Shown here piece by piece: positions 1 through 64,000 of a DNA stretch of 64,000 nt. The position numbers were made by a program, and so were the translations under genes. Origin of the DNA: Schlegelella aquatica (GTDB taxonomy: Bacteria > Pseudomonadota > Gammaproteobacteria > Burkholderiales > Burkholderiaceae_C); assembly GCF_026013905.1 (NCBI RefSeq), contig NZ_CP110257.1:1674001-1738000 (forward strand), given 5' to 3'. Each line of letters opens with the position of its first letter. The stretch's first letter is position 1. The notes under the pieces are model-generated. The model made no database searches and was not told where the DNA came from. It saw only the letters and a list, made by a program, of their open reading frames with translations.

Positions 1-1811
1 CGCAGCGCCTGCCCGGTGAAGCGGCGCAGTCCCGCGTCGGGCGGCCACGCGCGATCGAGACGGGGGGTGGGCCCGTGCCGGTCGACGAGAAGCGCATGGT
101 CGTCGAGATGGCGGTGCCCCTCCCGGGGCCGCAGGGTCGCCTGGAGGCCGTGCTCGTTTCGAGCATCGATTGGTGGTGGTTCGTCTCGCTGCGCGAGCCG
201 ATCCTCGGGCTCGAGCTCGACTCTCGCGGCGAAGGACTGGACTTGGGTATCTACTCCACCGAGCAGCGCCGGCTGCTCACGCGCATGGAGAGCCTGGGGG
301 AACTCGACCCCGTCCTGATGCGCGCCGACACCGGCGGGCCGAGGCCGGCCAGGTACTGGAAGACGAGCACGAATGGCGGCCGGGAGCTCCTCATGGCGTC
401 GATACCGGTCGGCGGCCCGGCCGGTCTTGGTTGGCAGGTGGTCGCGGTGCAGGACCTCGGAGTGGCACTTCGGCCCTCTCAAACCCTGCAGCGCAGCGTG
501 GCCGCCGTGGGCGTGCTCGCCGCCCTGGTGTTCGGCGCGCTCGGCTACAAGCTGTCGCGTCGCCTCATGCAGCCGTACGAGCGGCTGCTTGCCGCGATGA
601 CGCGGCGCGTGCGCGAGGCCAGCACGCCGGGGCGCGCAGGGCTCGCCGGTTACCTCGATGTGCTCACGGCCCACGCGAGGGACCTCCCGATGCCGCGCGA
701 GGCGCCCGCCGGCGGCCCCGAGGGGCCCCTCGAGCAACGACCGCTCACGGCTCGCGAAGTTCTGGCGCTGCTGGCTCAAGACGCCACCCGCTTGCAGCTG
801 GTGCTGGACGCACTGCCGTCGGGCGTCCTGCTGTGCGACTGCGGCTTGCGCGTGCTGTACTGGAACGAGGCCTGCCGCCGGATGTTCGCCGGCTGGTCGG
901 ACCGCGAGGTGTTGGGCCGGACTCCGCAAAGCAGCTTCGCCGGAGGTGTCGCGGCCGAGACGATGCAGCGCCTGCACGAGCAACTGCAGCAAGGGCACGA
1001 AGTCAACGGCAGCGGCCCGATGCAGCGCAGGGACGGCGAGGCGCTGCACTGCGAGTGGCATGCGACGCAGGCACGCGATGCGACCGGCAACTTCGTCGGC
1101 TATCTGCTCGTGGCCAACGACACGACCGCCCAGCATCAGGCCCAGTCGCACGCCGCAGCGTTGACGCAGCGTCTGATGAGCCAGGAAAAGGAGATGACGC
1201 AGCGCATCGCCCAATCGCTGCACGACCGGCTGGGCCAGACGCTGCTCGCGATCCGTCTGTCGTGCGAGGTGGCGCGCTCGCTGCACGGGGAGGGGGAGGA
1301 CGGCCGAATGCGGCAGCTCGACGAGCGGATCGCCTCGTTGATCGCACAGGCGTTCCTCGAAGTGCGTCGGGTGCTCATCGAACTGCGCCCGCCCTTGCTC
1401 GAAGAGGAGGGATTGGAGATCGCCCTGGACAACGAGCTGCGCAGTCGCGCGGCGGCGTCGCCCCGCGTGCGGCTCGTCTTCGACGGCCCGCTGGACGAGC
1501 GCGCGGCGCGCTGGCCTGCCGACGTGGAGTACGCGGCCTTCATGGTGGCCCGGGAGGCGATCGCGAACGCCTTGATGCACGGACAGCCTTCGACCGTACG
1601 GGTGGTGCTGTCGGGCACGCAGGGCGGTCTGCGGCTTCGCGTCGAGGACGACGGTGTGGGTCTGCCCGCCGGTGGTGTCAGCGTGGAGCCGGGCCACCTG
1701 GGGGTGGTGGGGATGCGAGAACGGGCCACGGCCATCGGTGCGGCATTCTCGATCGGGGCCGGCGCGGGCGGAGGCACGGTGGTCGAGCTTCACTGGACGG
1801 CGTGCCCATGA
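1..1811 (+). CDS. NarX-type sensor histidine kinase, 5' end outside window
   Basis: The reading frame is open to the left edge (from base 3), so the true start lies outside the window. The visible part begins in what looks like an extracytoplasmic sensor region. One hydrophobic membrane segment follows near 500-560, a PAS domain at about 780-1130, and a HisKA_3 dimerisation helix whose phosphoacceptor His (motif SLHDRLGQTL) is encoded at 1221-1223. A HATPase_c domain ends the protein (N box NALMHG, G box DDGVGL). It should autophosphorylate and pass phosphate to the response regulator encoded next, with which its stop codon overlaps (ATGA). The ligand sensed is not evident from the sequence. 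Confidence 0.88.
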   Translation, partial: QRLPGEAAQSRVGRPRAIETGGGPVPVDEKRMVVEMAVPLPGPQGRLEAVLVSSIDWWWFVSLREPILGLELDSRGEGLDLGIYSTEQRRLLTRMESLGELDPVLMRADTGGPRPARYWKTSTNGGRELLMASIPVGGPAGLGWQVVAVQDLGVALRPSQTLQRSVAAVGVLAALVFGALGYKLSRRLMQPYERLLAAMTRRVREASTPGRAGLAGYLDVLTAHARDLPMPREAPAGGPEGPLEQRPLTAREVLALLAQDATRLQLVLDALPSGVLLCDCGLRVLYWNEACRRMFAGWSDREVLGRTPQSSFAGGVAAETMQRLHEQLQQGHEVNGSGPMQRRDGEALHCEWHATQARDATGNFVGYLLVANDTTAQHQAQSHAAALTQRLMSQEKEMTQRIAQSLHDRLGQTLLAIRLSCEVARSLHGEGEDGRMRQLDERIASLIAQAFLEVRRVLIELRPPLLEEEGLEIALDNELRSRAAASPRVRLVFDGPLDERAARWPADVEYAAFMVAREAIANALMHGQPSTVRVVLSGTQGGLRLRVEDDGVGLPAGGVSVEPGHLGVVGMRERATAIGAAFSIGAGAGGGTVVELHWTACP

Positions 1812-2449
1812 GCACCTTGTATCTTGTCGAGGACCACGCACTCGTGCGTGACGGGCTGCGTCTGCTGCTGCAGGGAGCCGGACACGAGGTGATCGGCGAG
1901 GCCGACCAGCCGGTCCAGGCCATCGCGGAGATCGTGCGAGCGGGCCCCGACATGGTCTTGCTCGACGTGAACCTCGGCGGCCGCTCGGGGTTCGAGGTGC
2001 TGTCGGGCCTCCAGCATCGCACCGCCTCGGTGCGCATCATCGTGCTGAGCATGTCGGCGCAACCGCGCCACGTGGCCGAGGCGTTGCGGATGGGCGCGGC
2101 CGGCTACCTGCTCAAGGACTCCCCGGCGCCCGAACTCCTGAAGGCCATCGAGGTGGTGGGCCAGGGCCGGCGCTACCTCAGCGCCGAGATCGCGGACCTG
2201 GCCGTGCAAGCGCTGACGACGGCCTCGGCCCAGGACCGCCTCGAGGCGTTGTCACAGCGAGAGCGGCAGATCGTTCGGATGGTGGCCACGGGCCGCTCGA
2301 GTGCTCAGATCGCGCAGGAGCTGTGCCTGTCTCCGAAGACGGTGGACACCTACCGCTACCGTCTGATGCAAAAGCTCGGCGTGCCGGACGTGCCTGCGCT
2401 CGTCCGCTTCGCGATCCGTGAGGGCCTGATCGACCTCGACGACGAGTGA
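1808..2449 (+). CDS. NarL/FixJ-family response regulator
   Basis: This 213-residue protein has an N-terminal receiver domain with acidic residues E8 and D9, phosphoacceptor D53 (LLDVNLGG) and a conserved Lys in the YLLKDS segment. A C-terminal LuxR-type helix-turn-helix follows (LSQRERQIVRMVATGRSSAQ, about residues 146-205). The start ATG overlaps the stop of the upstream kinase gene, so the two are translationally coupled and form a two-component pair. The target promoters are unknown. In family terms it is comparable to NarL, FixJ and DosR. Confidence 0.92.
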   Translation: MSTLYLVEDHALVRDGLRLLLQGAGHEVIGEADQPVQAIAEIVRAGPDMVLLDVNLGGRSGFEVLSGLQHRTASVRIIVLSMSAQPRHVAEALRMGAAGYLLKDSPAPELLKAIEVVGQGRRYLSAEIADLAVQALTTASAQDRLEALSQRERQIVRMVATGRSSAQIAQELCLSPKTVDTYRYRLMQKLGVPDVPALVRFAIREGLIDLDDE

Positions 2450-2527
2450 GACTCAAGCCGCCCGATTGCGAACACTCCGCACAGGGGCCGTCGAGAACTC
2501 CCTACAGCGGCCCGCGAGCGCGCGGCC

Positions 2528-2551
2528 TAGAGTCTTCCGGGTCGATACCCG
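2528..2551 (+). promoter_or_regulatory. Putative promoter and operator of the first crp/fnr gene
   Basis: A TAGAGT hexamer at 2528-2533 resembles the -10 boxes of the other accessory promoters here, but no TTG-N8-CAA dyad lies 31 bp upstream. Immediately downstream is a 5-4-5 dyad, CGGGTCGATACCCG (2538-2551), which would cover the predicted start point. That position suits autorepression. This is inference from position alone. Confidence 0.35.
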
Positions 2552-2589
2552 AAGCGCGGGTGTCCGAGCGTGCAAGAAGGGAGATGTGA

Positions 2590-3447
2590 ATGGTGTGTCG
2601 CACGGCCGACCGCGCGGACTCGACCACGGGCGCGGGCCCGTCGGTCGAGAACGCTGCGCTGGAGCATCGGTGCAGCCTGTCGAGTCTGCTGCGCTCCTTC
2701 GCGGGCGAGGCAGCCGCCGCCGCGGTCCTGGAGGACCGGTACTTCCCCGTGCGACCGGTGCCCGGGGGGGCGGCCCTGGTCCATGAGGAAGGCACGTTTC
2801 GCCATCTGTTCTTCGTCCAGTCCGGCACCTTCAAGTTCGCGCGCTGCGACGAGGAAGGGTACGAGCAGGTCCTCGGTTTTGCCGTGCGCGGCGACATGAT
2901 CGGCATGGACGGGATCGCCAACGGCCGTTACACGACGTCGGTCATCGCGCTCGAGGACTCGCGCGCTGCGGTGGTGGCCTTCTCCGAGCTGCGCGGCTTG
3001 GAGGCGGACGTGCCGGCGATGCAGGGCTTTTTGCACCGCTGCGCGAGCCGCGAAGTGCGCCGCGGCCTCGACGCCCTGCAACTCGTCTGCGCGGTGGGGG
3101 CCGACGTTCGGCTGGCTCGGTTCCTCTTGCAGATGTCCGAGCGCAATGCGCTCATCGGGCACTCCGGCCGCCGCTTCGTGCTGCGGATGAGCCGCCGCGA
3201 CATCGCGAGCTACCTGGGGCTGGCCCACGAGACGGTGAGCCGCGCCTTCACGGCGCTGGCCCAGGGGGGCTACTTGACCGTCTCTCAGCGCGCCATCGAG
3301 ATCGTCGACATCGAGGGGCTGCAGAGCTTTCAGCGCCTGACGCGGCGAACGGCCGAACTCGACGCGCCGCGGCCACTGCCCGGCATGGCAACCGACGCCG
3401 CCGACTTCGCGAGCCCATCGGCTCTCGGGGACTGTGCCGTCGCGTGA
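2590..3447 (+). CDS. Crp/Fnr-family transcriptional regulator
   Basis: This 285-residue protein has an N-terminal cyclic-nucleotide-binding-like beta-roll (about 30-145), a long dimerisation helix and a C-terminal winged helix-turn-helix at about 200-220. The recognition helix carries the E-T-V-S-R pattern typical of FNR rather than CRP. The CXXC plus CX5C cysteines that bind the 4Fe-4S cluster in FNR are absent, so it does not sense oxygen the way FNR does. A good ribosome-binding site (AAGGGAG) precedes the ATG. It is a candidate regulator of the recurrent TTGMK-N4-CGCAA sites in this window. A non-conserved tail of about 40 residues follows the DNA-binding domain. Confidence 0.88.
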   Translation: MVCRTADRADSTTGAGPSVENAALEHRCSLSSLLRSFAGEAAAAAVLEDRYFPVRPVPGGAALVHEEGTFRHLFFVQSGTFKFARCDEEGYEQVLGFAVRGDMIGMDGIANGRYTTSVIALEDSRAAVVAFSELRGLEADVPAMQGFLHRCASREVRRGLDALQLVCAVGADVRLARFLLQMSERNALIGHSGRRFVLRMSRRDIASYLGLAHETVSRAFTALAQGGYLTVSQRAIEIVDIEGLQSFQRLTRRTAELDAPRPLPGMATDAADFASPSALGDCAVA

Positions 3448-3491
3448 GGCCCATCGACCCCCTTCGCCACGCCACCTTCGTGGCCCCGCAG

Positions 3492-3533
3492 TTGATGTGG
3501 CGCACGCCAGCGCACGTCCGGGTGCGCCAGCAT
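3492..3533 (+). promoter_or_regulatory. Weak Crp/Fnr-type site before the DHH gene
   Basis: TTGATGTGGCGCAC (3492-3505) differs from the TTG-N8-CAA pattern only in the last base. A CAGCAT hexamer at 3528-3533 is centred 32 bp away. It could drive the phosphoesterase gene with a leader of about 75 nt. Confidence 0.4.
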
Positions 3534-3614
3534 GGGGTGGCAGGCCCGCACACGGCCGTCGCCCACGCGGCCTGACGGGCGGCCGGGGTGCGGGCCCAGC
3601 CACGAGGACTCGGG

Positions 3615-4634
3615 ATGATGCGGTGCTTCGACGTGTGCAACGGGGATGCCGACGGGCTTTGCGCCGTGCTGCAGTGGCGGCTCGAGCGGCCGGCGCCTGC
3701 GACGCTGGTGACCGGGCTCAAGCGCGACATCGCGCTGCTCGAACGGGTGCCGGCCGGGCCCGGTGACGAGGTGCTGGTGTGCGATCTGTCGATGCAGCGC
3801 AACCGGGCCGCGCTGACTCGGCTGCTCGCGGCCGGGGCGCGTGTGCGCTACTTCGATCATCACGCCGCGGGCGAGATTCCGCAGCACCCGGGCCTGGAAG
3901 TGCATCTGGATGCGGGCAGCGGGGTGTGCACCTGCGTTCTGATGGACCGCCACCTCCAGGGCCGGCGACGAGCGTGGGCGGCGGTGGGTGCGTTCGGCGA
4001 CAACCTGCAGGAAGTGGGGCATCGCTTGGCCGTCGAGGCGGGGCTGAGCGATGCGCAATGCGAGCAACTGCAAGAGCTCGGTCGATCGATCAACTACAAC
4101 GCCTACGGCGAGTCGGAAAGCGACGTGCATGTGGCACCGGCCGTGCTCTATGGGATCTTGAGCCGCCACGAGAACCCATTGGAGGCTGTGCGCAGCGAAC
4201 CCGTGCTTCGGGAGCTGCGTGAGCTGCGTGCTGCGGACCTGAACCGCGCTCGCGCGTCATCGCCCTTGCTGGAAGGCGATCGTGCCAGCGTGCATCTCCT
4301 GCCCGACGCGGCCTGGTCCCGGCGCGTGGTGGGCACCTTCGCCAACGACCTCGCGACGGCCTACCCCGACCGGGCTCACGCCGTGCTGGTCGAGACCGCC
4401 TCGGGCGGCGGCTGGCGCGTCAGCGTGCGCGCGCCGCTGTCCTCGCCGAGCGGGGCAGACGAGCTGTGTCGGCGCTTCGGGGGCTCCGGGCGTACGGGTG
4501 CGGCCGGCATCGACCTGCTGCCCAGAAGCCGGCTCGCCGACTTCCTCGACGCCTTCCTGTCGCAGCGTTGGGGGCAGCACCACCCCGGTTTTGACATTTC
4601 GCACGCCTGCGGTGGCGGTGCCGGCCCATCCTAG
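3615..4634 (+). CDS. DHH/DHHA1-family phosphoesterase
   Basis: The 339-residue protein shows the DHH family layout: an N-terminal D-x-D-G segment (NGDADG), a metal-binding VCD, the signature FDHH, and a C-terminal DHHA1-like region with RFGGSGRTGAAG. Family members hydrolyse phosphodiester or phosphoanhydride bonds using manganese (NrnA-type oligoribonucleases, pAp or c-di-AMP phosphatases, polyphosphatases). The sequence does not tell which substrate is used. The ATG at 3615 is preferred because GAGGA sits about 6 nt upstream; the frame stays open to 3588. It is followed by lon on the same strand, 175 bp away. Confidence 0.8.
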   Translation: MMRCFDVCNGDADGLCAVLQWRLERPAPATLVTGLKRDIALLERVPAGPGDEVLVCDLSMQRNRAALTRLLAAGARVRYFDHHAAGEIPQHPGLEVHLDAGSGVCTCVLMDRHLQGRRRAWAAVGAFGDNLQEVGHRLAVEAGLSDAQCEQLQELGRSINYNAYGESESDVHVAPAVLYGILSRHENPLEAVRSEPVLRELRELRAADLNRARASSPLLEGDRASVHLLPDAAWSRRVVGTFANDLATAYPDRAHAVLVETASGGGWRVSVRAPLSSPSGADELCRRFGGSGRTGAAGIDLLPRSRLADFLDAFLSQRWGQHHPGFDISHACGGGAGPS

Positions 4635-4809
4635 GAGCTGGGTTCGCGCAGGGCTCGGGCGGGCGGCGGTTTCCGCGGCGCCCCTCGAAGGGGTCGGCGC
4701 AGACCGCCCGAAGCGGGCCGCGCCTTGTCATCCTCAGGCGGGCAGCCCGTCCTCCGTCGCTCCGACCGGGGACGCGCCTGGCCGCTCATCGGCATCGGAT
4801 GGAAGTTCC
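4635..4809. other. Intergenic region between DHH gene and lon
   Basis: This stretch carries GC-rich inverted repeats, such as CCCCT-CGA-AGGGG near 4680-4693 and GCCCG-AAG-CGGGC near 4706-4718, that may attenuate read-through. I do not see a convincing heat-shock sigma-32 promoter (CTTGAA/CCCCAT) ahead of lon. Confidence 0.3.
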
Positions 4810-7191
<2,382 letters not shown>

Positions 7192-7236
7192 CGCCGCAGC
7201 CCTGCCGCCGCACACGTCGGTTGCGATCACTCAATC

Positions 7237-7989
7237 TCAATACATGTGCTGACCACCGTTGATCGAGATGTTCGCGCCGGTGATGAATGCCGCGCGCTCG
7301 CAGGCGAGGTAGCTCACCAACTGCGCCACCTCGTCCGGCTCCCCGAGCCGTCCGACGGGGATCTCGGGCAGGATGCGCGTCTCCATCACATCCTTGGGCA
7401 CCTGGGCCACCATGGCCGTGTGGAGGTAGCCGGGAGAGACCGTGTTGACGGTGATGTTCTTCTTCGCGAACTCCACCGCCAGCGACTTCGTGAACCCATG
7501 GATGCCGGCCTTCGAGGCCGCGTAGTTGGCCTGGCCGAAGGCACCGCGTTGCCCGTTGACGGACGAGATGTTGACGATGCGTCCCCAGCCCAGCGCGAGC
7601 ATGTCCTCGATGACCTGCTTGGTCACGTTGAACATCGAATCGAGGTTGGTCCGCAGCACCGTCTGCCAGTCCTCCTCGCTCATCTTGCGAAAGCTGACAT
7701 CGCGCGTGATGCCGGCATTGTTGACGAGCACGGACACCGGGCCGCGGCGGCGGCGTATCTCCTCGAAAGCCTCGCGGCACGAGGCGAAGCTCGCCACGTC
7801 CATCGCCTGTGCAGCGAAAGGGTAGCCGTCCTGGCTCATGCGCTCGAGCCATTCGCCGGCACGGCGGTTTCCTGGCGAATGCGCGGCCACGACCGTCAAC
7901 CCCGACTCGCTCAGGCGCTTGCAGATGGCCTCGCCCAGGCCGCCCATGCCGCCCGTGACGACGGCGACCTTCGGTGTGTTCGATGACAT
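7237..7989 (-). CDS. phaB: Acetoacetyl-CoA reductase (NADPH), PhaB
   Basis: This 250-residue short-chain dehydrogenase has the PhaB-type cofactor loop GGMGGLGEAI near the N-terminus, NNAGITRD, an active-site Ser in NISSVNGQ, and the catalytic Y-x-x-x-K in YAASKAG. PhaB reduces acetoacetyl-CoA to (R)-3-hydroxybutyryl-CoA for polyhydroxybutyrate synthesis. No phaA or phaC lies in the window, so this is a solitary copy. A dyad at 8046-8059 lies upstream, which ties it to the same putative stress regulon as its neighbours. A GGGAGA ribosome-binding site precedes the ATG. Confidence 0.93.
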   Translation of the reverse strand: MSSNTPKVAVVTGGMGGLGEAICKRLSESGLTVVAAHSPGNRRAGEWLERMSQDGYPFAAQAMDVASFASCREAFEEIRRRRGPVSVLVNNAGITRDVSFRKMSEEDWQTVLRTNLDSMFNVTKQVIEDMLALGWGRIVNISSVNGQRGAFGQANYAASKAGIHGFTKSLAVEFAKKNITVNTVSPGYLHTAMVAQVPKDVMETRILPEIPVGRLGEPDEVAQLVSYLACERAAFITGANISINGGQHMY

Positions 7990-8017
7990 AGGTCTCTCCC
8001 TGTGTTGAGTGGCCAGA

Positions 8018-8064
8018 AGGGTGCAACGTGCGCCATCGTTCCCGCTTGCGCCAGCGCAAGCGGG
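8018..8064 (-). promoter_or_regulatory. Crp/Fnr-type promoter of phaB
   Basis: Read on the minus strand, TTGCGCTGGCGCAA (8046-8059) is the core of a perfect inverted repeat with 11-bp arms and a 2-bp centre (8041-8064). A poor -10 match, CACCCT (8018-8023), is centred 32 bp downstream. The dyad itself is among the most symmetrical in the window. Confidence 0.6.
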
Positions 8065-8160
8065 CGGGGCCCGTCCCCGACCCGATCTGAGTCTTCACAT
8101 CCCTTGTCCCGGGCGGGAGCACGGCAGCAGAAGATGGGCAACACCTTGCGACAGCCGCAC

Positions 8161-8610
8161 TCAGCCCGCGTGCGGCAGCGCCTGGGCGATGCGATGCTCG
8201 AGTTCGCTGAGGCCGAAGTGGGTGAGGTCCAGGTCGACGGCATGTTTGAGCGCCCCGAGCGTCGCGTCGCCGAACTCCGCCTTGAGCTCGCCGAGGAAGG
8301 GCGAGGCGGCGAAGACCGTGAGCGAGCGGCACTTTCCGGCCTGCACTCCTTCGTCGAGGTAGTCCGCGATCTCGCGCGCGAAGTGTTCCCGCTCCTTGCG
8401 GTGCAGTTCGGTGCGCGGCGCGAACGACGTCCCGCGGGAACGCTGGTCGGACTTGGTGCGACCGTGCGGCGCGTCACCGAGCTCGGTGTCGGACAGGCGG
8501 CTTTGAGGGTGCTCGAACTGAGCCACCGGCACGAGCGGGGCGTCCGGGGCTTCTCGGCTGAGCAGCCTCGCTTGCGAGGCGTTGGCGACGAGGAACCAGT
8601 CTGGCTTCAT
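8161..8610 (-). CDS. Host attachment protein family (PF10116-like)
   Basis: The 149-residue protein matches the family first described in Agrobacterium as required for attachment to host cells. It starts MKPDWFLVANASQARL, has a central FAREIADYLDEG helix and the SLTVFAASPFLGEL segment. The fold resembles eRF1/Pelota-type domains, and the biochemical role is unknown. In free-living proteobacteria the gene often sits among stress genes, as here between phaB and universal stress protein genes. It is not evidence of a phage. Confidence 0.75.
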   Translation of the reverse strand: MKPDWFLVANASQARLLSREAPDAPLVPVAQFEHPQSRLSDTELGDAPHGRTKSDQRSRGTSFAPRTELHRKEREHFAREIADYLDEGVQAGKCRSLTVFAASPFLGELKAEFGDATLGALKHAVDLDLTHFGLSELEHRIAQALPHAG

Positions 8611-8729
8611 AAAGGGCTCCTAGGGCAAGGGCGACGTCCGATCTCGGCGAGTCCGCGACTGGGGCTCCAAGCCCCGATGCAGCCTGCGCGCTGCACGGCG
8701 CGCCTGCCGCTCGGAGGGCCGATGCGCGC

Positions 8730-8771
8730 ACGATAGGATGAGACGCCGCGGTGGCCATTGAGAAATGTCGG
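8730..8771 (-). promoter_or_regulatory. Candidate promoter with half Crp/Fnr site
   Basis: On the minus strand only the right half (CTCAA) of the dyad pattern is present at 8758-8771. A TATCGT hexamer (8730-8735) lies 32 bp away. It would give the host-attachment gene a leader of about 110 nt, which holds a small GGGGCT-CCA-AGCCCC hairpin. The missing left half makes this weak. Confidence 0.3.
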
Positions 8772-8818
8772 TTTCGCCGCGTCTCGAAACCCCGGCGCGG
8801 CACGCCCGCCACGTGCGT

Positions 8819-9355
8819 TCAGTCGTACAGCCGCTCGTCGAGCGGCCACAGCCGCGACAGGTGCACAAGCACGTTGCGGTCGGCGCCCGGCGCGTCGTAG
8901 CGCCACACGGCGGCGCCGGGGCGCAGCTTGCCCATGCGCGAGGCGAGGATGTTCACGCGGCAGACTGGGAACCCCTGCACCTCGAGCGCACGCACCTCGT
9001 CTGCGGCCTGCGGGTCGTCGTCGCAGAACAGCCAATGGCGGGTGAACTCGTCCTGCAGGCGTGCCAGGTCGTGGCTCAGCTCCTGCGGCACCGGGGAGGG
9101 CGGTGGAAGCTCGACTTCCCCCTGTGGCGTCACTTCCAGCCAGCGGCCGTGCAAGTCGTCCTCGGCCGTCCGGCACAGCACGACATCCCGCGCGGTGTAG
9201 TAGCGCGGGAGCGCGAAGTACGATGCGCAGGGCAGTCCCTCCCGGGCGCCGATGTACCACCCGAAGACGTCCGGCCCATGCGCGAACCAGGTGACGGCGT
9301 ACAGCAGGCCCGCACCGCGAGGCGCGTAGCCGAGGTGGGCATGGCCTTCGATCAT
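8819..9355 (-). CDS. Conserved hypothetical protein in usp operon
   Basis: I do not recognise this 178-residue protein. It is soluble, rich in aromatic residues near the N-terminus (YAVTWFAHGPDVFGWYIGAR), and has no signal peptide or membrane segment. Its ATG overlaps the stop of the upstream universal stress protein gene (ATGA at 9352-9355), so the two are very probably co-translated. The long clean frame and the coupling support a real gene. Confidence 0.7.
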   Translation of the reverse strand: MIEGHAHLGYAPRGAGLLYAVTWFAHGPDVFGWYIGAREGLPCASYFALPRYYTARDVVLCRTAEDDLHGRWLEVTPQGEVELPPPSPVPQELSHDLARLQDEFTRHWLFCDDDPQAADEVRALEVQGFPVCRVNILASRMGKLRPGAAVWRYDAPGADRNVLVHLSRLWPLDERLYD

Positions 9356-9837
9356 GGGTCGCTCCCTGGCGGCAAGGCCTGCGGCACGAGCGTCTCGCGC
9401 TGGCGAACCAACAGCACCGGCACGGAGCTGCCGTGGACCACGGCCTGCGCATTGCTGCCGAGGACCAACTTGTTGAACCCGCGGCGACCGTGCGTGCCCA
9501 TGACCACGAGGTCGGCAGGGATGCGCACCGCCTCCTGCAAGATGACGTCGGCCACGCGTCCCGTGGCCACCTCCCGCAAGAGCATGACGCTCGGCACGCC
9601 CGCTTCGCTCGCAGCGGCCGCTGCGCGACCGAGGAGGTCCTCGCCGTAGCGGCGCAGCCGAGCGCGCAGCCGGTCTGCGGCCTCATCGGGTGCCGCGCCT
9701 AGGGTCAGTGGGAAGCTCTCGAGCGCGTGCAGCAAGTACAAGGAGGAACGCTGCGCCTGAGCCACGGCGAGGGCCTCGCGCAGCCCGCATTCGGCTGTCG
9801 CGCTGCCGTCCAGAGGCACGAGAATTCGTTGGTACAT
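9352..9837 (-). CDS. Universal stress protein, single UspA domain
   Basis: The 161-residue protein begins MYQRILVPLDGSATA, typical of UspA. It ends with the nucleotide-binding loop VMGTHGRRGFNKLVLGSNAQ, the G-2x-G-9x-G-S/N pattern of ATP-binding UspA proteins. The frame extends upstream to 9930, but the ATG at 9837 gives the canonical N-terminus. It is the first gene of a two-gene operon with a coupled hypothetical protein. Universal stress proteins of this type are often induced by anaerobiosis or growth arrest. Confidence 0.9.
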   Translation of the reverse strand: MYQRILVPLDGSATAECGLREALAVAQAQRSSLYLLHALESFPLTLGAAPDEAADRLRARLRRYGEDLLGRAAAAASEAGVPSVMLLREVATGRVADVILQEAVRIPADLVVMGTHGRRGFNKLVLGSNAQAVVHGSSVPVLLVRQRETLVPQALPPGSDP

Positions 9838-10202
9838 GGTGATGGTGAGGGGCGAGCCCTGTATAGCCCGGCCGGCCAAGCCGCCTGGCGCCCGCGCTGG
9901 GGCGATGGCGGTCTTGTTCGATCCACGCATCCATCTTGGCTCGCGCCGCCAGCGCTCGCTTGATATATCTCACGCTGGCGCTTCGGGCCCGTGGCACACC
10001 AGTGGCCGGGGCTCGGTGACGCCCCAGCCATAAGCTTTCCAGAATGTGCGTTATGTCAACTCGTAAACGCACCCCCCAGGAACCAGAGGACCGTGCCCCC
10101 CGCGACCATGCACCTCGCTGCATCGAGGGCTGTTGCACCTCGTGGGCGCGGTACCTGGTGGCCGGCACTAAGATGCCCTGACGTCCTGGAGGCACTCATC
10201 TC
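9838..10202. other. Divergent intergenic region between usp and clpP-like genes
   Basis: This 365-bp gap holds the usp promoter above, a TATACA hexamer on the minus strand (9860-9865), and an inverted repeat GTGCGTT-N13-AACGCAC (10046-10072). On the plus strand a TAAGAT hexamer (10169-10174) has a half site TTGCA 32 bp upstream and could serve the clpP-like gene. No further coding sequence is evident. Confidence 0.4.
9933..9973 (-). promoter_or_regulatory. Crp/Fnr-type promoter of the 9837 usp gene
   Basis: The minus-strand site GTGAGATATATCAA (9960-9973) has a perfect FNR-like right half and a mismatched left half. A CAAGAT hexamer (9933-9938) is centred exactly 31 bp away. The leader to the usp ATG would be about 90 nt. 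Confidence 0.5.
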
Positions 10203-10790
10203 ATGGAAACCACCCCACCTCCCATCCACCCCGTCGACTCGCGCACCTCGTTTCTGGAGGAAAAGGCCTTCAAGTCGCGCACGGTGCTGCTTTACGGGCC
10301 GATCAACGACAACGTGGCGCAGGACATCGTGCGGCGGCTGATCGCGCTGGCGGCCGACTCCAACGAACCGATCGACATGCTCATGTGCTCGCCAGGCGGG
10401 CATCTCGAGTCGGGCGACAGCATCCACGACGTGGTGCGCTTCATCTCGGCGCCGGTCAACATGATCGGCACCGGCTGGGTGGGCAGCGCCGCGACGCATG
10501 TCTACCTGTCGGTGCCGCGTGAGCGGCGCTTTTGCCTGCCCAACACCCGCTTTCTGATCCACCAGCCCAGCGGCGGCGCCGGCGGCCAAGCCACCGACAT
10601 CGCCATCCAGGCCAGAGAGATCATCAAGGCCCGCGAGCGCATCGCACGCACCATCGCGCGCGAGACGGGGCAGCCTTTCGAGCGGGTGATGGCCGATATC
10701 GAGCGCGACCGCTGGATGTCGCCAGAAGAAGCGCTGGACTACGGTCTGGTGGGCCGCATCGTGGAGCGTCAGGCGGATATCCGCAGCTGA
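10203..10790 (+). CDS. ClpP-family serine protease paralogue
   Basis: The 195-residue protein keeps the ClpP fold markers: PIDMLMCSPGG, a Ser in GWVGSAA at the nucleophile position, His in FLIHQPSGG, and an Asp in the ERDRWMSPEEA segment. It is shorter and more divergent than the housekeeping ClpP and is not next to clpX, so it is probably a stress-specific paralogue. Family members form tetradecameric chambers working with Clp ATPases; the partner here is unknown. The start ATG follows TGGAGG by about 10 nt. Confidence 0.85.
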   Translation: METTPPPIHPVDSRTSFLEEKAFKSRTVLLYGPINDNVAQDIVRRLIALAADSNEPIDMLMCSPGGHLESGDSIHDVVRFISAPVNMIGTGWVGSAATHVYLSVPRERRFCLPNTRFLIHQPSGGAGGQATDIAIQAREIIKARERIARTIARETGQPFERVMADIERDRWMSPEEALDYGLVGRIVERQADIRS

Positions 10791-10878
10791 AACGACGCGC
10801 TGAGGGCTTCACGCCGCGGGGGCAAGGCGCGAGCGGACGAACCGGCGCAGGCGCGCAGGGCGCCGCTCGGGTGCGCGC

Positions 10879-10919
10879 TTGCCCTTTCTCAAGCCGCGGC
10901 GGGCGGATTGGACTAAACC
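10879..10919 (+). promoter_or_regulatory. Crp/Fnr-type promoter of the 93-residue gene
   Basis: TTGCCCTTTCTCAA (10879-10892) keeps the outer TTG and CAA. A TAAACC hexamer (10914-10919) is centred exactly 31 bp downstream. The predicted start point is near 10926, giving a leader of about 70 nt. Confidence 0.6.
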
Positions 10920-10996
10920 GTCAACTGCGGCGGCCGCCCGCGCTCGATGAGCGCATCAGTTCGTCATCGGGCGGCCGGACGGAGCAAGGAGCAGCG

Positions 10997-11278
10997 ATGG
11001 CCTCGACGGTTTCAGGCTTTGTGAAGCAGCACGTGTTCTGCCGTTGTGATCGGGCGGTCAGCGCGATGGCAGGCGTCTCCTTGATCGTGCGCCCGGAAGG
11101 GCTGGACAGCGAACGCGAGATCAACGAGTGGTGGTTGGTCTCCGGTGAACTGGCCGCTCGGCTGCGGTCGGCGGGCTTGCCGGTGGTGCAACTGGAGGAG
11201 TTGAGCTTCTGGGGGCGCTTCGCCACCGGCGATGCTCTGGCCGAGGACCCCGACCTGCTGGGAGCGCTGCCGTCCTAG
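10997..11278 (+). CDS. Small hypothetical protein (93 aa)
   Basis: I do not recognise a family. The protein has an N-terminal half with two close Cys residues (HVFCRCD) and an amphipathic, acidic C-terminal half; it has no signal peptide or membrane segment. The ATG at 10997 is preferred over longer frames because it follows a predicted Crp/Fnr-type promoter. Its place between a clpP paralogue and a ybhB-like gene suggests a role in the stress programme, but this is only guilt by association. Confidence 0.6.
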   Translation: MASTVSGFVKQHVFCRCDRAVSAMAGVSLIVRPEGLDSEREINEWWLVSGELAARLRSAGLPVVQLEELSFWGRFATGDALAEDPDLLGALPS

Positions 11279-11341
11279 GGAGGCGAGGCGCCCGCACGTG
11301 CCGGCGCGGCCGTTTTCCGGTTCTTTGATGGAGGAGTCGTC

Positions 11342-11821
11342 ATGAAGCTGACATCGGCCGCGTTCGTGCACTACGGCGGAATACCGCGCCGATACACCTG
11401 CGACGGGGACGACGTTTCGCCCCCCTTGTCCTGGGCCGAGGTGCCGGCCGGCACGCGCAGTCTCGCACTGATCGCCGACGACCCCGATGCCCCGGACCCG
11501 GCCGCGCCCCAGCGCACCTGGGTGCACTGGGTCGTGGTCGATCTGCCGCCCGAGAGTCACGGGCTGCCCGAGGGAGGGCGCCTGCCGGCGGGCGCCCGCG
11601 AGGGGTTGAACGACTGGAAGCGCACCGGCTACGGCGGCCCCTGCCCTCCCATCGGGCGCCACCGGTACATCTTCAAGCTCTACGCGCTCGACACGACCTT
11701 GCCCGGGCTGAAGCAGCCCACCAAGGCGGAACTGGAACACGCCATGCGCGGGCACGTCCTGGTGCACACCGAGTTGATCGGCATGTACGAGCGGCAACAC
11801 ACCCGTTCGGGCGAGGACTGA
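11342..11821 (+). CDS. YbhB/YbcL-family PEBP-like protein
   Basis: The 159-residue protein carries the phosphatidylethanolamine-binding-protein-like signature: CDGDDVSPPLSW near the N-terminus, DDPDAPDP, the WVHWVVVDLP strand, and GYGGPCPPIGRHRY. Family members are small cytoplasmic or periplasmic proteins of uncertain ligand in bacteria. No signal peptide is visible, so this copy is likely cytoplasmic. A strong GGAGG ribosome-binding site precedes the ATG. Confidence 0.9.
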   Translation: MKLTSAAFVHYGGIPRRYTCDGDDVSPPLSWAEVPAGTRSLALIADDPDAPDPAAPQRTWVHWVVVDLPPESHGLPEGGRLPAGAREGLNDWKRTGYGGPCPPIGRHRYIFKLYALDTTLPGLKQPTKAELEHAMRGHVLVHTELIGMYERQHTRSGED

Positions 11822-11909
11822 GCCCGAGGGACGTGGGGCTCGGCCGGCTGATGGCCCCGGGCCCTGCGCACGTGAATCAGGAGGGCTGACCACGGACACC
11901 ATCGAGCTC

Positions 11910-13013
11910 TTGCTGGCCGGTGACGTGATGACCGGACGCGGCATCGACCAGGTCATGCGCGAGCCCGTGCCCCCGGTGCTGTACGAGAGCTTCGTGCGGG
12001 ATGCGCGCGAGTACGTCCGGCTGGCCGAGCGGGTCAACGGCCCCATCGGCGCCCCCGTGTCCGACGCTTACCCCTGGGGCGACGCGTTGGAGGTGATGGA
12101 CGCCCTGGCACCGCACCTGCGGATCGTCAACCTGGAGACGGCGATCACGAAGTCCCCCTCCGCCTGGCCCGGCAAGGAGGTCCACTACCGCATGAGCCCC
12201 GCTCATACGAGCTGTCTGAAGGCGGCGCGGATCGACGCCTGCTGCCTTGCGAACAATCACATCCTCGATTGGGGCACGCCAGGGTTGGCCGACACGCTCC
12301 AGGCGCTCGACGACGCCGGTCTGCGGCACGCCGGCGCCGGGCGGGATGGACAGGCCGCACGAGCCCCCGCCGCCCTGCCCTTGCCCGGCGCCGGCCGGCG
12401 CTTGCTGATGTTTGCCTGGGCGGCGCCCGACTGCGGCGTGCCGACGGCGTGGGCGGCCACCGACCGCCGAGCCGGCATCGCGTGGCTGCCCGGGCTGGAC
12501 GAAGCGGCGGCCTCGGAGGTGGCCTCGGTCGTGCGCCGCCACCGTGGCCCGGGCGACCTGGTGCTGGTGTCGCTGCACTGGGGCGCCAACTGGGTGCAGG
12601 AAGTGCCCTCGCGTCACCGCCGCTTCGCGCGGCGATTGATCGAACTGGATGTCGCCGACGTGGTGCATGGGCACTCCTCGCACCATCCCTTGCCCTTCGA
12701 GGTCCATGCGGGCAAGCTGATCCTCTATGGCTGCGGCGATCTGATCAACGACTACGAGGGGATCGGCCTGCACGGCGATCTGCGCAGCGACGTGGGCTGC
12801 TGGTATGCGGCGTCTCTGGATGCCCGCAGCGGCAGCCTTCGGGCGCTGGAGATCGTGCCGATGCAGGTGCGGCAGTTCCGCCTGAGGCACCCCAGCCCGG
12901 CTGCCTTCCAGTGGCTGACGGACCTGCTCGTCCCGCGGTGCCGGGCGATGGGCACCCGGCTGGAGGCCGCCACGCAAGGCCGCCCTCGCCTGGTGTGGTC
13001 CGCCGGGGCCTGA
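11910..13013 (+). CDS. CapA/PGA_cap-family metallophosphatase-like protein
   Basis: The protein (about 367 residues) shows the CapA-type calcineurin-like fold: LAGDVMTGRG, an NLE motif, NNHILDWG, SLHWGANW and HGHSSHHP. CapA proteins act in poly-gamma-glutamate capsule synthesis, but solitary copies occur in stress clusters, and the DosR regulon member Rv0574c belongs to this family. No ATG is available at the N-terminus. A CTG at 11886 would give a natural MTTDTIELLLAGD start, but the AGGAGG sits directly against it. TTG at 11910 is used here, and the start remains uncertain. Confidence 0.8.
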   Translation: MLAGDVMTGRGIDQVMREPVPPVLYESFVRDAREYVRLAERVNGPIGAPVSDAYPWGDALEVMDALAPHLRIVNLETAITKSPSAWPGKEVHYRMSPAHTSCLKAARIDACCLANNHILDWGTPGLADTLQALDDAGLRHAGAGRDGQAARAPAALPLPGAGRRLLMFAWAAPDCGVPTAWAATDRRAGIAWLPGLDEAAASEVASVVRRHRGPGDLVLVSLHWGANWVQEVPSRHRRFARRLIELDVADVVHGHSSHHPLPFEVHAGKLILYGCGDLINDYEGIGLHGDLRSDVGCWYAASLDARSGSLRALEIVPMQVRQFRLRHPSPAAFQWLTDLLVPRCRAMGTRLEAATQGRPRLVWSAGA

Positions 13014-13040
13014 GGGCGGCCCGGACGACCGCTTGGACGA

Positions 13041-13056
13041 CCGGCCCGAGGGCCGG
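13041..13056 (+). terminator. GC-rich hairpin after capA-like gene
   Basis: CCGGCCC-GA-GGGCCGG is a perfect 7-bp-arm inverted repeat 28 bp past the stop codon. It lacks a U-tract, so it may be only a pause or 3'-end stabilising hairpin. Confidence 0.35.
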
Positions 13057-13068
13057 GGCGACGACTGC

Positions 13069-13140
13069 CCTGCCGTGACCCCTGCCGTGACCCCTGCCGT
13101 GACCCCTGCCGTGACCCCTGCCGTGACGCCTGTGGTGACG
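13069..13140. repeat. 12-bp tandem repeat, six units
   Basis: The unit CCTGCCGTGACC repeats six times; the last two units carry substitutions. It lies between the convergent capA-like and dehydrogenase genes. The units encode nothing convincing on either strand. Confidence 0.9.
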
Positions 13141-13180
13141 CAACGCCCCGCGCGTCCACCGCCACACCAGGCCAGCGCCT

Positions 13181-14065
13181 CTAGGGCTCAGGTGTCCAGG
13201 GCACGAGGCCGAACGGGGTGTAGAGCCAGGCGCCGCGCGCGGAGGGGGGCAAGGCGCGCAGCAGCCGGGCTGCGTCCACCATCAGCCGGGCGGTGAAGGC
13301 GGTCGCATCCGCCCTCGCCTCGAACACGAGGCTGGCATGGGGGCCCGGGCCCCCGCTGCCCAGACGCTGCAAGACGATGCCCGAGTTCTCCTTCTGCATC
13401 GAGGCCAGGTCGTCCACTTCCAGCACCTGCGTGGGCTCGTCGTTGAACAGCGGGTCGCCTTCGATCGGCGAGCGCACGCGCTCGAACTGGGCGCCCGGCG
13501 CGAGCTGGACGTAGACGTAGCGCTGCGGGTGGCCGGAGGCGTCGCGGATCTCGGTGCTCAGGGCCTCCTGCACGCCGGGCACGGACTCCACCGCCGCGGG
13601 GTGATAGAGCCCGGTGGCGGTGTGGCGGTTCACGCGCGTGGAGCCCTTGGGCACCAGCAACTCGAACACGCGCACCAATTGCTGCAAGAGCCCCGGGTCC
13701 CAGCCTGCACCGAGCGCGGCGACGGCGCGATGCCGCGCGGCGGCTCTGGCCAGCGCTTGGCGGTGATGGTGCAGCGAGTCGGCCTCGAGGCTGGCGCACT
13801 CGACGACCGGCAGGCAGCGTTGCAGCAGGTCGTGGGCCGCGTCGGTCGCGCGGTCGGTGGGCACGCACAGGAGCGCAAGGTCGGCACTGTCCAGCTCGCT
13901 GACATGCCCGGCGCACGTCACGCCTTTGGGCAGGGGGAGCGCCGGCGGAGGCTCCGGAGGTTGGACCACCCCGGCCAGTGCCAGGTCGGGCTGGCCGCGC
14001 AGGGTTTCGGCACAGGCCGCTCCCAGATGCCCCCAGCCCACGATGGCCACGCGAGACGGCTTCAT
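13181..14065 (-). CDS. Meso-diaminopimelate dehydrogenase-like NAD(P)-binding protein
   Basis: This 294-residue protein starts with a Rossmann motif (VAIVGWGHLG). It follows the order of Ddh proteins: an HRQALARAA helix, ALGAGWDPGLLQ, GVQEAL, and a C-terminal domain ending near a YTPFGLVPW strand. Ddh reductively aminates tetrahydrodipicolinate to meso-diaminopimelate. Overall similarity judged by eye is moderate, so substrate specificity is not certain. The start ATG at 14065 is only 7 nt past a predicted -10 box, implying a leaderless mRNA. Confidence 0.7.
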   Translation of the reverse strand: MKPSRVAIVGWGHLGAACAETLRGQPDLALAGVVQPPEPPPALPLPKGVTCAGHVSELDSADLALLCVPTDRATDAAHDLLQRCLPVVECASLEADSLHHHRQALARAAARHRAVAALGAGWDPGLLQQLVRVFELLVPKGSTRVNRHTATGLYHPAAVESVPGVQEALSTEIRDASGHPQRYVYVQLAPGAQFERVRSPIEGDPLFNDEPTQVLEVDDLASMQKENSGIVLQRLGSGGPGPHASLVFEARADATAFTARLMVDAARLLRALPPSARGAWLYTPFGLVPWTPEP

Positions 14066-14072
14066 CGCGTCC

Positions 14073-14113
14073 ACTCTGCCGCCCCTCGCCCCGCCCGGTT
14101 TGATGCCGCGCAA
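14073..14113 (-). promoter_or_regulatory. Crp/Fnr-type leaderless promoter of ddh-like gene
   Basis: On the minus strand TTGCGCGGCATCAA (14100-14113) lies exactly 31 bp, centre to centre, from CAGAGT (14073-14078). Seven nucleotides separate the hexamer from the ATG at 14065, so transcription should begin at or within a base of the start codon. Confidence 0.7.
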
Positions 14114-14174
14114 CTTCGCGGGCCTGGACCGGCATGCCCGCCCGGGGCCCGATGCTCGCCCCTGCCCTGCCCGG

Positions 14175-14216
14175 TTGCGTTGGCGCAAGCGGCGCCCGTC
14201 TGCCGGCGCGCATAAA
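14175..14216 (+). promoter_or_regulatory. Crp/Fnr-type promoter of archease-rtcB
   Basis: TTGCGTTGGCGCAA (14175-14188) is followed by CATAAA (14211-14216) centred 32 bp away. The predicted start is near 14222, leaving a leader of about 15 nt to the archease ATG. Confidence 0.7.
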
Positions 14217-14236
14217 AGGAGCGCAAGGGTGCGTCC

Positions 14237-14656
14237 ATGGAAGACCGCTGGGAACACTTCGATCACGGGGCGGACATCGGCGTGCGGGGCTACGGAAGCA
14301 CCAAGGCCCGCGCGTTCGAGCAGGCAGCGCTCGCGCTGACTGCGGTGGTGACGCCGCCCGAGCGCGTGCGGCAACAGCAGGCCGTGCCCATCGTGTGCCA
14401 GGCGCCGGACGACGAGCTGTTGCTTGCGGACTGGCTCAACGCGGTGGTCTACCAGATGGGCGTGCGGCACATGCTCTTCGGCGGCTTCCGGGTCGAGCTG
14501 CGCGAGGACGGCCTTCATGCCGTGGCGCTGGGCGAGCCGGTTTCGGTGCAGCGCCACGAACCGGCCGTGGAGGTCAAGGGTGCCACGTACACCGAGCTCA
14601 AGGTGCAACCGCTGCCCGAGGCCGGATGGGTGGCACAGACGGTGGTGGACGTTTGA
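14237..14656 (+). CDS. Archease
   Basis: The 139-residue protein has the archease pattern: [16 protein letters not shown] at the N-terminus (metal-binding His and Asp), [11 protein letters not shown] in the middle and the [13 protein letters not shown] strand near the C-terminus. Archease activates the RNA ligase RtcB by promoting guanylylation and multiple turnover. It sits 2 bp upstream of rtcB in the same orientation. The gene is intact although its partner is broken. Confidence 0.93.
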
Positions 14657-14658
14657 CC

Positions 14659-15431
14659 ATGGACATGCATTCCCTCATCCAGCGCAGCGAGTGCGTCTGG
14701 GAAATCGAACCTCAAGGACGCATGCAGGTGCCCGTGGTGTTCTACGCCACCGAAGACCTGATGCACGGGATGGACGACAAGGTGCGGCAGCAGGCGACCA
14801 ACGTCGCAAGCCTGCCGGGCATCGTGCAGGCCAGTTACGTGATGCCCGACGCGCACTGGGGCTACGGCTTTCCGATCGGCGGCGTCGCGGCCTTCGACGA
14901 GCAACGCGGGGGCGTGGTCTCGGCCGGAGGCGTGGGGTTCGACGTCTGGATCTGCTGTACGACGTCTCCCACAACACGTGCAAGCTCGAAGTGCATGGCG
15001 TGGACGGGCGGCTGCGGCCGTTGTACGTCCATCGCAAGGGCGCCACGCGCGCCTTCGGGCCGGGGCATCCCGACTTGCCGGACGCGCTGCGTTCGGCGGG
15101 CCAGCCCGTGCTGATCGGCGGCTCGATGGGCACCGGCTCGTATGTGCTGGCGGGCACGGGCGAATCGGAGGGGCTCGCGCTCTCGTCGGCCTGCCACGGT
15201 GCCGGGCGCTCGATGAGCCGGCATGAAGCGCTGAAGCACTGGTACGGCCGCCAGGTCGTCGACGAACTGGCCACGCGGGGCATCCTGGTGCGCAGCCCTT
15301 CTTCGCGCGGCGTGGCCGAGGAGGCCCCGGGCGCCTACAAGGACGTGACCGCCGTCGTCGATGCGGCGGACCGGGCCGGGCTCGCGCGCAAGGTGGCGCG
15401 GCTCGCGCCGTTGATCTGCGTCAAGGGCTAG
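14659..15431 (+). pseudogene. rtcB: rtcB, internally deleted and frameshifted
   Basis: The first 96 codons (14659-14946) match the RtcB N-terminus, ending at GGVGFDV just before the metal-binding Cys. The sequence then jumps, in a different frame, to [19 protein letters not shown] and continues to the normal C-terminus ([25 protein letters not shown] with the guanylylated His). Together the parts code for about 258 residues against about 475 in the family, so roughly 215 central residues with most manganese ligands are missing. A direct repeat GACGTCT flanks the junction at 14941-14947 and 14961-14967. No functional ligase can be made from this copy. Confidence 0.85.
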
Positions 15432-15623
15432 GACGAAGCCCGCTCCCCCGCGCCCGGTGGCGATTCGACGCCGGAGCCTGCTTTTCCCCCCTTGCGCGGG
15501 TCGGTTATTGGCTGTGGCCGCGGCCGGGGCGCTTCCAATGGCGTCTGAGATCGGCCAGGGCCTGCACGAGATGTACGGAGGTTGCGTCCAGTCGCCGGTC
15601 CACAGCAGTCAGGGGGCGACACG

Positions 15624-16226
15624 ATGGACGACATGCGGGCCATGCGCCTGCTGCACGAGCTCGGGATGCACTCGGGGGACGCCGGGTCGCACGTCGGGCT
15701 GCGCAGCAGCGAGCCGGGCGTGGCGCACGAGGAGCAAGACAAGATCGTCGAGCCGTTGGTCCACAGCGGGGGACTGGGTGCAGGCAGTGAGTTCGTCTCG
15801 AGCATCGACGGCGCCCCGGTGCTCGTCGCACCTGCGCGGCGGCCCGCCAGACCGCTGCGGACACTGCTGGTCGAGGACCATCCGGAGCTCGGTGCAGCCA
15901 CGCTCGACCTGTTGCGTGGCGAAGGTCTGGAGGTGATCTACGTGGCCTCCGGGCGCGAAGCGCTCGACGCCGCGGCGGGCGTGAAACCTCGTATCCTGCT
16001 GTGCGACATGGGATTGCCCGACATGGAGGGCCTGGCCGTGGTCGACACGCTGCGGCCCCAGCTCGCCTCGTGGGGCACGTACGTGGCGATGGTGACGGCG
16101 CGCACGGAAGGCGAACTGCGGCCCTACAACAAGAGGGCCCGCGAGCTGGGCGTCGACGAGTTCATCACCAAACCGATCACCCCCGACTGGGTGCGCAACC
16201 TCATTGCCCGCCTGCCGGCGGGGTGA
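15624..16226 (+). CDS. Receiver-domain protein, probable remnant of hybrid histidine kinase
   Basis: The C-terminal 120 residues are a receiver domain (LLVEDH, phosphoacceptor in LLCDMGLPD, Lys in FITKPI). The first 80 residues look like debris rather than a domain. Just before the receiver, HSGGLGAGSEF resembles the last strand of a HATPase_c domain. The likeliest reading is the 3' end of a hybrid kinase whose catalytic part has been deleted. It may still be expressed as a stand-alone receiver from the ATG at 15624. Confidence 0.65.
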   Translation: MDDMRAMRLLHELGMHSGDAGSHVGLRSSEPGVAHEEQDKIVEPLVHSGGLGAGSEFVSSIDGAPVLVAPARRPARPLRTLLVEDHPELGAATLDLLRGEGLEVIYVASGREALDAAAGVKPRILLCDMGLPDMEGLAVVDTLRPQLASWGTYVAMVTARTEGELRPYNKRARELGVDEFITKPITPDWVRNLIARLPAG

Positions 16227-16297
16227 CGGGCCAACACGGTCGCCGGCTGCGCGACGCCCGCGGGCGCGCTCGATGCGACGACGGCGCGCAGCTCGGC

Positions 16298-16765
16298 TCA
16301 GCGGCCCTGCCGTTGCTCGTGATGCTGGGCGGCGCCGATGGCGTCGGCCACGGCCTGCATCTCCTCGGCCAGCACCTCCAGCACGTCGTCGATCGAGATC
16401 ACTCCGATCAGCCGGTCGTGCGGCCCGACCACGGGCACCCGCCGCACCGCCTTGCGCCGCATGGTGGCCAGCACGTCCAGCAGGGAGTCGTCCTCGCGCA
16501 CGCTGGCGACCTCGCGGGCTCATCACGTCGGCCGCGCACAGGCCGTTCGGGTTCTTCTGCCCGGCCACCACTTGCGTCACGATGTCGCGGTCGGTCAGCA
16601 CGCCCACCACTTGCCGGTCCTCGGGCGACGGCTCCTCCACGATCACCAGGCAGCCGACGTGCTGGTCGCGCATGACGCGCGCGGCTTCTTCGAGAGACAG
16701 GCCCGGGGGTGCGATGGACACGATGCGGGTGCAGATGTCGCCCGCGGTGGTCTTGCGACTGACAT
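16298..16765 (-). pseudogene. CBS-domain protein gene with two single-base indels
   Basis: Two CBS motifs are recognisable: VSIAPPGLSLEEAARVM...VVGVLTDRDIV, and VREDDSLLDVLATMRRKAV...IGVISIDDVL. They lie in different frames. One base appears to be missing near 16756 (restoring it gives MSVRKTTAGDICTR), and one extra G lies in the run at 16516-16518 (removing it gives DVMSREVASVRED). It lies 10 bp downstream of the HPF-like gene, as a second operon member. Sequencing error at the short runs cannot be excluded. Confidence 0.75.
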
Positions 16766-16775
16766 GATGCCTCCG

Positions 16776-17321
16776 TCACTCGAAATGGTGTTTGCCGAGA
16801 CTCACCCGCTTGGCCTGACGGCCCTCGGCCGCCGTTTCGGGAATGAAGCGCACCTCGGCGCCCACCTGCAGGTGCTCGAACGGCAGGCCCGAGACGTTGT
16901 CGGGACCGAACCAGTATTCGTCGCCTTCCTCGGAGCGGATGAAGCCGAAGCGGCCTTCGCTGTCGAATCGAACCACCTCGCCCATGAGCTCGGGGGCGTG
17001 GGCTTTGGTTTGGCCCTGGATGCGCCGCACGCTGTCTTGCACCTGCCGCCGCATGTCGTCGAAGGCGTCGCGCAGCGCGACGTACACGTCCTCGTCCTGC
17101 ACCCGATCGACGGTCAGCTCGCCGCCGGGCAGGGTGACGTCGATGCGCACCGCGAACTGGCGCCCCTGGTGCTTGTGCTTGTCCGCCAGCTCGATGGTGA
17201 CGCGGCACGACATCAGGTCCGGGCGGAACTGGTCGAGCTTGGACGCCTTCTCTCGGGCCACGGTCTCGACGGCAGGCGAAGGTTCGAGGCCGATGAATCG
17301 AATCTGCAAGGGAAGTTTCAT
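16776..17321 (-). CDS. HPF/RaiA-type ribosome hibernation protein fused to cold-shock domain
   Basis: The 181-residue protein combines two domains. The N-terminus (about 1-105) is an HPF/YfiA-type ribosome-binding domain, IRFIGLEPSPAVETVAREKA, with conserved basic residues. The C-terminus (about 110-180) resembles a cold-shock domain, with GEVVRFDSEGRFGFIRSEEG. HPF proteins sit in the decoding centre of idle ribosomes. The ATG at 17321 is preferred because GGAG precedes it at good spacing; an upstream ATG exists at 17357. It heads an operon with the broken CBS gene. Confidence 0.82.
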   Translation of the reverse strand: MKLPLQIRFIGLEPSPAVETVAREKASKLDQFRPDLMSCRVTIELADKHKHQGRQFAVRIDVTLPGGELTVDRVQDEDVYVALRDAFDDMRRQVQDSVRRIQGQTKAHAPELMGEVVRFDSEGRFGFIRSEEGDEYWFGPDNVSGLPFEHLQVGAEVRFIPETAAEGRQAKRVSLGKHHFE

Positions 17322-17377
17322 CACGAACTCCAGTCGAAGGCTCGAAGGGGAATCCATCCGGTGAGCGCAGACGAATC

Positions 17378-17419
17378 ACGATGCGGCGGAGGACGGCCGC
17401 GGGTATTGCGTTGGCGCAA
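17378..17419 (-). promoter_or_regulatory. Crp/Fnr-type promoter of the HPF-CSD gene
   Basis: TTGCGCCAACGCAA on the minus strand (17406-17419) is a clean dyad. A weak CATCGT hexamer (17378-17383) is centred 32 bp away. The predicted leader is about 50 nt. Confidence 0.55.
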
Positions 17420-17491
17420 TCGCAGGGCCGCGAGCAGGCCGCTTCGGCCGAGACAACACCGAGAAGACGCCGACGTCCACATTCGATGCAT

Positions 17492-17532
17492 TTGATGGAA
17501 CGCAATCGGCTGCGCCTGCGAGCACCTAAGCT
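17492..17532 (+). promoter_or_regulatory. Orphan Crp/Fnr-type promoter
   Basis: TTGATGGAACGCAA (17492-17505) is one of the best matches in the window. TAAGCT (17527-17532) is centred exactly 31 bp downstream, predicting a start near 17539. It points into a stretch with no recognised gene, so its transcript is unknown. Confidence 0.7.
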
Positions 17533-17546
17533 CGAATCAAGCCACC

Positions 17547-17852
17547 GTGCTGGAGCGTTCGTCACCGCCGCGTTTGGGCCGCAGGCCCGGGGTCGATCCG
17601 TCGGCCGGTGTCGTCGCGGTGCGCAAGCACCGCGATTGCTGCCTGGAGGTGCTGGTGATCCTGTGCAAAGCAGGGCTTTCGGCGCGGTGGCCCCCGATGG
17701 CTTGGCAGCAGCTTCTCGGCTGTTGCGCCTTCCCGCCTCCTCCCCTCCCCCTCTGTCCTCCCTCCGTCTGGCTGCGCAGGTTCACTGCAACCAAGAAGCG
17801 CGACTCTGCCTCAGCGCGTGCGCGAACATCGGCACGCACGAGGCCACGGTGA
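17547..17852 (+). CDS. Uncertain ORF downstream of an orphan promoter
   Basis: A GTG codon 8 nt after the predicted start point opens a 101-codon frame. The product is Cys- and Pro-rich (HRDCCLEVLVILCKAGL, then a PPPPLPLCPP stretch) and matches no family I know. Its last 70 bases run antisense to the end of the PRPP synthetase gene. The transcript may instead be a non-coding RNA. The main support is the promoter position. Confidence 0.3.
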   Translation: MLERSSPPRLGRRPGVDPSAGVVAVRKHRDCCLEVLVILCKAGLSARWPPMAWQQLLGCCAFPPPPLPLCPPSVWLRRFTATKKRDSASARARTSARTRPR

Positions 17853-18738
17853 GGCGCGCCCGCAGGGGGCTGGCCGCCGGCACCCGGAACGCGGGCACGC
17901 TGTCGCACACGACCACCCGGTCGAGGGCGGTGTCGGCCAGGGTGCGCTCGGCACCTTCGACGAAGAGGCCGTGCGCCGCGCAGGCGACGACACGGCGAGC
18001 GCCGGCCGCGCGCAGGGCGCGGGCCGCGCGCACGAGAGTGCCGCCGGTGGCGATCAGGTCGTCGAGCAGCAGGACGTCCGCCCCCTCCACGTCGCCCGCC
18101 ACGAGCTCGGTGCCGCTCACCACACCGGCGCTGCGGCGCTTGTCCACCATCGCGAACCCGACCGGGCCGCCGCGCCGCCCCTCGAGGTGCTCCCGCCACA
18201 GCTGTGCGCGCTTCACGCCGCCCGGGTCGGGTGAGGCCACGGCCAGCGGCCCATCGCCCAGCTCATCGGCCACGGCATCGAAGGCCGGGTGCGCCTGGAG
18301 GTGCTGCACCGGGCAACGGAAAGCGTTGTCCAGTGCCGCGGGGTTGTGCGCTTCGAGCACGACGAGCTGCGTCATGCCGGCGGCCTCCAGCCATTGCGCG
18401 ACGTAGCGAGAGGTGACCGGATCGAACGGTTTGGTGCGGCGGTCCTTGCGGGCATAGGCGAGGTAGGGCACTACGGCCGTGACCCGGGCGGCGCCGTGGT
18501 CGCGCAGCGTGGCGACGAACATCAGGAGGGCGCACAGCTTGTCATGGGGGCTTGCCCGGTCGTCGCCGTGCAGGCTCTGCACGACGTACACGTCCGCCCC
18601 GCGCGGATCGGCCAGGGGCCGCAGCTTGTACTCGCCGTCCTCGAAGGCGCGCGCCTCGTGTGCCGCGAGCGGGACGCCGAGCTCGGCCGCCAACGCGCGG
18701 TCGAACGACGCCTGGGTGTCGAGTCCGAAGAGGAGCAT
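17782..18738 (-). CDS. Ribose-phosphate pyrophosphokinase paralogue
   Basis: The 318-residue protein has the PRPP synthetase layout: FEDGEYKLRPL near the N-terminus, SPDPGGVKRA, and the PRPP-binding loop LLLDDLIATGGTLVRAA. It would make PRPP from ribose 5-phosphate and ATP. It lacks several residues usual in housekeeping Prs, so it is probably a second, stress-linked copy. It is divergently transcribed from a usp gene with one shared Crp/Fnr-type dyad. GGAGG precedes the ATG. Confidence 0.85.
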   Translation of the reverse strand: MLLFGLDTQASFDRALAAELGVPLAAHEARAFEDGEYKLRPLADPRGADVYVVQSLHGDDRASPHDKLCALLMFVATLRDHGAARVTAVVPYLAYARKDRRTKPFDPVTSRYVAQWLEAAGMTQLVVLEAHNPAALDNAFRCPVQHLQAHPAFDAVADELGDGPLAVASPDPGGVKRAQLWREHLEGRRGGPVGFAMVDKRRSAGVVSGTELVAGDVEGADVLLLDDLIATGGTLVRAARALRAAGARRVVACAAHGLFVEGAERTLADTALDRVVVCDSVPAFRVPAASPLRARLTVASCVPMFAHALRQSRASWLQ

Positions 18739-18762
18739 GGGGACCTCCGGGCAGAGCCTGCA

Positions 18763-18830
18763 AGCTTCGCAGGCCGGACGGGGCGGCGCATGATCTTGCG
18801 CAAGTCGCGGCTCGCCGGCGCGCCTAGATT
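18763..18830. promoter_or_regulatory. Shared divergent Crp/Fnr-type promoter, prs and usp
   Basis: One dyad, ATGATCTTGCGCAA (18790-18803), lies exactly 31 bp from TAGATT (18825-18830, plus strand). It also lies exactly 31 bp from GAAGCT (18763-18768, minus strand). The plus-strand -10 box is only 6 nt from the usp ATG, so that mRNA should be leaderless. The prs mRNA would have a leader of about 18 nt with a ribosome-binding site. Confidence 0.7.
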
Positions 18831-18836
18831 GGGCGC

Positions 18837-19652
18837 ATGGACACCCCCGACGAACGCCGGGCCGCCAGCGGATGCCGGTCCATCCTCGTGCACCTCGATG
18901 GCGGCGTGCATGCTGCCAGCCGGCTCGCCTGGGCCCGCGCGCTCGGTGCGCGGCTCGGCGCACGGGTCGAGGCGCTCTACGCGACCGTCCCCGGGCCGCC
19001 CGACATCGAGACCCAGCACCAACGCCAGGCACGCCTCACCTTCGACGCGGCGGCCTCGACCCCAGGCTGGCCGCTCGCGCTGCGCACCTCCGACGCGCAG
19101 GGGGGCCTGTCTGCCCTCTTTCACGCGGCCTTGACGGCCGACCTCGTGGTGGTGGGCCAGCGCGACCCGATGGACGCCAAGGCCTTCGACCTGCCCGCAG
19201 ATCTGGCGGAGCGCCTGGCCCGGGACACGGGGTGTGCCACGGCCCTCGTGCCCTGGCGTGCGGGAAGGCCGCTGGATCGCCTGGAGGGCGCGCTGGTCGC
19301 GTGGCGGCCTGATCGGGTCTCCGCGGTCGCGCTGCGGGGCGCCCTGCCGCTGCTGGGGCTCGCCCGGCGCATTCATCTCGTGACCTGGAGCGCTGACGCC
19401 GCTTCCCGCGTGCAGGACCAGCAGCAGGTGGTGGATTACCTGCGCCTGCATGGGCTACACGCCATCGAGCGCCACGAAGGGCCGCCGCCCGACGACGCGG
19501 GCACCGCCTTGCTCACCCTGGCAGCCGCCGTGGAGGCCGATCTCCTCGTGATGGGATGCTACGGACACAGCCCGGGGCGTGAGCTGCTGTTCGGTGGCGC
19601 TACGGCCACGGTGCTGCAACACATGCACCTGCCCGTCCTGACGGCGCACTAG
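18837..19652 (+). CDS. Universal stress protein, two-domain
   Basis: The 271-residue protein is a tandem of two UspA-like halves. The N-terminal half is degenerate, beginning after about 12 residues with SILVHLDGG. The C-terminal half keeps the nucleotide loop VMGCYGHSPGRELLFGGATA. The start ATG lies 6 nt after a predicted -10 box, implying leaderless translation. It is followed after 5 bp by an APH-fold kinase gene, with which it forms an operon. Confidence 0.9.
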   Translation: MDTPDERRAASGCRSILVHLDGGVHAASRLAWARALGARLGARVEALYATVPGPPDIETQHQRQARLTFDAAASTPGWPLALRTSDAQGGLSALFHAALTADLVVVGQRDPMDAKAFDLPADLAERLARDTGCATALVPWRAGRPLDRLEGALVAWRPDRVSAVALRGALPLLGLARRIHLVTWSADAASRVQDQQQVVDYLRLHGLHAIERHEGPPPDDAGTALLTLAAAVEADLLVMGCYGHSPGRELLFGGATATVLQHMHLPVLTAH

Positions 19653-19657
19653 CAGCG

Positions 19658-20680
19658 ATGGACCTGCTCGACACCTCGGCCAAGCTCCACTTCCTGATGT
19701 CGCCGGACGCACACGACGGCGATTGCAGCCCGTCGGAGCTGATCGAGACCCACATGTCGTGGGTCGTGCTGCATGGCGAGCGGGCGTTGAAACTCAAGAA
19801 GCCCGTGCGGTATCCGTTTCTGGACTTCTCGACGGTGGACGCACGAGAGGCCGACGCCCGCGAGGAGCTGCGGCTCAACCGGCGCCTCGCGCCGCAGGTG
19901 TACCTCGACGTGCTGGCGCTGAAGTGGCGCGACGGCCAGTTCGCCCTCGTGCCCTCCCATGCCCTGCCCGCACCGGGGACCACGGTGGATTGGATCGTGC
20001 TGATGCAGCGCCTGCCGGCCGAATCCATGCTCGACCGGCTCGTGGCCCGCGGTGCGGTGCAGGACTGGCAGATCGACCTGCTGGCCGTCACGCTCGCGCA
20101 GTTCTACCGCGACGCCCCCCGGGCCGCGGTGTGCGCCGAGGAACACCTCGCCCGCGTCCAGCGCGAACTGCGCACGGACCGTGAGGTGCTGCTGGACGGG
20201 CGGTTCGGCCTGGACGGCGCGCTGGAGGTGATGGACCGGCTGGACGATGCAGTGGCACGGCACGCCGGCTTGTTGCGCCAGCGAGTGCTCGAGGGCCGCA
20301 TCGTCGAGGGCCACGGGGACCTCCGGCCTGAGCACGTGTGCATGCTCCAGCCCCCGGTGGTGATCGACTGCCTGGCCTTCGACCCGGCGCTGCGCGAGCT
20401 GGACCCGTTCGACGAGCTGGCGTTCCTGGGCATGGAATGCGCGCTGGAAGGCATGCCGTCGATCGGACCGCATCTGCGTGAACGCTGCGAGAAGGCTCTG
20501 GACGACTGGCCGCCGCCTGCGCTGCATGCGCTGTACACGGCAAGACGCGCCGTCCTGCGGGCGCGCCTGATGGCCGCCCACCTGCTCGATGCCCAACCGC
20601 GCGCGCCCGAGCGGTGGCTTCCGCGCGCGCGTCGCTACCTCGAGGCCGCTTCCCGGGCGCTCGCCGTCGCCGGGGTGTGA
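19658..20680 (+). CDS. APH-fold kinase-like protein without P-loop domain
   Basis: The 340-residue protein resembles the aminoglycoside-phosphotransferase-like half of the two-domain kinase encoded at 34989-36527. Shared landmarks are ETHMSWVVL, RALKLKKPV, PFLDFST, LRLNRRLAP and the catalytic-loop-like EGHGDLRPEHV. Unlike that paralogue it has no C-terminal P-loop (AAA) domain. The aspartate of HGDL is kept, so phosphotransfer remains possible; the substrate is unknown. It lies 5 bp downstream of a usp gene. Confidence 0.8.
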   Translation: MDLLDTSAKLHFLMSPDAHDGDCSPSELIETHMSWVVLHGERALKLKKPVRYPFLDFSTVDAREADAREELRLNRRLAPQVYLDVLALKWRDGQFALVPSHALPAPGTTVDWIVLMQRLPAESMLDRLVARGAVQDWQIDLLAVTLAQFYRDAPRAAVCAEEHLARVQRELRTDREVLLDGRFGLDGALEVMDRLDDAVARHAGLLRQRVLEGRIVEGHGDLRPEHVCMLQPPVVIDCLAFDPALRELDPFDELAFLGMECALEGMPSIGPHLRERCEKALDDWPPPALHALYTARRAVLRARLMAAHLLDAQPRAPERWLPRARRYLEAASRALAVAGV

Positions 20681-20702
20681 GGGCGCCGCCGCCCGGCGCC
20701 CT

Positions 20703-21350
20703 TCAGTGCCGGCCGAACTCGTCCAGGATCGCGACCACCTCCTCGTCGGAGGTCTGAGCGAAATCGCGGTAGTGCGAGCCCACCGCGCCGAAGAACTCCG
20801 GCGCCTGCAGGCACACGAGCTCGTCGACCTCGGCACGCAGCGAGGGCAGCTCCTGCGGCGGCGCCACGGGCACGGCCAGCACGATGCGCCGCGGCTGCCG
20901 CGCCCGCAAGGCGCGGATGGCGGCGCGCACGGTGGTCCCCGTGGCGATGCCGTCGTCCACCAGCACGGCGGTGCGGCCCTTCAGGTCGAGCGGCGCCCGC
21001 TCGCGCAGGTACAGCGCCCGGCGGCGCTCGATCTCCTTGAGCTGCACCGGCACTTCGTGTGCCACGTGCTCTCTGGGCGTGCCGCTGATGCGCAGCGTCG
21101 CCTCGTCGATCTGCAGCACCGGCTCTTCGGGCCCTTCGGCAATGGCCGCGACGGCGAGCTCGGGCTGCATCGGTGCGCCGATCTTGCGCACCAGCACGAG
21201 GTCCAGCGGGGCCTGGAGGGCCCGGGCCACCTCGCAGGCCACCGGCACGCCCCCGCGCGGCAGCGCCAGCACGACCGGGTCTTCCAGAGTCATCGTGCGC
21301 AGCCGGGCGGCCAGCTGTCTGCCCGCATCGGCCCGATCAGCAAACGACAT
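20703..21350 (-). CDS. Phosphoribosyltransferase-family protein
   Basis: The 215-residue protein has an N-terminal ALPRGGVPVA loop, LVRKIGAP, and the PRPP-binding motif AVLVDDGIATGTTVRAA. It fits the family of stand-alone phosphoribosyltransferases found in stress clusters (related to the domain in Rv0571c and Rv2030c of M. tuberculosis). The substrate base is unknown. The second of two close ATGs (21350) is preferred because AGGAG is 6 nt upstream of it. Confidence 0.85.
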   Translation of the reverse strand: MSFADRADAGRQLAARLRTMTLEDPVVLALPRGGVPVACEVARALQAPLDLVLVRKIGAPMQPELAVAAIAEGPEEPVLQIDEATLRISGTPREHVAHEVPVQLKEIERRRALYLRERAPLDLKGRTAVLVDDGIATGTTVRAAIRALRARQPRRIVLAVPVAPPQELPSLRAEVDELVCLQAPEFFGAVGSHYRDFAQTSDEEVVAILDEFGRH

Positions 21351-21431
21351 GTGCATCTCCTGTCAGCAGCCTGCCGTGGGAAGCCTCCTCGGTGCGGGCG
21401 GCCAGTCCATCGACGACGGACAGTGGCCCCC

Positions 21432-21473
21432 ACCTTGACACCGAGGCGCGCAATGGCGGTTGAGATTCCGCAA
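21432..21473 (-). promoter_or_regulatory. Crp/Fnr-type promoter of phosphoribosyltransferase gene
   Basis: TTGCGGAATCTCAA on the minus strand (21460-21473) is centred 32 bp from CAAGGT (21432-21437). The leader would be about 75 nt. Confidence 0.55.
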
Positions 21474-21506
21474 CAGCGCCCGGGCGCGGCTGCGCGCGGG
21501 CCCCTC

Positions 21507-22898
21507 CTACTTCGGGGAGGCAAGCGCCACCACGCGTTTGACCTTGCCACTGCGCCCCCGCGGCGCGCGCTTGCCCGCACAGCAGTGGACGTGCACGCCG
21601 CGGGCGCCGAGGCGCGCCAGGCAACCCGACAGGGCGCGCTGCGCGCGCTCCAGTGCGGCCGTCGCCTCCTCGCCCTCCAAACCCGTGCTCAGCTGCAGCT
21701 CGCACGGCCCTTGTTGGAGCAGCTCGAAGTCGTAGAGGCCCGCCTCCTCTTCCAGCGCGGTGGACAGCGCCAAGGGCAGCACCCTCACGGCGGTCTCGCC
21801 GCGTCCCAGACAGAGGCTGTCGTCGTCGCGGCCTTCCACGTCGATCACCGGGAAGGGGCTGCCGCATGCGCAGGGCTCGGCCTCGATCGTGACGCGGTCG
21901 CCCAAGTCGTAGCGGATCAGCGGCTGAACCCGATTCGCCAGGTTGGTGAGCAGCGTCGTGTCTCCCGGCTCTCCCAGCGGCACCGCCCGCCCCTGGGCGT
22001 CGACCGGCTCCAGGATGACCCAGTCGCTGTTGAGATGCAGGCGGCCCTGCGCGCACTCGCTGGCCACCGGCAGGAACTCGGACGCCCCGTAACTGTTGAC
22101 CACCGGGCACCCGAAGGCCTGCTGCACGAAGGCTCGCGTGCCCTCGGTGAGCATTTCGCCGCCCGTCCACACCTGAGCGCACACGAGGTGCAGCCGCCCT
22201 GCCAGTTGCTCCTCGGCCAAGAGCAGCGCGGCGCTGGGGTAGGTCGCCAGCACGGTCGGCGCGTAACGGTTCAGTTCCTCCACGAGCGAGGCCGTGGGCT
22301 GCAAGAACGAAATGGTCCGCAGGCTGGAGCCGATCATCGGGTTCAGCCTGCGCAAGCGCTCCAGCGCCACGACGCTGGCGAAGTGCCCGGTGGTGGCCCC
22401 GACGAAGGCGATCCGCGCGCCCCAGGGCCACGGCCCGGGAAGGTACTGCAGCGGAAGAGACGGACGCCGCAGCGCTTCGAGCGCGTCGTACACCGCCAGC
22501 GCGCCTGCGTCCTGCACGAAGATGCACGGCTCGCCGCTGCTGCCAGAGCTCTCCCACACCGTATAGCGGCCGAGGTAGGGCTCTGCGATGCGGCACGGGT
22601 CGGCGATGAAGCACCTGAGTTCGTCGAGGCGCAGCGCAGGGTCTGCCACCCAGTGCTCGAAGAAACGCATCAACTGCGTCTTGTGGACCACGGGCAGGTC
22701 TTGCAGCGCGAGGCGGGCGGGGTCGGCACCCCGCAGCCAATGGGCGTAGAGCGGCGACGCGTGCGCGGCGTGGGTGACGAGGTCGGTGAAGCGCCGCGCC
22801 TGCAGCGCTTGCAGGCCTGCCGGCGACAGTCGGCGCGCGCGCATCACTTCCGCCACCGAAACGGCGGTGCACCAGGGGTCGAAGGGCGGCAGCGGCAT
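21507..22898 (-). CDS. Phenylacetate-CoA ligase-like (PaaK/CapK) adenylate-forming enzyme
   Basis: The 463-residue protein has the PaaK-type order: WESSGSSGEP phosphate-binding loop, NSYGASEFLPVA, and RYDLGDRV with a following CACGSPFPVI zinc-like motif. It probably adenylates a carboxylate and may transfer it to CoA or a carrier. The ligand cannot be told. The C-terminus is basic and ends SGKVKRVVAL. The frame stays open upstream to 22982, but the ATG at 22898 has a GAGGCG ribosome-binding site and a typical N-terminus. Confidence 0.78.
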   Translation of the reverse strand: MPLPPFDPWCTAVSVAEVMRARRLSPAGLQALQARRFTDLVTHAAHASPLYAHWLRGADPARLALQDLPVVHKTQLMRFFEHWVADPALRLDELRCFIADPCRIAEPYLGRYTVWESSGSSGEPCIFVQDAGALAVYDALEALRRPSLPLQYLPGPWPWGARIAFVGATTGHFASVVALERLRRLNPMIGSSLRTISFLQPTASLVEELNRYAPTVLATYPSAALLLAEEQLAGRLHLVCAQVWTGGEMLTEGTRAFVQQAFGCPVVNSYGASEFLPVASECAQGRLHLNSDWVILEPVDAQGRAVPLGEPGDTTLLTNLANRVQPLIRYDLGDRVTIEAEPCACGSPFPVIDVEGRDDDSLCLGRGETAVRVLPLALSTALEEEAGLYDFELLQQGPCELQLSTGLEGEEATAALERAQRALSGCLARLGARGVHVHCCAGKRAPRGRSGKVKRVVALASPK

Positions 22899-23026
22899 GG
22901 CGGCGCCTCGTGGGCGTCTGGCTTCGGAGTGCGAAAGAGCGATTCTTCGCCGCCCGACGCGCCGGGACTTGAGCGTCCTCAAACCGCCTCCCGCCCTCCC
23001 TGCGTTCGCGCACGGCGGGCGGGCTT

Positions 23027-23068
23027 CTGCGAAATCTCAAGTCCCTGCCCCCATCGCGCCCGAAGAAT
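23027..23068 (+). promoter_or_regulatory. Candidate Crp/Fnr-type promoter before repeat cluster
   Basis: CTGCGAAATCTCAA (23027-23040) has one outer mismatch. AAGAAT (23063-23068) is centred 32 bp downstream on the plus strand. It points towards a very short frame and then the repeat cluster. Confidence 0.4.
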
Positions 23069-23095
23069 CGGATCGGAGTCGACGACGGCCAGGCC

Positions 23096-23206
23096 GTGGA
23101 CACCCTACGCAAGCCCGGCGGTGGGTCCGCCAACATGCCGGACCTGGAGACCGAGCGCGAGCGCTTCCGCTGGGACGACGCTCGCGCCGCGCTGCTGGCT
23201 ACCTGA
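23096..23206 (+). pseudogene. Possible short gene remnant
   Basis: A 36-codon frame (GTG 23096, ATG 23135) reads MPDLETERERFRWDDARAAL from its internal Met and stops 22 bp before the repeat cluster. The segment looks like the beginning of a longer protein. I cannot assign it. It may be the surviving 5' end of a gene lost when the repeats accumulated. Confidence 0.3.
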
Positions 23207-23227
23207 GCAGGCATGCCAAGGTCCAAG

Positions 23228-23461
23228 GCCCGGCGCTCGGCCGCCCGGAGCCGGGCCGACACCCCCTCGGGGGGTGGGGCGCACGCCCCGGGGGTAAAGA
23301 TACATGCCCGGCGCTCGGCCGCCCGGAGTCGGGCCGACACCCCCTCGGGGGGTGGGGCGCACGCCCCGGGGGTAAAGATACATGCCCGGCGCGCGGCCGC
23401 CCGGAGCCGGGCCGACACCCCCGCGGGGGGTGGGGCGCAAGCCCCGGGGGCAAACATATGA
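23228..23461. repeat. Dispersed repeat family A, three tandem copies
   Basis: Three head-to-tail 78-bp units lie at 23228-23305, 23306-23383 and 23384-23461. Each contains two stem-loops, one near ACCCCC-TCG-GGGGGT and one near GGGGC-GCAC-GCCCC, followed by an AAAGATACAT-like tail. Related copies lie at 23931-24040, 32863-32938 and 49469-49540. The long reading frames through them are compositional artefacts. Confidence 0.9.
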
Positions 23462-23500
23462 GCGGCACGCGCGCCGGCCGCCCACCGCGCACCGCAGGGG

Positions 23501-23842
23501 CTACCGCAAGCACGCCTTGGCGACGATGGCCCGGAACACGTCGTCGACGGTGATCACCACCGGCTGGAGCGGGAAGCCGCGCTGGCCGATGCAGCGGCGC
23601 GCGATGCGGTGGATGCAGCCCACCCAGCGGTCGAAAGCGGCCAGGCAGGACTGCGGGCCGCCGTCCTCCTCAGCGCCGAAGTACGCCACGAGCGCCGCGC
23701 GCGTCATGTAGCAGCGCAGGGTACGCTCACCCAGGCGGGCGAAGAACAGGACGGCATCGACCTCCTGGACGAAGCTGCGCGCCGTGTCGAAGCGCAGGAC
23801 GGGGGTGTCGAGGACAGAGGTCTCGATCGTTGCGGTTTCCAT
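23501..23842 (-). CDS. Small hypothetical protein, DUF1488-like
   Basis: The 113-residue protein has an early strand-rich part (TPVLRFDTARSFVQEVDAV), a TLRCYMTRAALVAYFG segment and a helix with CLAAFDRWVGCIHRIARR, ending near PVVITVDDVFRAIV. This order resembles DUF1488 proteins, whose function is unknown. A TAGAGT hexamer lies 9 nt upstream of the ATG (23852-23857 on the minus strand), suggesting a very short leader. Family assignment is by eye only. Confidence 0.55.
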   Translation of the reverse strand: METATIETSVLDTPVLRFDTARSFVQEVDAVLFFARLGERTLRCYMTRAALVAYFGAEEDGGPQSCLAAFDRWVGCIHRIARRCIGQRGFPLQPVVITVDDVFRAIVAKACLR

Positions 23843-23930
23843 AGGCGCGAAACTCTACGCAGCGAGGGCCGGGTCGGGATATGCCCGCCCTCCTGAAACG
23901 TCATTACCGGCAAACCGGGAGGGATGCCTT

Positions 23931-24040
23931 ATGTTTGTGCCCCCGGGCGGCCGAGCGCCGGCATGTATCTTTGCCCCCGGGGCTTGCGCCCCACCCCCCG
24001 AGGGGGTGTCGGCCCGGCTCCGGGCGGCCGAGCGCCGGGC
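23931..24040. repeat. Dispersed repeat family A, inverted copies
   Basis: A full copy in inverse orientation (23963-24040) is preceded by a fused partial copy (23931-23962) that lacks the central stem-loops. They fill the gap between the DUF1488-like gene and the end of the response regulator gene. Confidence 0.88.
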
Positions 24041-24041
24041 C

Positions 24042-24680
24042 TCAGGGCGAAACCATGCCTTCGCGGACCGCATAGCGCGTGAGCTCGGCCACCGTGTGCA
24101 GGCCCAGCTTGCGCATGATGTTGCGCCGGTGCACCTCCACCGTGGCCACCGAGATGTGCAGCTGCTCGGCGATGGCAGCCGACCGGTGACCCTCGGCAAT
24201 GAGGCGCAGCACCTCGCGCTCGCGCCGCCCGAGTCGCGGTGTCTCGGCTTCACGGCCGCTGTTGCGCACCTCGGCCGCCAGCGCCGTGGCCACCTCGGGG
24301 CAGAAGTAGCTCTGCCCGGCCGCCACGCTGCGGATGGCGCGCACGAGCTCGGTGCCGGCGGCCGACTTGGTGATGTAGCCGGCAGCGCCCGCGCGCAGCA
24401 TCTCGGTGACGAATCGCTTGTCGGTATAGGCCGAGAGCGCCACGACCTTCGCACGCGAGCCCGTGTCGCGCAGGCGCGCCGTCGTCTCGATGCCGTTCAG
24501 GTCCGGCAGCGCAATGTCCAGCACGATGACATCGGGCGTCAGCTCGCGCGCCTGTTCCAGGGCGCTTGCGGCGTCCCCGGCTTCCGCCACCACCTCGATG
24601 TCCGTTTCGCGCGCGAGCGTGTCGCGCAGCGCCTCGCGCACCATGCGGTGATCCTCCACCAGCAGCACTCGAATGGTCAT
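24042..24680 (-). CDS. NarL/FixJ-family response regulator
   Basis: The 212-residue protein has a receiver domain (LLVEDH, phosphoacceptor in VLDIALPDL, Lys in YITKSA) and a LuxR-type helix-turn-helix ([20 protein letters not shown]). It pairs with the adjacent hybrid kinase gene, whose stop codon its ATG overlaps. The stop codon sits 2 bp from an inverted family A repeat. Targets are unknown. Confidence 0.92.
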
Positions 24681-27556
24681 GAATTGGTTCCCCCTTGTTT
24701 GTGCAGAGCCAGCGGCACGCGCAACACCGCCTCCACGCCGCGGCCGGGCAGACTGCGCAGCTCCAGCGCGCCGCCGATGAACGCCAGCCGCTCCTTCACG
24801 CTGCGCAGCCCCAGGCCTTGCGCCGGTGCTTCGCCGGGCGCTGCCGGTGCGAACCCGACACCGGCGTCCGCGACCCGCGCCAGCAGCATCGCGTCTTCTC
24901 GGCGCAGGGTGAGACTGGCCTTGTTCACCTGCGCGTGCTTGGCCACGTTGATGAGCAGTTCGCGCACGGCGCGGTACACGATCGAGCGGGCCTCCTGCGA
25001 CAGCGGCTTGGGCTGCGCATCGTCGATCACGATCACCAACAGGTTGAACTGCCGGCCCATTTCCTCGGCCAGCCATTCCAAGGCGGGCAGCAGGCCCAGT
25101 TCGTACAACACGGGCGGCGCCAGCTGCGCCGCCAGCGAGCGCGTGAAGCGGTCGGCCTGGTCCACCAGTGCCGCAATCTCCCGCGCCTTCGCCCGCACGC
25201 CGGCCGGCGCGTCGTGGCACAGCTCCGCCAGCCGGATGCGTGCGGCGGCCAGCGTCTGCCCGAGGTCGTCGTGCAGGTCGCGTGCGATCTTGCGGCGTTC
25301 ACGGCTCTCGGCCGCTTCCAGTTCGGCCGCCAAGGCCCGCAGCTGTTCGGTGCGCTTGGCGACGCGGCGCTCCAGTTCCTCGGCCATCTCCTCGGCCGCC
25401 TCCAGCCGCCTGCGGCGCTCGCTCACGTCGCGGGCGAAGGCGATCCAGCGGCCGTCCGGCAGCATGCGGGAACTCACCTCCACCGAGACGCGGCTGCCGT
25501 CGCCGCGCTGCATGGTCCACTCGCGGTCGTCGATGCCTCCGGCGAGCACCTCCGCCCGCGCGGCGGGCAGCCGGCCGGCTTCCTCGGGAGGCAGCATGTC
25601 GGCCATCGTGCGGCCGACGATCGCCTCGCGCGGGCGGCCCAGGAGAGCGCAACCTGCGTCGTTGACCTCGGTGTAGCGCCCTTCGCGGTCAGCGATGAAG
25701 ATGCCCTCGGCCGCATGCGAGAACAGCGTGCGCCACGACTCCTCGCTGTGCCGTAGGGCCTCGGCAGCCTGCTTGTGGCGCACCAGCGCCCCCACCCGGG
25801 CGCGCAACTCCTCCACCGCGAACGGCTTGATGAGGTAGTCCTGCGCGCCCTCGCGCAGCAGCCGCAGCCGGGCCTCGGCGTCGGCCATCGCGGTGAGCAC
25901 CACGATGGGCGTGAGGTCGAACTCCCGCCGCGACCGCAACGCCTGCACCAGCTGCTCGCCGCTCATGAAAGGCATCATCATGTCGGTGAGCACGAGGTCG
26001 GGTTTCAACGCGAGGGCCTGCTGCAAGCCCTGCTTCCCGTCGTAGGCCGCGGCCACCCGGTACTCGGCGCGCAGCGCCTCCCGGATGAAGGCGCTCATGT
26101 CGGCGTTGTCCTCCACCACGAGCACCAGCGGCCCTTCGCCGAGCGGTGGCGTGGCCTCGCGGGCCACCTCGGCTCGCAGCGCTCGCACGATGGTCTGCGC
26201 ATCCTCGGCCAGGCCCGCCTGCTCAGGGGCGGCCTCGGCCACCGGCATGCCGGCCGGTGCGCACAAAGGCAGTTGCACCACGAACAGGGCCCCGCCCTCC
26301 GGCGCCTCGTCCACGCGGATGCTGCCTCCCATCAGGAGCACGAACTCGCGCGCGATGGCCAGGCCCAGCCCGGTGCTGCCGCTGCGGGCGTGGGCCCCCT
26401 CGTGCAGCCGACCATACCGCTCGAAGACGGCCTCGCGCCAGGCGGGCGGTATGCCGGGCCCGTTGTCCGCCACTTCGAACACCGCGTGGTCGCTCTCTTG
26501 CCGCAAGGCCAGCCGCACCGTCCCGCCGCGCGGCGCGAACTTGAACGCGTTGGACAGCAGGTTGATCAAGACCCGCTGCAGCTTCGAAGGGTCCACCAGC
26601 GCAGGCAGCGCGCTCGGCAGCAGGACGTGCCAGCGCAGGTCCTGCTCCTGGGCCGGCGAATCGAAGTGCGCGGCCACGAGGCGGGTCAGGCCCGCCAGGT
26701 CCACCTGCGCATAGGCCGGCCGCAGGGCCCGCTCTTCCAGCCGGGCCACGTCGAGCAGGTCGTTCACATGGTGCAGCAGCAGCTGCGCATTGGGCTCGAC
26801 GCGCTCCAGCTCGGCCTGCCAGGCAGGCGGAGGCTGACTGGCGAGCAGGCGTCGCACCGGCCCGAGGATGAGCGTCAGAGGGGTGCGCAACTCGTGACTC
26901 ACGTTCGCAAAAAACCGGCTCTTCAGCCGGTCGAGTTCGCGGGTCTTCTCGAGCAGGCGCGACACCTCGGCATTGGCCTCGCGCAGCCGCTCGTTGACCT
27001 GCTGGAGCTGCCTGGCGCGCAGGAACACGCCGGCCTCCATCGCCTCGGCGTGCTGCCTCAGCTCGTCGGTGAGCTTCTCGCGTTCGACGCCCTGCTGCTG
27101 CAGCCGCACGAACTCGGTCACGTCCTCCACCCGGTGGACGATGTAGGCGAGGTGCCCGTCCGGTCCGAAAACGGGCGAATTGAGCGGGCTCCACCACCGC
27201 TCCTCGAAGCCGCCGCCTTGCGCCTCGGGACGGCGCACGTCGTACTTCTGGACGGCCATCGCGTCGGCCGCGCCGGTGGCCCGCACGCGCTCCAGCGAGG
27301 CGCGCAGGTGGCGCACCCCCGTGGCCTCGGGATCACCCGGATTGTCCGGGAACACCTCGAACAAGCCGCGACCCACGATCTCGTCCGGCCGGGTCATCGT
27401 CGCCTGCGCATAGGCGTGGCTGACGGCGACGATGGTGTAGCGCGGGGCGTCCGGCAGCAGCGCGAGGTACAGCCCAGGGGAACACTCGAAGAGCCTGCGG
27501 AAATCGGGCGACTGCATATCGTCCCGCGAGTTCTGATGTGAGCCGACTATAGACAT
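24677..27556 (-). CDS. Hybrid sensor kinase with two kinase modules
   Basis: This 959-residue soluble protein has an unusual order. A PAS-like domain (about 15-150) and a coiled coil precede a HisKA domain with SHELRTPL and a HATPase ([16 protein letters not shown]). A receiver follows ([13 protein letters not shown]), then a second PAS, and a HisKA_3 module ([10 protein letters not shown]) with its own HATPase. The last module matches the NarL-type regulator encoded next, so phosphate may flow from the first kinase to the receiver while the second drives the regulator. No membrane segment is visible. A second ATG lies at 27517. Confidence 0.9.
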
Positions 27557-27710
27557 GCGCCACCTTTGGCGGATGAGGACTATCCAGACCCGTCTTCCTG
27601 CCGCGCGATACCGTCTTTCCGATACTGAAGTTTCCGGCGCCCGGGGATATTCGCGTTCGCCACGGCTGCCTAGAGTGCCCCTGAGAGTCGGTTGTGAGAC
27701 GAGGTTGGAG

Positions 27711-29018
27711 ATGGCCGTGGCCGAGAAGGGGTTCGACTTCGCAGAGGTGTTGGCCGATGCGGCGCGCAAGATGTTGTCCGCCGGCCGGCAGAAGGGTCTG
27801 GGCTTTGCGTTCGATACGTGCATGCCGTCGGGCGGCGTCCGCGGCGACCCGCTGGACTTGCAGTGCGGCCTGTACCGCCTGTTGCATGGCGCGCAGGATC
27901 TGCTCGCCAAGGGATTCGTCAGCTGCCACGCCCACGGGCGGCTGGGGCCGCGGCGACTGCAGGCCACCGTCGTCGTAGCCGGCGCCGGTGTGCCGGCAGC
28001 CCCCGGGGCGACCGACGAGGTGCTCGCGCGGCTGGCGCTCAAACGCATGCGGCTCGCCGAGGGTGAGCGGCTCGTGCGCGCGCGCGGTCGATGCCCGCGC
28101 ACCGGCGCGGAGATCTCGTTCTCCGCGCTGGGCGGCGAGGCCTTCGTCATCAAGTTCCGCCACACCTTGCCTTTCGAGCGGGAGGGGCAGGAGCCGCCCG
28201 CGGTCGATGCCCGCCAGGCGGGAGCCTGGGTGATCGATGCGGACGAGGCCGCCGGCCATGTGCTCGCGCGCCGGCTGCAGCGTCTGGGCTGGGCCACCCG
28301 GACCTTCCCCTCGCCCGGGCAGGCGCTGGCGCGTCTGCGGCTGCTGCCGCCCGGCCATCCCCGCCCGGCGCTGGTGATCGGGATCGAGTCGACGAGTGTC
28401 GATGCAGCCTCTCTTTGTCAGCTCGTCGCGCTGCTGCCGCAGCCCAGCCGCTGCGTGCTGGGCGTGGTGGCAGGCTCCGCCTCGTTGTGTCAGTCGCGCG
28501 AGCGGTTGGGCGTCGAGACGCATCTGCTGCCCTTCAGCGCGGCCGATCTCGCGTGGCTGACGGCGGGGCTCTCCCCCTCGGCATGCACGGCCGAGTGCTC
28601 CCGGCCCGCCCCGCTGCTGCTGCACGAGCGGCCGCAGATGCTCGTGGTGGACGACGACGAGACCAACCGCGTGGTGGGCGCCGGGCTGGCGGAAACCCTG
28701 GGCTTCGAGGCCCGGGTGGTCGCCGATGCGAGACAAGCGCTGGACGCCTGCCTGAAGGCGCCGCCCGACATCGTGCTGATGGACCTGCGGATGCCCGGCG
28801 TGGACGGGCTCACGGCCGCCCGCCGGCTGCGCGAGCTGCAGCGCTGCGGCCAGACGCCGCCCTTCCCCATCCTCGCGGCCAGTGCCCACGCGGGGCCGGA
28901 GACCTGGCGGGACTGCCGCGAGGCCGGCATCGACGGCTGCCTGCCGAAGCCGCTGTTCAAAGAGGCGTTGAAGGCCGAATGTCGCCGCTTGCTGGGGCAG
29001 AGGGTCGCGCATGGATGA
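27711..29018 (+). CDS. Degenerate kinase-like protein with C-terminal receiver
   Basis: The 435-residue protein ends in a good receiver domain ([25 protein letters not shown]). The middle (about 170-300) looks like a pseudo-receiver ([13 protein letters not shown]) without a phosphoacceptor. The first 150 residues resemble a decayed HATPase_c domain without N or G boxes. No phosphoacceptor His is visible. It may accept phosphate from a neighbouring kinase. A GAGG site precedes the ATG, and a TAGAGT hexamer lies at 27671-27676. Confidence 0.65.
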
Positions 29019-29511
29019 GGCCCCCGTCCCCCTCGTGCTCGCGCGCCTGGCGGACATCCTGCGGCACGTGTTGGACATGCGAACCCGGGTCTTGTTGAGC
29101 GCCGAGGACGGCTGTCCGCCGTGCCGGTGCGCCCCCGCTGCGCTCGAAGCAGCCTTGACCGAGATGGTGCGCCGGGTGCGCGACGCCACGCCTTCGCACG
29201 GCACGCTCCTGCTCGGCGCCCGGGCCTGCGAGAAGCCGCCGCGCCAGGCGGTGATCGCCCCCACCGCGGTCTCGGACCGCTGGGTGGCGATCAGCGTGGG
29301 CAGCGACAGCGCTGAAAGCCTGGATCTGGACTGGCGGCCGGTGGCCCCGCCCCACACCGATCTGGCCCTCTTCGCCCGCCGCTGGGGAGCGGCGCTGTCG
29401 TTGCAGCGCGCCGAGCGCGAGGGTCTGCATCTGGTGTTGCACCTGCCCTGCGCGGGCAGTGCCACGCGCAAGCCACAGGAGCACGCACGCAAGCACGCAC
29501 ACAACGAATGA
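29011..29511 (+). CDS. Hypothetical protein, degenerate HATPase-like
   Basis: This 166-residue protein overlaps the preceding gene by 8 bp and is clearly co-translated with it. The layout (helix AALEAALTEMVRRVRDA, strand GTLLLGARA, later FARRWGAALSLQRAE and a final LVLHLPCA strand) recalls HATPase_c domains of sensor kinases. The ATP-binding N, G1 and G2 boxes are missing. It ends in a His-rich tail. Function unknown. Confidence 0.55.
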   Translation: MDEAPVPLVLARLADILRHVLDMRTRVLLSAEDGCPPCRCAPAALEAALTEMVRRVRDATPSHGTLLLGARACEKPPRQAVIAPTAVSDRWVAISVGSDSAESLDLDWRPVAPPHTDLALFARRWGAALSLQRAEREGLHLVLHLPCAGSATRKPQEHARKHAHNE

Positions 29512-29570
29512 GCCGGCCGGAGCAACTGAAACATGGGACTACACGATGCACGGCGGCGCATCCGGGCCGT

Positions 29571-29611
29571 TTGCGATCCCGCAAGGCCGCGAGCTCGCTG
29601 ACATCTAGATT
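29571..29611 (+). promoter_or_regulatory. Crp/Fnr-type promoter of hydrolase-ppsA operon
   Basis: TTGCGATCCCGCAA (29571-29584) is centred exactly 31 bp from TAGATT (29606-29611). The start point would be near 29618, with a leader of about 80 nt. Confidence 0.72.
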
Positions 29612-29699
29612 CACCTTGGCACGGCGGCGCTGCTCGCCGTTTCGAGTGGAATCTCTCCTGCCGTGATGAGAACGCGCAGGCACGCTGGGAGGCATACCG

Positions 29700-30360
29700 A
29701 TGGAAGGAGCCCATTCACCGCCACGCCGAGTGCAGGTCGGAGCGCACGCACTGGAAGGCGATCTGACCCTGCCGCCGCAGGCTCGCGGCCTCGTCGTCTT
29801 CGCTCACGGCAGCGGCAGCACGCGCCGCAGCCCGCGCAACGTGCAAGTGGGCCAGTCGCTGCACGCCAGAGGGTTCGGCACGCTGCTGTTCGACCTGCTC
29901 ACGCCCGAGGAAGCATCCGACCGCCACAACGTGTTCGACATCGCGCTGCTCGGCAGCCGCGTGGTCGAGACGATCGACTGGCTCGACCAACGCGCCGCCC
30001 TCGCCCGGCTGCCCGTGGGCCTGTTCGGGGCCAGCACGGGCGCTGCCGCCGCCCTCGTGGCCGCGGCCGAGCGGCCCGAGCGCATCTTCGCGGTCGTCTC
30101 GCGGGGCGGGCGGCCCGACCTGGCCAGCGAGGTGCTGCCCCGCGTGGCCGCGCCCACCCTGCTGATCGTCGGCGGCGACGACACCCAGGTGCTGGAGCTC
30201 AACCGCCTGGCGCTCAGGCAGCTGCCCCAGGGCGCCGAGCTCGCCGTGGTGCCGGGGGCGACACACCTGTTCGAGGAGCCGGGCGCGCTCGAGAAGGTCA
30301 CGCACCTGGCCTGCGGCTGGTTCGCGGCGCACCTGCCGTTGGCGGCGAAAAGGTCGCCCC

Positions 30361-30368
<8 letters not shown>
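29700..30368 (+). CDS. Alpha/beta hydrolase (dienelactone hydrolase-like)
   Basis: The 222-residue protein has VVFAHGSGS, the nucleophile elbow GASTGAAAAL, an Asp in VGGDDTQV and a His in GATHLFEE, a complete catalytic triad. Proteins of this type are often fused or adjacent to phosphoribosyltransferases in stress clusters; the substrate is unknown. Its end overlaps the predicted start of ppsA by 8 bp. Confidence 0.82.
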
Positions 30369-32862
<2,494 letters not shown>

Positions 32863-32938
32863 GGCCGGCGCTCGGCCGACCGGAGCCGGGCCGACACCCC
32901 CTCGGCGGGTGGGGCGCACGCCCGGGGGCAAAGATACA
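32863..32938. repeat. Dispersed repeat family A copy
   Basis: A single copy fills the space between the ppsA stop and the convergent GGDEF gene. One base change in the first stem and one base loss in the second distinguish it from the 23228 units. It may act as a two-way transcription terminator. Confidence 0.88.
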
Positions 32939-32954
32939 AGGCCCCCTGCCCAGC

Positions 32955-34610
32955 CTATCGAACGAGGTTGGCGGCCATGGCATAGCCCCCCTTGCCCGCC
33001 GCTTTGGCCCGGTACATCGCGGCGTCGGCCACGGCCAAGAGCTGCATCGCCGAGGTGCCGTCGGCGGGGCAGTTGGCAATGCCGATGCAGGCTGTCACGC
33101 GCAACCCGGTGCCCTGCACCGAGTACGGTGCCGACAAGCGTTCCGCCAGCGTGGCCGCGATCGCCTGCGCCTCGCCGGGCGACACGCCTTGCAGCAGCAC
33201 CGCGAATTCGTCGCCGCCCAGGCGGGCGACGAGGTCCGTTCCTCGCACACCGGCCTTCAGGCGCGCCGCGAAGTCTCGCAACAGCTCGTCGCCCACGAGA
33301 TGGCCGTAACGGTCGTTCACCGGCTTGAAGTCGTCGATGTCGACGAAGAACACCGCCAACCCCTCGTGGCGAGCAACGCACTCCTCCACCCGCGCCTCCA
33401 GTTCTTCGACGAAGCGGGCGCGGTTCGGCAAGCCCGTCAGCACGTCGTGCTCCGCCGCATGCCGCATGCGCGTGGCGTCCATGCGGGCAGCGGCAGTCGC
33501 GTCGTGCGCGGTGTCGCGCTCGAGCGTCCTCGCCTCCAACAGGTTCGACGACCGAAGGAGCGCCTGGGCGACCGCATCGACCTCCCGCAGCGACTGCCGA
33601 GGGGCGTCGATGGGCTCGCCCCGGCCCAGCGCGTCGGCCAGCTCCACCAGTGAGCGCATGGACCGCGCCAGCCGCGCGGCGATGCGCGAGGCGAGGACCG
33701 TCGCCACCGCCATCAACAACAGGCTGGCGGCCACCAGCCCGGCGACCCAACGCTGCAACTTCGCCAGCAGTGCCTCCTTCGGGATGCCCACGGCCACGGT
33801 CCACCCGGTCACGGGCGAGCGCGAGAAGGCCGCCAGCACCGTGACACCCTCCAGCGTTTCCGCCTCCACGAGGCCGGAGTCCGAGCGCTGCATGGCCTCG
33901 TCGAGAGCGGGCGAACCGCGCTGGCCGACGAAGCGCTCCGGGGCGTGCGTGCGGGCCACGATCGTCCCATGGCGGTCGAACACCGACACCACCCAATCGT
34001 CGTCCGGCCGCAGCCCGGAGACCAGGGCCTCAAAACGCTCCGGGAAGAACCCCATCGCCAGGCCGTAGGCCACACGACCGTCCACCTTCACCGGCACTTC
34101 CACCGCGACGAGCGGGCGCCGGGTGACGCCTCCGATGAACAGATCGGACACCTGCGGCTCCCCCGTGGCGATCACCCGTCGCAGGAGCGCCGGATCGCCG
34201 TGCATCGGCAGCGGCTCGCCGAAGCGCACGAGCGTGTTGAGCAGCTGTTGCCCGCCCGGAGCACTGAGTACGATGTTGTTGCCCCCGTGGAACGCAAGCG
34301 CGAGCGAGGCCTGGGCATGGAACGCCTGGAAGTCGGCCCGCGCGAGCGAGGGCGAAGTGGCCAGCAACTGCAACCCCGAGGCCGCGTAGCGCAGCTCGCC
34401 GTCGACCACGCCCATCATGGAGCGGGAACTGCTCAGCGCACGCTCGAAGAGGCTCGCACGGCCTTCCCGGTAGGCCTCGACGATCGCCAGGGCAGCACCC
34501 AGGGCGACGGGCAAGACGCAGGCCACGACCAGCAACAGCAAGCTGCCCCGCACCGAGGCCCGAACACCGTGCCACCACCCGATCATCCGGGCGGCGGGGT
34601 TGCCATCCAT
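32955..34610 (-). CDS. Membrane diguanylate cyclase with dCACHE-like sensor
   Basis: The 551-residue protein has a membrane segment (about 20-45), an extracytoplasmic dCACHE-like sensor domain, a second membrane segment (about 285-310), a HAMP-like linker and a GGDEF domain with intact GGDEF. An RxxD inhibitory site (RGTD) sits five residues before GGDEF, so product inhibition is expected. It would make cyclic di-GMP. Its ATG overlaps the stop of a small upstream gene (TGATG), and both follow a Crp/Fnr-type promoter. Confidence 0.9.
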   Translation of the reverse strand: MDGNPAARMIGWWHGVRASVRGSLLLLVVACVLPVALGAALAIVEAYREGRASLFERALSSSRSMMGVVDGELRYAASGLQLLATSPSLARADFQAFHAQASLALAFHGGNNIVLSAPGGQQLLNTLVRFGEPLPMHGDPALLRRVIATGEPQVSDLFIGGVTRRPLVAVEVPVKVDGRVAYGLAMGFFPERFEALVSGLRPDDDWVVSVFDRHGTIVARTHAPERFVGQRGSPALDEAMQRSDSGLVEAETLEGVTVLAAFSRSPVTGWTVAVGIPKEALLAKLQRWVAGLVAASLLLMAVATVLASRIAARLARSMRSLVELADALGRGEPIDAPRQSLREVDAVAQALLRSSNLLEARTLERDTAHDATAAARMDATRMRHAAEHDVLTGLPNRARFVEELEARVEECVARHEGLAVFFVDIDDFKPVNDRYGHLVGDELLRDFAARLKAGVRGTDLVARLGGDEFAVLLQGVSPGEAQAIAATLAERLSAPYSVQGTGLRVTACIGIANCPADGTSAMQLLAVADAAMYRAKAAGKGGYAMAANLVR

Positions 34611-34903
34611 CAAGGCGCCGCCTCCGGTTCGTCTTCGTCGCGGTGCTCCACGTCGGGCCCGATCTCCAGTTCCTGCTCGGCTTCCTCGACCATCTCCGCC
34701 TGCTCGATCGCCGCCTCGCTGGGCTCGTCCATGTCGGCCAGCGCCTCCTCCAGCGTCGCAAAAGGGCCGAACTCCTGCCGCCCTTCGACGTCGATCCAGT
34801 GGTAGCCGTCGGGGCGCTGCGGAATGCGCGAGAGGCGCTCGTCGGAGGTTTCGTCCGCCGACAGCGCGGCCGGATGGCCCGTCAGGCGTTGGCGAGGAGT
34901 CAT
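34610..34903 (-). CDS. Small acidic hypothetical protein coupled to the cyclase
   Basis: The 97-residue protein has a short folded core (GYHWIDVEGRQEFGPFATLEEA) and a strongly acidic C-terminal tail. I do not recognise a family. Its stop overlaps the start of the GGDEF gene by one base, indicating coupled translation. It is the first gene after the promoter at 34952-34992. Confidence 0.65.
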   Translation of the reverse strand: MTPRQRLTGHPAALSADETSDERLSRIPQRPDGYHWIDVEGRQEFGPFATLEEALADMDEPSEAAIEQAEMVEEAEQELEIGPDVEHRDEDEPEAAP

Positions 34904-34951
34904 GGCCGTCCGGCGCCGCAGCGCCGCTCCGTCAGTTGGGTTACCGTTCCC

Positions 34952-34992
34952 ACTCTAGAGAGGCCCCACGGGCCGCCCTTGCGATGGATCAA
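34952..34992 (-). promoter_or_regulatory. Crp/Fnr-type promoter of the diguanylate cyclase operon
   Basis: TTGATCCATCGCAA on the minus strand (34979-34992) is centred exactly 31 bp from TAGAGT (34952-34957). The dyad overlaps the last codons of the kinase gene upstream. The predicted leader is about 42 nt. Confidence 0.72.
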
Positions 34993-36527
34993 TCCCACCG
35001 CCACTGCCGCGCGAGCGCCTCCACGTCCACCGGGCCGTCGGTGGCCACGACGACGGCATGGCCGCGCTCCCGGTCCGTGAGCGGCTCGTGGTGGCGCAGC
35101 TGCTGCTCGAGCACGGCGAGGTCGGCGTCCGAGACGTCGGCCCCGGCGGCCGCGCGTGCAGCCACCCGGCGCCGCAACACGGCCGGCTCAGCCTCGCAGG
35201 CGAAGACGCTGAACGCAACCGCCATCTCTCGGGCCAGCGCCTCGAAGGCCTCGCGCTCCTCGCGCCGCAGGAAGGCGGCATCCACGATCACCGCGTAGCC
35301 CGCTCGCAGAGCCTCGCGGGCGCACGAGGCGAGCCGCGCGTAGGTGGCCCGCGTGGCCTGGGGGGTGTAGAGATCGACGCCGCCAGGGGCGCCCCGCTGC
35401 GTCGCGGGCAGGCCGAACAGGCGCTTGCGCTCCGCGTCCGAACGCACCCTCACGGCCCCCGCCGCCTGCACCAGCTCCAGCGCGAGCGTGGACTTGCCCG
35501 AGCCCGACAGCCCGAACAGGATCGCCAGCCGCGGCCGACGCCGTGCCTGCGCGATCAGCCGCGCCGCGCAACGGAGGTAGTCCGGGCCATCGCCCCGAGC
35601 GCCGCCGCCCTCGCGCGCGATCCCCGCCACCAGCGCGCGCACGAGCGCCCGGTACACCTCGTAGAAGCGCAGCACGGCCAGTCCCCGGTAGTCGCCGCCC
35701 GCCTGCAGGTAGGCGTCCAGAAAGCGCCAGGCCAGATCGGGCCGCCCTCGTGCGTGCAGGTCCATGGTCAGGAACGCGATGTCGCTCATCGAGTCGATCC
35801 AGCGCAAGGCCGGGTCGAACTCGATGCAGTCGAAGGCGGTGACCTCGCCGTCCAGCGCCACGGCGTTCGCCAGGTGCAAGTCGCCATGGCCCTCGCGCAC
35901 GAAGCCCGCCGCAAGCCGCTCGCGCCACACCGGCGCGAGCCGCCTCGCCTGCTCCTCCACCCACGCGTCCACCTCCGGTGGCAGCGCCCCTCGCGAGGCC
36001 AGCTGCTCCAGCACCGCACGCACAGCCCCTTCGATGCGCTCGGGCGTGCCGAACCGCCCGCCGGCGGCAGCCACCGGCGCGGTGCGATGGAAGTCCGCCA
36101 AGCGCAACGCCAGGCGCTCCAACTCCTGCGGGCGCAGCCGCCCGGCGGCCATCCGCTCGGACAGCAAAGCCCCGTCGGGAAAACGTTTCATGCACAGCAA
36201 CCAATCGACCGGCTCGTCGTCGCCGCCGAAGTGCGGCGATACGGGATGCCCGCGCACCGCCAGCACGGCGCGGTACAGGGCCGGCGCGAGGCGACGATTC
36301 AGACGCAGCTCCTCCTCGCAGAAGCGATGCCTGCGCTCGGGCGTGCTGAAGTCGAGGAACGGCAACTGCACCGGCTTCTTCAGCTTGAAGGCCATGCGCG
36401 GCGTGAGCAGCACCCAGGAGATGTGCGTCTCCTTCAAGGCGACCGGGGCGCCCGTGCGCTCGGCCAGCAACGAGCGCAGGGCGTGCACCAGCGTGGCATC
36501 CGATTGGGCAGGGGGATGGTCGGGCAT
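34989..36527 (-). CDS. Two-domain APH/AAA kinase (Rv2004c-like)
   Basis: The 512-residue protein joins an aminoglycoside-phosphotransferase-like half (KETHISWVLL, FKLKKPVQLPFLDFS, EGHGDLHLANAV) to a P-loop kinase half (FGLSGSGKSTLALEL near residue 345, then RSDAERKRLFG). This domain pair is the one seen in Rv2004c of the M. tuberculosis DosR regulon. The substrate is unknown. The ATG is 7 nt from a predicted -10 box, so the mRNA should be leaderless. Confidence 0.85.
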   Translation of the reverse strand: MPDHPPAQSDATLVHALRSLLAERTGAPVALKETHISWVLLTPRMAFKLKKPVQLPFLDFSTPERRHRFCEEELRLNRRLAPALYRAVLAVRGHPVSPHFGGDDEPVDWLLCMKRFPDGALLSERMAAGRLRPQELERLALRLADFHRTAPVAAAGGRFGTPERIEGAVRAVLEQLASRGALPPEVDAWVEEQARRLAPVWRERLAAGFVREGHGDLHLANAVALDGEVTAFDCIEFDPALRWIDSMSDIAFLTMDLHARGRPDLAWRFLDAYLQAGGDYRGLAVLRFYEVYRALVRALVAGIAREGGGARGDGPDYLRCAARLIAQARRRPRLAILFGLSGSGKSTLALELVQAAGAVRVRSDAERKRLFGLPATQRGAPGGVDLYTPQATRATYARLASCAREALRAGYAVIVDAAFLRREEREAFEALAREMAVAFSVFACEAEPAVLRRRVAARAAAGADVSDADLAVLEQQLRHHEPLTDRERGHAVVVATDGPVDVEALARQWRWD

Positions 36528-36534
36528 GGCCTGC

Positions 36535-36575
36535 AGTGTGGCTCGCCCACGCGCCCCTTGCTTGCGCCACCGCAA
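36535..36575 (-). promoter_or_regulatory. Crp/Fnr-type leaderless promoter of APH/AAA kinase
   Basis: TTGCGGTGGCGCAA on the minus strand (36562-36575) is centred exactly 31 bp from CACACT (36535-36540). The ATG follows after 7 nt. Confidence 0.65.
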
Positions 36576-36596
36576 CCGTGCCGCCCTCGAGCGCCG

Positions 36597-36637
36597 TTGA
36601 GCAAACGCAACGGGCCGGCCCGACGGTTTCCTAGAGT
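36597..36637 (+). promoter_or_regulatory. Crp/Fnr-type leaderless promoter of polX remnant
   Basis: TTGAGCAAACGCAA (36597-36610) is centred exactly 31 bp from TAGAGT (36632-36637). The ATG at 36645 follows after 7 nt, so the mRNA should have no leader. Confidence 0.7.
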
Positions 36638-36644
36638 GGGTTGC

Positions 36645-37123
36645 ATGCCTGTGGTCAACGCCGATGTCGCCGCGGTCTTCGACGAGATCGCCGATCTGCT
36701 CGAAGTGCAGGACGCCAACGCGTTTCGCGTGCGCGCCTACCGGAACGCGGCCCGCATGCTCGGTGAGCTGGGGCGCGACCTCGAGCCGATGGTGGAACGC
36801 GGCGAGGATCTGGACGCCCTGCCGGGCATCGGCCCCGACTTGCGCGGCGACTTGCACACGCACACGCGCGACAGCGACGGCCAAGACGATCTGGAAGTGC
36901 TGGCCGAAGCGGCGCGCTCGACAACCTGCGCTTCGGCATCGGCCAGGCCCGCCGGGGATGGCTGGGCGTCGCCGACGTGCTGAACACGCTCACCCTGCCC
37001 GGGTTGCGCCTGTTGCTGGCGCGCACGATGGGCTGCGGCACCCCGGCAGCGCCGACCACCGCGGCCGGGCACGAGCCGCTCGGCGAGCCTCTTGCGCTCG
37101 CCCGCGCATCGCACGGACGCTGA
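36645..37123 (+). pseudogene. DNA polymerase X (PolX) gene with two internal deletions
   Basis: The first 67 codons match the PolX N-terminus with its helix-hairpin-helix (AVFDEIADLLEVQDANAFRV, LPGIGPDL). The sequence then jumps in frame to the start of the PHP nuclease domain (DLRGDLHTHTRDSDG). After about 25 codons it jumps again, out of frame, to the family C-terminus (NLRFGIGQARRGWL, DVLNTL). About 400 of 570 residues are gone. The first junction carries a GACTTGC direct repeat (36837-36855), pointing to repeat-mediated deletion. The promoter is intact. Confidence 0.8.
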
Positions 37124-37185
37124 GACGGAAAACCCCGCCGACACGCGGCGTTCACCGGACATTCACCCAGCGTTACCGAGCGATG

Positions 37186-37224
37186 TGCGCTATTGCGCAG
37201 AAGTTCACGCGCACTGCCTAAGCT
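37186..37224 (+). promoter_or_regulatory. Candidate promoter of the second crp/fnr gene
   Basis: A TAAGCT hexamer (37219-37224) is preceded by a 5-4-5 dyad TGCGC-TATT-GCGCA (37186-37199), centred 29 bp away. The dyad differs from the TTG-N8-CAA class and the spacing is 2 bp short, so a different regulator or autoregulation is possible. Confidence 0.4.
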
Positions 37225-37265
37225 CGTTCGTCCAGCAGTTCAGATTGATTCAGGGAGTCGATGCC

Positions 37266-38033
37266 ATGAACCTCTCGACCTCCGCCCTGGAGGAGAGGCG
37301 TCCAAGCCTCCAGGCCTACGCCACCGCGCAGCGCGAGCGCACCCCCTACGCCCTGTCCATTGCCGCCATGCTGCGGCTCGTGCAAGAGCATCTGCCCATC
37401 CAGCGGCGCATCGTGCACGCCGACGACGTGATCTACCAGGCGGGCCAGCGCTGCACGCACCTCTACATCGCCAACTCGGGCTTCTTCAAGCTGATGAACG
37501 GGGCGGCCGACGGCCGCGAGCAGGTGGTCGCGCTCCATTTCAAGGGCGACTGGCTGGGGTTCGACGGTCTCGCCACTGGCCAGTACTGCTGCGATGCCAT
37601 CGCCATGGACATCGGCGAGGTCTGGTCGGTGCGCTACGCGACCCTGGTCGAGCGCTGCACCGAAGTGCCGGCTCTGATGAACCTGCTGCACGCGGCCATG
37701 AGCCAGGAGATGGCGCGCGACCGCGACTTCCAGCTCAACCTGTGCACGCTTCCGGCAGACGCCCGCGTCGCCGAGTTCCTGCGCTCGCTGGTGGTGGCGC
37801 TCGAGCGCCGCGACCTGCGCACCGACAGGATCACGCTGCGCATGAGCCGGGCCGAGATCGGCAGCTACCTCGGCATGACGTTGGAGAGCGCCAGCCGGGC
37901 CCTGTCGCGCTTGGCGCGCGAGCAGGTCATCCGCTTCGCCGGCAGCGGCCGGCGCGAGGTGCAGATCCCCGACGTCAAGGCCTTGTCCGACTTCGTCCAG
38001 CGCAGCGTGAGCCCCAGCAGCGAGCGGCATTGA
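37266..38033 (+). CDS. Crp/Fnr-family transcriptional regulator
   Basis: The 255-residue protein has the effector beta-roll (DDVIYQAGQRCTHLYIANSG onward), a dimerisation helix and a winged helix-turn-helix at about 193-212, with recognition helix ESASRALSRL. The E-x-x-S-R pattern is FNR-like. There are no Cys residues in the first 60 residues, so no FNR-type iron-sulfur cluster; the effector is unknown. It lies between two Crp/Fnr-type promoters and is a strong candidate for the island's activator. Confidence 0.9.
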   Translation: MNLSTSALEERRPSLQAYATAQRERTPYALSIAAMLRLVQEHLPIQRRIVHADDVIYQAGQRCTHLYIANSGFFKLMNGAADGREQVVALHFKGDWLGFDGLATGQYCCDAIAMDIGEVWSVRYATLVERCTEVPALMNLLHAAMSQEMARDRDFQLNLCTLPADARVAEFLRSLVVALERRDLRTDRITLRMSRAEIGSYLGMTLESASRALSRLAREQVIRFAGSGRREVQIPDVKALSDFVQRSVSPSSERH

Positions 38034-38050
38034 GGCTGGCGGTCCGCCCC

Positions 38051-38091
38051 TTGCGCCATCGCAAGCGCACCGGGGGCGGCGTTCCTACAGT
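38051..38091 (+). promoter_or_regulatory. Crp/Fnr-type promoter of CBS gene
   Basis: TTGCGCCATCGCAA (38051-38064) is centred exactly 31 bp from TACAGT (38086-38091). The leader is about 24 nt and carries an AAGGAA ribosome-binding site. Confidence 0.75.
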
Positions 38092-38121
38092 GGGGAATCT
38101 CACCTGTCCGAAGGAACCGCA

Positions 38122-38643
38122 ATGAGCATTGATTCGATCGCACAACGCGACGTGGTCGTCATCGACGCCCACGCCACTCTCGAAGAAGCCGCGCAGCTGA
38201 TGCGCGACCGCCACATCGGCTCGCTGGTCGTCACCCGCGGCGACGCGGGCGAAGCGCAGATGGTCGGCATCGTCACCGACCGCGATCTCGCCTTGCGAGT
38301 CGTCGCGGACGGCGTGGACCCTCAGTCGCCGGTGGAAGACGTGTGCAGCGACTCCGTGGTGGCCGTGCTCGACACCGCCAGCATGGCCGAAGCGGCGCAG
38401 GCCATGCACGAAGCGGGCGTGCGACGGCTGGTGCTGGTCGACCGCGACCGCCGGCTCCGGGGCATCGTCACGCTGGACGATCTGATCGCCTCCTACGCGG
38501 AGCAACTCGGCGACCTCGCCGGCGCCCTGGACCGCGGCCGCGAGCAGGAGGCCGAGGCCGACACCGACGCGGGGCAGCCGCTGGGGCCCGTCCTGGTGCC
38601 CTCGGACATCGCCACCACCTGGCGCCGCATGATGGAGCCCTAG
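38122..38643 (+). CDS. Tandem CBS-domain protein
   Basis: The 173-residue protein is built from two CBS motifs (VVIDAHATLEEAAQLMRDRH with MVGIVTDRDLALRV, and VLDTASMAEAAQAMHEAG with RGIVTLDDLIASY) and an acidic tail. CBS pairs bind adenosyl nucleotides and act as energy sensors. The DosR-regulon protein Hrp1 (Rv2626c) has the same build. It is intact, unlike the second CBS gene at 16298-16765, and leads an operon with a small secreted protein. Confidence 0.9.
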   Translation: MSIDSIAQRDVVVIDAHATLEEAAQLMRDRHIGSLVVTRGDAGEAQMVGIVTDRDLALRVVADGVDPQSPVEDVCSDSVVAVLDTASMAEAAQAMHEAGVRRLVLVDRDRRLRGIVTLDDLIASYAEQLGDLAGALDRGREQEAEADTDAGQPLGPVLVPSDIATTWRRMMEP

Positions 38644-38666
38644 GCCAAGGCGCCCGCCCCCTGCGC

Positions 38667-39041
38667 ATGAACCCGATCCGCCTCTTTGTCATCGCAGCGC
38701 TTGCAGCCGCTGGCGCCGTCGCCGTCGCGCAGCCGGTCTCGGGCCGGGACACGGGGCCCTGCCCCATGCACCCGGGCGCGCGGGCCATGGACCATTGCAC
38801 CCCCGGCATGATGGACGGCGTCGGGCGGCATGCCCGCTGGGGCAGCGACTACACGCCCGGCTGGTCGATGATGAGCCCCGAGGAGCGGCGGATGCACCGC
38901 GAACGGCTCGCCTCCTTGCGAACCTACGAGGAATGCAAGGCCTACATGGACAAGCATCGCGAGGAGATGGCCGAGCGCGCCCGGCTGCGCGGTCTCCCGA
39001 TGCCCAGGCCGCCGCGTCGCGACGCCTGCGCCAGCCTCTAG
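38667..39041 (+). CDS. Small secreted hypothetical protein
   Basis: The 124-residue protein starts with a signal peptide (MNPIRLFVIAALAAAGAVAV, cleavage likely after VAVAQ). The mature part is rich in Met and His (PCPMHPGARAMDHCTPGMMD) and ends basic. The Met/His/Cys cluster suggests metal binding in the periplasm, but no family is recognised. It follows the CBS gene by 23 bp in the same orientation. Confidence 0.65.
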   Translation: MNPIRLFVIAALAAAGAVAVAQPVSGRDTGPCPMHPGARAMDHCTPGMMDGVGRHARWGSDYTPGWSMMSPEERRMHRERLASLRTYEECKAYMDKHREEMAERARLRGLPMPRPPRRDACASL

Positions 39042-39253
39042 GAGTCTGGGCGGCAGAAGGAAAGCCCTGACTGCGCATGAAGGTACGTTTCGTGGCCATG
39101 GCCGCGAACGACCTTCCCTATGACTCGCGGCAGATGCTGCTGCCGGAGGCGATCCGATCCAGGACGGTCTGCCCGGAGGGTACCCAGTCGCCCACGATGC
39201 TGCAGGCGGTCAAGGACCACCTGGCGTGCTGTCCGAACAAGCACGACGGTGCC

Positions 39254-39361
39254 AGCCCAGGGCGGTGGGGCGCGCAGGCGCCGGACATCAAGGAGCAGGC
39301 GGCGGCCACCGGCCGGCGCCGGGGGACAGTCCGGCGACTGCGTGCCCCGCCGCCCTGGGCT
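39254..39361. repeat. Long imperfect inverted repeat, 33-bp arms
   Basis: Arms 39254-39286 and 39329-39361 pair over 33 positions with three differences, two of which would be G-U pairs in RNA. The loop is 42 nt. The right arm is part of dispersed repeat family B, so this locus is two family B ends in opposite orientation. Confidence 0.85.
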
Positions 39362-39408
39362 CGCTCGATCTTTGATCGGGCCCCGTACGCTCTGCCGCCC
39401 GGACTCCT
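39311..39408. repeat. Dispersed repeat family B, copy 1
   Basis: This segment of about 98 bp is closely similar to 47864-47961. Both share GGCCGGCGCCGGGGG at one end, CGCTCTGCCGCCC near the other and an inner stem-loop. In copy 1 the outer arms AGTCCGG and CCGGACT are fully complementary. Confidence 0.85.
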
Positions 39409-39476
39409 GGCTGTGAAGTGTCGAACGCGCCAGCTGCGCCCCTCCCCCGCCTCCCCAGGCCGGTCAACGAAAGCGC

Positions 39477-39505
39477 TTCTGGGTGTAGCGCAATTGCGCT
39501 ACAGT
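39477..39505 (+). promoter_or_regulatory. Promoter and operator of toxin-antitoxin operon
   Basis: A perfect 20-bp palindrome, TGTAGCGCAATTGCGCTACA (39484-39503), overlaps TACAGT (39500-39505). A poor -35 (TTCTGG, 39477-39482) lies 17 bp upstream. The palindrome is the expected autorepression site for the antitoxin. Only 6 nt separate the -10 box from the antitoxin ATG, so the mRNA is predicted leaderless. Confidence 0.7.
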
Positions 39506-39511
39506 GCAGGC

Positions 39512-39805
39512 ATGAAGACCGCACAACTGCCCGCTGTCCGGGTCACCCCGGCCGTCCGCGAGGAGATCGAGGGCGCCTTGCGCGAAGGCGAAAGCCTGTC
39601 CGAGTTCGTCGAGGCCTCGGCCCTGAAGGAAGCCCGGCGCCGGCGCGCGCAAGAGGAGTTCCTGGCGCGGGGGCGCGCCTCCTTCGAGCAGGCCATGCGC
39701 AGCGGCGTCACCCACCCCGCTGACGAGGCGCTGGCGAAGATGCGCGCGCAGGTGAAAGCCTCGATGGACGAGCTGCGCCGCAAGCTCGCGGCCGGTCGCC
39801 GGTGA
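39512..39805 (+). CDS. ParD/YacA-type antitoxin
   Basis: The 97-residue protein starts with a short ribbon-helix-helix-like segment (LPAVRVTPAVREEIEGALRE, then ESLSEFVEASALKEA). A long charged helical tail that would bind the toxin follows. It is the first gene of a type II toxin-antitoxin operon. Its stop codon overlaps the GTG start of the toxin gene. The palindrome upstream supports autoregulation. Confidence 0.82.
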   Translation: MKTAQLPAVRVTPAVREEIEGALREGESLSEFVEASALKEARRRRAQEEFLARGRASFEQAMRSGVTHPADEALAKMRAQVKASMDELRRKLAAGRR

Positions 39806-40113
39806 GCTACCGGGTCGAGTTCACGCAGGAGGCGCTGGAAGACCTGGCCCACCTGTGCAGCTTCCTCGAACACCAAGCGTGGGAGCGGGGCGACCCGGAT
39901 CTGCCCGAGCGCGCGCTCGATGCGATCGCCGCCGGCGTGGCCCTGCTGGCGGTCAACCCGTACACATGCCGCAAGGCCGACGACGACCCGCTCGAGCGCG
40001 AGCTCATCATCCCGTTCGGGGCGGCGGGCTACGTCGCCTTGTTCCGGATCGCGAGCCAGGAGCTGGTCGCGATCTCGGCGCTCCGTCACCAGCGTGAGGA
40101 CGACTACCACTGA
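39802..40113 (+). CDS. RelE/ParE-family toxin
   Basis: The 103-residue protein has the RelE/ParE layout: YRVEFTQEALEDLAHLCSFL at the N-terminus, a central YTCRKADD turn, and a final strand-rich part with YVALFRIASQELVAISALRHQ. Family toxins act on translation or on DNA gyrase; which one applies is not clear here. The GTG start is overlapped by the antitoxin stop, giving coupled translation. Confidence 0.85.
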   Translation: MSYRVEFTQEALEDLAHLCSFLEHQAWERGDPDLPERALDAIAAGVALLAVNPYTCRKADDDPLERELIIPFGAAGYVALFRIASQELVAISALRHQREDDYH

Positions 40114-40177
40114 GAGCAATGGTCACTGCTGGCTTCATCGCCTCGCCGCATCGACCCAGGCCCTGGAGCTCCGGCCG

Positions 40178-42673
40178 TCAGCGCCAGCGGGGCCTGCGAA
40201 GCCAGTGCGTGCCGAGCGGCCGCCGCAGCAGGCCCCACGCGCCCAGGGCGGCGGGCACCAGCAACCACGCCGCGGGCACCTCGGCCGGCAGTCCGAACAA
40301 CGGGCCCGCCCCCGGCACCGCGAGCAGTATCAGCCACACCAGGGCGATGCCCACCAGCAGCGCATTGAACGCCGGGTTGGTGTGATCGTGGTCGGGCCTG
40401 AGCCCTCTGAACCACATCAGCATCAGCAGGTTGCCCGCCACGATGCCGCCCAAGCTCGCCAACCTCAGCATGTCGGTCGAGGCCTCCATGCTGCGCAACA
40501 GCCACTGCAGCAATGCCACCCCCACCAGCGCCGTGCCCCCGACGGCCAGCGCACGCGCCGCGTCGGCCACCGAGAACAACCGCGACTGCGCCGGGCGGGG
40601 AGGCACCCGCATGCAGTCGTCGGGCTCCGGCTCGGCCTCGAACACCAGCGAGCAGGCCGGATCGATGATCAGCTCCAGCAACACCACGTGCAGCGGCAGG
40701 AGCAGCACGGGGCCGCCCAGCACCACCGGCATCAGCGAGACGCCCACGATCGGCACGTGCACCGCGAACAGATACCCCAGCGCCTTGCGCAGGTTGATGA
40801 AGATGCGCCGGCCCCCACGCACTGCCTGCACGAGCGACGCGAAGTTGTCGTCCAGCAGCACCAGGGCCGCCGCCTCGCGCGCCACGTCGGTGCCCCGCTG
40901 GCCCATGGCGACGCCGATGTCCGCCGCCCGCAGCGCGGGCGCATCGTTCACGCCGTCGCCGGTCATCGCCACCACCTCGCCGAGCTGCTGCAACGCCTGG
41001 ACGATGCGCAGCTTCTGCGCCGGGTCCACGCGCGCGAAGACCCGCACCTCGCGCAGCGCCTGCTGCAGTTGAAGGTCCGTCAGGGCCGCGAGTTGCGCGC
41101 CGGTGAGCACAGGGCCGCCCTCGGCCGGCAGCAATCCGGCCCGCTCGGCGATGGCCCACGCGGTCACCGCCGAGTCGCCGGTGATCATGATCACGCGCAC
41201 ACCCGCCTGCCGGCATTGCTCCACGGCCGCGGGCACCTCCTCGCGCAGCGGGTCCATGAAGCCCAGCAGCCCCTGCGCGCGCAGAGCGGTGTTCGGCGGC
41301 AAGCCGCCATCGGCCGGCACCGGGTCGCAGGCACCTTCGGCCACCGCCAGCACGCGCAAGCCCTGCGCGCTCCATCGCTCGGCCTCGGCCAGCAGCGCCT
41401 CACGGCGCCGGGCCTCGTCGGCACAGCGCCCGATCACCACTTCCGGCGCCCCTTTCACCAGCACCCGCGCCCGGCCGTCGCCGTCGCGCCCCCAGTGGCT
41501 CACATACGGCCGCCCGTCGCGCACCCCTTGCCTGGGCCCGGCCACCCACCCTCCCGGCACGGCGCCGTCCCGCCCCAAGGCCGCGAAGATCGCCTTGTCC
41601 ATCGGCTCGATGCCGTTCGGCAGGCTCGCCAGCGCCGCGGCCTGGAGCAGCCGGGCACTGCCATCGCTTTCGCCCGGTGCACGTTCGCACTCCCCATCGT
41701 GCAGGCGCACCAGCGTCATGCGGTTGTGCGTCAGCGTGCCGGTCTTGTCCACGCACAGCACCGTCACCGTGCCCAGCGCCTCGATCGCCTGGGGCTGGCG
41801 CGTGAGCACCTGCCGCTGCGCCAGACGCCAGGCCCCGAGCGCCAGCATCACCGTCCACACGACCGCGAACTCCTCGGGGATCAACGACATCGCCAGCGTC
41901 AGCCCCACCAGGAGGCCCGCCGTCCACGAGCCCTCGCGCACGGCATAGACCGCGGTGGCGATCACGCACGTCAGCAGCGCCAGCACCGCCACGGCTTGCA
42001 CCAGGCGCTTGAGCTCCTGCTGCAACCGGCTGGGGCGCGGTTGCAGCCGCTGCAGCGAGCCGCCGATGCGGCCCAAAGCCGTTCGCGCGCCCGTCGCGGT
42101 GACGATCGCCACGCCGTCGCCTTGCACCACCAGGCTGCCGGCGTGCAACTGCGCGGCCTCCTCGGCCCCACCCGCGCGCTTGGGCACCGGCACCGATTCC
42201 CCGGTGAGCAGCGACTCGTCCACCTGCAAGCCGCTGCTTTCCACGAGCCGTGCATCGGCGGCCAGCCGGTCGCCCTCGTCCACCACCAGGCGGTCGCCGC
42301 GCACCAGCTCCTTGCTGCCGATACGCACCGCAACCCCGTTGCGCACCACGGTGCAGCGCGGGCTGGAGAGATCCTTCAGCGCGCGCAGGACGCGCTCCGT
42401 GCGGTGCTCCTGGTAGATCGACAGCGCGCCTACCGCCATGACGGACAGCAGCAGAGCCGCAGCATCGGCCAGATCGCCCAGCAGGGCATACACCGTCGCA
42501 GTGGCCAGCAGCAGCAGGAACATCGGCTGCGTGAACGCACCCCAGGCGATGCGCCACAGGCTTCTCGGCTGCGCCTCGGGCAGCCGATTGGGGCCGTCCA
42601 GCCGGCGCTGCGCGAGCACCTGCTCATCGGTCAGGCCACGGGTGGGAGCGCTGGGAACGGTCTCGCTGGTCAT
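40178..42673 (-). CDS. Cation-transporting P-type ATPase
   Basis: The 831-residue protein has all P-type landmarks: TGES in the actuator domain, phosphorylation motif DKTGTLT, the KGAP nucleotide segment and TGDGVNDAPAL. Membrane helix 4 carries SLIPEEF, and the C-terminal half adds several helices, fitting the P2 group (calcium-type and related). The ion is not evident. CtpF of the DosR regulon belongs to the same broad group. The ATG lies 5 nt from a predicted -10 box. Confidence 0.9.
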   Translation of the reverse strand: MTSETVPSAPTRGLTDEQVLAQRRLDGPNRLPEAQPRSLWRIAWGAFTQPMFLLLLATATVYALLGDLADAAALLLSVMAVGALSIYQEHRTERVLRALKDLSSPRCTVVRNGVAVRIGSKELVRGDRLVVDEGDRLAADARLVESSGLQVDESLLTGESVPVPKRAGGAEEAAQLHAGSLVVQGDGVAIVTATGARTALGRIGGSLQRLQPRPSRLQQELKRLVQAVAVLALLTCVIATAVYAVREGSWTAGLLVGLTLAMSLIPEEFAVVWTVMLALGAWRLAQRQVLTRQPQAIEALGTVTVLCVDKTGTLTHNRMTLVRLHDGECERAPGESDGSARLLQAAALASLPNGIEPMDKAIFAALGRDGAVPGGWVAGPRQGVRDGRPYVSHWGRDGDGRARVLVKGAPEVVIGRCADEARRREALLAEAERWSAQGLRVLAVAEGACDPVPADGGLPPNTALRAQGLLGFMDPLREEVPAAVEQCRQAGVRVIMITGDSAVTAWAIAERAGLLPAEGGPVLTGAQLAALTDLQLQQALREVRVFARVDPAQKLRIVQALQQLGEVVAMTGDGVNDAPALRAADIGVAMGQRGTDVAREAAALVLLDDNFASLVQAVRGGRRIFINLRKALGYLFAVHVPIVGVSLMPVVLGGPVLLLPLHVVLLELIIDPACSLVFEAEPEPDDCMRVPPRPAQSRLFSVADAARALAVGGTALVGVALLQWLLRSMEASTDMLRLASLGGIVAGNLLMLMWFRGLRPDHDHTNPAFNALLVGIALVWLILLAVPGAGPLFGLPAEVPAAWLLVPAALGAWGLLRRPLGTHWLRRPRWR

Positions 42674-42678
42674 GCGGC

Positions 42679-42747
42679 TGTATCGCCTGCCCCACCGGCC
42701 CCGGAGTTGACGCCGCGCAAGCAGGTGCCCAAGTCCAATCCTAGACT
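42679..42747. promoter_or_regulatory. Shared divergent Crp/Fnr-type promoter, ATPase and flavodoxin-usp
   Basis: TTGACGCCGCGCAA (42707-42720) is centred exactly 31 bp from TAGACT (42742-42747, plus strand). It is 32 bp from GATACA (42679-42684, minus strand). The ATPase mRNA would be leaderless. The flavodoxin mRNA would have a leader of about 49 nt with GGAGG. Confidence 0.7.
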
Positions 42748-42802
42748 GGCTCTGTCCGGCCCTGTCGGCAATCGATGGACCGGCTGTCCGACGGAGGCGC
42801 AC

Positions 42803-43321
42803 ATGGGCAAGGTTCTGGTCGTCAGTTACTCCTACACCGGCACCAGCCGGCAGGTGGCCACCACCCTGGCTGGACTGCAGGGCTGGGCCACCGGCGAGAT
42901 CTCGGAGGAACGGCCGGGCCGCGGCGACGGGCGTTGCGTGCTCGACTCGCTGCTGCGTCGGCAGCCGCCGATCCGCTACGAGGGGCCGCCGCCCGAGCAA
43001 TTCGCCGCGGTGGTGCTGGTCGCGCCCATCTGGTTGTACCGCCTGGCCGGCCCGATGCGCACCTTCGTCGCGCGCTACCGCGAGCGCCTGCCCGCGGTCG
43101 CCGTCGTCTCGGCCATGGGCGGCCGCGGCGCCCCGAATGCAGTGGCCGAGATCGGGCGTCTGCTGGGGCGCTCGCCGATCCTGAGCACAGCCTTCCTCTC
43201 GCGCGAAGTGGAGGACGGCAGCTACGGCTCCCGTCTGCGGGCCTTCGGCGAGGCGGTGGACAAGGCCGTGGAGGGCACCGAGGTGTTGCGGCCTTCGACC
43301 CTCTCGCCCAAGACCGCCTGA
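42803..43321 (+). CDS. Flavodoxin-family protein
   Basis: The 172-residue protein has a flavodoxin-like FMN phosphate loop (SYSYTGTSRQVA) and a second flavin-contact region (VLVAPIWLYRLAGPMR). It may carry electrons or reduce quinones under low oxygen. It leads a two-gene operon with a universal stress protein gene 17 bp downstream. Confidence 0.82.
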   Translation: MGKVLVVSYSYTGTSRQVATTLAGLQGWATGEISEERPGRGDGRCVLDSLLRRQPPIRYEGPPPEQFAAVVLVAPIWLYRLAGPMRTFVARYRERLPAVAVVSAMGGRGAPNAVAEIGRLLGRSPILSTAFLSREVEDGSYGSRLRAFGEAVDKAVEGTEVLRPSTLSPKTA

Positions 43322-43338
43322 GTGAACCGGGAGGCGAG

Positions 43339-44169
43339 ATGAACCACGTCAAGACCGTGCTCGTGCACATCGACGCCGGGCCGTACGGCCCGGCGCGACT
43401 GCGCACGGCGCGGCAGGTCGCGTCGCAATTCGGCGCGCGATTGCACGCGCTCTATGCCGTGACCCCCGCCTACGCGGCCTTGGCGATCGACTTGGCGGCC
43501 GGAGCCGCCTCGGGCACGGTGGGGCAGGCGATCGACGACGACCGCCTCGAGGCCGCGCGAAAGCTCAAGCAGCATGTGGCGGCCGAGCCCGGCGCCGCCT
43601 TCGAGTGGCATGAGGCGCGCACCCTGCCGTACAGCGCCGTCACGCGGCAGGCTCGCTACGCCGACCTGCTGGTGCTCGGGCAGTACGATCCCCAAGAGCC
43701 CAGCCCCGGGGTGCCGCCCGACTTCGTCGAATCGGTCCTCATCGCCAGCGGTCGTCCGGCCCTGGTGCTGCCTTACGTGAACACCGGCAAGACGATGGCC
43801 ACGCGGGTGCTCGTGGCCTGGAAGGAGACGGCCGAAGCCGCCCGGGCCGTGAGCGCCGCCCTGCCCTTCTTGCAGCGCGCCGAGCGCGTCCACGTGGCGC
43901 ACTGGGGCGATGAAGAGCCCGACGACGTCTCGCAACCGCTCGACATCCTCGCCTACCTCCACGCCCATGGCGTGCGGGCGGAGATGCACCGCCACGCCGC
44001 CGCCGGCGCCGAGGTGGGCGACCTCATGCAATCGCTCGCGGCCGACCTGTCGGCCGACCTCCTGGTGATGGGCTGCTACGGCCACGCGCGGGCGCGCGAA
44101 TGGGTGCTGGGCGGGGCCTCGCGCACGGTGCTGCGCTCGATGACCCTGCCGGTGCTGATGGCTCATTGA
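43339..44169 (+). CDS. Universal stress protein, two-domain
   Basis: The 276-residue protein is a tandem UspA repeat. The N-terminal half starts VKTVLVHIDAGPYG and the second TRVLVAWKETAEA. The nucleotide loop VMGCYGHARAREWVLGGASR lies at the C-terminus. It is clearly related to the 18837 protein, which has the same end structure. It is co-transcribed with the flavodoxin gene. Confidence 0.92.
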   Translation: MNHVKTVLVHIDAGPYGPARLRTARQVASQFGARLHALYAVTPAYAALAIDLAAGAASGTVGQAIDDDRLEAARKLKQHVAAEPGAAFEWHEARTLPYSAVTRQARYADLLVLGQYDPQEPSPGVPPDFVESVLIASGRPALVLPYVNTGKTMATRVLVAWKETAEAARAVSAALPFLQRAERVHVAHWGDEEPDDVSQPLDILAYLHAHGVRAEMHRHAAAGAEVGDLMQSLAADLSADLLVMGCYGHARAREWVLGGASRTVLRSMTLPVLMAH

Positions 44170-44199
44170 CTTCATCCAGCCTCGTCCCGACGCGCAGCG

Positions 44200-44217
44200 C
44201 GGGCCCGCCCGGGCCCG
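44200..44217 (+). terminator. Probable terminator hairpin of flavodoxin-usp operon
   Basis: CGGGCCCG-CC-CGGGCCCG, two 8-bp arms, begins 31 bp past the usp stop. The following TCTTC is only a weak U-tract. Confidence 0.45.
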
Positions 44218-44295
44218 TCTTCACCGGCTCCGGCGCGTCCTCGCGGCCACACACCGTTACAGAGTCCGAGAGTCCCCACGAGGATGATGGGACTT

Positions 44296-44349
44296 CGTTC
44301 CAGTCCGCAGGGTGTTGCGTGTTCCGCTCCCGCCAGACGGAATGGAACG
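44296..44349. promoter_or_regulatory. Inverted repeat upstream of response regulator gene
   Basis: CGTTCCAGTCCG (44296-44307) and CGGAATGGAACG (44338-44349) match in 11 of 12 positions as inverted repeats with a 30-nt spacer. It could be an operator pair or an mRNA stem ahead of the regulator at 44375. Confidence 0.35.
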
Positions 44350-44374
44350 GCAAGCCGCTGCGCCCGCGTCCGCC

Positions 44375-45094
44375 ATGACCCACCATCTGGCTGTGCTCGA
44401 CGACGAACCGGAGATCACGCTCTTGCTGGCCAACTACCTCCAAGGGCAGGGCTTTCGCGTCACCCAGTTGCACAGCGGCCGGGAGCTCCTGGCCCTCATG
44501 GCCGCCGACAAGCCGGAGCTCGTGCTGCTGGACCTCGGATTGCCCGGCGAAGAAGGCTTTGCGATTGCCCGGCAGTTGCGCGAGCACTGGCGCTGCGGCC
44601 TCGTCATCGTCACGGGCCGAGGAGACCCCGTCGACAAGATCGTCGGCCTGGAGATCGGCGCGGACGACTATGTCACCAAACCCTTCGACCTGCGCGAACT
44701 GCTGGCGCGCATCAAGGCGGTGCTGCGCCGCCTCGGCCCCGAGGAGCCCGCGCCGCCCGCGCCCTCCCCCGCGCGCCAGCAGTTGCGCTTCGCAGGGTGG
44801 ACGCTGGACATGGCATCGCCCCGGCTGCTGGATGCGGCCGGGCGTGAAGTGGCGCTGACCGCCGGCGAGTTCGACCTCCTCGCGGTCTTCGTGCGCCACC
44901 CGGGTCGCGTGCTCTCGCGCGACTTCCTGCTCGAGCAGACCCGCGGGCGCGGGGCGGGCCCCTTCGACCGCACGATCGACGTGCAGGTGAGCCGCCTGCG
45001 CAAGAAGCTGGACGACGATCCCGAGACCCCGCAGTTGATCAAGTCGGTACGCGGCGCCGGCTACCTCTTCGTGCCCGTGCCGGAGGCCGCATGA
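44375..45094 (+). CDS. OmpR-family response regulator
   Basis: The 239-residue protein has a receiver domain (VLDDEPE, LLDLGLPGE, VTKPFD) and a winged-helix output domain (LTAGEFDLLAVFVRHPGRVL, RTIDVQVSRLRKKL, SVRGAGYLF). The ATG at 44375 gives the usual N-terminus; an upstream ATG at 44342 is possible. Its stop overlaps the ATG of the kinase gene, forming a coupled pair. Confidence 0.9.
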   Translation: MTHHLAVLDDEPEITLLLANYLQGQGFRVTQLHSGRELLALMAADKPELVLLDLGLPGEEGFAIARQLREHWRCGLVIVTGRGDPVDKIVGLEIGADDYVTKPFDLRELLARIKAVLRRLGPEEPAPPAPSPARQQLRFAGWTLDMASPRLLDAAGREVALTAGEFDLLAVFVRHPGRVLSRDFLLEQTRGRGAGPFDRTIDVQVSRLRKKLDDDPETPQLIKSVRGAGYLFVPVPEAA

Positions 45095-47160
45095 GCCCGC
45101 CCGGTGACGAGACTTCCCTCTACCGCTCGCTGTTCGCGGCCTATCCCGACGGCCTGCTGCTGGTGGACCTGGAAGGCCGCATCGTGCTCGCCAACGCGGC
45201 GGCCGCGCGCCTGCTCGGCTACCCGATCGAGGAGCTGACCGGCCTGCAGGTCGACGAGCTGGTGCCCGACGCCATCCGCTCCCGCCACGCCGCCTATCGG
45301 GACGCCTATGGGCGCGCCCCTCGCCCCCGGCCCATGGGGCTTCAGATGGACCTGGTCGCCAAGCGGCGCGACGGCAGCGAGGTGATGGTGGAGATCGCCC
45401 TCAGCCCGCTGCAGGACCAGGGGCTGCCCTACGTGGTGGCGGCCATCCGCGACGTGGGGGCTTACCCGCGCGTGCGGCAGGCCCTGCGTCGCGCCCGCTA
45501 TGCCGAACACATCGCACAGATGAGCCGCCTCGCCGTCCAGGAGCCGGACCCGGAGCTTCTGTTGCACCAGGTGCCCGCAGCCGCCGCCGACGCCTTGCAA
45601 GTGGAACTGGTGCAGGTCTACCTTCTGGAGCCCGACGCCCAGTCCTTCCGGCTGGCCAGCGGCGTGGGGCTGCTGCCAGAAGAGCCGCTCGGCGCACTGC
45701 TGCCCAACCGCCCCGACACCCTGATCGGCTTTCTCGCTGCGCAGGACGGCCAGCCCGTGACAGTGCACGACCACGCGACCGAGGCCCGGTTCCGCCCGCC
45801 GCAGGCCTGCCTGCGCCACGGCCTCGTCAGTGCGCTCGGCGTCCCCCTGTTCGACAAGGGCCGGGTCATGGGTGTGCTCTTGGCCGGTTCTCGGCAGCCC
45901 GATCGCTTCGGCGACGACGAGCGGCGCTTCCTCGAATCGCTCGCCAACCTGCTCACCACCCTCTTGCTTCGGGCGCAAAGCGAGGAAGCCTTGCGCCACG
46001 CCCAACGACTGGAGAGCGTAGGGCAGCTGACCGGCGGCATCGCACACGACTTCAACAACCTGCTGACGGTCATCCAGGGCAACCTGCAGGTCCTGGAGGC
46101 GCTGCCCGAGATCGAAGCGGCCGAGCACGGGCAGCAGCCGCTGGCCTCCGCCATGCGCGCGACCCGGCGCGCCGCGGAGCTCACCGGCAAGCTGCTCGCC
46201 TTCTCGCGCAGGCAGATGCTGCAGCCCAGCCCGGTCCACCTGCCGGCCCTGCTGCAGTCGCTGTCCGACATGCTGGCGCGCACGCTCGATCAGCGCATCC
46301 GCATCCGCGTGCAGGTCGCGCCCGAGTGCCCCGCCTGCCTGGCCGACCCCGGCCAGCTCGAATCGGCGCTCCTGAACATCGCCATCAATGCGCGCGACGC
46401 CATGCCGCAGGGCGGCGAACTGATCTTCAGTGCCCGCCCCTGCGAGAGGCTGCCGGCGCCCCTGCACCAGGAGTTGAGCGAAAGCCTCGGCACGCCGCCC
46501 CGGCACGAGAACTACGTGGCCGTGTCGATCAGCGACACCGGCACCGGCATGCCGGAGGCCGTCAGGAAGCGCGCCTTCGAACCCTTCTTCACCACCAAGG
46601 AGGCCGGCCGCGGCACGGGCCTCGGGTTGAGCACCGTGTACGGCTTCGTGAAGCAGTCCAAGGGCGGTGTCACGATCGACAGCACCCCGGGCGATGGCAC
46701 CACCGTCACGCTCTACCTTCCCCGCGTGCCGACGGCCCCGCAGGCACCCGCGGCCCACGGGACGGCCACGCACATCACACCAGGCCTCAAGGTCCTCGCG
46801 GTCGAAGACGAGCCCGAAGTGCTGCGGGTGGTGCAGGCCTTCCTCGCCGGGTGGGGGTGCGAGGTGACCCCGGCGCGCAACGCCGAACAGGCGCTCGGCT
46901 TGCTTCAGGCCCAGGGCGCCTCGTTCGACCTGCTGCTCACCGACCTCGTCCTCGGCCCCGGCCCCAGCATGCCCGGCACGCAGCTCGCCGCCCGCGCGCG
47001 CCAACTGCACCCGGGCCTTGCCGTGGTGCTGATGTCGGGCTACGCATCGGACCTCCTGGCCAGCGCCTCGCAGGGCGAGCCGCAGCAGCCGGAGCTGCTG
47101 CACAAGCCCTTCACGAGGGAGGAGTTGGCCGCCGCCATTGCGAAGGCCATGCGCCGGTGA
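45091..47160 (+). CDS. PAS-GAF hybrid sensor histidine kinase
   Basis: This 689-residue soluble kinase has a PAS domain (about 8-125), a GAF domain (about 155-300), a phosphoacceptor in GGIAHDFNNLL, a HATPase domain (NIAINARDAM, TGTGMPE, GRGTGLGLS) and a C-terminal receiver (VEDEPEVLRV, LLTDLVLGP). It should partner the OmpR-type regulator directly upstream. No membrane segment is visible, so it senses a cytoplasmic signal. Confidence 0.92.
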   Translation: MSPPGDETSLYRSLFAAYPDGLLLVDLEGRIVLANAAAARLLGYPIEELTGLQVDELVPDAIRSRHAAYRDAYGRAPRPRPMGLQMDLVAKRRDGSEVMVEIALSPLQDQGLPYVVAAIRDVGAYPRVRQALRRARYAEHIAQMSRLAVQEPDPELLLHQVPAAAADALQVELVQVYLLEPDAQSFRLASGVGLLPEEPLGALLPNRPDTLIGFLAAQDGQPVTVHDHATEARFRPPQACLRHGLVSALGVPLFDKGRVMGVLLAGSRQPDRFGDDERRFLESLANLLTTLLLRAQSEEALRHAQRLESVGQLTGGIAHDFNNLLTVIQGNLQVLEALPEIEAAEHGQQPLASAMRATRRAAELTGKLLAFSRRQMLQPSPVHLPALLQSLSDMLARTLDQRIRIRVQVAPECPACLADPGQLESALLNIAINARDAMPQGGELIFSARPCERLPAPLHQELSESLGTPPRHENYVAVSISDTGTGMPEAVRKRAFEPFFTTKEAGRGTGLGLSTVYGFVKQSKGGVTIDSTPGDGTTVTLYLPRVPTAPQAPAAHGTATHITPGLKVLAVEDEPEVLRVVQAFLAGWGCEVTPARNAEQALGLLQAQGASFDLLLTDLVLGPGPSMPGTQLAARARQLHPGLAVVLMSGYASDLLASASQGEPQQPELLHKPFTREELAAAIAKAMRR

Positions 47161-47258
47161 CGGTGCGGCGGCCCGGCCGTCCCTGGCGGCCCGTGCCCTC
47201 CCGCCACCCTGGGCTGGGGGAGTGAGGCGCTTGCGCGACAACCGGGGCGGCCCCGGGA

Positions 47259-47308
47259 TTGATGCGGCGCAAGTGACGTGCCTTCCCAGCTCTTAGTCTT
47301 CCTAGACT
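47259..47308 (+). promoter_or_regulatory. Crp/Fnr-type promoter of OTCase-like gene
   Basis: TTGATGCGGCGCAA (47259-47272) is centred exactly 31 bp from TAGTCT (47294-47299). A second hexamer, TAGACT (47303-47308), lies 40 bp away. The leader would be about 35-40 nt. Confidence 0.62.
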
Positions 47309-47344
47309 TAAGCCCCCTGTCACCGTCCTGTCACAGCGCTTGGC

Positions 47345-47833
47345 ATGAAGCACAGCCTCCATTACCGACTGCTGTCCCCGAGAGGCTTGTCGGCCGCCGA
47401 TGCCACCGCATTGGTGGCGACTGCCCTCGGATTGAAACGGGCGGCGGCACAGGGCTTGGCGCCAACGCTCCTGCGGGGCAAGCATCTCGCGGTGTTCGCC
47501 GACGACCCCGCGTGCGAGGCCGCCCTGGCCTTCGAGCGGGCGGCCAGCCGATTGGGCGCGCGCGTGTCTCATGTGCGAGCGCACGAGGAGCTGCTGCGGG
47601 CCGACGGCTCCCACGTCATCGTGCTCGCCCGCCTGTACGACGCGATCGAGTGGGAAGGCTTGTCGCCCGAAGCCGCGCTGCGTCTGCAGGACAGGATCGG
47701 CATTCCCGTCTTCTACGGGCTCGCAGAACCGGGCCATCCGCTCGCCGGCCTGTTGTCCCGCATGCCCGAGCCCGTGTCCGAAGAAGACATCCTCTACCTG
47801 GCCCAAGCGGTCCTGATGAACTCCATCAACTGA
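47345..47833 (+). CDS. Truncated ornithine-carbamoyltransferase-like protein
   Basis: The 162-residue protein follows the OTCase/ATCase N-terminal domain: LRGKHLAVFADDPACEAALA, FERAASRLGARVSHV, VLARLYDAIEW, and IPVFYGLAEPGHPLAGLL. The carbamoyl-phosphate motif STRT is replaced by DPAC, and the whole ornithine-binding domain is absent. It cannot be a normal transcarbamylase. The clean frame and a dedicated promoter suggest it has been given a new role, perhaps as a carbamoyl-phosphate or protein binding factor; this is speculative. Confidence 0.72.
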   Translation: MKHSLHYRLLSPRGLSAADATALVATALGLKRAAAQGLAPTLLRGKHLAVFADDPACEAALAFERAASRLGARVSHVRAHEELLRADGSHVIVLARLYDAIEWEGLSPEAALRLQDRIGIPVFYGLAEPGHPLAGLLSRMPEPVSEEDILYLAQAVLMNSIN

Positions 47834-47863
47834 AACAGCCGTGCCCAAGCGCCGTCCTTTGTG

Positions 47864-47961
47864 GGCCGGCGCCGGGGGAGAGTCCGGCGACTGCGCGCCC
47901 CGCCGTCCTGGGCCCGCTCGACCTTCGCTCGAGCCTCGGACGCTCTGCCGCCCAGACTCCT
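47864..47961. repeat. Dispersed repeat family B, copy 2
   Basis: Closely similar to 39311-39408. One outer arm differs by a base (CCAGACT), and the inner stem keeps pairing through different bases (GCTCGA with TCGAGC). The copy ends at the stop codon of the convergent HPF-like gene. Confidence 0.85.
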
Positions 47962-48346
47962 AACAGGCCGACGTTCCTTCTTCTTCGAGCCCTGCTGCCT
48001 CACCGCGCGCCACGCTGAGGCGGCGGGCGCCCAGGCAACTGCGCTGCGCCCGCAGGACGTGTTCGAGCTGCCGGCAAATGCCCTCGAAGGCATCCCACAA
48101 CGCCGCATCGACGTCATCGTGTCGCAGCCGACTGACCGTCAGCTCGTGCCGGGGCAGCCGCAGATCGATCCGCACCAGGTACGGCATTCCGTGGCGAAGC
48201 TGCTTGTGCTGAAGTTCGATTTCCACCCTGCACGCGATGAGGTCCGCACACCGCAGGACCAGCGTTTCCATCTTCTCGCGAACTGCGAGTTCGACCGTCC
48301 GTGAGGCCTCCATCCCGTGGAAGCGAATCTCGAATCGTTGTTTCAT
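47960..48346 (-). CDS. HPF/RaiA-type ribosome hibernation protein
   Basis: The 128-residue protein has a single HPF-like domain (FEIRFHGMEASRTVELAVRE, a metal-free beta-alpha fold) resembling the N-terminal domain of the 16776-17321 protein but without a cold-shock domain. The C-terminal 30 residues are not conserved. It ends inside a family B repeat. GGAGG is present 10 nt before the ATG. Confidence 0.75.
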   Translation of the reverse strand: MKQRFEIRFHGMEASRTVELAVREKMETLVLRCADLIACRVEIELQHKQLRHGMPYLVRIDLRLPRHELTVSRLRHDDVDAALWDAFEGICRQLEHVLRAQRSCLGARRLSVARGEAAGLEEEGTSAC

Positions 48347-48504
48347 TCTTGAGCCTCCGCATAGGCGGCACCACCCAGACGTTGCGACGGTCTGCAAGAG
48401 CGTGGTGGGTGGCACCGTCGAATGGGCGGTTCGCCGGCGGCGCGGTGGCATCGAGCCCGATGTGGGCCGTGCCCCATGCGTCGCCAAGACCTGCCCTGAA
48501 CGCG

Positions 48505-48546
48505 AAGATGCCGTGCAGGTGCACATGCGCACCTGCGATTCCTCAA
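48505..48546 (-). promoter_or_regulatory. Candidate Crp/Fnr-type promoter of the second hpf gene
   Basis: TTGAGGAATCGCAG on the minus strand (48533-48546) has one outer mismatch. A weak CATCTT hexamer (48505-48510) is 32 bp away. The leader would be long (about 150 nt). Confidence 0.35.
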
Positions 48547-48853
48547 TTCGGCGACGCCTCGCGTTGTGAAACGTACTGCGCGCGCTCACGCACCCGATCG
48601 GCGCCAAAAAGGGGCGGCTTCCCTTGTGAGTCAGGCCGAGACGGCGTGCAGAGCGCATGAATACAGGGGCCGTGCGTGCACGCCGACGCGGCAGGGCGTC
48701 CAGAGCCGCTTCCCAACGCGCGCACCTCCTCCTCGAAGACAGACCGGGGCACCCTCGATCGGCTGAACACGATCTGAATGCGACCGTGTGTTTCCTCTTT
48801 CACCGGGACAGGGAGGGCCGCACCACCTGGTCAGGGCATACGCAGTGGCGCAA

Positions 48854-48894
48854 TTGAGAACTCGCAAACGCCGAGATCCGAACAGGGAGATGCT
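48854..48894 (+). promoter_or_regulatory. Crp/Fnr-type promoter of the cytochrome c gene
   Basis: TTGAGAACTCGCAA (48854-48867) is centred exactly 31 bp from GATGCT (48889-48894). The leader would be about 44 nt. Confidence 0.65.
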
Positions 48895-48944
48895 GCACGA
48901 CGCAAGAAGCAAGAACCCCTTCCTCAACCCCTGGAGACCTCGCG

Positions 48945-49370
48945 ATGAAGACCGTCCTCAAGACTGTGGCGATCGGCGCAGCCTGCGCCGCATTCATGGG
49001 CTCACCCTTGGCCCAGAAGATCGAGCGGATCGACTTCGGCAAGCGCGAGTTCGACGCCAACTGCGCCTCCTGCCACGGCATCAGCGGCAAGGGCAACGGC
49101 CCTCTGGCCGCGGTCCTGACCACACGCCCCACCGACCTGACGCAGCTGGCCAAGCGCAACGACGGCGTCCTGCCGATGGCGCGGCTGTACGAGGTGATCG
49201 ACGGCGCCAACGTGCCGCTGCACGGCACCCGCGAAATGCCGGTTTGGGGCCGGGACTACAAGGTGGAGGCCGCGAACTACTACTTCGAGGTGCCCTACGA
49301 CCCCGAGGCCTACGTCCGCACGCGCATCCTCGCCCTCTTGGAGTACATCTCCCGCTTGCAGGCGAAGTGA
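48945..49370 (+). CDS. Periplasmic c-type cytochrome
   Basis: The 141-residue protein has a signal peptide (MKTVLKTVAIGAACAAFMGS), one haem-binding CASCH motif and a likely axial Met in GTREMPVWG. It is a small class I cytochrome that would carry electrons in the periplasm. It fits a microaerobic respiratory role under a Crp/Fnr-type promoter. Its stop codon lies inside the first unit of a short tandem repeat. Confidence 0.9.
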   Translation: MKTVLKTVAIGAACAAFMGSPLAQKIERIDFGKREFDANCASCHGISGKGNGPLAAVLTTRPTDLTQLAKRNDGVLPMARLYEVIDGANVPLHGTREMPVWGRDYKVEAANYYFEVPYDPEAYVRTRILALLEYISRLQAK

Positions 49371-49413
49371 GGCAGGCGAAGTGAGGCAGGCGAAGTGATG
49401 CAGGCCCACTGAT
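49358..49413. repeat. 14-bp tandem repeat at the cytochrome c stop codon
   Basis: The unit GCAGGCGAAGTGAG occurs three times, followed by a degenerate fourth. The TGA stop of the cytochrome gene is in the first unit, so changes in copy number would not alter the protein. Confidence 0.85.
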
Positions 49414-49468
49414 GCATCGGGCCGCGCCGGTCCGATTCAGCAAGCGCGACGGCCCGTCGCTCAGTCCC

Positions 49469-49540
49469 GGCTGCGCCCGAGGGCCGGGCCGTCACCCCCT
49501 TGGGAGGCGGGGCGCACGCCCCGGGGGCAAAGGCACAAGC
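49469..49540. repeat. Degenerate dispersed repeat family A copy
   Basis: This copy keeps GGGGCGCACGCCCCGGGGGCAAAG but has diverged in the first stem. It lies between the cytochrome gene and the end of the convergent ankyrin gene. Confidence 0.75.
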
Positions 49541-49541
49541 C

Positions 49542-50252
49542 TCAGGGGCGTGTGGCCGGAGCCGTACCAGGCACACGACGCTCTGCCAGCGCCGCCGCGC
49601 GGCGCTCGATCTCCTGCGCCAATGTCTCGCGCTCGGCGGCTCGTGCGAAGTCCGCGGCGCCCAGCCCCCGCTCGTTCCTGAGCGTCGGGTCGGCGCCCTC
49701 GTCGAGCAGATGCCGCGCGATCTCCTCGCTGCCGTAGCGGGCGGCCATCATCAACGGGGTCGTCTTGTTCGGCGATTCGGCGTCGATGTAGGCGTGATGG
49801 TCCAGCAGCAGGCGCACGATCCGCACGTCCTCCTGCGACGCCGCGTAGTGCAACGGCGTCCAGCCGATCTTGTTGACGTCCGCCCCACGGCTGATGAGCT
49901 TCTCGCACCACCCCAGATGGCCGCGCAGCGCCGCGAGCATGAGCGCCGATTCGCCCACGGGGCTCAGCCGATTCACGTCCACCCCCGGGTGCGCCAAGAG
50001 CACCTCGGCCACTTGCAGGGAGCCGTGGTCGAGTGCAGCCGTGAGCGCCGGCCGGGCGCGGGGGTCCACCGTGTTCGGGTCCAGCCCCCGTCGCAGGAGC
50101 TGCACCATCGCGGGCGCGTCATCCAGCTGCAAGGCGCGCAGGAAGTCCTCGTACGCCCCGGCCCAGGCGCTGCCAGCACCCCACCCCAGCAGCACCAGGG
50201 CCAACTTCAAGTACCACTTGAAGTGCGATCTTCTTGCTTTACGGTCAAGCAC
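49542..50252 (-). CDS. Secreted ankyrin-repeat protein
   Basis: The 236-residue protein starts with a signal peptide (KWYLKLALVLLGWGAGSAWA) and carries about four to five ankyrin repeats (ALTAALDHGSLQVAEVLLAH, TPLHYAASQEDVRIVRLLLD, TPLMMAARYGSEEIARHLLD). The GTG at 50252 is the most plausible start; TTG alternatives exist nearby. It follows tatD by 14 bp in the same orientation. Ankyrin proteins mediate protein binding; the partner is unknown. Confidence 0.8.
   Translation of the reverse strand: MLDRKARRSHFKWYLKLALVLLGWGAGSAWAGAYEDFLRALQLDDAPAMVQLLRRGLDPNTVDPRARPALTAALDHGSLQVAEVLLAHPGVDVNRLSPVGESALMLAALRGHLGWCEKLISRGADVNKIGWTPLHYAASQEDVRIVRLLLDHHAYIDAESPNKTTPLMMAARYGSEEIARHLLDEGADPTLRNERGLGAADFARAAERETLAQEIERRAAALAERRVPGTAPATRP
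50204..50224. repeat. Perfect inverted repeat inside signal-peptide codons
   Basis: ACTTCAAGT-ACC-ACTTGAAGT, 9-bp arms, lies within the ankyrin gene's signal-peptide coding region, which is locally AT-rich. It would form a hairpin in the mRNA about 28 nt after the start codon. Confidence 0.7.
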
Positions 50253-50266
50253 TTGCTGCCAATTCT

Positions 50267-51064
50267 TCAAGTTCCACCTTCGCTGCCAGGCTCCAGCTTG
50301 AAGAGCCGCTCGAAGTTGGCGGAGGTCGCTCGGGCCACCTCCTCGACCGCAAGCCTCTTCAGTTCGGCCAGTTGTCGCGCCACCAGAGGCACGAGCGACG
50401 GGTCGTTCACCTTGCCGCGGTGGGGGACGGGAGCCAGGTAGGGGCTGTCCGTCTCGATCAGGCAGCGATCGAGGGGAACGCGGCGCGCCACCTCCCGCAA
50501 CTCGGCCGCGTTCTTGAACGTCAGGATGCCCGAGAACGAAATGTAGAAGCCGAGGTCCAGGGCCGCGTCGGCCACCGCCTGCGTCTCGGTGAAGCAATGG
50601 AACACGCCGCCCACCTGGCCCTGACCTTCCTCGCGCAGTATGGCCAGCGTGTCGGCCGACGCGCTGCGGGTGTGGACGACCAGCGGCAGCCCCGTGCGGC
50701 GTGCCGCGCGAACGTGGACGCGAAAGCGCTCGCGCTGCCACTCCATCTCGGCCAGCGTGCGCTCGCCCAGCCGGTAGTAATCGAGCCCCGTCTCGCCGAG
50801 GGCCACCACCTTCGGCGTGTCGGCCAGTGCGACGAGCCGCTCGACGCTCGGCTCCTCCACACCCTCGTTGTCGGGGTGCACGCCCACGCTGCACCAGAAG
50901 TTCTCGTGGCTTTGCGCCAGCGCCGCGACCCGCTCGAACTCCTCGAGCGTCGTGCAGATGCACAACGCGCGGTCCACCCGTTCGCGTCGCATCGCGGCAC
51001 GGATCTCCTCCAGCCGCTGCGACAGTTCAGGAAAGGTGAGATGGCAATGGGAATCGACGTACAT
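50267..51064 (-). CDS. tatD: TatD-family metal-dependent hydrolase
   Basis: The 265-residue protein has the TatD pattern: MYVDSHCHL at the N-terminus, GVHPDN, GETGLDYY, VVHTRSA, GVFHCFTE and ETDSPYL. Family members are divalent-metal-dependent DNases or hydrolases of the amidohydrolase superfamily. The ATG at 51064 fits the conserved N-terminus. It lies in a minus-strand run with pilZ, holB, tmk and mltG, an arrangement common in Burkholderiales. Confidence 0.93.
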   Translation of the reverse strand: MYVDSHCHLTFPELSQRLEEIRAAMRRERVDRALCICTTLEEFERVAALAQSHENFWCSVGVHPDNEGVEEPSVERLVALADTPKVVALGETGLDYYRLGERTLAEMEWQRERFRVHVRAARRTGLPLVVHTRSASADTLAILREEGQGQVGGVFHCFTETQAVADAALDLGFYISFSGILTFKNAAELREVARRVPLDRCLIETDSPYLAPVPHRGKVNDPSLVPLVARQLAELKRLAVEEVARATSANFERLFKLEPGSEGGT

Positions 51065-51172
51065 GGGGAACTGCCGACGCGAGCGCACCCCGCGCCGGCG
51101 ACAGCACCAAAGAAAACCCGCAAGCCTACACGCAAGGCAATGGCCTTGCGCAGCGTGCGCCGTGCGGCGACG

Positions 51173-51568
51173 TCAGATGGTTTGCGTCGGTTTGGCCGAC
51201 TGGACCGCCGTGCCCAGCAACTCCTCGATCTTGATCTTCAGACCGCGCGACTTCTCATCGCTCGGGAAGCGCACGCCCACGCCCTGGGTCCGGCCGCCGG
51301 AGGCGTTGGCCGGGGTGATCCACGCGACTTTGCCCGCCACCGGGTAGCGCTGCGGATCGTCCGGCAGCGACAGCAGCAGGTAGATGTCCTCCCCCAGCCG
51401 GTAGTCGCGGGTGGTGGGCACGAAAAGGCCGCCGTCGCTGAAGGCCGAGATGTAGGCTGCGTACAGCGCGCCCTTCTCGCGGAACACGAGCTGGATCACG
51501 CTGGGACGCGCAGGGTTGCCGGTCGCAGCATGCGCAGCGGCGCCGGGGCGAGCAGTCGTCTCACTCAT
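51173..51568 (-). CDS. PilZ-domain protein
   Basis: The 131-residue protein carries a PilZ-like beta-barrel (VIQLVFREKGALYAAYISAF, GLFVPTTRDY, DIYLLLSLP, GGRTQGVGVRFP). It lacks a clear RxxxR motif for cyclic di-GMP, as in type IV pilus PilZ proteins. It lies directly after holB with an ATGA overlap, the conserved arrangement for pilZ itself. Confidence 0.88.
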   Translation of the reverse strand: MSETTARPGAAAHAATGNPARPSVIQLVFREKGALYAAYISAFSDGGLFVPTTRDYRLGEDIYLLLSLPDDPQRYPVAGKVAWITPANASGGRTQGVGVRFPSDEKSRGLKIKIEELLGTAVQSAKPTQTI

Positions 51569-52587
51569 TGCGGGGAGTTTAAGTGGCGCTTCGCTTGCGC
51601 CACAAGCGCGTCGGCCAGCAACGCCGCATGCCACGGATGGTCTTCGTGACGTGCGACACGCGAGAGCTCGCGCGCCCAGGCCGAGAGCGCGGAGATGTCG
51701 CCTCGCAGGCCCTCGAACGACGCGGATGGGAAGTACCTCGGCGAGCCGCCCACAGCGATCGCCATCGCGTCGTGGCAGAGCTTTTGCAGCGTCTGCACGA
51801 GCAGGGGCGCCGGCCACCCGGCCACCGCCTGCCCCTCGCCGCGAGCGAGCCGCTGCGGCAGCGCCGCCCACTGGGAGGCGTCCACGCCCGCCTCGACGAG
51901 CGCCAACGCTGCATACGGCTGCCCTCCGGCCGCCGCCAGCAGCACTTGGCCCTCGCGCACGCCGCGCGCTTCGAGCCAATGGCGGGCCATGCCGGGCTCG
52001 GGCGGGTGCAGCGCCACCATCTGGCAGCGGCTGCGGATCGTGGGCAGCAAGGCATCGACGCCTTCGGTGCACAAGACGAAGCGCGCCTCGCCCGGAGGCT
52101 CCTCCAGCGTCTTCAGCAGCGTGTTGGCCGAGATGGCGTTCATGCGCTCCGCGGGGAAGATCACCACCACCTTGGCGCGTCCCCGCGAGCTGGTCTGCTG
52201 CGCGAACTCCACCGCCCGCCGCAGCGCCTCCACTTTGATCTCGCGACTCGGCTTGGCCTTGCTCGCCTTGGCCTCACCGTCCTCCGTCGCCAGCCAGCCC
52301 AGCGCCTCCTGCAAGGCTTCGGGCACCAGCACGAGCAAGTCGGGGTGCGTGTGCGCCTGCACCAGCCGGCAGCTGGCGCACGCCCCGCAGGCCGGCATGT
52401 CGGCGGCGCGTGCTTCGCACAGCCAGCTTTGGGCGACGGCGAGGCCCAGGTCCAGCAGGCCGACGCCCGGCGAGGCGGCGAGAAGCACGGCGTGCCCGCG
52501 CTGCCGCCGCAGCAGATCGGCCAGGGGCTGCTCGAGCCACGGCGGCAGAGGCATGGGCTCGTCGCGGGCTGCGATGGCCGCGCTCAT
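51565..52587 (-). CDS. holB: DNA polymerase III subunit delta'
   Basis: The 340-residue clamp-loader subunit has a degenerate P-loop region ([14 protein letters not shown]), four zinc-binding Cys ([17 protein letters not shown]), and the SRC motif ([10 protein letters not shown]). Delta' holds the clamp-loader together with delta and tau/gamma. It overlaps tmk upstream and pilZ downstream, forming a tight operon. Confidence 0.93.
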
Positions 52588-53195
52588 AGGCCGCGGGCCT
52601 CCAGCGCCTCGGCCAGCCGCGCGGCCACCTCCTCGCGCTCGCCTTGCCCGTCGATGATGACGAAGCGCCCGGGGTCCGCCTCGGCCCGGCGCGCATACCC
52701 GGCATCCACGCGCTGGAAGAACTCGAGCGGCTGCTGCTCGAAGCGGTCGGGGGCCCGGGCCTCCGCCAGCCGGCGCGCCGCGACTTCAGGCGGCACCCGG
52801 AACCACACCGTCAGGTCGGGCTGCCGCCCCTCTTGCACCCAGCGCTCGAGCTGGGCCAGCACACCCAGGTCGAAGCCCCGGCCCGCGCCCTGATAGGCAA
52901 AGGTCGCGTCGGTGAAGCGATCGCACAGCACCGTGCGTCCGGACTGCAGCGCCGGCACGATGACCTCGCGCAGATGATCGCGCCGCGCGGCGAAGACGAG
53001 CAGCGCCTCGGTCAGCGGGTCCATCGGCCGCTGCAACAGCAACTCGCGCAGCGACTCGGCCAGCGCGGTGCCGCCCGGCTCGCGCGTCTGGACCACGTCG
53101 CGGCCGGCGCGCCGCAGCCGGTCGGCCACCGAGGCGAGGTGGGTGGACTTGCCGGCACCGTCGATGCCTTCGAACGTGATGAAAAGGCCGCTCAT
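52584..53195 (-). CDS. tmk: Thymidylate kinase
   Basis: The 203-residue protein has the P-loop [12 protein letters not shown], the DR-x motif in [10 protein letters not shown] and a LID region. It phosphorylates dTMP to dTDP. It overlaps mltG upstream and holB downstream by 4 bp each, so the three are translationally coupled. Confidence 0.96.
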
Positions 53196-54202
53196 CGAGC
53201 CGAGGAGGCGCCCTGGCGGCGCTGGTACTTGTCGACCGCCCGATTATGCTCGGCCAGACTCTCGCTGAAGACGCTGCTGCCGTCGCCCCGCGCCACGAAG
53301 TACAGCGCCTTGGTGCGCTGCGGCTGCACGGCCGCCATCAGCGAGTCCTTGCCGGGCATCGCGATGGGCGTGGGTGGCAGACCCGGACGGGTGTAGGTGT
53401 TGTAGGGCGTGTCGGTTTGCAGGTCGCGCTTGCGCAGGTTGCCGTCGAACGCCTCGCCGAGCCCGTAGATGACGCTCGGGTCGGTCTGCAAGGGCATACC
53501 GATGCGCAGGCGATTGACGAACACGCCCGCCACCTGGGGGCGGTCCGACGCCAGGCCCGTTTCCTTCTCGACGATCGAGGCCAGGATCAGGGCTTCGTCC
53601 GGGCTGCGCAGCGGCAAGTCGGGATGGCGCCGGGCCCAGGCTTCGTCGAGCCGCTTGGCCATCGCCCGGTAGGCCCGCTGCAGGACGGCCAGGTCGGTGC
53701 TGCCGCGACTGTATGCATAGGTGTCGGGAAAGAACCGTCCCTCGGGGTGCCGGCCCGGCGCGCCCAAGGCGGCCATCACCTCGGCATCGCTCATCCCGGT
53801 GATGGTGGGCTTGAGCCCTTCGGCCCCGGCCAGTGCGGCCCGCACCTGCCGGAAGGTCCAGCCCTCGATGAAGCGCACCGTGGCCAAGGACTCGTCGCCC
53901 AGCACCATCTTGCGCAGCAAGTCCCGCGGGGTGGCGCCGGTGCGGATCTCGTAGCTGCCGGCCCGGATGCGCCGCGCGTCGCCGGACCAGCGGAACCACT
54001 CGTACAAGACGAGCGGCGAAGTGCGCACCCCGGCATCGACCCAGCCTTGCGCGATCTGCCGCGGCGACATGCCCGGCTCGACCGAGAACTCGACACTCGG
54101 CGCGGCCAGCTCCAACGGCCTGTGCAGCCACCACAAGGCGGCGGCCCCTGCCACGAGGGCCAGCAAGACGAATGCGCCGAGCAGGCGCCGCAACCAACGC
54201 AT
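53192..54202 (-). CDS. mltG: Endolytic transglycosylase MltG
   Basis: The 336-residue protein has one N-terminal membrane anchor (about 5-27), a LysM-like region and the YceG catalytic domain with the Glu in IVEKETG and a QTDPSVIYG segment. MltG cuts nascent glycan strands and sets their length. It begins the operon mltG-tmk-holB-pilZ. Confidence 0.95.
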
Positions 54203-54252
54203 GGTGTGGACGAACGCAGGTGACCCTGGCAGGACTCTGTGAACGGGCGCTG

Positions 54253-54260
54253 ATCATAAT
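54253..54260. promoter_or_regulatory. Overlapping divergent -10 boxes, mltG and ygfZ
   Basis: On the minus strand TATGAT (54253-54258) suits mltG. On the plus strand CATAAT (54255-54260) suits ygfZ. They share four bases around a TGATCA palindrome. CATAAT is 6 nt from the ygfZ ATG. No clear -35 boxes are seen. Confidence 0.5.
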
Positions 54261-54266
54261 GGAGGC

Positions 54267-55259
54267 ATGAGTGACGATCGCCTTCAAGCCACCATGGCCG
54301 CATCGCCGACGCGGGCCGCCGACCTCCCGACGGCGTCGCTCGGCGGTGCGCTCGACCTCACCGACTGGGGACTGATCGCGGCCGAGGGCCCCGAGGCCGC
54401 GCAGTTCCTGCATGGCCAGCTCACGCAGGACGTGATGCTGCTCGGCACGCACGAAGCGAGGATGGCCGGCTACTGCTCGCCCAAGGGGCGGTTGCTCGCC
54501 ACCTTCGTCCTCTGGAAGACGTCGCCCGAGCGAGTCCTGCTGGCCTGCAGCGCCGACGTGCTGCCCGCCACCCTGAAGCGCCTGTCCATGTTCGTGCTGC
54601 GCGCCAAGGTGAAGCTCTCCGACGCCTCGGCTCAATGGCGTCTGGTGGGCTTGGCCGGCGCTCAGGCTGCCGAAGCGCTGGGCGCGCACGCCCCTTCCGC
54701 CCCGTGGGCGCGCGCCGGCCTGGGAGCGGCCTGCGTGTTGCGCCTGCCCGATGCCGCCCGCGTGCCGCGCTGGCTGTGGGCCGCGCCCCGCGATGCCGAG
54801 CAGCCCCCTGCGCTGCCCCCTCTGCCAGAAGCGCACTGGCGCTGGCTCGAAGTGATGAGCGCCGTGCCGCGGATCACCGCCCCGACGGTGGATCAGTTCG
54901 TGCCTCAGATGGTGAACCTGGAAGCCGTGGGCGGCGTCAACTTCAAGAAGGGCTGCTATCCGGGGCAGGAGGTCGTCGCCCGCAGTCAGTACCGCGGGAC
55001 GCTCAAGCGCCGGGGCTTCCTCCTCGCCGCACCGGTCGAAGCGCGCGCGGGCCAGGAGGTCTTCCACAGCGAGGACCCCTCGCAGCCTTGCGGCATGGTG
55101 GTGCTCGCCGCCCCCGATGCGCGCGACGAAGGGCGATGGAGCCTCTTTGCCGAACTGAAGATCGCCGCCACCGGCAGCGGCTCGCTGCACCTCGGCGCGG
55201 CCGACGGCCCTGCCCTCGCGCTGGAACCCCTGCCGTACGAGCTGCCGCCTCAGGATTGA
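54267..55259 (+). CDS. ygfZ: Folate-binding protein YgfZ
   Basis: The 330-residue protein has the YgfZ/GcvT-like fold and signature KGCYPGQEVVARSQYRG. YgfZ uses tetrahydrofolate and helps build or repair certain iron-sulfur proteins. It is divergent from mltG, which is the common arrangement in beta- and gammaproteobacteria. Confidence 0.95.
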   Translation: MSDDRLQATMAASPTRAADLPTASLGGALDLTDWGLIAAEGPEAAQFLHGQLTQDVMLLGTHEARMAGYCSPKGRLLATFVLWKTSPERVLLACSADVLPATLKRLSMFVLRAKVKLSDASAQWRLVGLAGAQAAEALGAHAPSAPWARAGLGAACVLRLPDAARVPRWLWAAPRDAEQPPALPPLPEAHWRWLEVMSAVPRITAPTVDQFVPQMVNLEAVGGVNFKKGCYPGQEVVARSQYRGTLKRRGFLLAAPVEARAGQEVFHSEDPSQPCGMVVLAAPDARDEGRWSLFAELKIAATGSGSLHLGAADGPALALEPLPYELPPQD

Positions 55260-55299
55260 CCGGGGCGGCGCCCGGCGGCCCTTGTTGCAGACTGCGCTG

Positions 55300-55590
55300 A
55301 TGCGTGCCCTGTTCATCTACTACAGCGTGCCTGCCGCGGATGCGCCGGCCGCCGAGCCTCACATCCGCGCCGCGCAGTCGCGGCTGGTCGCCGCCCACCC
55401 GTCGCTCATGGCCGAGCTGTGGCGCCGCCCGGAAGAAAAGGACGGCCTGCAGACCTGGATGGAGGTGTACCGGCATCCCTGCGGCGTGAGCGAGGCGCTC
55501 CAGGCGGAGATCGAACGGGCCGTGGGGGCGGCAACGCGGTGGATCGTCGGCGAGCGCCATGTCGAGGTGTTCGTGCCATGTGCCTCGTAG
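55300..55590 (+). CDS. DUF4936-family protein
   Basis: The 96-residue protein (ALFIYYSVPAADA, then RRPEEKDGLQTWMEVYRHP) matches the small DUF4936 family found next to ygfZ in Burkholderiales. Function unknown. The ATG at 55300 gives the usual N-terminus. It overlaps the next gene by 13 bp. Confidence 0.8.
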   Translation: MRALFIYYSVPAADAPAAEPHIRAAQSRLVAAHPSLMAELWRRPEEKDGLQTWMEVYRHPCGVSEALQAEIERAVGAATRWIVGERHVEVFVPCAS

Positions 55591-56462
55591 CCCTCGCGTT
55601 CGAAGCGCATCCGCGCTTTCCCCTGGTCGTCGCCGCCAACCGGGACGAGTTCTTCGACCGCGCGGCCGCGCCGCTGCATTGGTGGCCACCCCGCCCTGAC
55701 ACCCCCCAAATCCTCGCCGGTCGGGATCTCCAGGCAGGGGGCACCTGGATGGGCGTGAGCCCCGCGGGCCGCCTGGCACTGCTCACCAATGTGCGCGACC
55801 CCGCCCGCATGAACCCGGCCGCGCCCTCGCGCGGAACGCTCGTCACCGAGTGGCTGGTCGGCGGGCACAGCTTCGACGCCTTCGTCGAGGCCCACGCGAG
55901 CGTCCCCTACAACGGCTTCAACCTTCTGGCGGCCGACTGGGGAGCCGGCGAACTGCGGTGGTGGTCCAACCACCCCTGTGCGCGGGGGGCATCCCCTGCT
56001 GCGGCCGGCGGCTCCGCGCTGGCGCATGCGGCCCTCCTGCCACCCGTGCGCCTCACGCCGGGCCTGTACGGGCTGTCGAACGCGCTGCTGGACACGCCGT
56101 GGCCCAAAGTCCGCCGCCTCAAGCAGCGCTTGGCCGAAACCCTGGCGTCCGCCCACTCCACCGAGCAACTGATCGAGCGGCTTCTCGATGCCCTGTCGGA
56201 CCCGACTCCGGCGCCGGACGAGGAACTGCCGCGCACCGGTGTGCCGCTGGAGTGGGAGCGGTGGCTCTCGTCCGCCTACATCCGCACGCCGGACGGCCGC
56301 TACGGCACGCGTTGCTCGACGGTGCTGGTGGTCGAGCGCGAGGGCGGTGCCGAGCGCGCACTCGTCGTCGAGCGCACCCACCCCGGCCCGGGCGCCGAGC
56401 GCGCCGGGGAGCGGCGCGAGCATCTGCGCCAATGGCCGAGAGCCGGTCTCACAAGGTCTTGA
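55578..56462 (+). CDS. NRDE (TANGO2-like) family protein
   Basis: The 294-residue protein starts MCLVALAFEAHP with the conserved second-position Cys, and carries the eponymous motif in AANRDEFFDR. GGTWMGVSPAGRLALLTNVR and a late TRCSTVLVV strand follow. TANGO2 homologues are linked to haem or lipid handling, but the bacterial role is unclear. It overlaps the convergent thioesterase-acetyltransferase gene by 14 bp. Confidence 0.9.
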   Translation: MCLVALAFEAHPRFPLVVAANRDEFFDRAAAPLHWWPPRPDTPQILAGRDLQAGGTWMGVSPAGRLALLTNVRDPARMNPAAPSRGTLVTEWLVGGHSFDAFVEAHASVPYNGFNLLAADWGAGELRWWSNHPCARGASPAAAGGSALAHAALLPPVRLTPGLYGLSNALLDTPWPKVRRLKQRLAETLASAHSTEQLIERLLDALSDPTPAPDEELPRTGVPLEWERWLSSAYIRTPDGRYGTRCSTVLVVEREGGAERALVVERTHPGPGAERAGERREHLRQWPRAGLTRS

Positions 56463-57315
56463 CCATCTCCACGTGGGGGATGCCCACCTCGTCGAATTCG
56501 GGGCCTCGCGGCACGAAGCCTGCGCGCGCGTAGAAGCCCGCCGCGGAGGTCTGCGCGTGCAGCACCGCCTCGTGATAGCCGCCCGCCCGCGCGGCCTGCA
56601 TCAGCGCCTCCAGCACGGCGCGTCCCACGCCGCCGCCGCGCAGCGTGCGCCGGGCGGCCATGCGGCCGATCTTCGCCACACCGGGGACGTGCTCGAGCAG
56701 CCGGCCCGTGGCCAAGGGCATCCCGAAGCGGTTGTAGGCCACGGCGTGCACGCAACTGCGGTCGGCATCGTCCCACTCCATCTCCTCGGGGATGCGCTGC
56801 TCCTGGATGAAGACCTCCGTGCGCACGAGCCGGGCGTCCTCGCCCAGCTCGTCCCATCCGCCGACCTTGACGTGCACCATGGACTGGCCCTGCTCGTAGG
56901 CGGTGAGCACCTCGCGCAACTCCGGCGGCACGGGCATGGACTTGTGCACCTTCGGGTCCGCATAGACGTAGACCACCTCCCCGGTGATGAGCAGCTCGTC
57001 TTGCCGGAAGATGCCGATCCTGAACGTCATCGAGGAGGTGCCGACCCGCTCGCAGCGGATGCCGATCTCGAGCTGGTCGTCGTAGCGGGCGGGCGCGTGG
57101 TACTCGATCGTGGCCTTCTTGACGAACAGGTCGCCGCCGAACTGCTCCAGCGCCTCGGGGTAAGGCAGCGCCAAGGCCCGCCAGTAGTCGGTGATCGCGG
57201 TGTCCACGTACGTCAGGTAGTGGCCGTTGAAGACGATCTTCTGCGCGTCCACCTCGGCCCAACGCACCCGCAGGCGGTAGAGGAAACGGAAGTTGTTGCG
57301 CTTGAGCTGGGTCAT
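56449..57315 (-). CDS. Thioesterase (YbgC-like) fused to GNAT acetyltransferase
   Basis: The 288-residue protein joins two enzymes. Residues 1-135 are a 4-hydroxybenzoyl-CoA thioesterase-type hotdog domain (VRWAEVDAQKIVFNGHYLTY). Residues 140-288 are a GNAT domain, with its acetyl-CoA loop in RRTLRGGGVGRAVLEALM. The fusion suggests a common substrate or linked reactions. It overlaps the upstream alpha/beta hydrolase gene by 4 bp (ATGA). Confidence 0.88.
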   Translation of the reverse strand: MTQLKRNNFRFLYRLRVRWAEVDAQKIVFNGHYLTYVDTAITDYWRALALPYPEALEQFGGDLFVKKATIEYHAPARYDDQLEIGIRCERVGTSSMTFRIGIFRQDELLITGEVVYVYADPKVHKSMPVPPELREVLTAYEQGQSMVHVKVGGWDELGEDARLVRTEVFIQEQRIPEEMEWDDADRSCVHAVAYNRFGMPLATGRLLEHVPGVAKIGRMAARRTLRGGGVGRAVLEALMQAARAGGYHEAVLHAQTSAAGFYARAGFVPRGPEFDEVGIPHVEMVKTL

Positions 57316-58250
57316 GACGAAAAGGCCTCCTTCAGTACGGCAGCGCCTGCGGCTTGCGCCTCCTGGGCTTCGGGGATCGCCCGGCCCATCTTGATGAAAT
57401 CGTGCGTCACTCCGCGATACACGTCGAGCTCCACCGCCACGCCCGCCATGCGCAGGCGGTCGGCGTAGGCGATGCCCTCGTCGGCCAGGGGGTCGCATTC
57501 GGCGACGCAGACCCATGCCGGAGCCACGCCTTCCAGGTCGTCCGCGTTCAGCGGCGCGAACCGCCAGTCGTTGCGGTGGTGGTGACCGATGTAATGATCG
57601 AAGAACCAGTCGATCGCCGCACGCTCCAACACGAACCCCTGCGCGAAGAGCCGATGCGATCCGGTGTCCTGGTGCGCGCAGGTGCCTGGCGTGATGAGCA
57701 GTTGCGCGGCCAGCCCAAGGCCATGGTCTCGCGCCAGGATCGCGCACACCGCGGCGAGCGTGCCGCCCGCGCTGTCGCCCCCCACCGCGAGCCGGCCGCC
57801 GTCGAGCCCCCACTCGGCGGCCGCGGGCCCGAGCGCGCGCAACGCCGCCCAGCAGTCCTCCACCGCGGTCGGAAAGCGATGCTCCGGCGCCAGGCGGTAC
57901 TCGTAGGACACCACCGCACAACCCGCGCGCAACGCCAGCTGCCGGCACAGGCTGTCGTGCGTCTCGATGCTGCCGATCGTGAAACCTCCGCCGTGGAAGT
58001 ACAGCAGCACGGGCAGCCGCTCGTGCGAGGGTGCATACAGGCGGGCGCGTCGCAGGCTGCCGTCGGCCGCGGGCAAGTGCAGGTTCTCCACGCGCGGCAG
58101 CGGCGCACGGGGCAGGTCCAGGATCTCGGCGGCCGCCTCATAGGCGGCGCGCGCCTGCTCGACCGGCAACTGGTGATACGGCGTGTGGTTGGCGCGGCGG
58201 ATGCGGTCGAGCACGCCGCGCATCTTCGGGGTGAGCAGACTCTGGCTCAT
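57312..58250 (-). CDS. Alpha/beta hydrolase (hormone-sensitive lipase family)
   Basis: The 312-residue protein has the HSL markers: oxyanion motif YFHGGGFTIGS, nucleophile GDSAGG, an Asp in VAECDPLADEG and a His in GVTHDF. It would hydrolyse short or medium acyl esters. It forms an operon with the thioesterase-GNAT gene, all suggesting acyl or ester metabolism. A TATGCT hexamer lies at 58314-58319 on the minus strand. Confidence 0.9.
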   Translation of the reverse strand: MSQSLLTPKMRGVLDRIRRANHTPYHQLPVEQARAAYEAAAEILDLPRAPLPRVENLHLPAADGSLRRARLYAPSHERLPVLLYFHGGGFTIGSIETHDSLCRQLALRAGCAVVSYEYRLAPEHRFPTAVEDCWAALRALGPAAAEWGLDGGRLAVGGDSAGGTLAAVCAILARDHGLGLAAQLLITPGTCAHQDTGSHRLFAQGFVLERAAIDWFFDHYIGHHHRNDWRFAPLNADDLEGVAPAWVCVAECDPLADEGIAYADRLRMAGVAVELDVYRGVTHDFIKMGRAIPEAQEAQAAGAAVLKEAFSS

Positions 58251-58419
58251 GGCTCCTCTCGGCGACGGCCCTGGTGGGCAGGGATTGCGTGTGTTCCCAG
58301 GGACGCGCGCCGCAAGCATACTGGCCCTTGCGCACCGACGCGCGAGCCGAGCCCCGCGCCGGTGCACCGACGACTGCGCGCCACGGTGTCGCGCAGGTGA
58401 CAACGATGCAGGGTGCGAC

Positions 58420-59556
58420 ATGGCGTTGATCTACTACCTCACGCAGATCCAGTTCGACTTCGGGGCGATTGCCCTGCTGCCGCAGGAGTGCGAGCGCATC
58501 GGCATACGACGCCCGTTGGTGGTGACGGATGCCGGCGTGCGTGCCGCCGGCGTCTTGGACCGCGCACTCGCGGCCCTGCCCGGATGGCCCGTCGCCGTCT
58601 TCGATCAGACGCCGCCCAATCCCACCGAGGCGGCCGTGCGCGCGGCCGAGGCGGTGTTCGCGGCCGCTGGCTGCGACGGGCTGATCGCGGTGGGCGGCGG
58701 CTCCAGCATCGACCTCGCCAAGGGCGTGGCGATCGCGGCCCGGCACCCGGGCCCCCTCAAGACCTACGCGACGATCGAAGGAGGCAGCCCCCGGATCACC
58801 GAGCGTGCGGCGCCCCTCGTCGCCGTCCCGACGACTGCGGGCACCGGCAGCGAGGTGGCCCGCGGCGCGATCATCATCGTCGACGACGGCCGCAAGCTCG
58901 GCTTTCACTCCTGGCACCTGCTGCCCAAGGCGGCGATCTGCGATCCCGACCTGACGCTCGGCCTGCCGGCCGGCTTGACCGCCGCCACCGGAATGGACGC
59001 GATCGCCCATTGCGTGGAAACCTTCATGTCCGCGGCCTTCAACCCGCCCGCCGACGGCATCGCGCTCGACGGGCTCGAACGCGGCTGGGCCCATATCGAG
59101 CGGGCCACCCGCAACGGCCAGGACCGGGAGGCGCGCCGACAGATGATGAGCGCCTCGATGCAAGGGGCGATGGCCTTCCAGAAGGGCCTGGGCTGCGTGC
59201 ACAGCCTGAGTCACAGCCTGGGCGGCGTGAACCCGAAGCTGCACCACGGCACGCTCAATGCGATCTTCCTGCCCGCGGTGGTGCGCTTCAATGCCGACGC
59301 CGAATCGGTCCGCGCCGAACGCCGTCTGGAGCGCATGGCTCACGCGATGGGGCTGCGCTCAGCCAGCGAGGTGCCGGATGCGATCCGCACGATGACGGCG
59401 CGGCTCGGCCTGCCCACCGGGCTGCGGCAACTGGGCGTGGAGCCCGGCTGGTTCGATCGCATCATTCAGGGCGCGATGGCCGACCATTGCCACAAGACCA
59501 ATCCACGGCCGGCGAGCGAAGACGACTACCGCGCGATGTTGGAAGCCTCGATGTAG
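58420..59556 (+). CDS. Iron-containing alcohol dehydrogenase family
   Basis: The 378-residue group III dehydrogenase has GGGSSIDLAKG, PTTAGTGSEV and the metal-binding residues D and H of MDAIAHCVE, HSLSHSLGG and HHGTLNA. It oxidises alcohols or reduces aldehydes with NAD(P), usually with Fe2+. It is divergent from the hydrolase operon. Confidence 0.92.
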   Translation: MALIYYLTQIQFDFGAIALLPQECERIGIRRPLVVTDAGVRAAGVLDRALAALPGWPVAVFDQTPPNPTEAAVRAAEAVFAAAGCDGLIAVGGGSSIDLAKGVAIAARHPGPLKTYATIEGGSPRITERAAPLVAVPTTAGTGSEVARGAIIIVDDGRKLGFHSWHLLPKAAICDPDLTLGLPAGLTAATGMDAIAHCVETFMSAAFNPPADGIALDGLERGWAHIERATRNGQDREARRQMMSASMQGAMAFQKGLGCVHSLSHSLGGVNPKLHHGTLNAIFLPAVVRFNADAESVRAERRLERMAHAMGLRSASEVPDAIRTMTARLGLPTGLRQLGVEPGWFDRIIQGAMADHCHKTNPRPASEDDYRAMLEASM

Positions 59557-59561
59557 GCGCT

Positions 59562-60752
59562 TCACAAGGGCTGCACCCGGTCGGCCGGACACCCGGCCTC
59601 CAGCCACTGCGCCCACTCGTCGGCAAGCCGGCGGCTTTCCTCCACCGCCCGGCTCCAGACCGCGATGCGCCCGTCGAAGTCGAAGCCGTAGCGCTTGAAG
59701 TCGGTGCGGTCGGGCAGTTTGCCGTTGGGCAGCGTGCGGATCCACTCGGGGTTGGGCGCCAGCACGATGAGATTGTCGAGATGCGGCGTCGGCCGGTGGC
59801 GGCCCTTCCACATCTTGTCGAGCCACCCGGGCACGAGCGAGCGCTGGAAATGCGGGTACAGCGCCAGGCCCCCTCGGCACTCCGCCTGTGCCTCGGCCTC
59901 CGCCGCGATGGAGCTGTAGTTCCAGTGCAGGTGGTAGTCGGTGATGCCGCCATCCCAATAGGCGCCGGGCGGCGCGCCGGGAATGTCGTGGACGGCCTGC
60001 AGCACGAAGGGAATCGAGCACGAAGCCAGCAGCGCGGGCTTGAAGTTGTGCTCGCTCAGCGGCACGCCCCGGTACGGCAGATCGTGCAGTTGCAGGGGCA
60101 GCCGCGATCCCGGGCTCGAGAAGACCACGCGCTCCAGCCACCACCCCAGCCCGCGGCGGCTCGCGCTGTTGCACAGGACGGCCCCGAGATAGCCCAGCGG
60201 GGTCCGGACCTTGCCTTCGCGCGAGAGGATGTGACGCCCGCGTGAAGTGACGATGTGCAAGGTGTAGCGCGGATGGGCGATCACCTCCGCGATGCGACCG
60301 TCGAAGAAGGCATCCAGAGCCGCCGAGAACCGGCGGCTGACCTGCGCGGCGCTCGGCGTGCGTCGTCCGGGCTCGGGCTCGTAGCGCTCGTGGATGTAGT
60401 CGTGCGCCAAGCGGCGGAACTGCCGCGCCGCGTCGTGCATCGCCCCGGTGGCCATGCGCCATGCCCCGATCGAGGCCCCGATCAGATGCACCGGGTGCGC
60501 GCTGGCCGCCAGCCACGTCCCGAAGATGTGTTCGTCCAGCGGGCCGAGGATCAGCCCCTTGGGCCCGCCCGCGGCGCCGGCGACGATGCGAATGTCCTCC
60601 GGGCTCAGCCCGTGACGGCGGATGTGCTCCCGGGCGCGCGGCCCGGCATGGATGTGTAGTGCGTGCATCGGAAACGACAGCGCGCCCGCCCGCGAGGGCA
60701 CGGCGCGCACGACGGGGGCGGTCTCGCCCGCAGCGGGCGGCGGGACCGGCAT
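59562..60752 (-). CDS. Patatin-like phospholipase family protein
   Basis: The 396-residue protein has a GGPKG oxyanion-like segment (AGAAGGPKGLI), the nucleophile GASIGAWR, and the catalytic Asp in YWDGGITDYH. Patatins hydrolyse acyl chains from lipids. The ATG at 60752 overlaps the sodC stop (TGATG), so the genes are translationally coupled; an internal ATG at 60668 is an alternative. Confidence 0.85.
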   Translation of the reverse strand: MPVPPPAAGETAPVVRAVPSRAGALSFPMHALHIHAGPRAREHIRRHGLSPEDIRIVAGAAGGPKGLILGPLDEHIFGTWLAASAHPVHLIGASIGAWRMATGAMHDAARQFRRLAHDYIHERYEPEPGRRTPSAAQVSRRFSAALDAFFDGRIAEVIAHPRYTLHIVTSRGRHILSREGKVRTPLGYLGAVLCNSASRRGLGWWLERVVFSSPGSRLPLQLHDLPYRGVPLSEHNFKPALLASCSIPFVLQAVHDIPGAPPGAYWDGGITDYHLHWNYSSIAAEAEAQAECRGGLALYPHFQRSLVPGWLDKMWKGRHRPTPHLDNLIVLAPNPEWIRTLPNGKLPDRTDFKRYGFDFDGRIAVWSRAVEESRRLADEWAQWLEAGCPADRVQPL

Positions 60753-61381
60753 CAGGACTTCTGGATCACGGCGCACGCCAGCCGCCCGCCCGCGTTGCCG
60801 GTGGGCTGGCTGGTGTAGTCGTCCGGGTTGACGTGGACGATGAGGCCCTTGCCCACGATGTCGGTGGCGCCTCCGGTGCCCACTTCCATGCCGGTCATCA
60901 TGAAGCGCGTCTCGGCCACACCGTTCGCATCGGCGCGAAGGTTCGGCATGTCGCCCGCGTGCCGCTCGGTGCCCGAGAAATGCCCGTGCGGCTTGCCCGT
61001 CGGGTTGAAGTGCCCGCCGGCGCTCATGCCGTCGGGGCTGGAGCAGTCACCCTTTTCGTGGACGTGGAAGCCGTGTTCCTGGTTGGGCTTGAGGCCGGTG
61101 ACACGAGCGAACACCATCACCGCGTGCCGGTGCTGCTCGAAGCGCACCGTACCCGCCGTGGCATTCCCTTGGGTGGGCTGAAGCATGGCGACGGCTTGCG
61201 CGCCCGGGTACATCGGCCCGGCGCCGGGCCCCGGCCCCGGGCCGGGCCCCATCCCGGGGCCGGGCCCCATCCCAGGGCCGGGCCCCATCCCAGGGCCGCG
61301 ACCCTGGCCGTACATGCCATGGCCACAGGCGCTCAGCAGGGCGAGTGCCGCGACGGGTGCGAGTGTGCGTAGTCTGAGCAT
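60752..61381 (-). CDS. sodC: Cu/Zn superoxide dismutase, lipoprotein-like
   Basis: The 209-residue protein starts with a lipoprotein signal (LALLSACGHG, lipobox Cys about 19). A low-complexity MGPGPG repeat linker (about 28-55) follows, then the SodC domain with copper and zinc ligands (GFHVHEKGDC, GGHFNP, HAGDMPNL) and LIVHVNPDDY. It would dismutate superoxide in the periplasm. Confidence 0.93.
   Translation of the reverse strand: MLRLRTLAPVAALALLSACGHGMYGQGRGPGMGPGPGMGPGPGMGPGPGPGPGAGPMYPGAQAVAMLQPTQGNATAGTVRFEQHRHAVMVFARVTGLKPNQEHGFHVHEKGDCSSPDGMSAGGHFNPTGKPHGHFSGTERHAGDMPNLRADANGVAETRFMMTGMEVGTGGATDIVGKGLIVHVNPDDYTSQPTGNAGGRLACAVIQKS
61239..61292. repeat. 18-bp tandem repeat within sodC linker
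   Basis: Three near-identical 18-bp units (GGGCCGGGCCCCATCCCA in plus orientation) encode the Met-Gly-Pro linker. Length variation between strains is likely. Confidence 0.9.
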
Positions 61382-61560
61382 GTGGTGTCTCCTTGTGAGG
61401 ACGCGAACGGGACAAGGGCCCGGGTTGAGCCTCCCCGGCCCCGAGCCTCACGCATCTTCGTCCGAGCCGGCGTCTCCCACAAGTCGGGCCGGTAACAGCA
61501 TGCCTCCAAGCAGCGGCCGCGCCGGCCGGTCGCCGTTCGACCGCCGGCTCGGCGGCGCGC
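61382..61560. other. Intergenic region between tex and sodC
   Basis: The 179-bp gap contains several GC-rich inverted repeats but no clear promoter elements or TTG-N8-CAA site. An AAGGAG ribosome-binding site precedes sodC. Confidence 0.3.
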
Positions 61561-63909
<2,349 letters not shown>

Positions 63910-64000
63910 CCGGTAAGGGTTCGGAAAGCCGCGCAGTTTGCCATAGGGGGCGAGGCCACCGGCCGCGCTCGCAGGCAGGGGCTCCTTGCCTTATGGCTCA

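Follow-up and report, generated by a model that had tools for sequence, protein, structure and literature searches.

The window, the whole 64-kb stretch of Schlegelella aquatica DNA that was analysed, encodes two proteins that by sequence are clear members of the Crp/Fnr family: P0001 (285 aa, 2590..3447, + strand; Pfam HTH_Crp_2, cNMP_binding and Crp), which compares with six relatives at 42–50%, and P0002 (255 aa, 37266..38033, + strand, Pfam; counted from the ATG at 37266, with a longer frame from 37092), which has orthologues at 58–67% at five loci in four genomes of the genus. An OmpR-type response regulator (44312..45094, +) and a PAS-GAF hybrid histidine kinase (45091..47160, +), both recognized with Pfam, have counterparts in G001, G004, G007 and G002b (at 68–74% and 60–63%, respectively) and are conserved neighbours of the P0002 orthologues. 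At the gathering threshold the 64-kb window matched no Rfam family, nor was a tRNA found in it.

The first-pass annotation had listed 15 TTG-N8-CAA dyads, mostly of the form TTGMK-N4-CGCAA, and all 15 are present at the coordinates given, spread over some 40 kb. On one strand, 13/15 fit TTGMKN4CGCAA; the site at 42707 has the CGCAA arm with TTGAC as the other arm, and the site at 10879 has no match to the longer form. The window contains 21 TTGN8CAA matches against a shuffle mean of 4.89 (21 was reached in 0/100 shuffles), including six absent from that list (7221, 13647, 15411, 22969, 31816 and 34600), and TTGMKN4CGCAA gives 20 strand-matches, which are 14 places, against a shuffle mean of 0.39. 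Across forty 20-kb segments taken at even intervals from this genome, there were 92 TTGN8CAA matches and 5 TTGMKN4CGCAA places, equivalent to 7.36 and 0.40 per 64 kb, respectively. Genome-wide, 21 of the 376 TTGN8CAA matches fall in the window (Poisson P = 1.2e-5), and TTGMKN4CGCAA occurs at 14 places in these 64 kb versus 30 in the remaining 3.28 Mb (P = 4e-15; places were tallied by hand from 54 strand-matches). The same density was not found in other DNA of this genome, and the site enrichment stands. The flanks of the 14-mers vary between sites.

A -10-like hexamer centred 31 bp, sometimes 32 bp, from the dyad centre (distance d) had been claimed for most sites; this is true of most sites only when variation is allowed at the first T of the hexamer. 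A strict TANNNT lies at d = 31 for 7/15 listed sites (17492+, 29571+, 34979−, 36597+, 38051+, 42707+ and 47259+; P about 1e-15), and a further 6/15 have VANNNT, either at d = 31 (14100−, 36562− and 48854+) or at d = 32 (8046−, 17406− and 21460−). When TANNNT was counted over distances 11 to 89 for the 42 site-strands, d = 31 gave 7, d = 32 gave 0, and d = 40 and d = 66 gave 1 each. The reverse test, starting from the 71 TANNNT hexamers in the window, found 7 perfect dyads and one 5/6 dyad at d = 31; across the other 15 distances (24 to 39) there were no perfect dyads, and d = 27 had two 5/6 dyads. Neither TANNNT nor VANNNT was found at 31/32 bp on either strand for 6/21 sites (7221, 10879, 13647, 14175, 15411 and 34600), among them the canonical TTGATCTGCGTCAA at 15411. 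Taking a class II promoter to be a TTG-N8-CAA type dyad 31–32 bp from a -10, 7/21 sites are strict cases, and one more promoter has a single mismatch.

The strict promoter at 17492..17532 (+; dyad TTGATGGAACGCAA at 17492–17505, -10 TAAGCT at 17527–17532) has no convincing gene downstream. The one-mismatch promoter (18790..18830, +; ATGATCTTGCGCAA, mismatch in the distal arm, -10 TAGATT at 18825–18830), missing from the first-pass annotation, is followed after 6 nt by the ATG of 18837–19652, which encodes a universal stress protein (USP) domain (Pfam). At 29571..29611 (+; TTGCGATCCCGCAA, -10 TAGATT at 29606–29611), an alpha/beta hydrolase (29700–30368) and PEP synthase (30361–32862) follow, and at 34952..34992 (−; TTGATCCATCGCAA at 34979–34992, -10 TAGAGT at 34952–34957), the next genes are 34903–34610 and a GGDEF protein (34613–32955). 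The strict promoter at 36597..36637 (+; TTGAGCAAACGCAA, -10 TAGAGT at 36632–36637) is separated by 7 nt from the ATG at 36645 of an HHH_8 protein (36645–36983), and divergent from it is a relaxed promoter (36535..36575, −; TTGCGGTGGCGCAA at 36562–36575, CACACT at 36535–36540), again with a 7-nt gap, to the ATG at 36527 of an AAA_33 protein (36527–34989). The gene next after P0002, for a CBS-domain protein (38122–38643), follows the strict promoter at 38051..38091 (+; TTGCGCCATCGCAA, -10 TACAGT at 38086–38091). Downstream of 42707..42747 (+; strict, TTGACGCCGCGCAA, -10 TAGACT at 42742–42747) lies a flavodoxin-like frame (42803–43321; a weak Pfam match, below cut-off) with a USP domain beyond it in a different frame, and on the opposite strand a P-type ATPase frame begins at 42673. 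The last strict promoter (47259..47299, +; TTGATGCGGCGCAA, -10 TAGTCT at 47294–47299) precedes a carbamoyltransferase-N-like gene (47345–47833) and is the one we compared across relatives' loci.

Three other relaxed promoters have the same spacing. One (14073..14113, −; TTGCGCGGCATCAA at 14100–14113, CAGAGT at 14073–14078) has ATCAA as its proximal arm and an ATG at 14065 after a 7-nt gap, another (22942..22982, −; TTGAGGACGCTCAA at 22969–22982, AAGAAT at 22942–22947, proximal arm CTCAA) precedes an AMP-binding protein that begins at 22898, and the third (48854..48894, +; TTGAGAACTCGCAA, GATGCT at 48889–48894) precedes a cytochrome c (48945–49370). Weaker sites are TTGCGTTGGCGCAA (14175..14216, +; CATAAA, a weak -10, at d = 32) before an archease (14237–14656), TTGCGCCAACGCAA (17406..17419, −; CATCGT at d = 32) before a hibernation-factor/cold-shock fusion (17357–16776), TTGCGCTGGCGCAA (8046..8059, −; CACCCT at d = 32) before a short-chain dehydrogenase (7989–7237), TTGCCCTTTCTCAA (10879..10892, +; TAAACC, a weak -10, at d = 31) before a 93-aa frame (10997–11278) and TTGCGGAATCTCAA (21460..21473, −; CAAGGT at d = 32) before a phosphoribosyltransferase (21356–20703).

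As a positive control, we took 79 loci from other beta-proteobacteria, each surrounding a canonical fnr; 77 of them contain a CxxCx5C protein (an over-strict cysteine pattern gave 16/79), and the fourth cysteine was also seen in the proteins inspected, those of every sixth locus. These loci gave counts of 38 at d = 31 and 74 at d = 32, against a mean of 6.48 and a largest value of 22 at other distances. Loci of the genus and of P0001 relatives gave 12 at d = 31 versus 3 at d = 32; compared with 7 to 0 in the window (P = 0.52), this does not support a 31-bp spacing private to the island. A dyad with TANNNT at 31/32 bp also precedes the carbamoyltransferase-like gene, near the P0002 orthologue, in G001, G007, G002b and probably G004, and in G001, G002b and G004 it sits between that gene and a divergent P0002 orthologue. 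The class II Crp/Fnr geometry proposed in the first-pass annotation is thus supported by the enrichment, the exact spacing and the fnr-locus control, as well as by this one promoter conserved at relatives' loci and by a FixK2-type start mapped at +40.5 (PMC5582078).

The canonical Fnr of this genome (G000:C1, near 2.024 Mb) has all four Fe-S cysteines, which in E. coli FNR are C20, C23, C29 and C122; P0001 has one N-terminal cysteine and P0002 none of the set, so that neither is a four-cysteine FNR. On the NCBIfam Fnr model NF008365 (curated cut-off 228), P0001 (117.8) and P0002 (103.1) score below and the genome's own Fnr (243.3) above, and in PDB sequence searches FNR outscores FixK2 for both P0001 and P0002. 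The recognition helix is AHETVSR in P0001, TLESASR in P0002 and KLETVSR in Fnr, each with the E..SR residues of FNR-type DNA recognition. As these key residues are identical, sequence cannot choose between the three. The Fe-S-free P0002 (37266–38033) is nonetheless the likeliest main regulator, because a site of the same kind adjoins its gene at related loci and the two-component neighbours travel with it.

FixK2 lacks an Fe-S cluster, a point in common with the likeliest island regulator; its host, Bradyrhizobium, is an alphaproteobacterium, a point of difference. The FixK2 regulon of Bradyrhizobium diazoefficiens is among the closest known systems (PMC9104804, PMC5582078, PMC6710368), resembling the island in its box, the +40.5 spacing and the set of target genes. 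FixK2 is expressed under the FixLJ two-component system, and the island's kinase-regulator pair differs from it in type, being a PAS-GAF hybrid kinase with an OmpR-type protein. FixK2 boxes are 14 bp, TTGA/C-N6-T/GCAA (PMC9104804), a form that 15/15 listed sites fit by reading, and FixK2 targets include a universal stress protein, a host attachment protein, ppsA, a CBS protein and cytochrome c. The CGCAA half, whose novelty had been implied, fits this consensus: TTGCGCGAGCGCAA is among the Bradyrhizobium boxes, CGCAA is the proximal arm in 6 of the 26 boxes that PMC9104804 gives in its Table 2, and a divergent shared site, listed twice there, reads TTGCG-N4-CGCAA. We rejected the arm as a new specificity because CGCAA occurs in listed boxes of both FixK2 and NnrR targets. 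For the nosR box TTGATCCAGCGCAA, PMC5582078 gives two mapped starts, +40.5 and +67.5, and reports that the authors saw no -35/-10 elements there. The lxa locus, described as a single 50-gene beta-proteobacterial low-oxygen survival cluster with six universal stress proteins (PMC6127331, PMC8509486), is comparable as another large survival gene cluster. For Herbaspirillum seropedicae, PMC5934665 describes several Fnr paralogues and classes of promoter in which the half-sites are unequal; one site, centred at -42, is termed class II, and Fnr3-Fnr1 hybrid sites are proposed. All three proteins there are described as oxygen-sensitive Fnr orthologues, unlike the two paralogues without Fe-S cysteines here. 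ANR/FNR class II promoters (TTGAT-N4-ATCAA) share the TTG-N8-CAA core and the geometry, but a distance of 32 predominates over 31 among the control promoters, whereas every strict island promoter combines CG with d = 31.

We consider it probable (roughly 85%) that a Crp/Fnr-family activator uses the dyads as its operators at class II promoters of a low-oxygen-type survival island, with P0002 the likeliest main regulator. A dimer at about -40.5, a position that overlaps the -35 region, would recruit sigma-70 RNA polymerase to the -10 centred 31 bp downstream. The genes behind these promoters (for universal stress proteins, PEP synthase, the CBS-domain protein, cytochrome c, the carbamoyltransferase-like protein, the hibernation-factor fusion and others) are of a low-oxygen, energy-starvation or dormancy type, resemble the FixK2 and lxa sets and would be induced at low oxygen, and P0001 and canonical Fnr may share some sites with P0002. 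The result is a computed regulon of 8 strict promoters and about 9 weaker candidates in a survival island of a beta-proteobacterium.

It is possible, though we favour it less, that canonical Fnr rather than an island protein drives these promoters and CGCAA is a tolerated variant: Fnr has the Fe-S cysteines and the E-T-V-S-R helix, CGCAA boxes are listed for FixK2, and the window has the canonical site at 15411, albeit without a suitably placed -10. Against this, places of the CGCAA class cluster within the island, with TANNNT at 31/32 bp in 0/22 examined outside places (of 30), and Fnr promoters of the control favour d = 32 (74 vs 38), with GT or AT preceding the proximal CAA in 96/112 and a CG proximal arm in 2/66 unique dyads. 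A chance or repeat origin of the 14-mers in G+C-rich DNA, devoid of regulatory role, would be in line with 13647, 31816 and 34600, all located within gene frames and lacking TANNNT at 31/32 bp, but it is contradicted by the shuffles, the 800-kb own-genome background, the exact spacing and the site-to-site flank differences; the spacing test refutes it for the strict set, and for the sites as a whole we give it almost no weight.

That the regulator is P0001, or else a heterodimer (of P0001, P0002 or Fnr) whose orientation is set by the unequal arms, strikes us as improbable. In the strict set, CG occurs in 7/7 proximal versus 2/7 distal arms (P = 0.021), or 8/8 versus 2/8 with 18790 (P = 0.007), and hybrid sites are described in PMC5934665. 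This polarity is not robust: it weakens to 10/12 versus 4/12 (P = 0.036) when four chosen relaxed promoters are added and to 13/17 versus 8/17 (P = 0.16) with all nine, and it is absent in relatives' loci (2/15 on each side). Because the signal fades in this way, polarity was rejected as proof of a heterodimer and retained only as a rival.

The proximal CGCAA arm is invariant in the strict set and rare both in the control loci and elsewhere in the genome. It finds no support as a hallmark of P0002 orthologues: relatives with P0002 have mostly GT, CT or AT arms, so CGCAA does not characterize the P0002 family as a whole, and no TTGMKN4CGCAA cluster was found near the P0002 orthologue of G007. 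We regard as speculative, and rather doubtful, an island-private regulon in which a regulator that has lost the Fe-S sensor (P0002, possibly joined by P0001) has diverged in step with its operators, insulating the island from the Fnr regulon, with several leaderless targets. If the arm difference does insulate from Fnr, the island would be a compact case of paralogous Crp/Fnr proteins dividing sites despite identical key residues. In form, the sites of such a regulon would be polar, with a near-fixed CGCAA proximal arm and the 31-bp distance that is likewise favoured around relatives of the regulator, in contrast to a canonical Fnr regulon with RTCAA arms, mostly at 32 bp around relatives' fnr.

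The class II layout itself is ordinary and known for low-oxygen survival genes; less ordinary are the CGCAA arm and the leaderless-type starts. Start codons lie 6–7 nt past the -10 at four promoters, and these four genes are predicted to give leaderless mRNAs.

All 15 of the TTG-N8-CAA type sites listed in the first-pass annotation are present in the sequence, and the window holds 21 such dyads in total, against a shuffle mean of 4.89. The narrower form TTGMK-N4-CGCAA occurs at 14 places (20 strand-matches; shuffle mean 0.39). The enrichment held against the organism's own DNA (3.35 Mb, a single contig, of which the window is 64 kb), where 40 evenly spaced 20-kb stretches (800 kb) served as background: TTGN8CAA averaged 7.36 per 64 kb there vs 21 in the window, and TTGMKN4CGCAA 0.40 per 64 kb vs 14. 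Genome-wide, TTGN8CAA occurs 376 times and TTGMKN4CGCAA at 44 places (hand-counted from 54 strand-matches), of which 14 lie within the window. It is well supported that this cluster of Crp/Fnr-type sites is real and belongs to an already known kind of system. The dyads match the FixK2 consensus given in PMC9104804, which also names FixK2 targets shared with window genes (universal stress protein, host attachment protein, ppsA, CBS protein and cytochrome c). The CGCAA half fits this consensus as well, so the novelty implied by setting it apart from classical FNR sites is not supported. None of the listed sites lies upstream of the window's own host-attachment gene (8161–8610). The nearest beta-proteobacterial parallel is the lxa locus, as described in later papers.

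We scanned for -10 hexamers at distances (d, dyad centre to hexamer centre) of 11 to 89. TANNNT was found at d=31 on 7/42 site-strands of the window (chance of seven at a single distance ~1e-15), once each at d=40 and d=66, and nowhere else in that range. The 92 dyads of the 800-kb background gave one match at d=31 and zero at d=32. Relaxing the hexamer to VANNNT (first base free) added five at d=31 and four at d=32, with 0.73 per distance elsewhere (maximum 3); for 6/21 window dyads neither hexamer was present at 31/32 on either strand. When scanned in reverse from the window's 71 TANNNT hexamers, d=31 returned seven perfect dyads plus one 5/6 dyad (18790, upstream of a USP-domain gene), the other distances from 24 to 39 returned zero perfect dyads, and d=27 returned two 5/6 dyads.

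As a positive control, the same scan was applied to 79 loci (1.30 Mb) carrying relatives of P0002 (the Crp/Fnr-type regulator at 37266–38033 (+)) at 34–39% identity. CxxCx5C cysteines are encoded in 77/79, and these are therefore canonical fnr neighbourhoods. Their promoters, many of them orthologous and thus not independent (66 unique dyads), peaked at d=31 (38) and d=32 (74), with a mean of 6.48 and a largest value of 22 elsewhere. In PMC5582078, a FixK2-type nosR promoter has two mapped starts, at +40.5 and +67.5 from its TTGATCCAGCGCAA box, and the authors saw no -35/-10 elements there. Taken together, the control peaks and the nosR start at +40.5 identify d=31/32 as the class II signature, in line with the geometry first proposed.

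What sets the window's promoters apart is the arm nearer the -10. A CG proximal arm is found in 7/7 strict promoters (dyad plus TANNNT at d=31) and 8/8 when 18790 is included, vs 2/66 unique control dyads and 2/15 in loci of the genus and of relatives of P0001 (the second Crp/Fnr-type regulator, 2590–3447 (+)). Outside the window, 0/22 TTGMKN4CGCAA places (22 of 30 examined) have TANNNT at 31/32; the class II sites seen there, at genome positions 450819, 1664656, 2518709 and 3147205, carry different arms. Spacing also differs from the control (d=31 in 7/7 vs 38/112, P 0.0008), but the genus and P0001-relative loci favour 31 too (12/15), so this spacing is not private to the island. A preference of CG for the proximal over the distal arm is likewise not claimed: it is 8/8 vs 2/8 for the strict promoters plus 18790 (Fisher 0.007) and 10/12 vs 4/12 with four chosen relaxed promoters added (P 0.036), but it fades to 13/17 vs 8/17 with all nine (P 0.16), and 14100(-), with an ATCAA proximal arm, is a clear exception.

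The recognition helix of P0001, P0002 and canonical Fnr shares E..SR, while among the three the four cluster cysteines and a score above the NCBIfam Fnr cut-off belong to canonical Fnr alone; P0001 and P0002 are accordingly predicted from sequence to read DNA in an Fnr-like manner and not to be Fe-S sensors of the FNR kind. Upstream of canonical fnr itself (G000:C1:2024229), the dyad TTGATCTGTCTCAA has a hexamer at d=32 in each direction, AAGAAT on the fnr side and CACAGT on the opposite one, and fnr may possibly be autoregulated through it.

Orthologues of P0002 (58–67%) were found at five loci in four genomes of the genus, the next matches, two G003 fragments aside, being near 38%. At 4/5 loci (G001, G004, G007 and G002b) counterparts of the window's response regulator (68–74%) and hybrid kinase (60–63%) lie nearby; judged from linkage alone, a FixLJ-FixK2-like order from kinase to response regulator to P0002 is possible. 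The carbamoyltransferase-N-like gene was matched in G001, G007 and G002b. It was unmatched in G004 at E 1e-6, but on visual comparison the frame that follows the promoter there looks like the G002b one. This gene is preceded by a dyad and TANNNT in the window and in the relatives (d=31 in G001 and G004, d=32 in G007 and G002b), and in G001, G004 and G002b the promoter sits between it and the divergent P0002 orthologue. The proximal arm is CGCAA in the window, GTCAA in G001 and G002b, CTCAA in G004 and ATCAA in G007. Four separate class II sites occur at the fifth locus, G002a (67% for its P0002 orthologue), and 2/4 have proximal CGCAA. The carbamoyltransferase-N-like frame of the window (47345–47833) is 162 aa long, compared with 229–272 aa for the frames that this promoter precedes in three relatives.

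Leaderless starts are predicted at four of the window's promoters: an ATG follows the -10 by 7 nt at 36597(+), 36562(-) and 14100(-), and by 6 nt at 18790(+), that is, at 4/12 promoters of our own selection (8 strict plus 14100, 22969, 36562 and 48854; chance ~8e-4, background 0.038). The carbamoyltransferase-gene promoters have the 7-nt gap in G004, G007 and G002b, and not in G001 or the window. Since 39/110 control promoters also have a start at 6–7 nt, nearly all before frames of 750–815 aa, the short gap is common to Fnr-type promoters at large and no speciality of the island. The one ~800-aa control gene tested (L025:16098-18449) encodes a heavy-metal P-type ATPase that we read as CcoI-like, and the ~800-aa gene behind Fnr class II promoters is a conserved, predicted leaderless Fnr target. 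Among the papers listed by a literature search on this subject, none had a title on leaderless starts at such promoters. At L218, L220, L221, L223 and L224, frames of 393–418 aa start 7–8 nt past a -10 of CACAGT, CAAAGT or CAGAGT at a class II Fnr-type dyad; the sole one tested (L220) is a radical SAM protein, HemN-like. In the window, 36535–36645 holds tandem dyads 35 bp apart that serve a divergent gene pair; both genes have a separate -10 and a 7-nt gap to the ATG.

A strict class II promoter at 17492–17532 has no convincing protein gene downstream and no Rfam match at the gathering threshold; its target is possibly a small RNA or a gene that was not recognised as such. Within the island, a YlcI/YnfO-family protein gene is followed by a ParE-type toxin gene (39077–40113).
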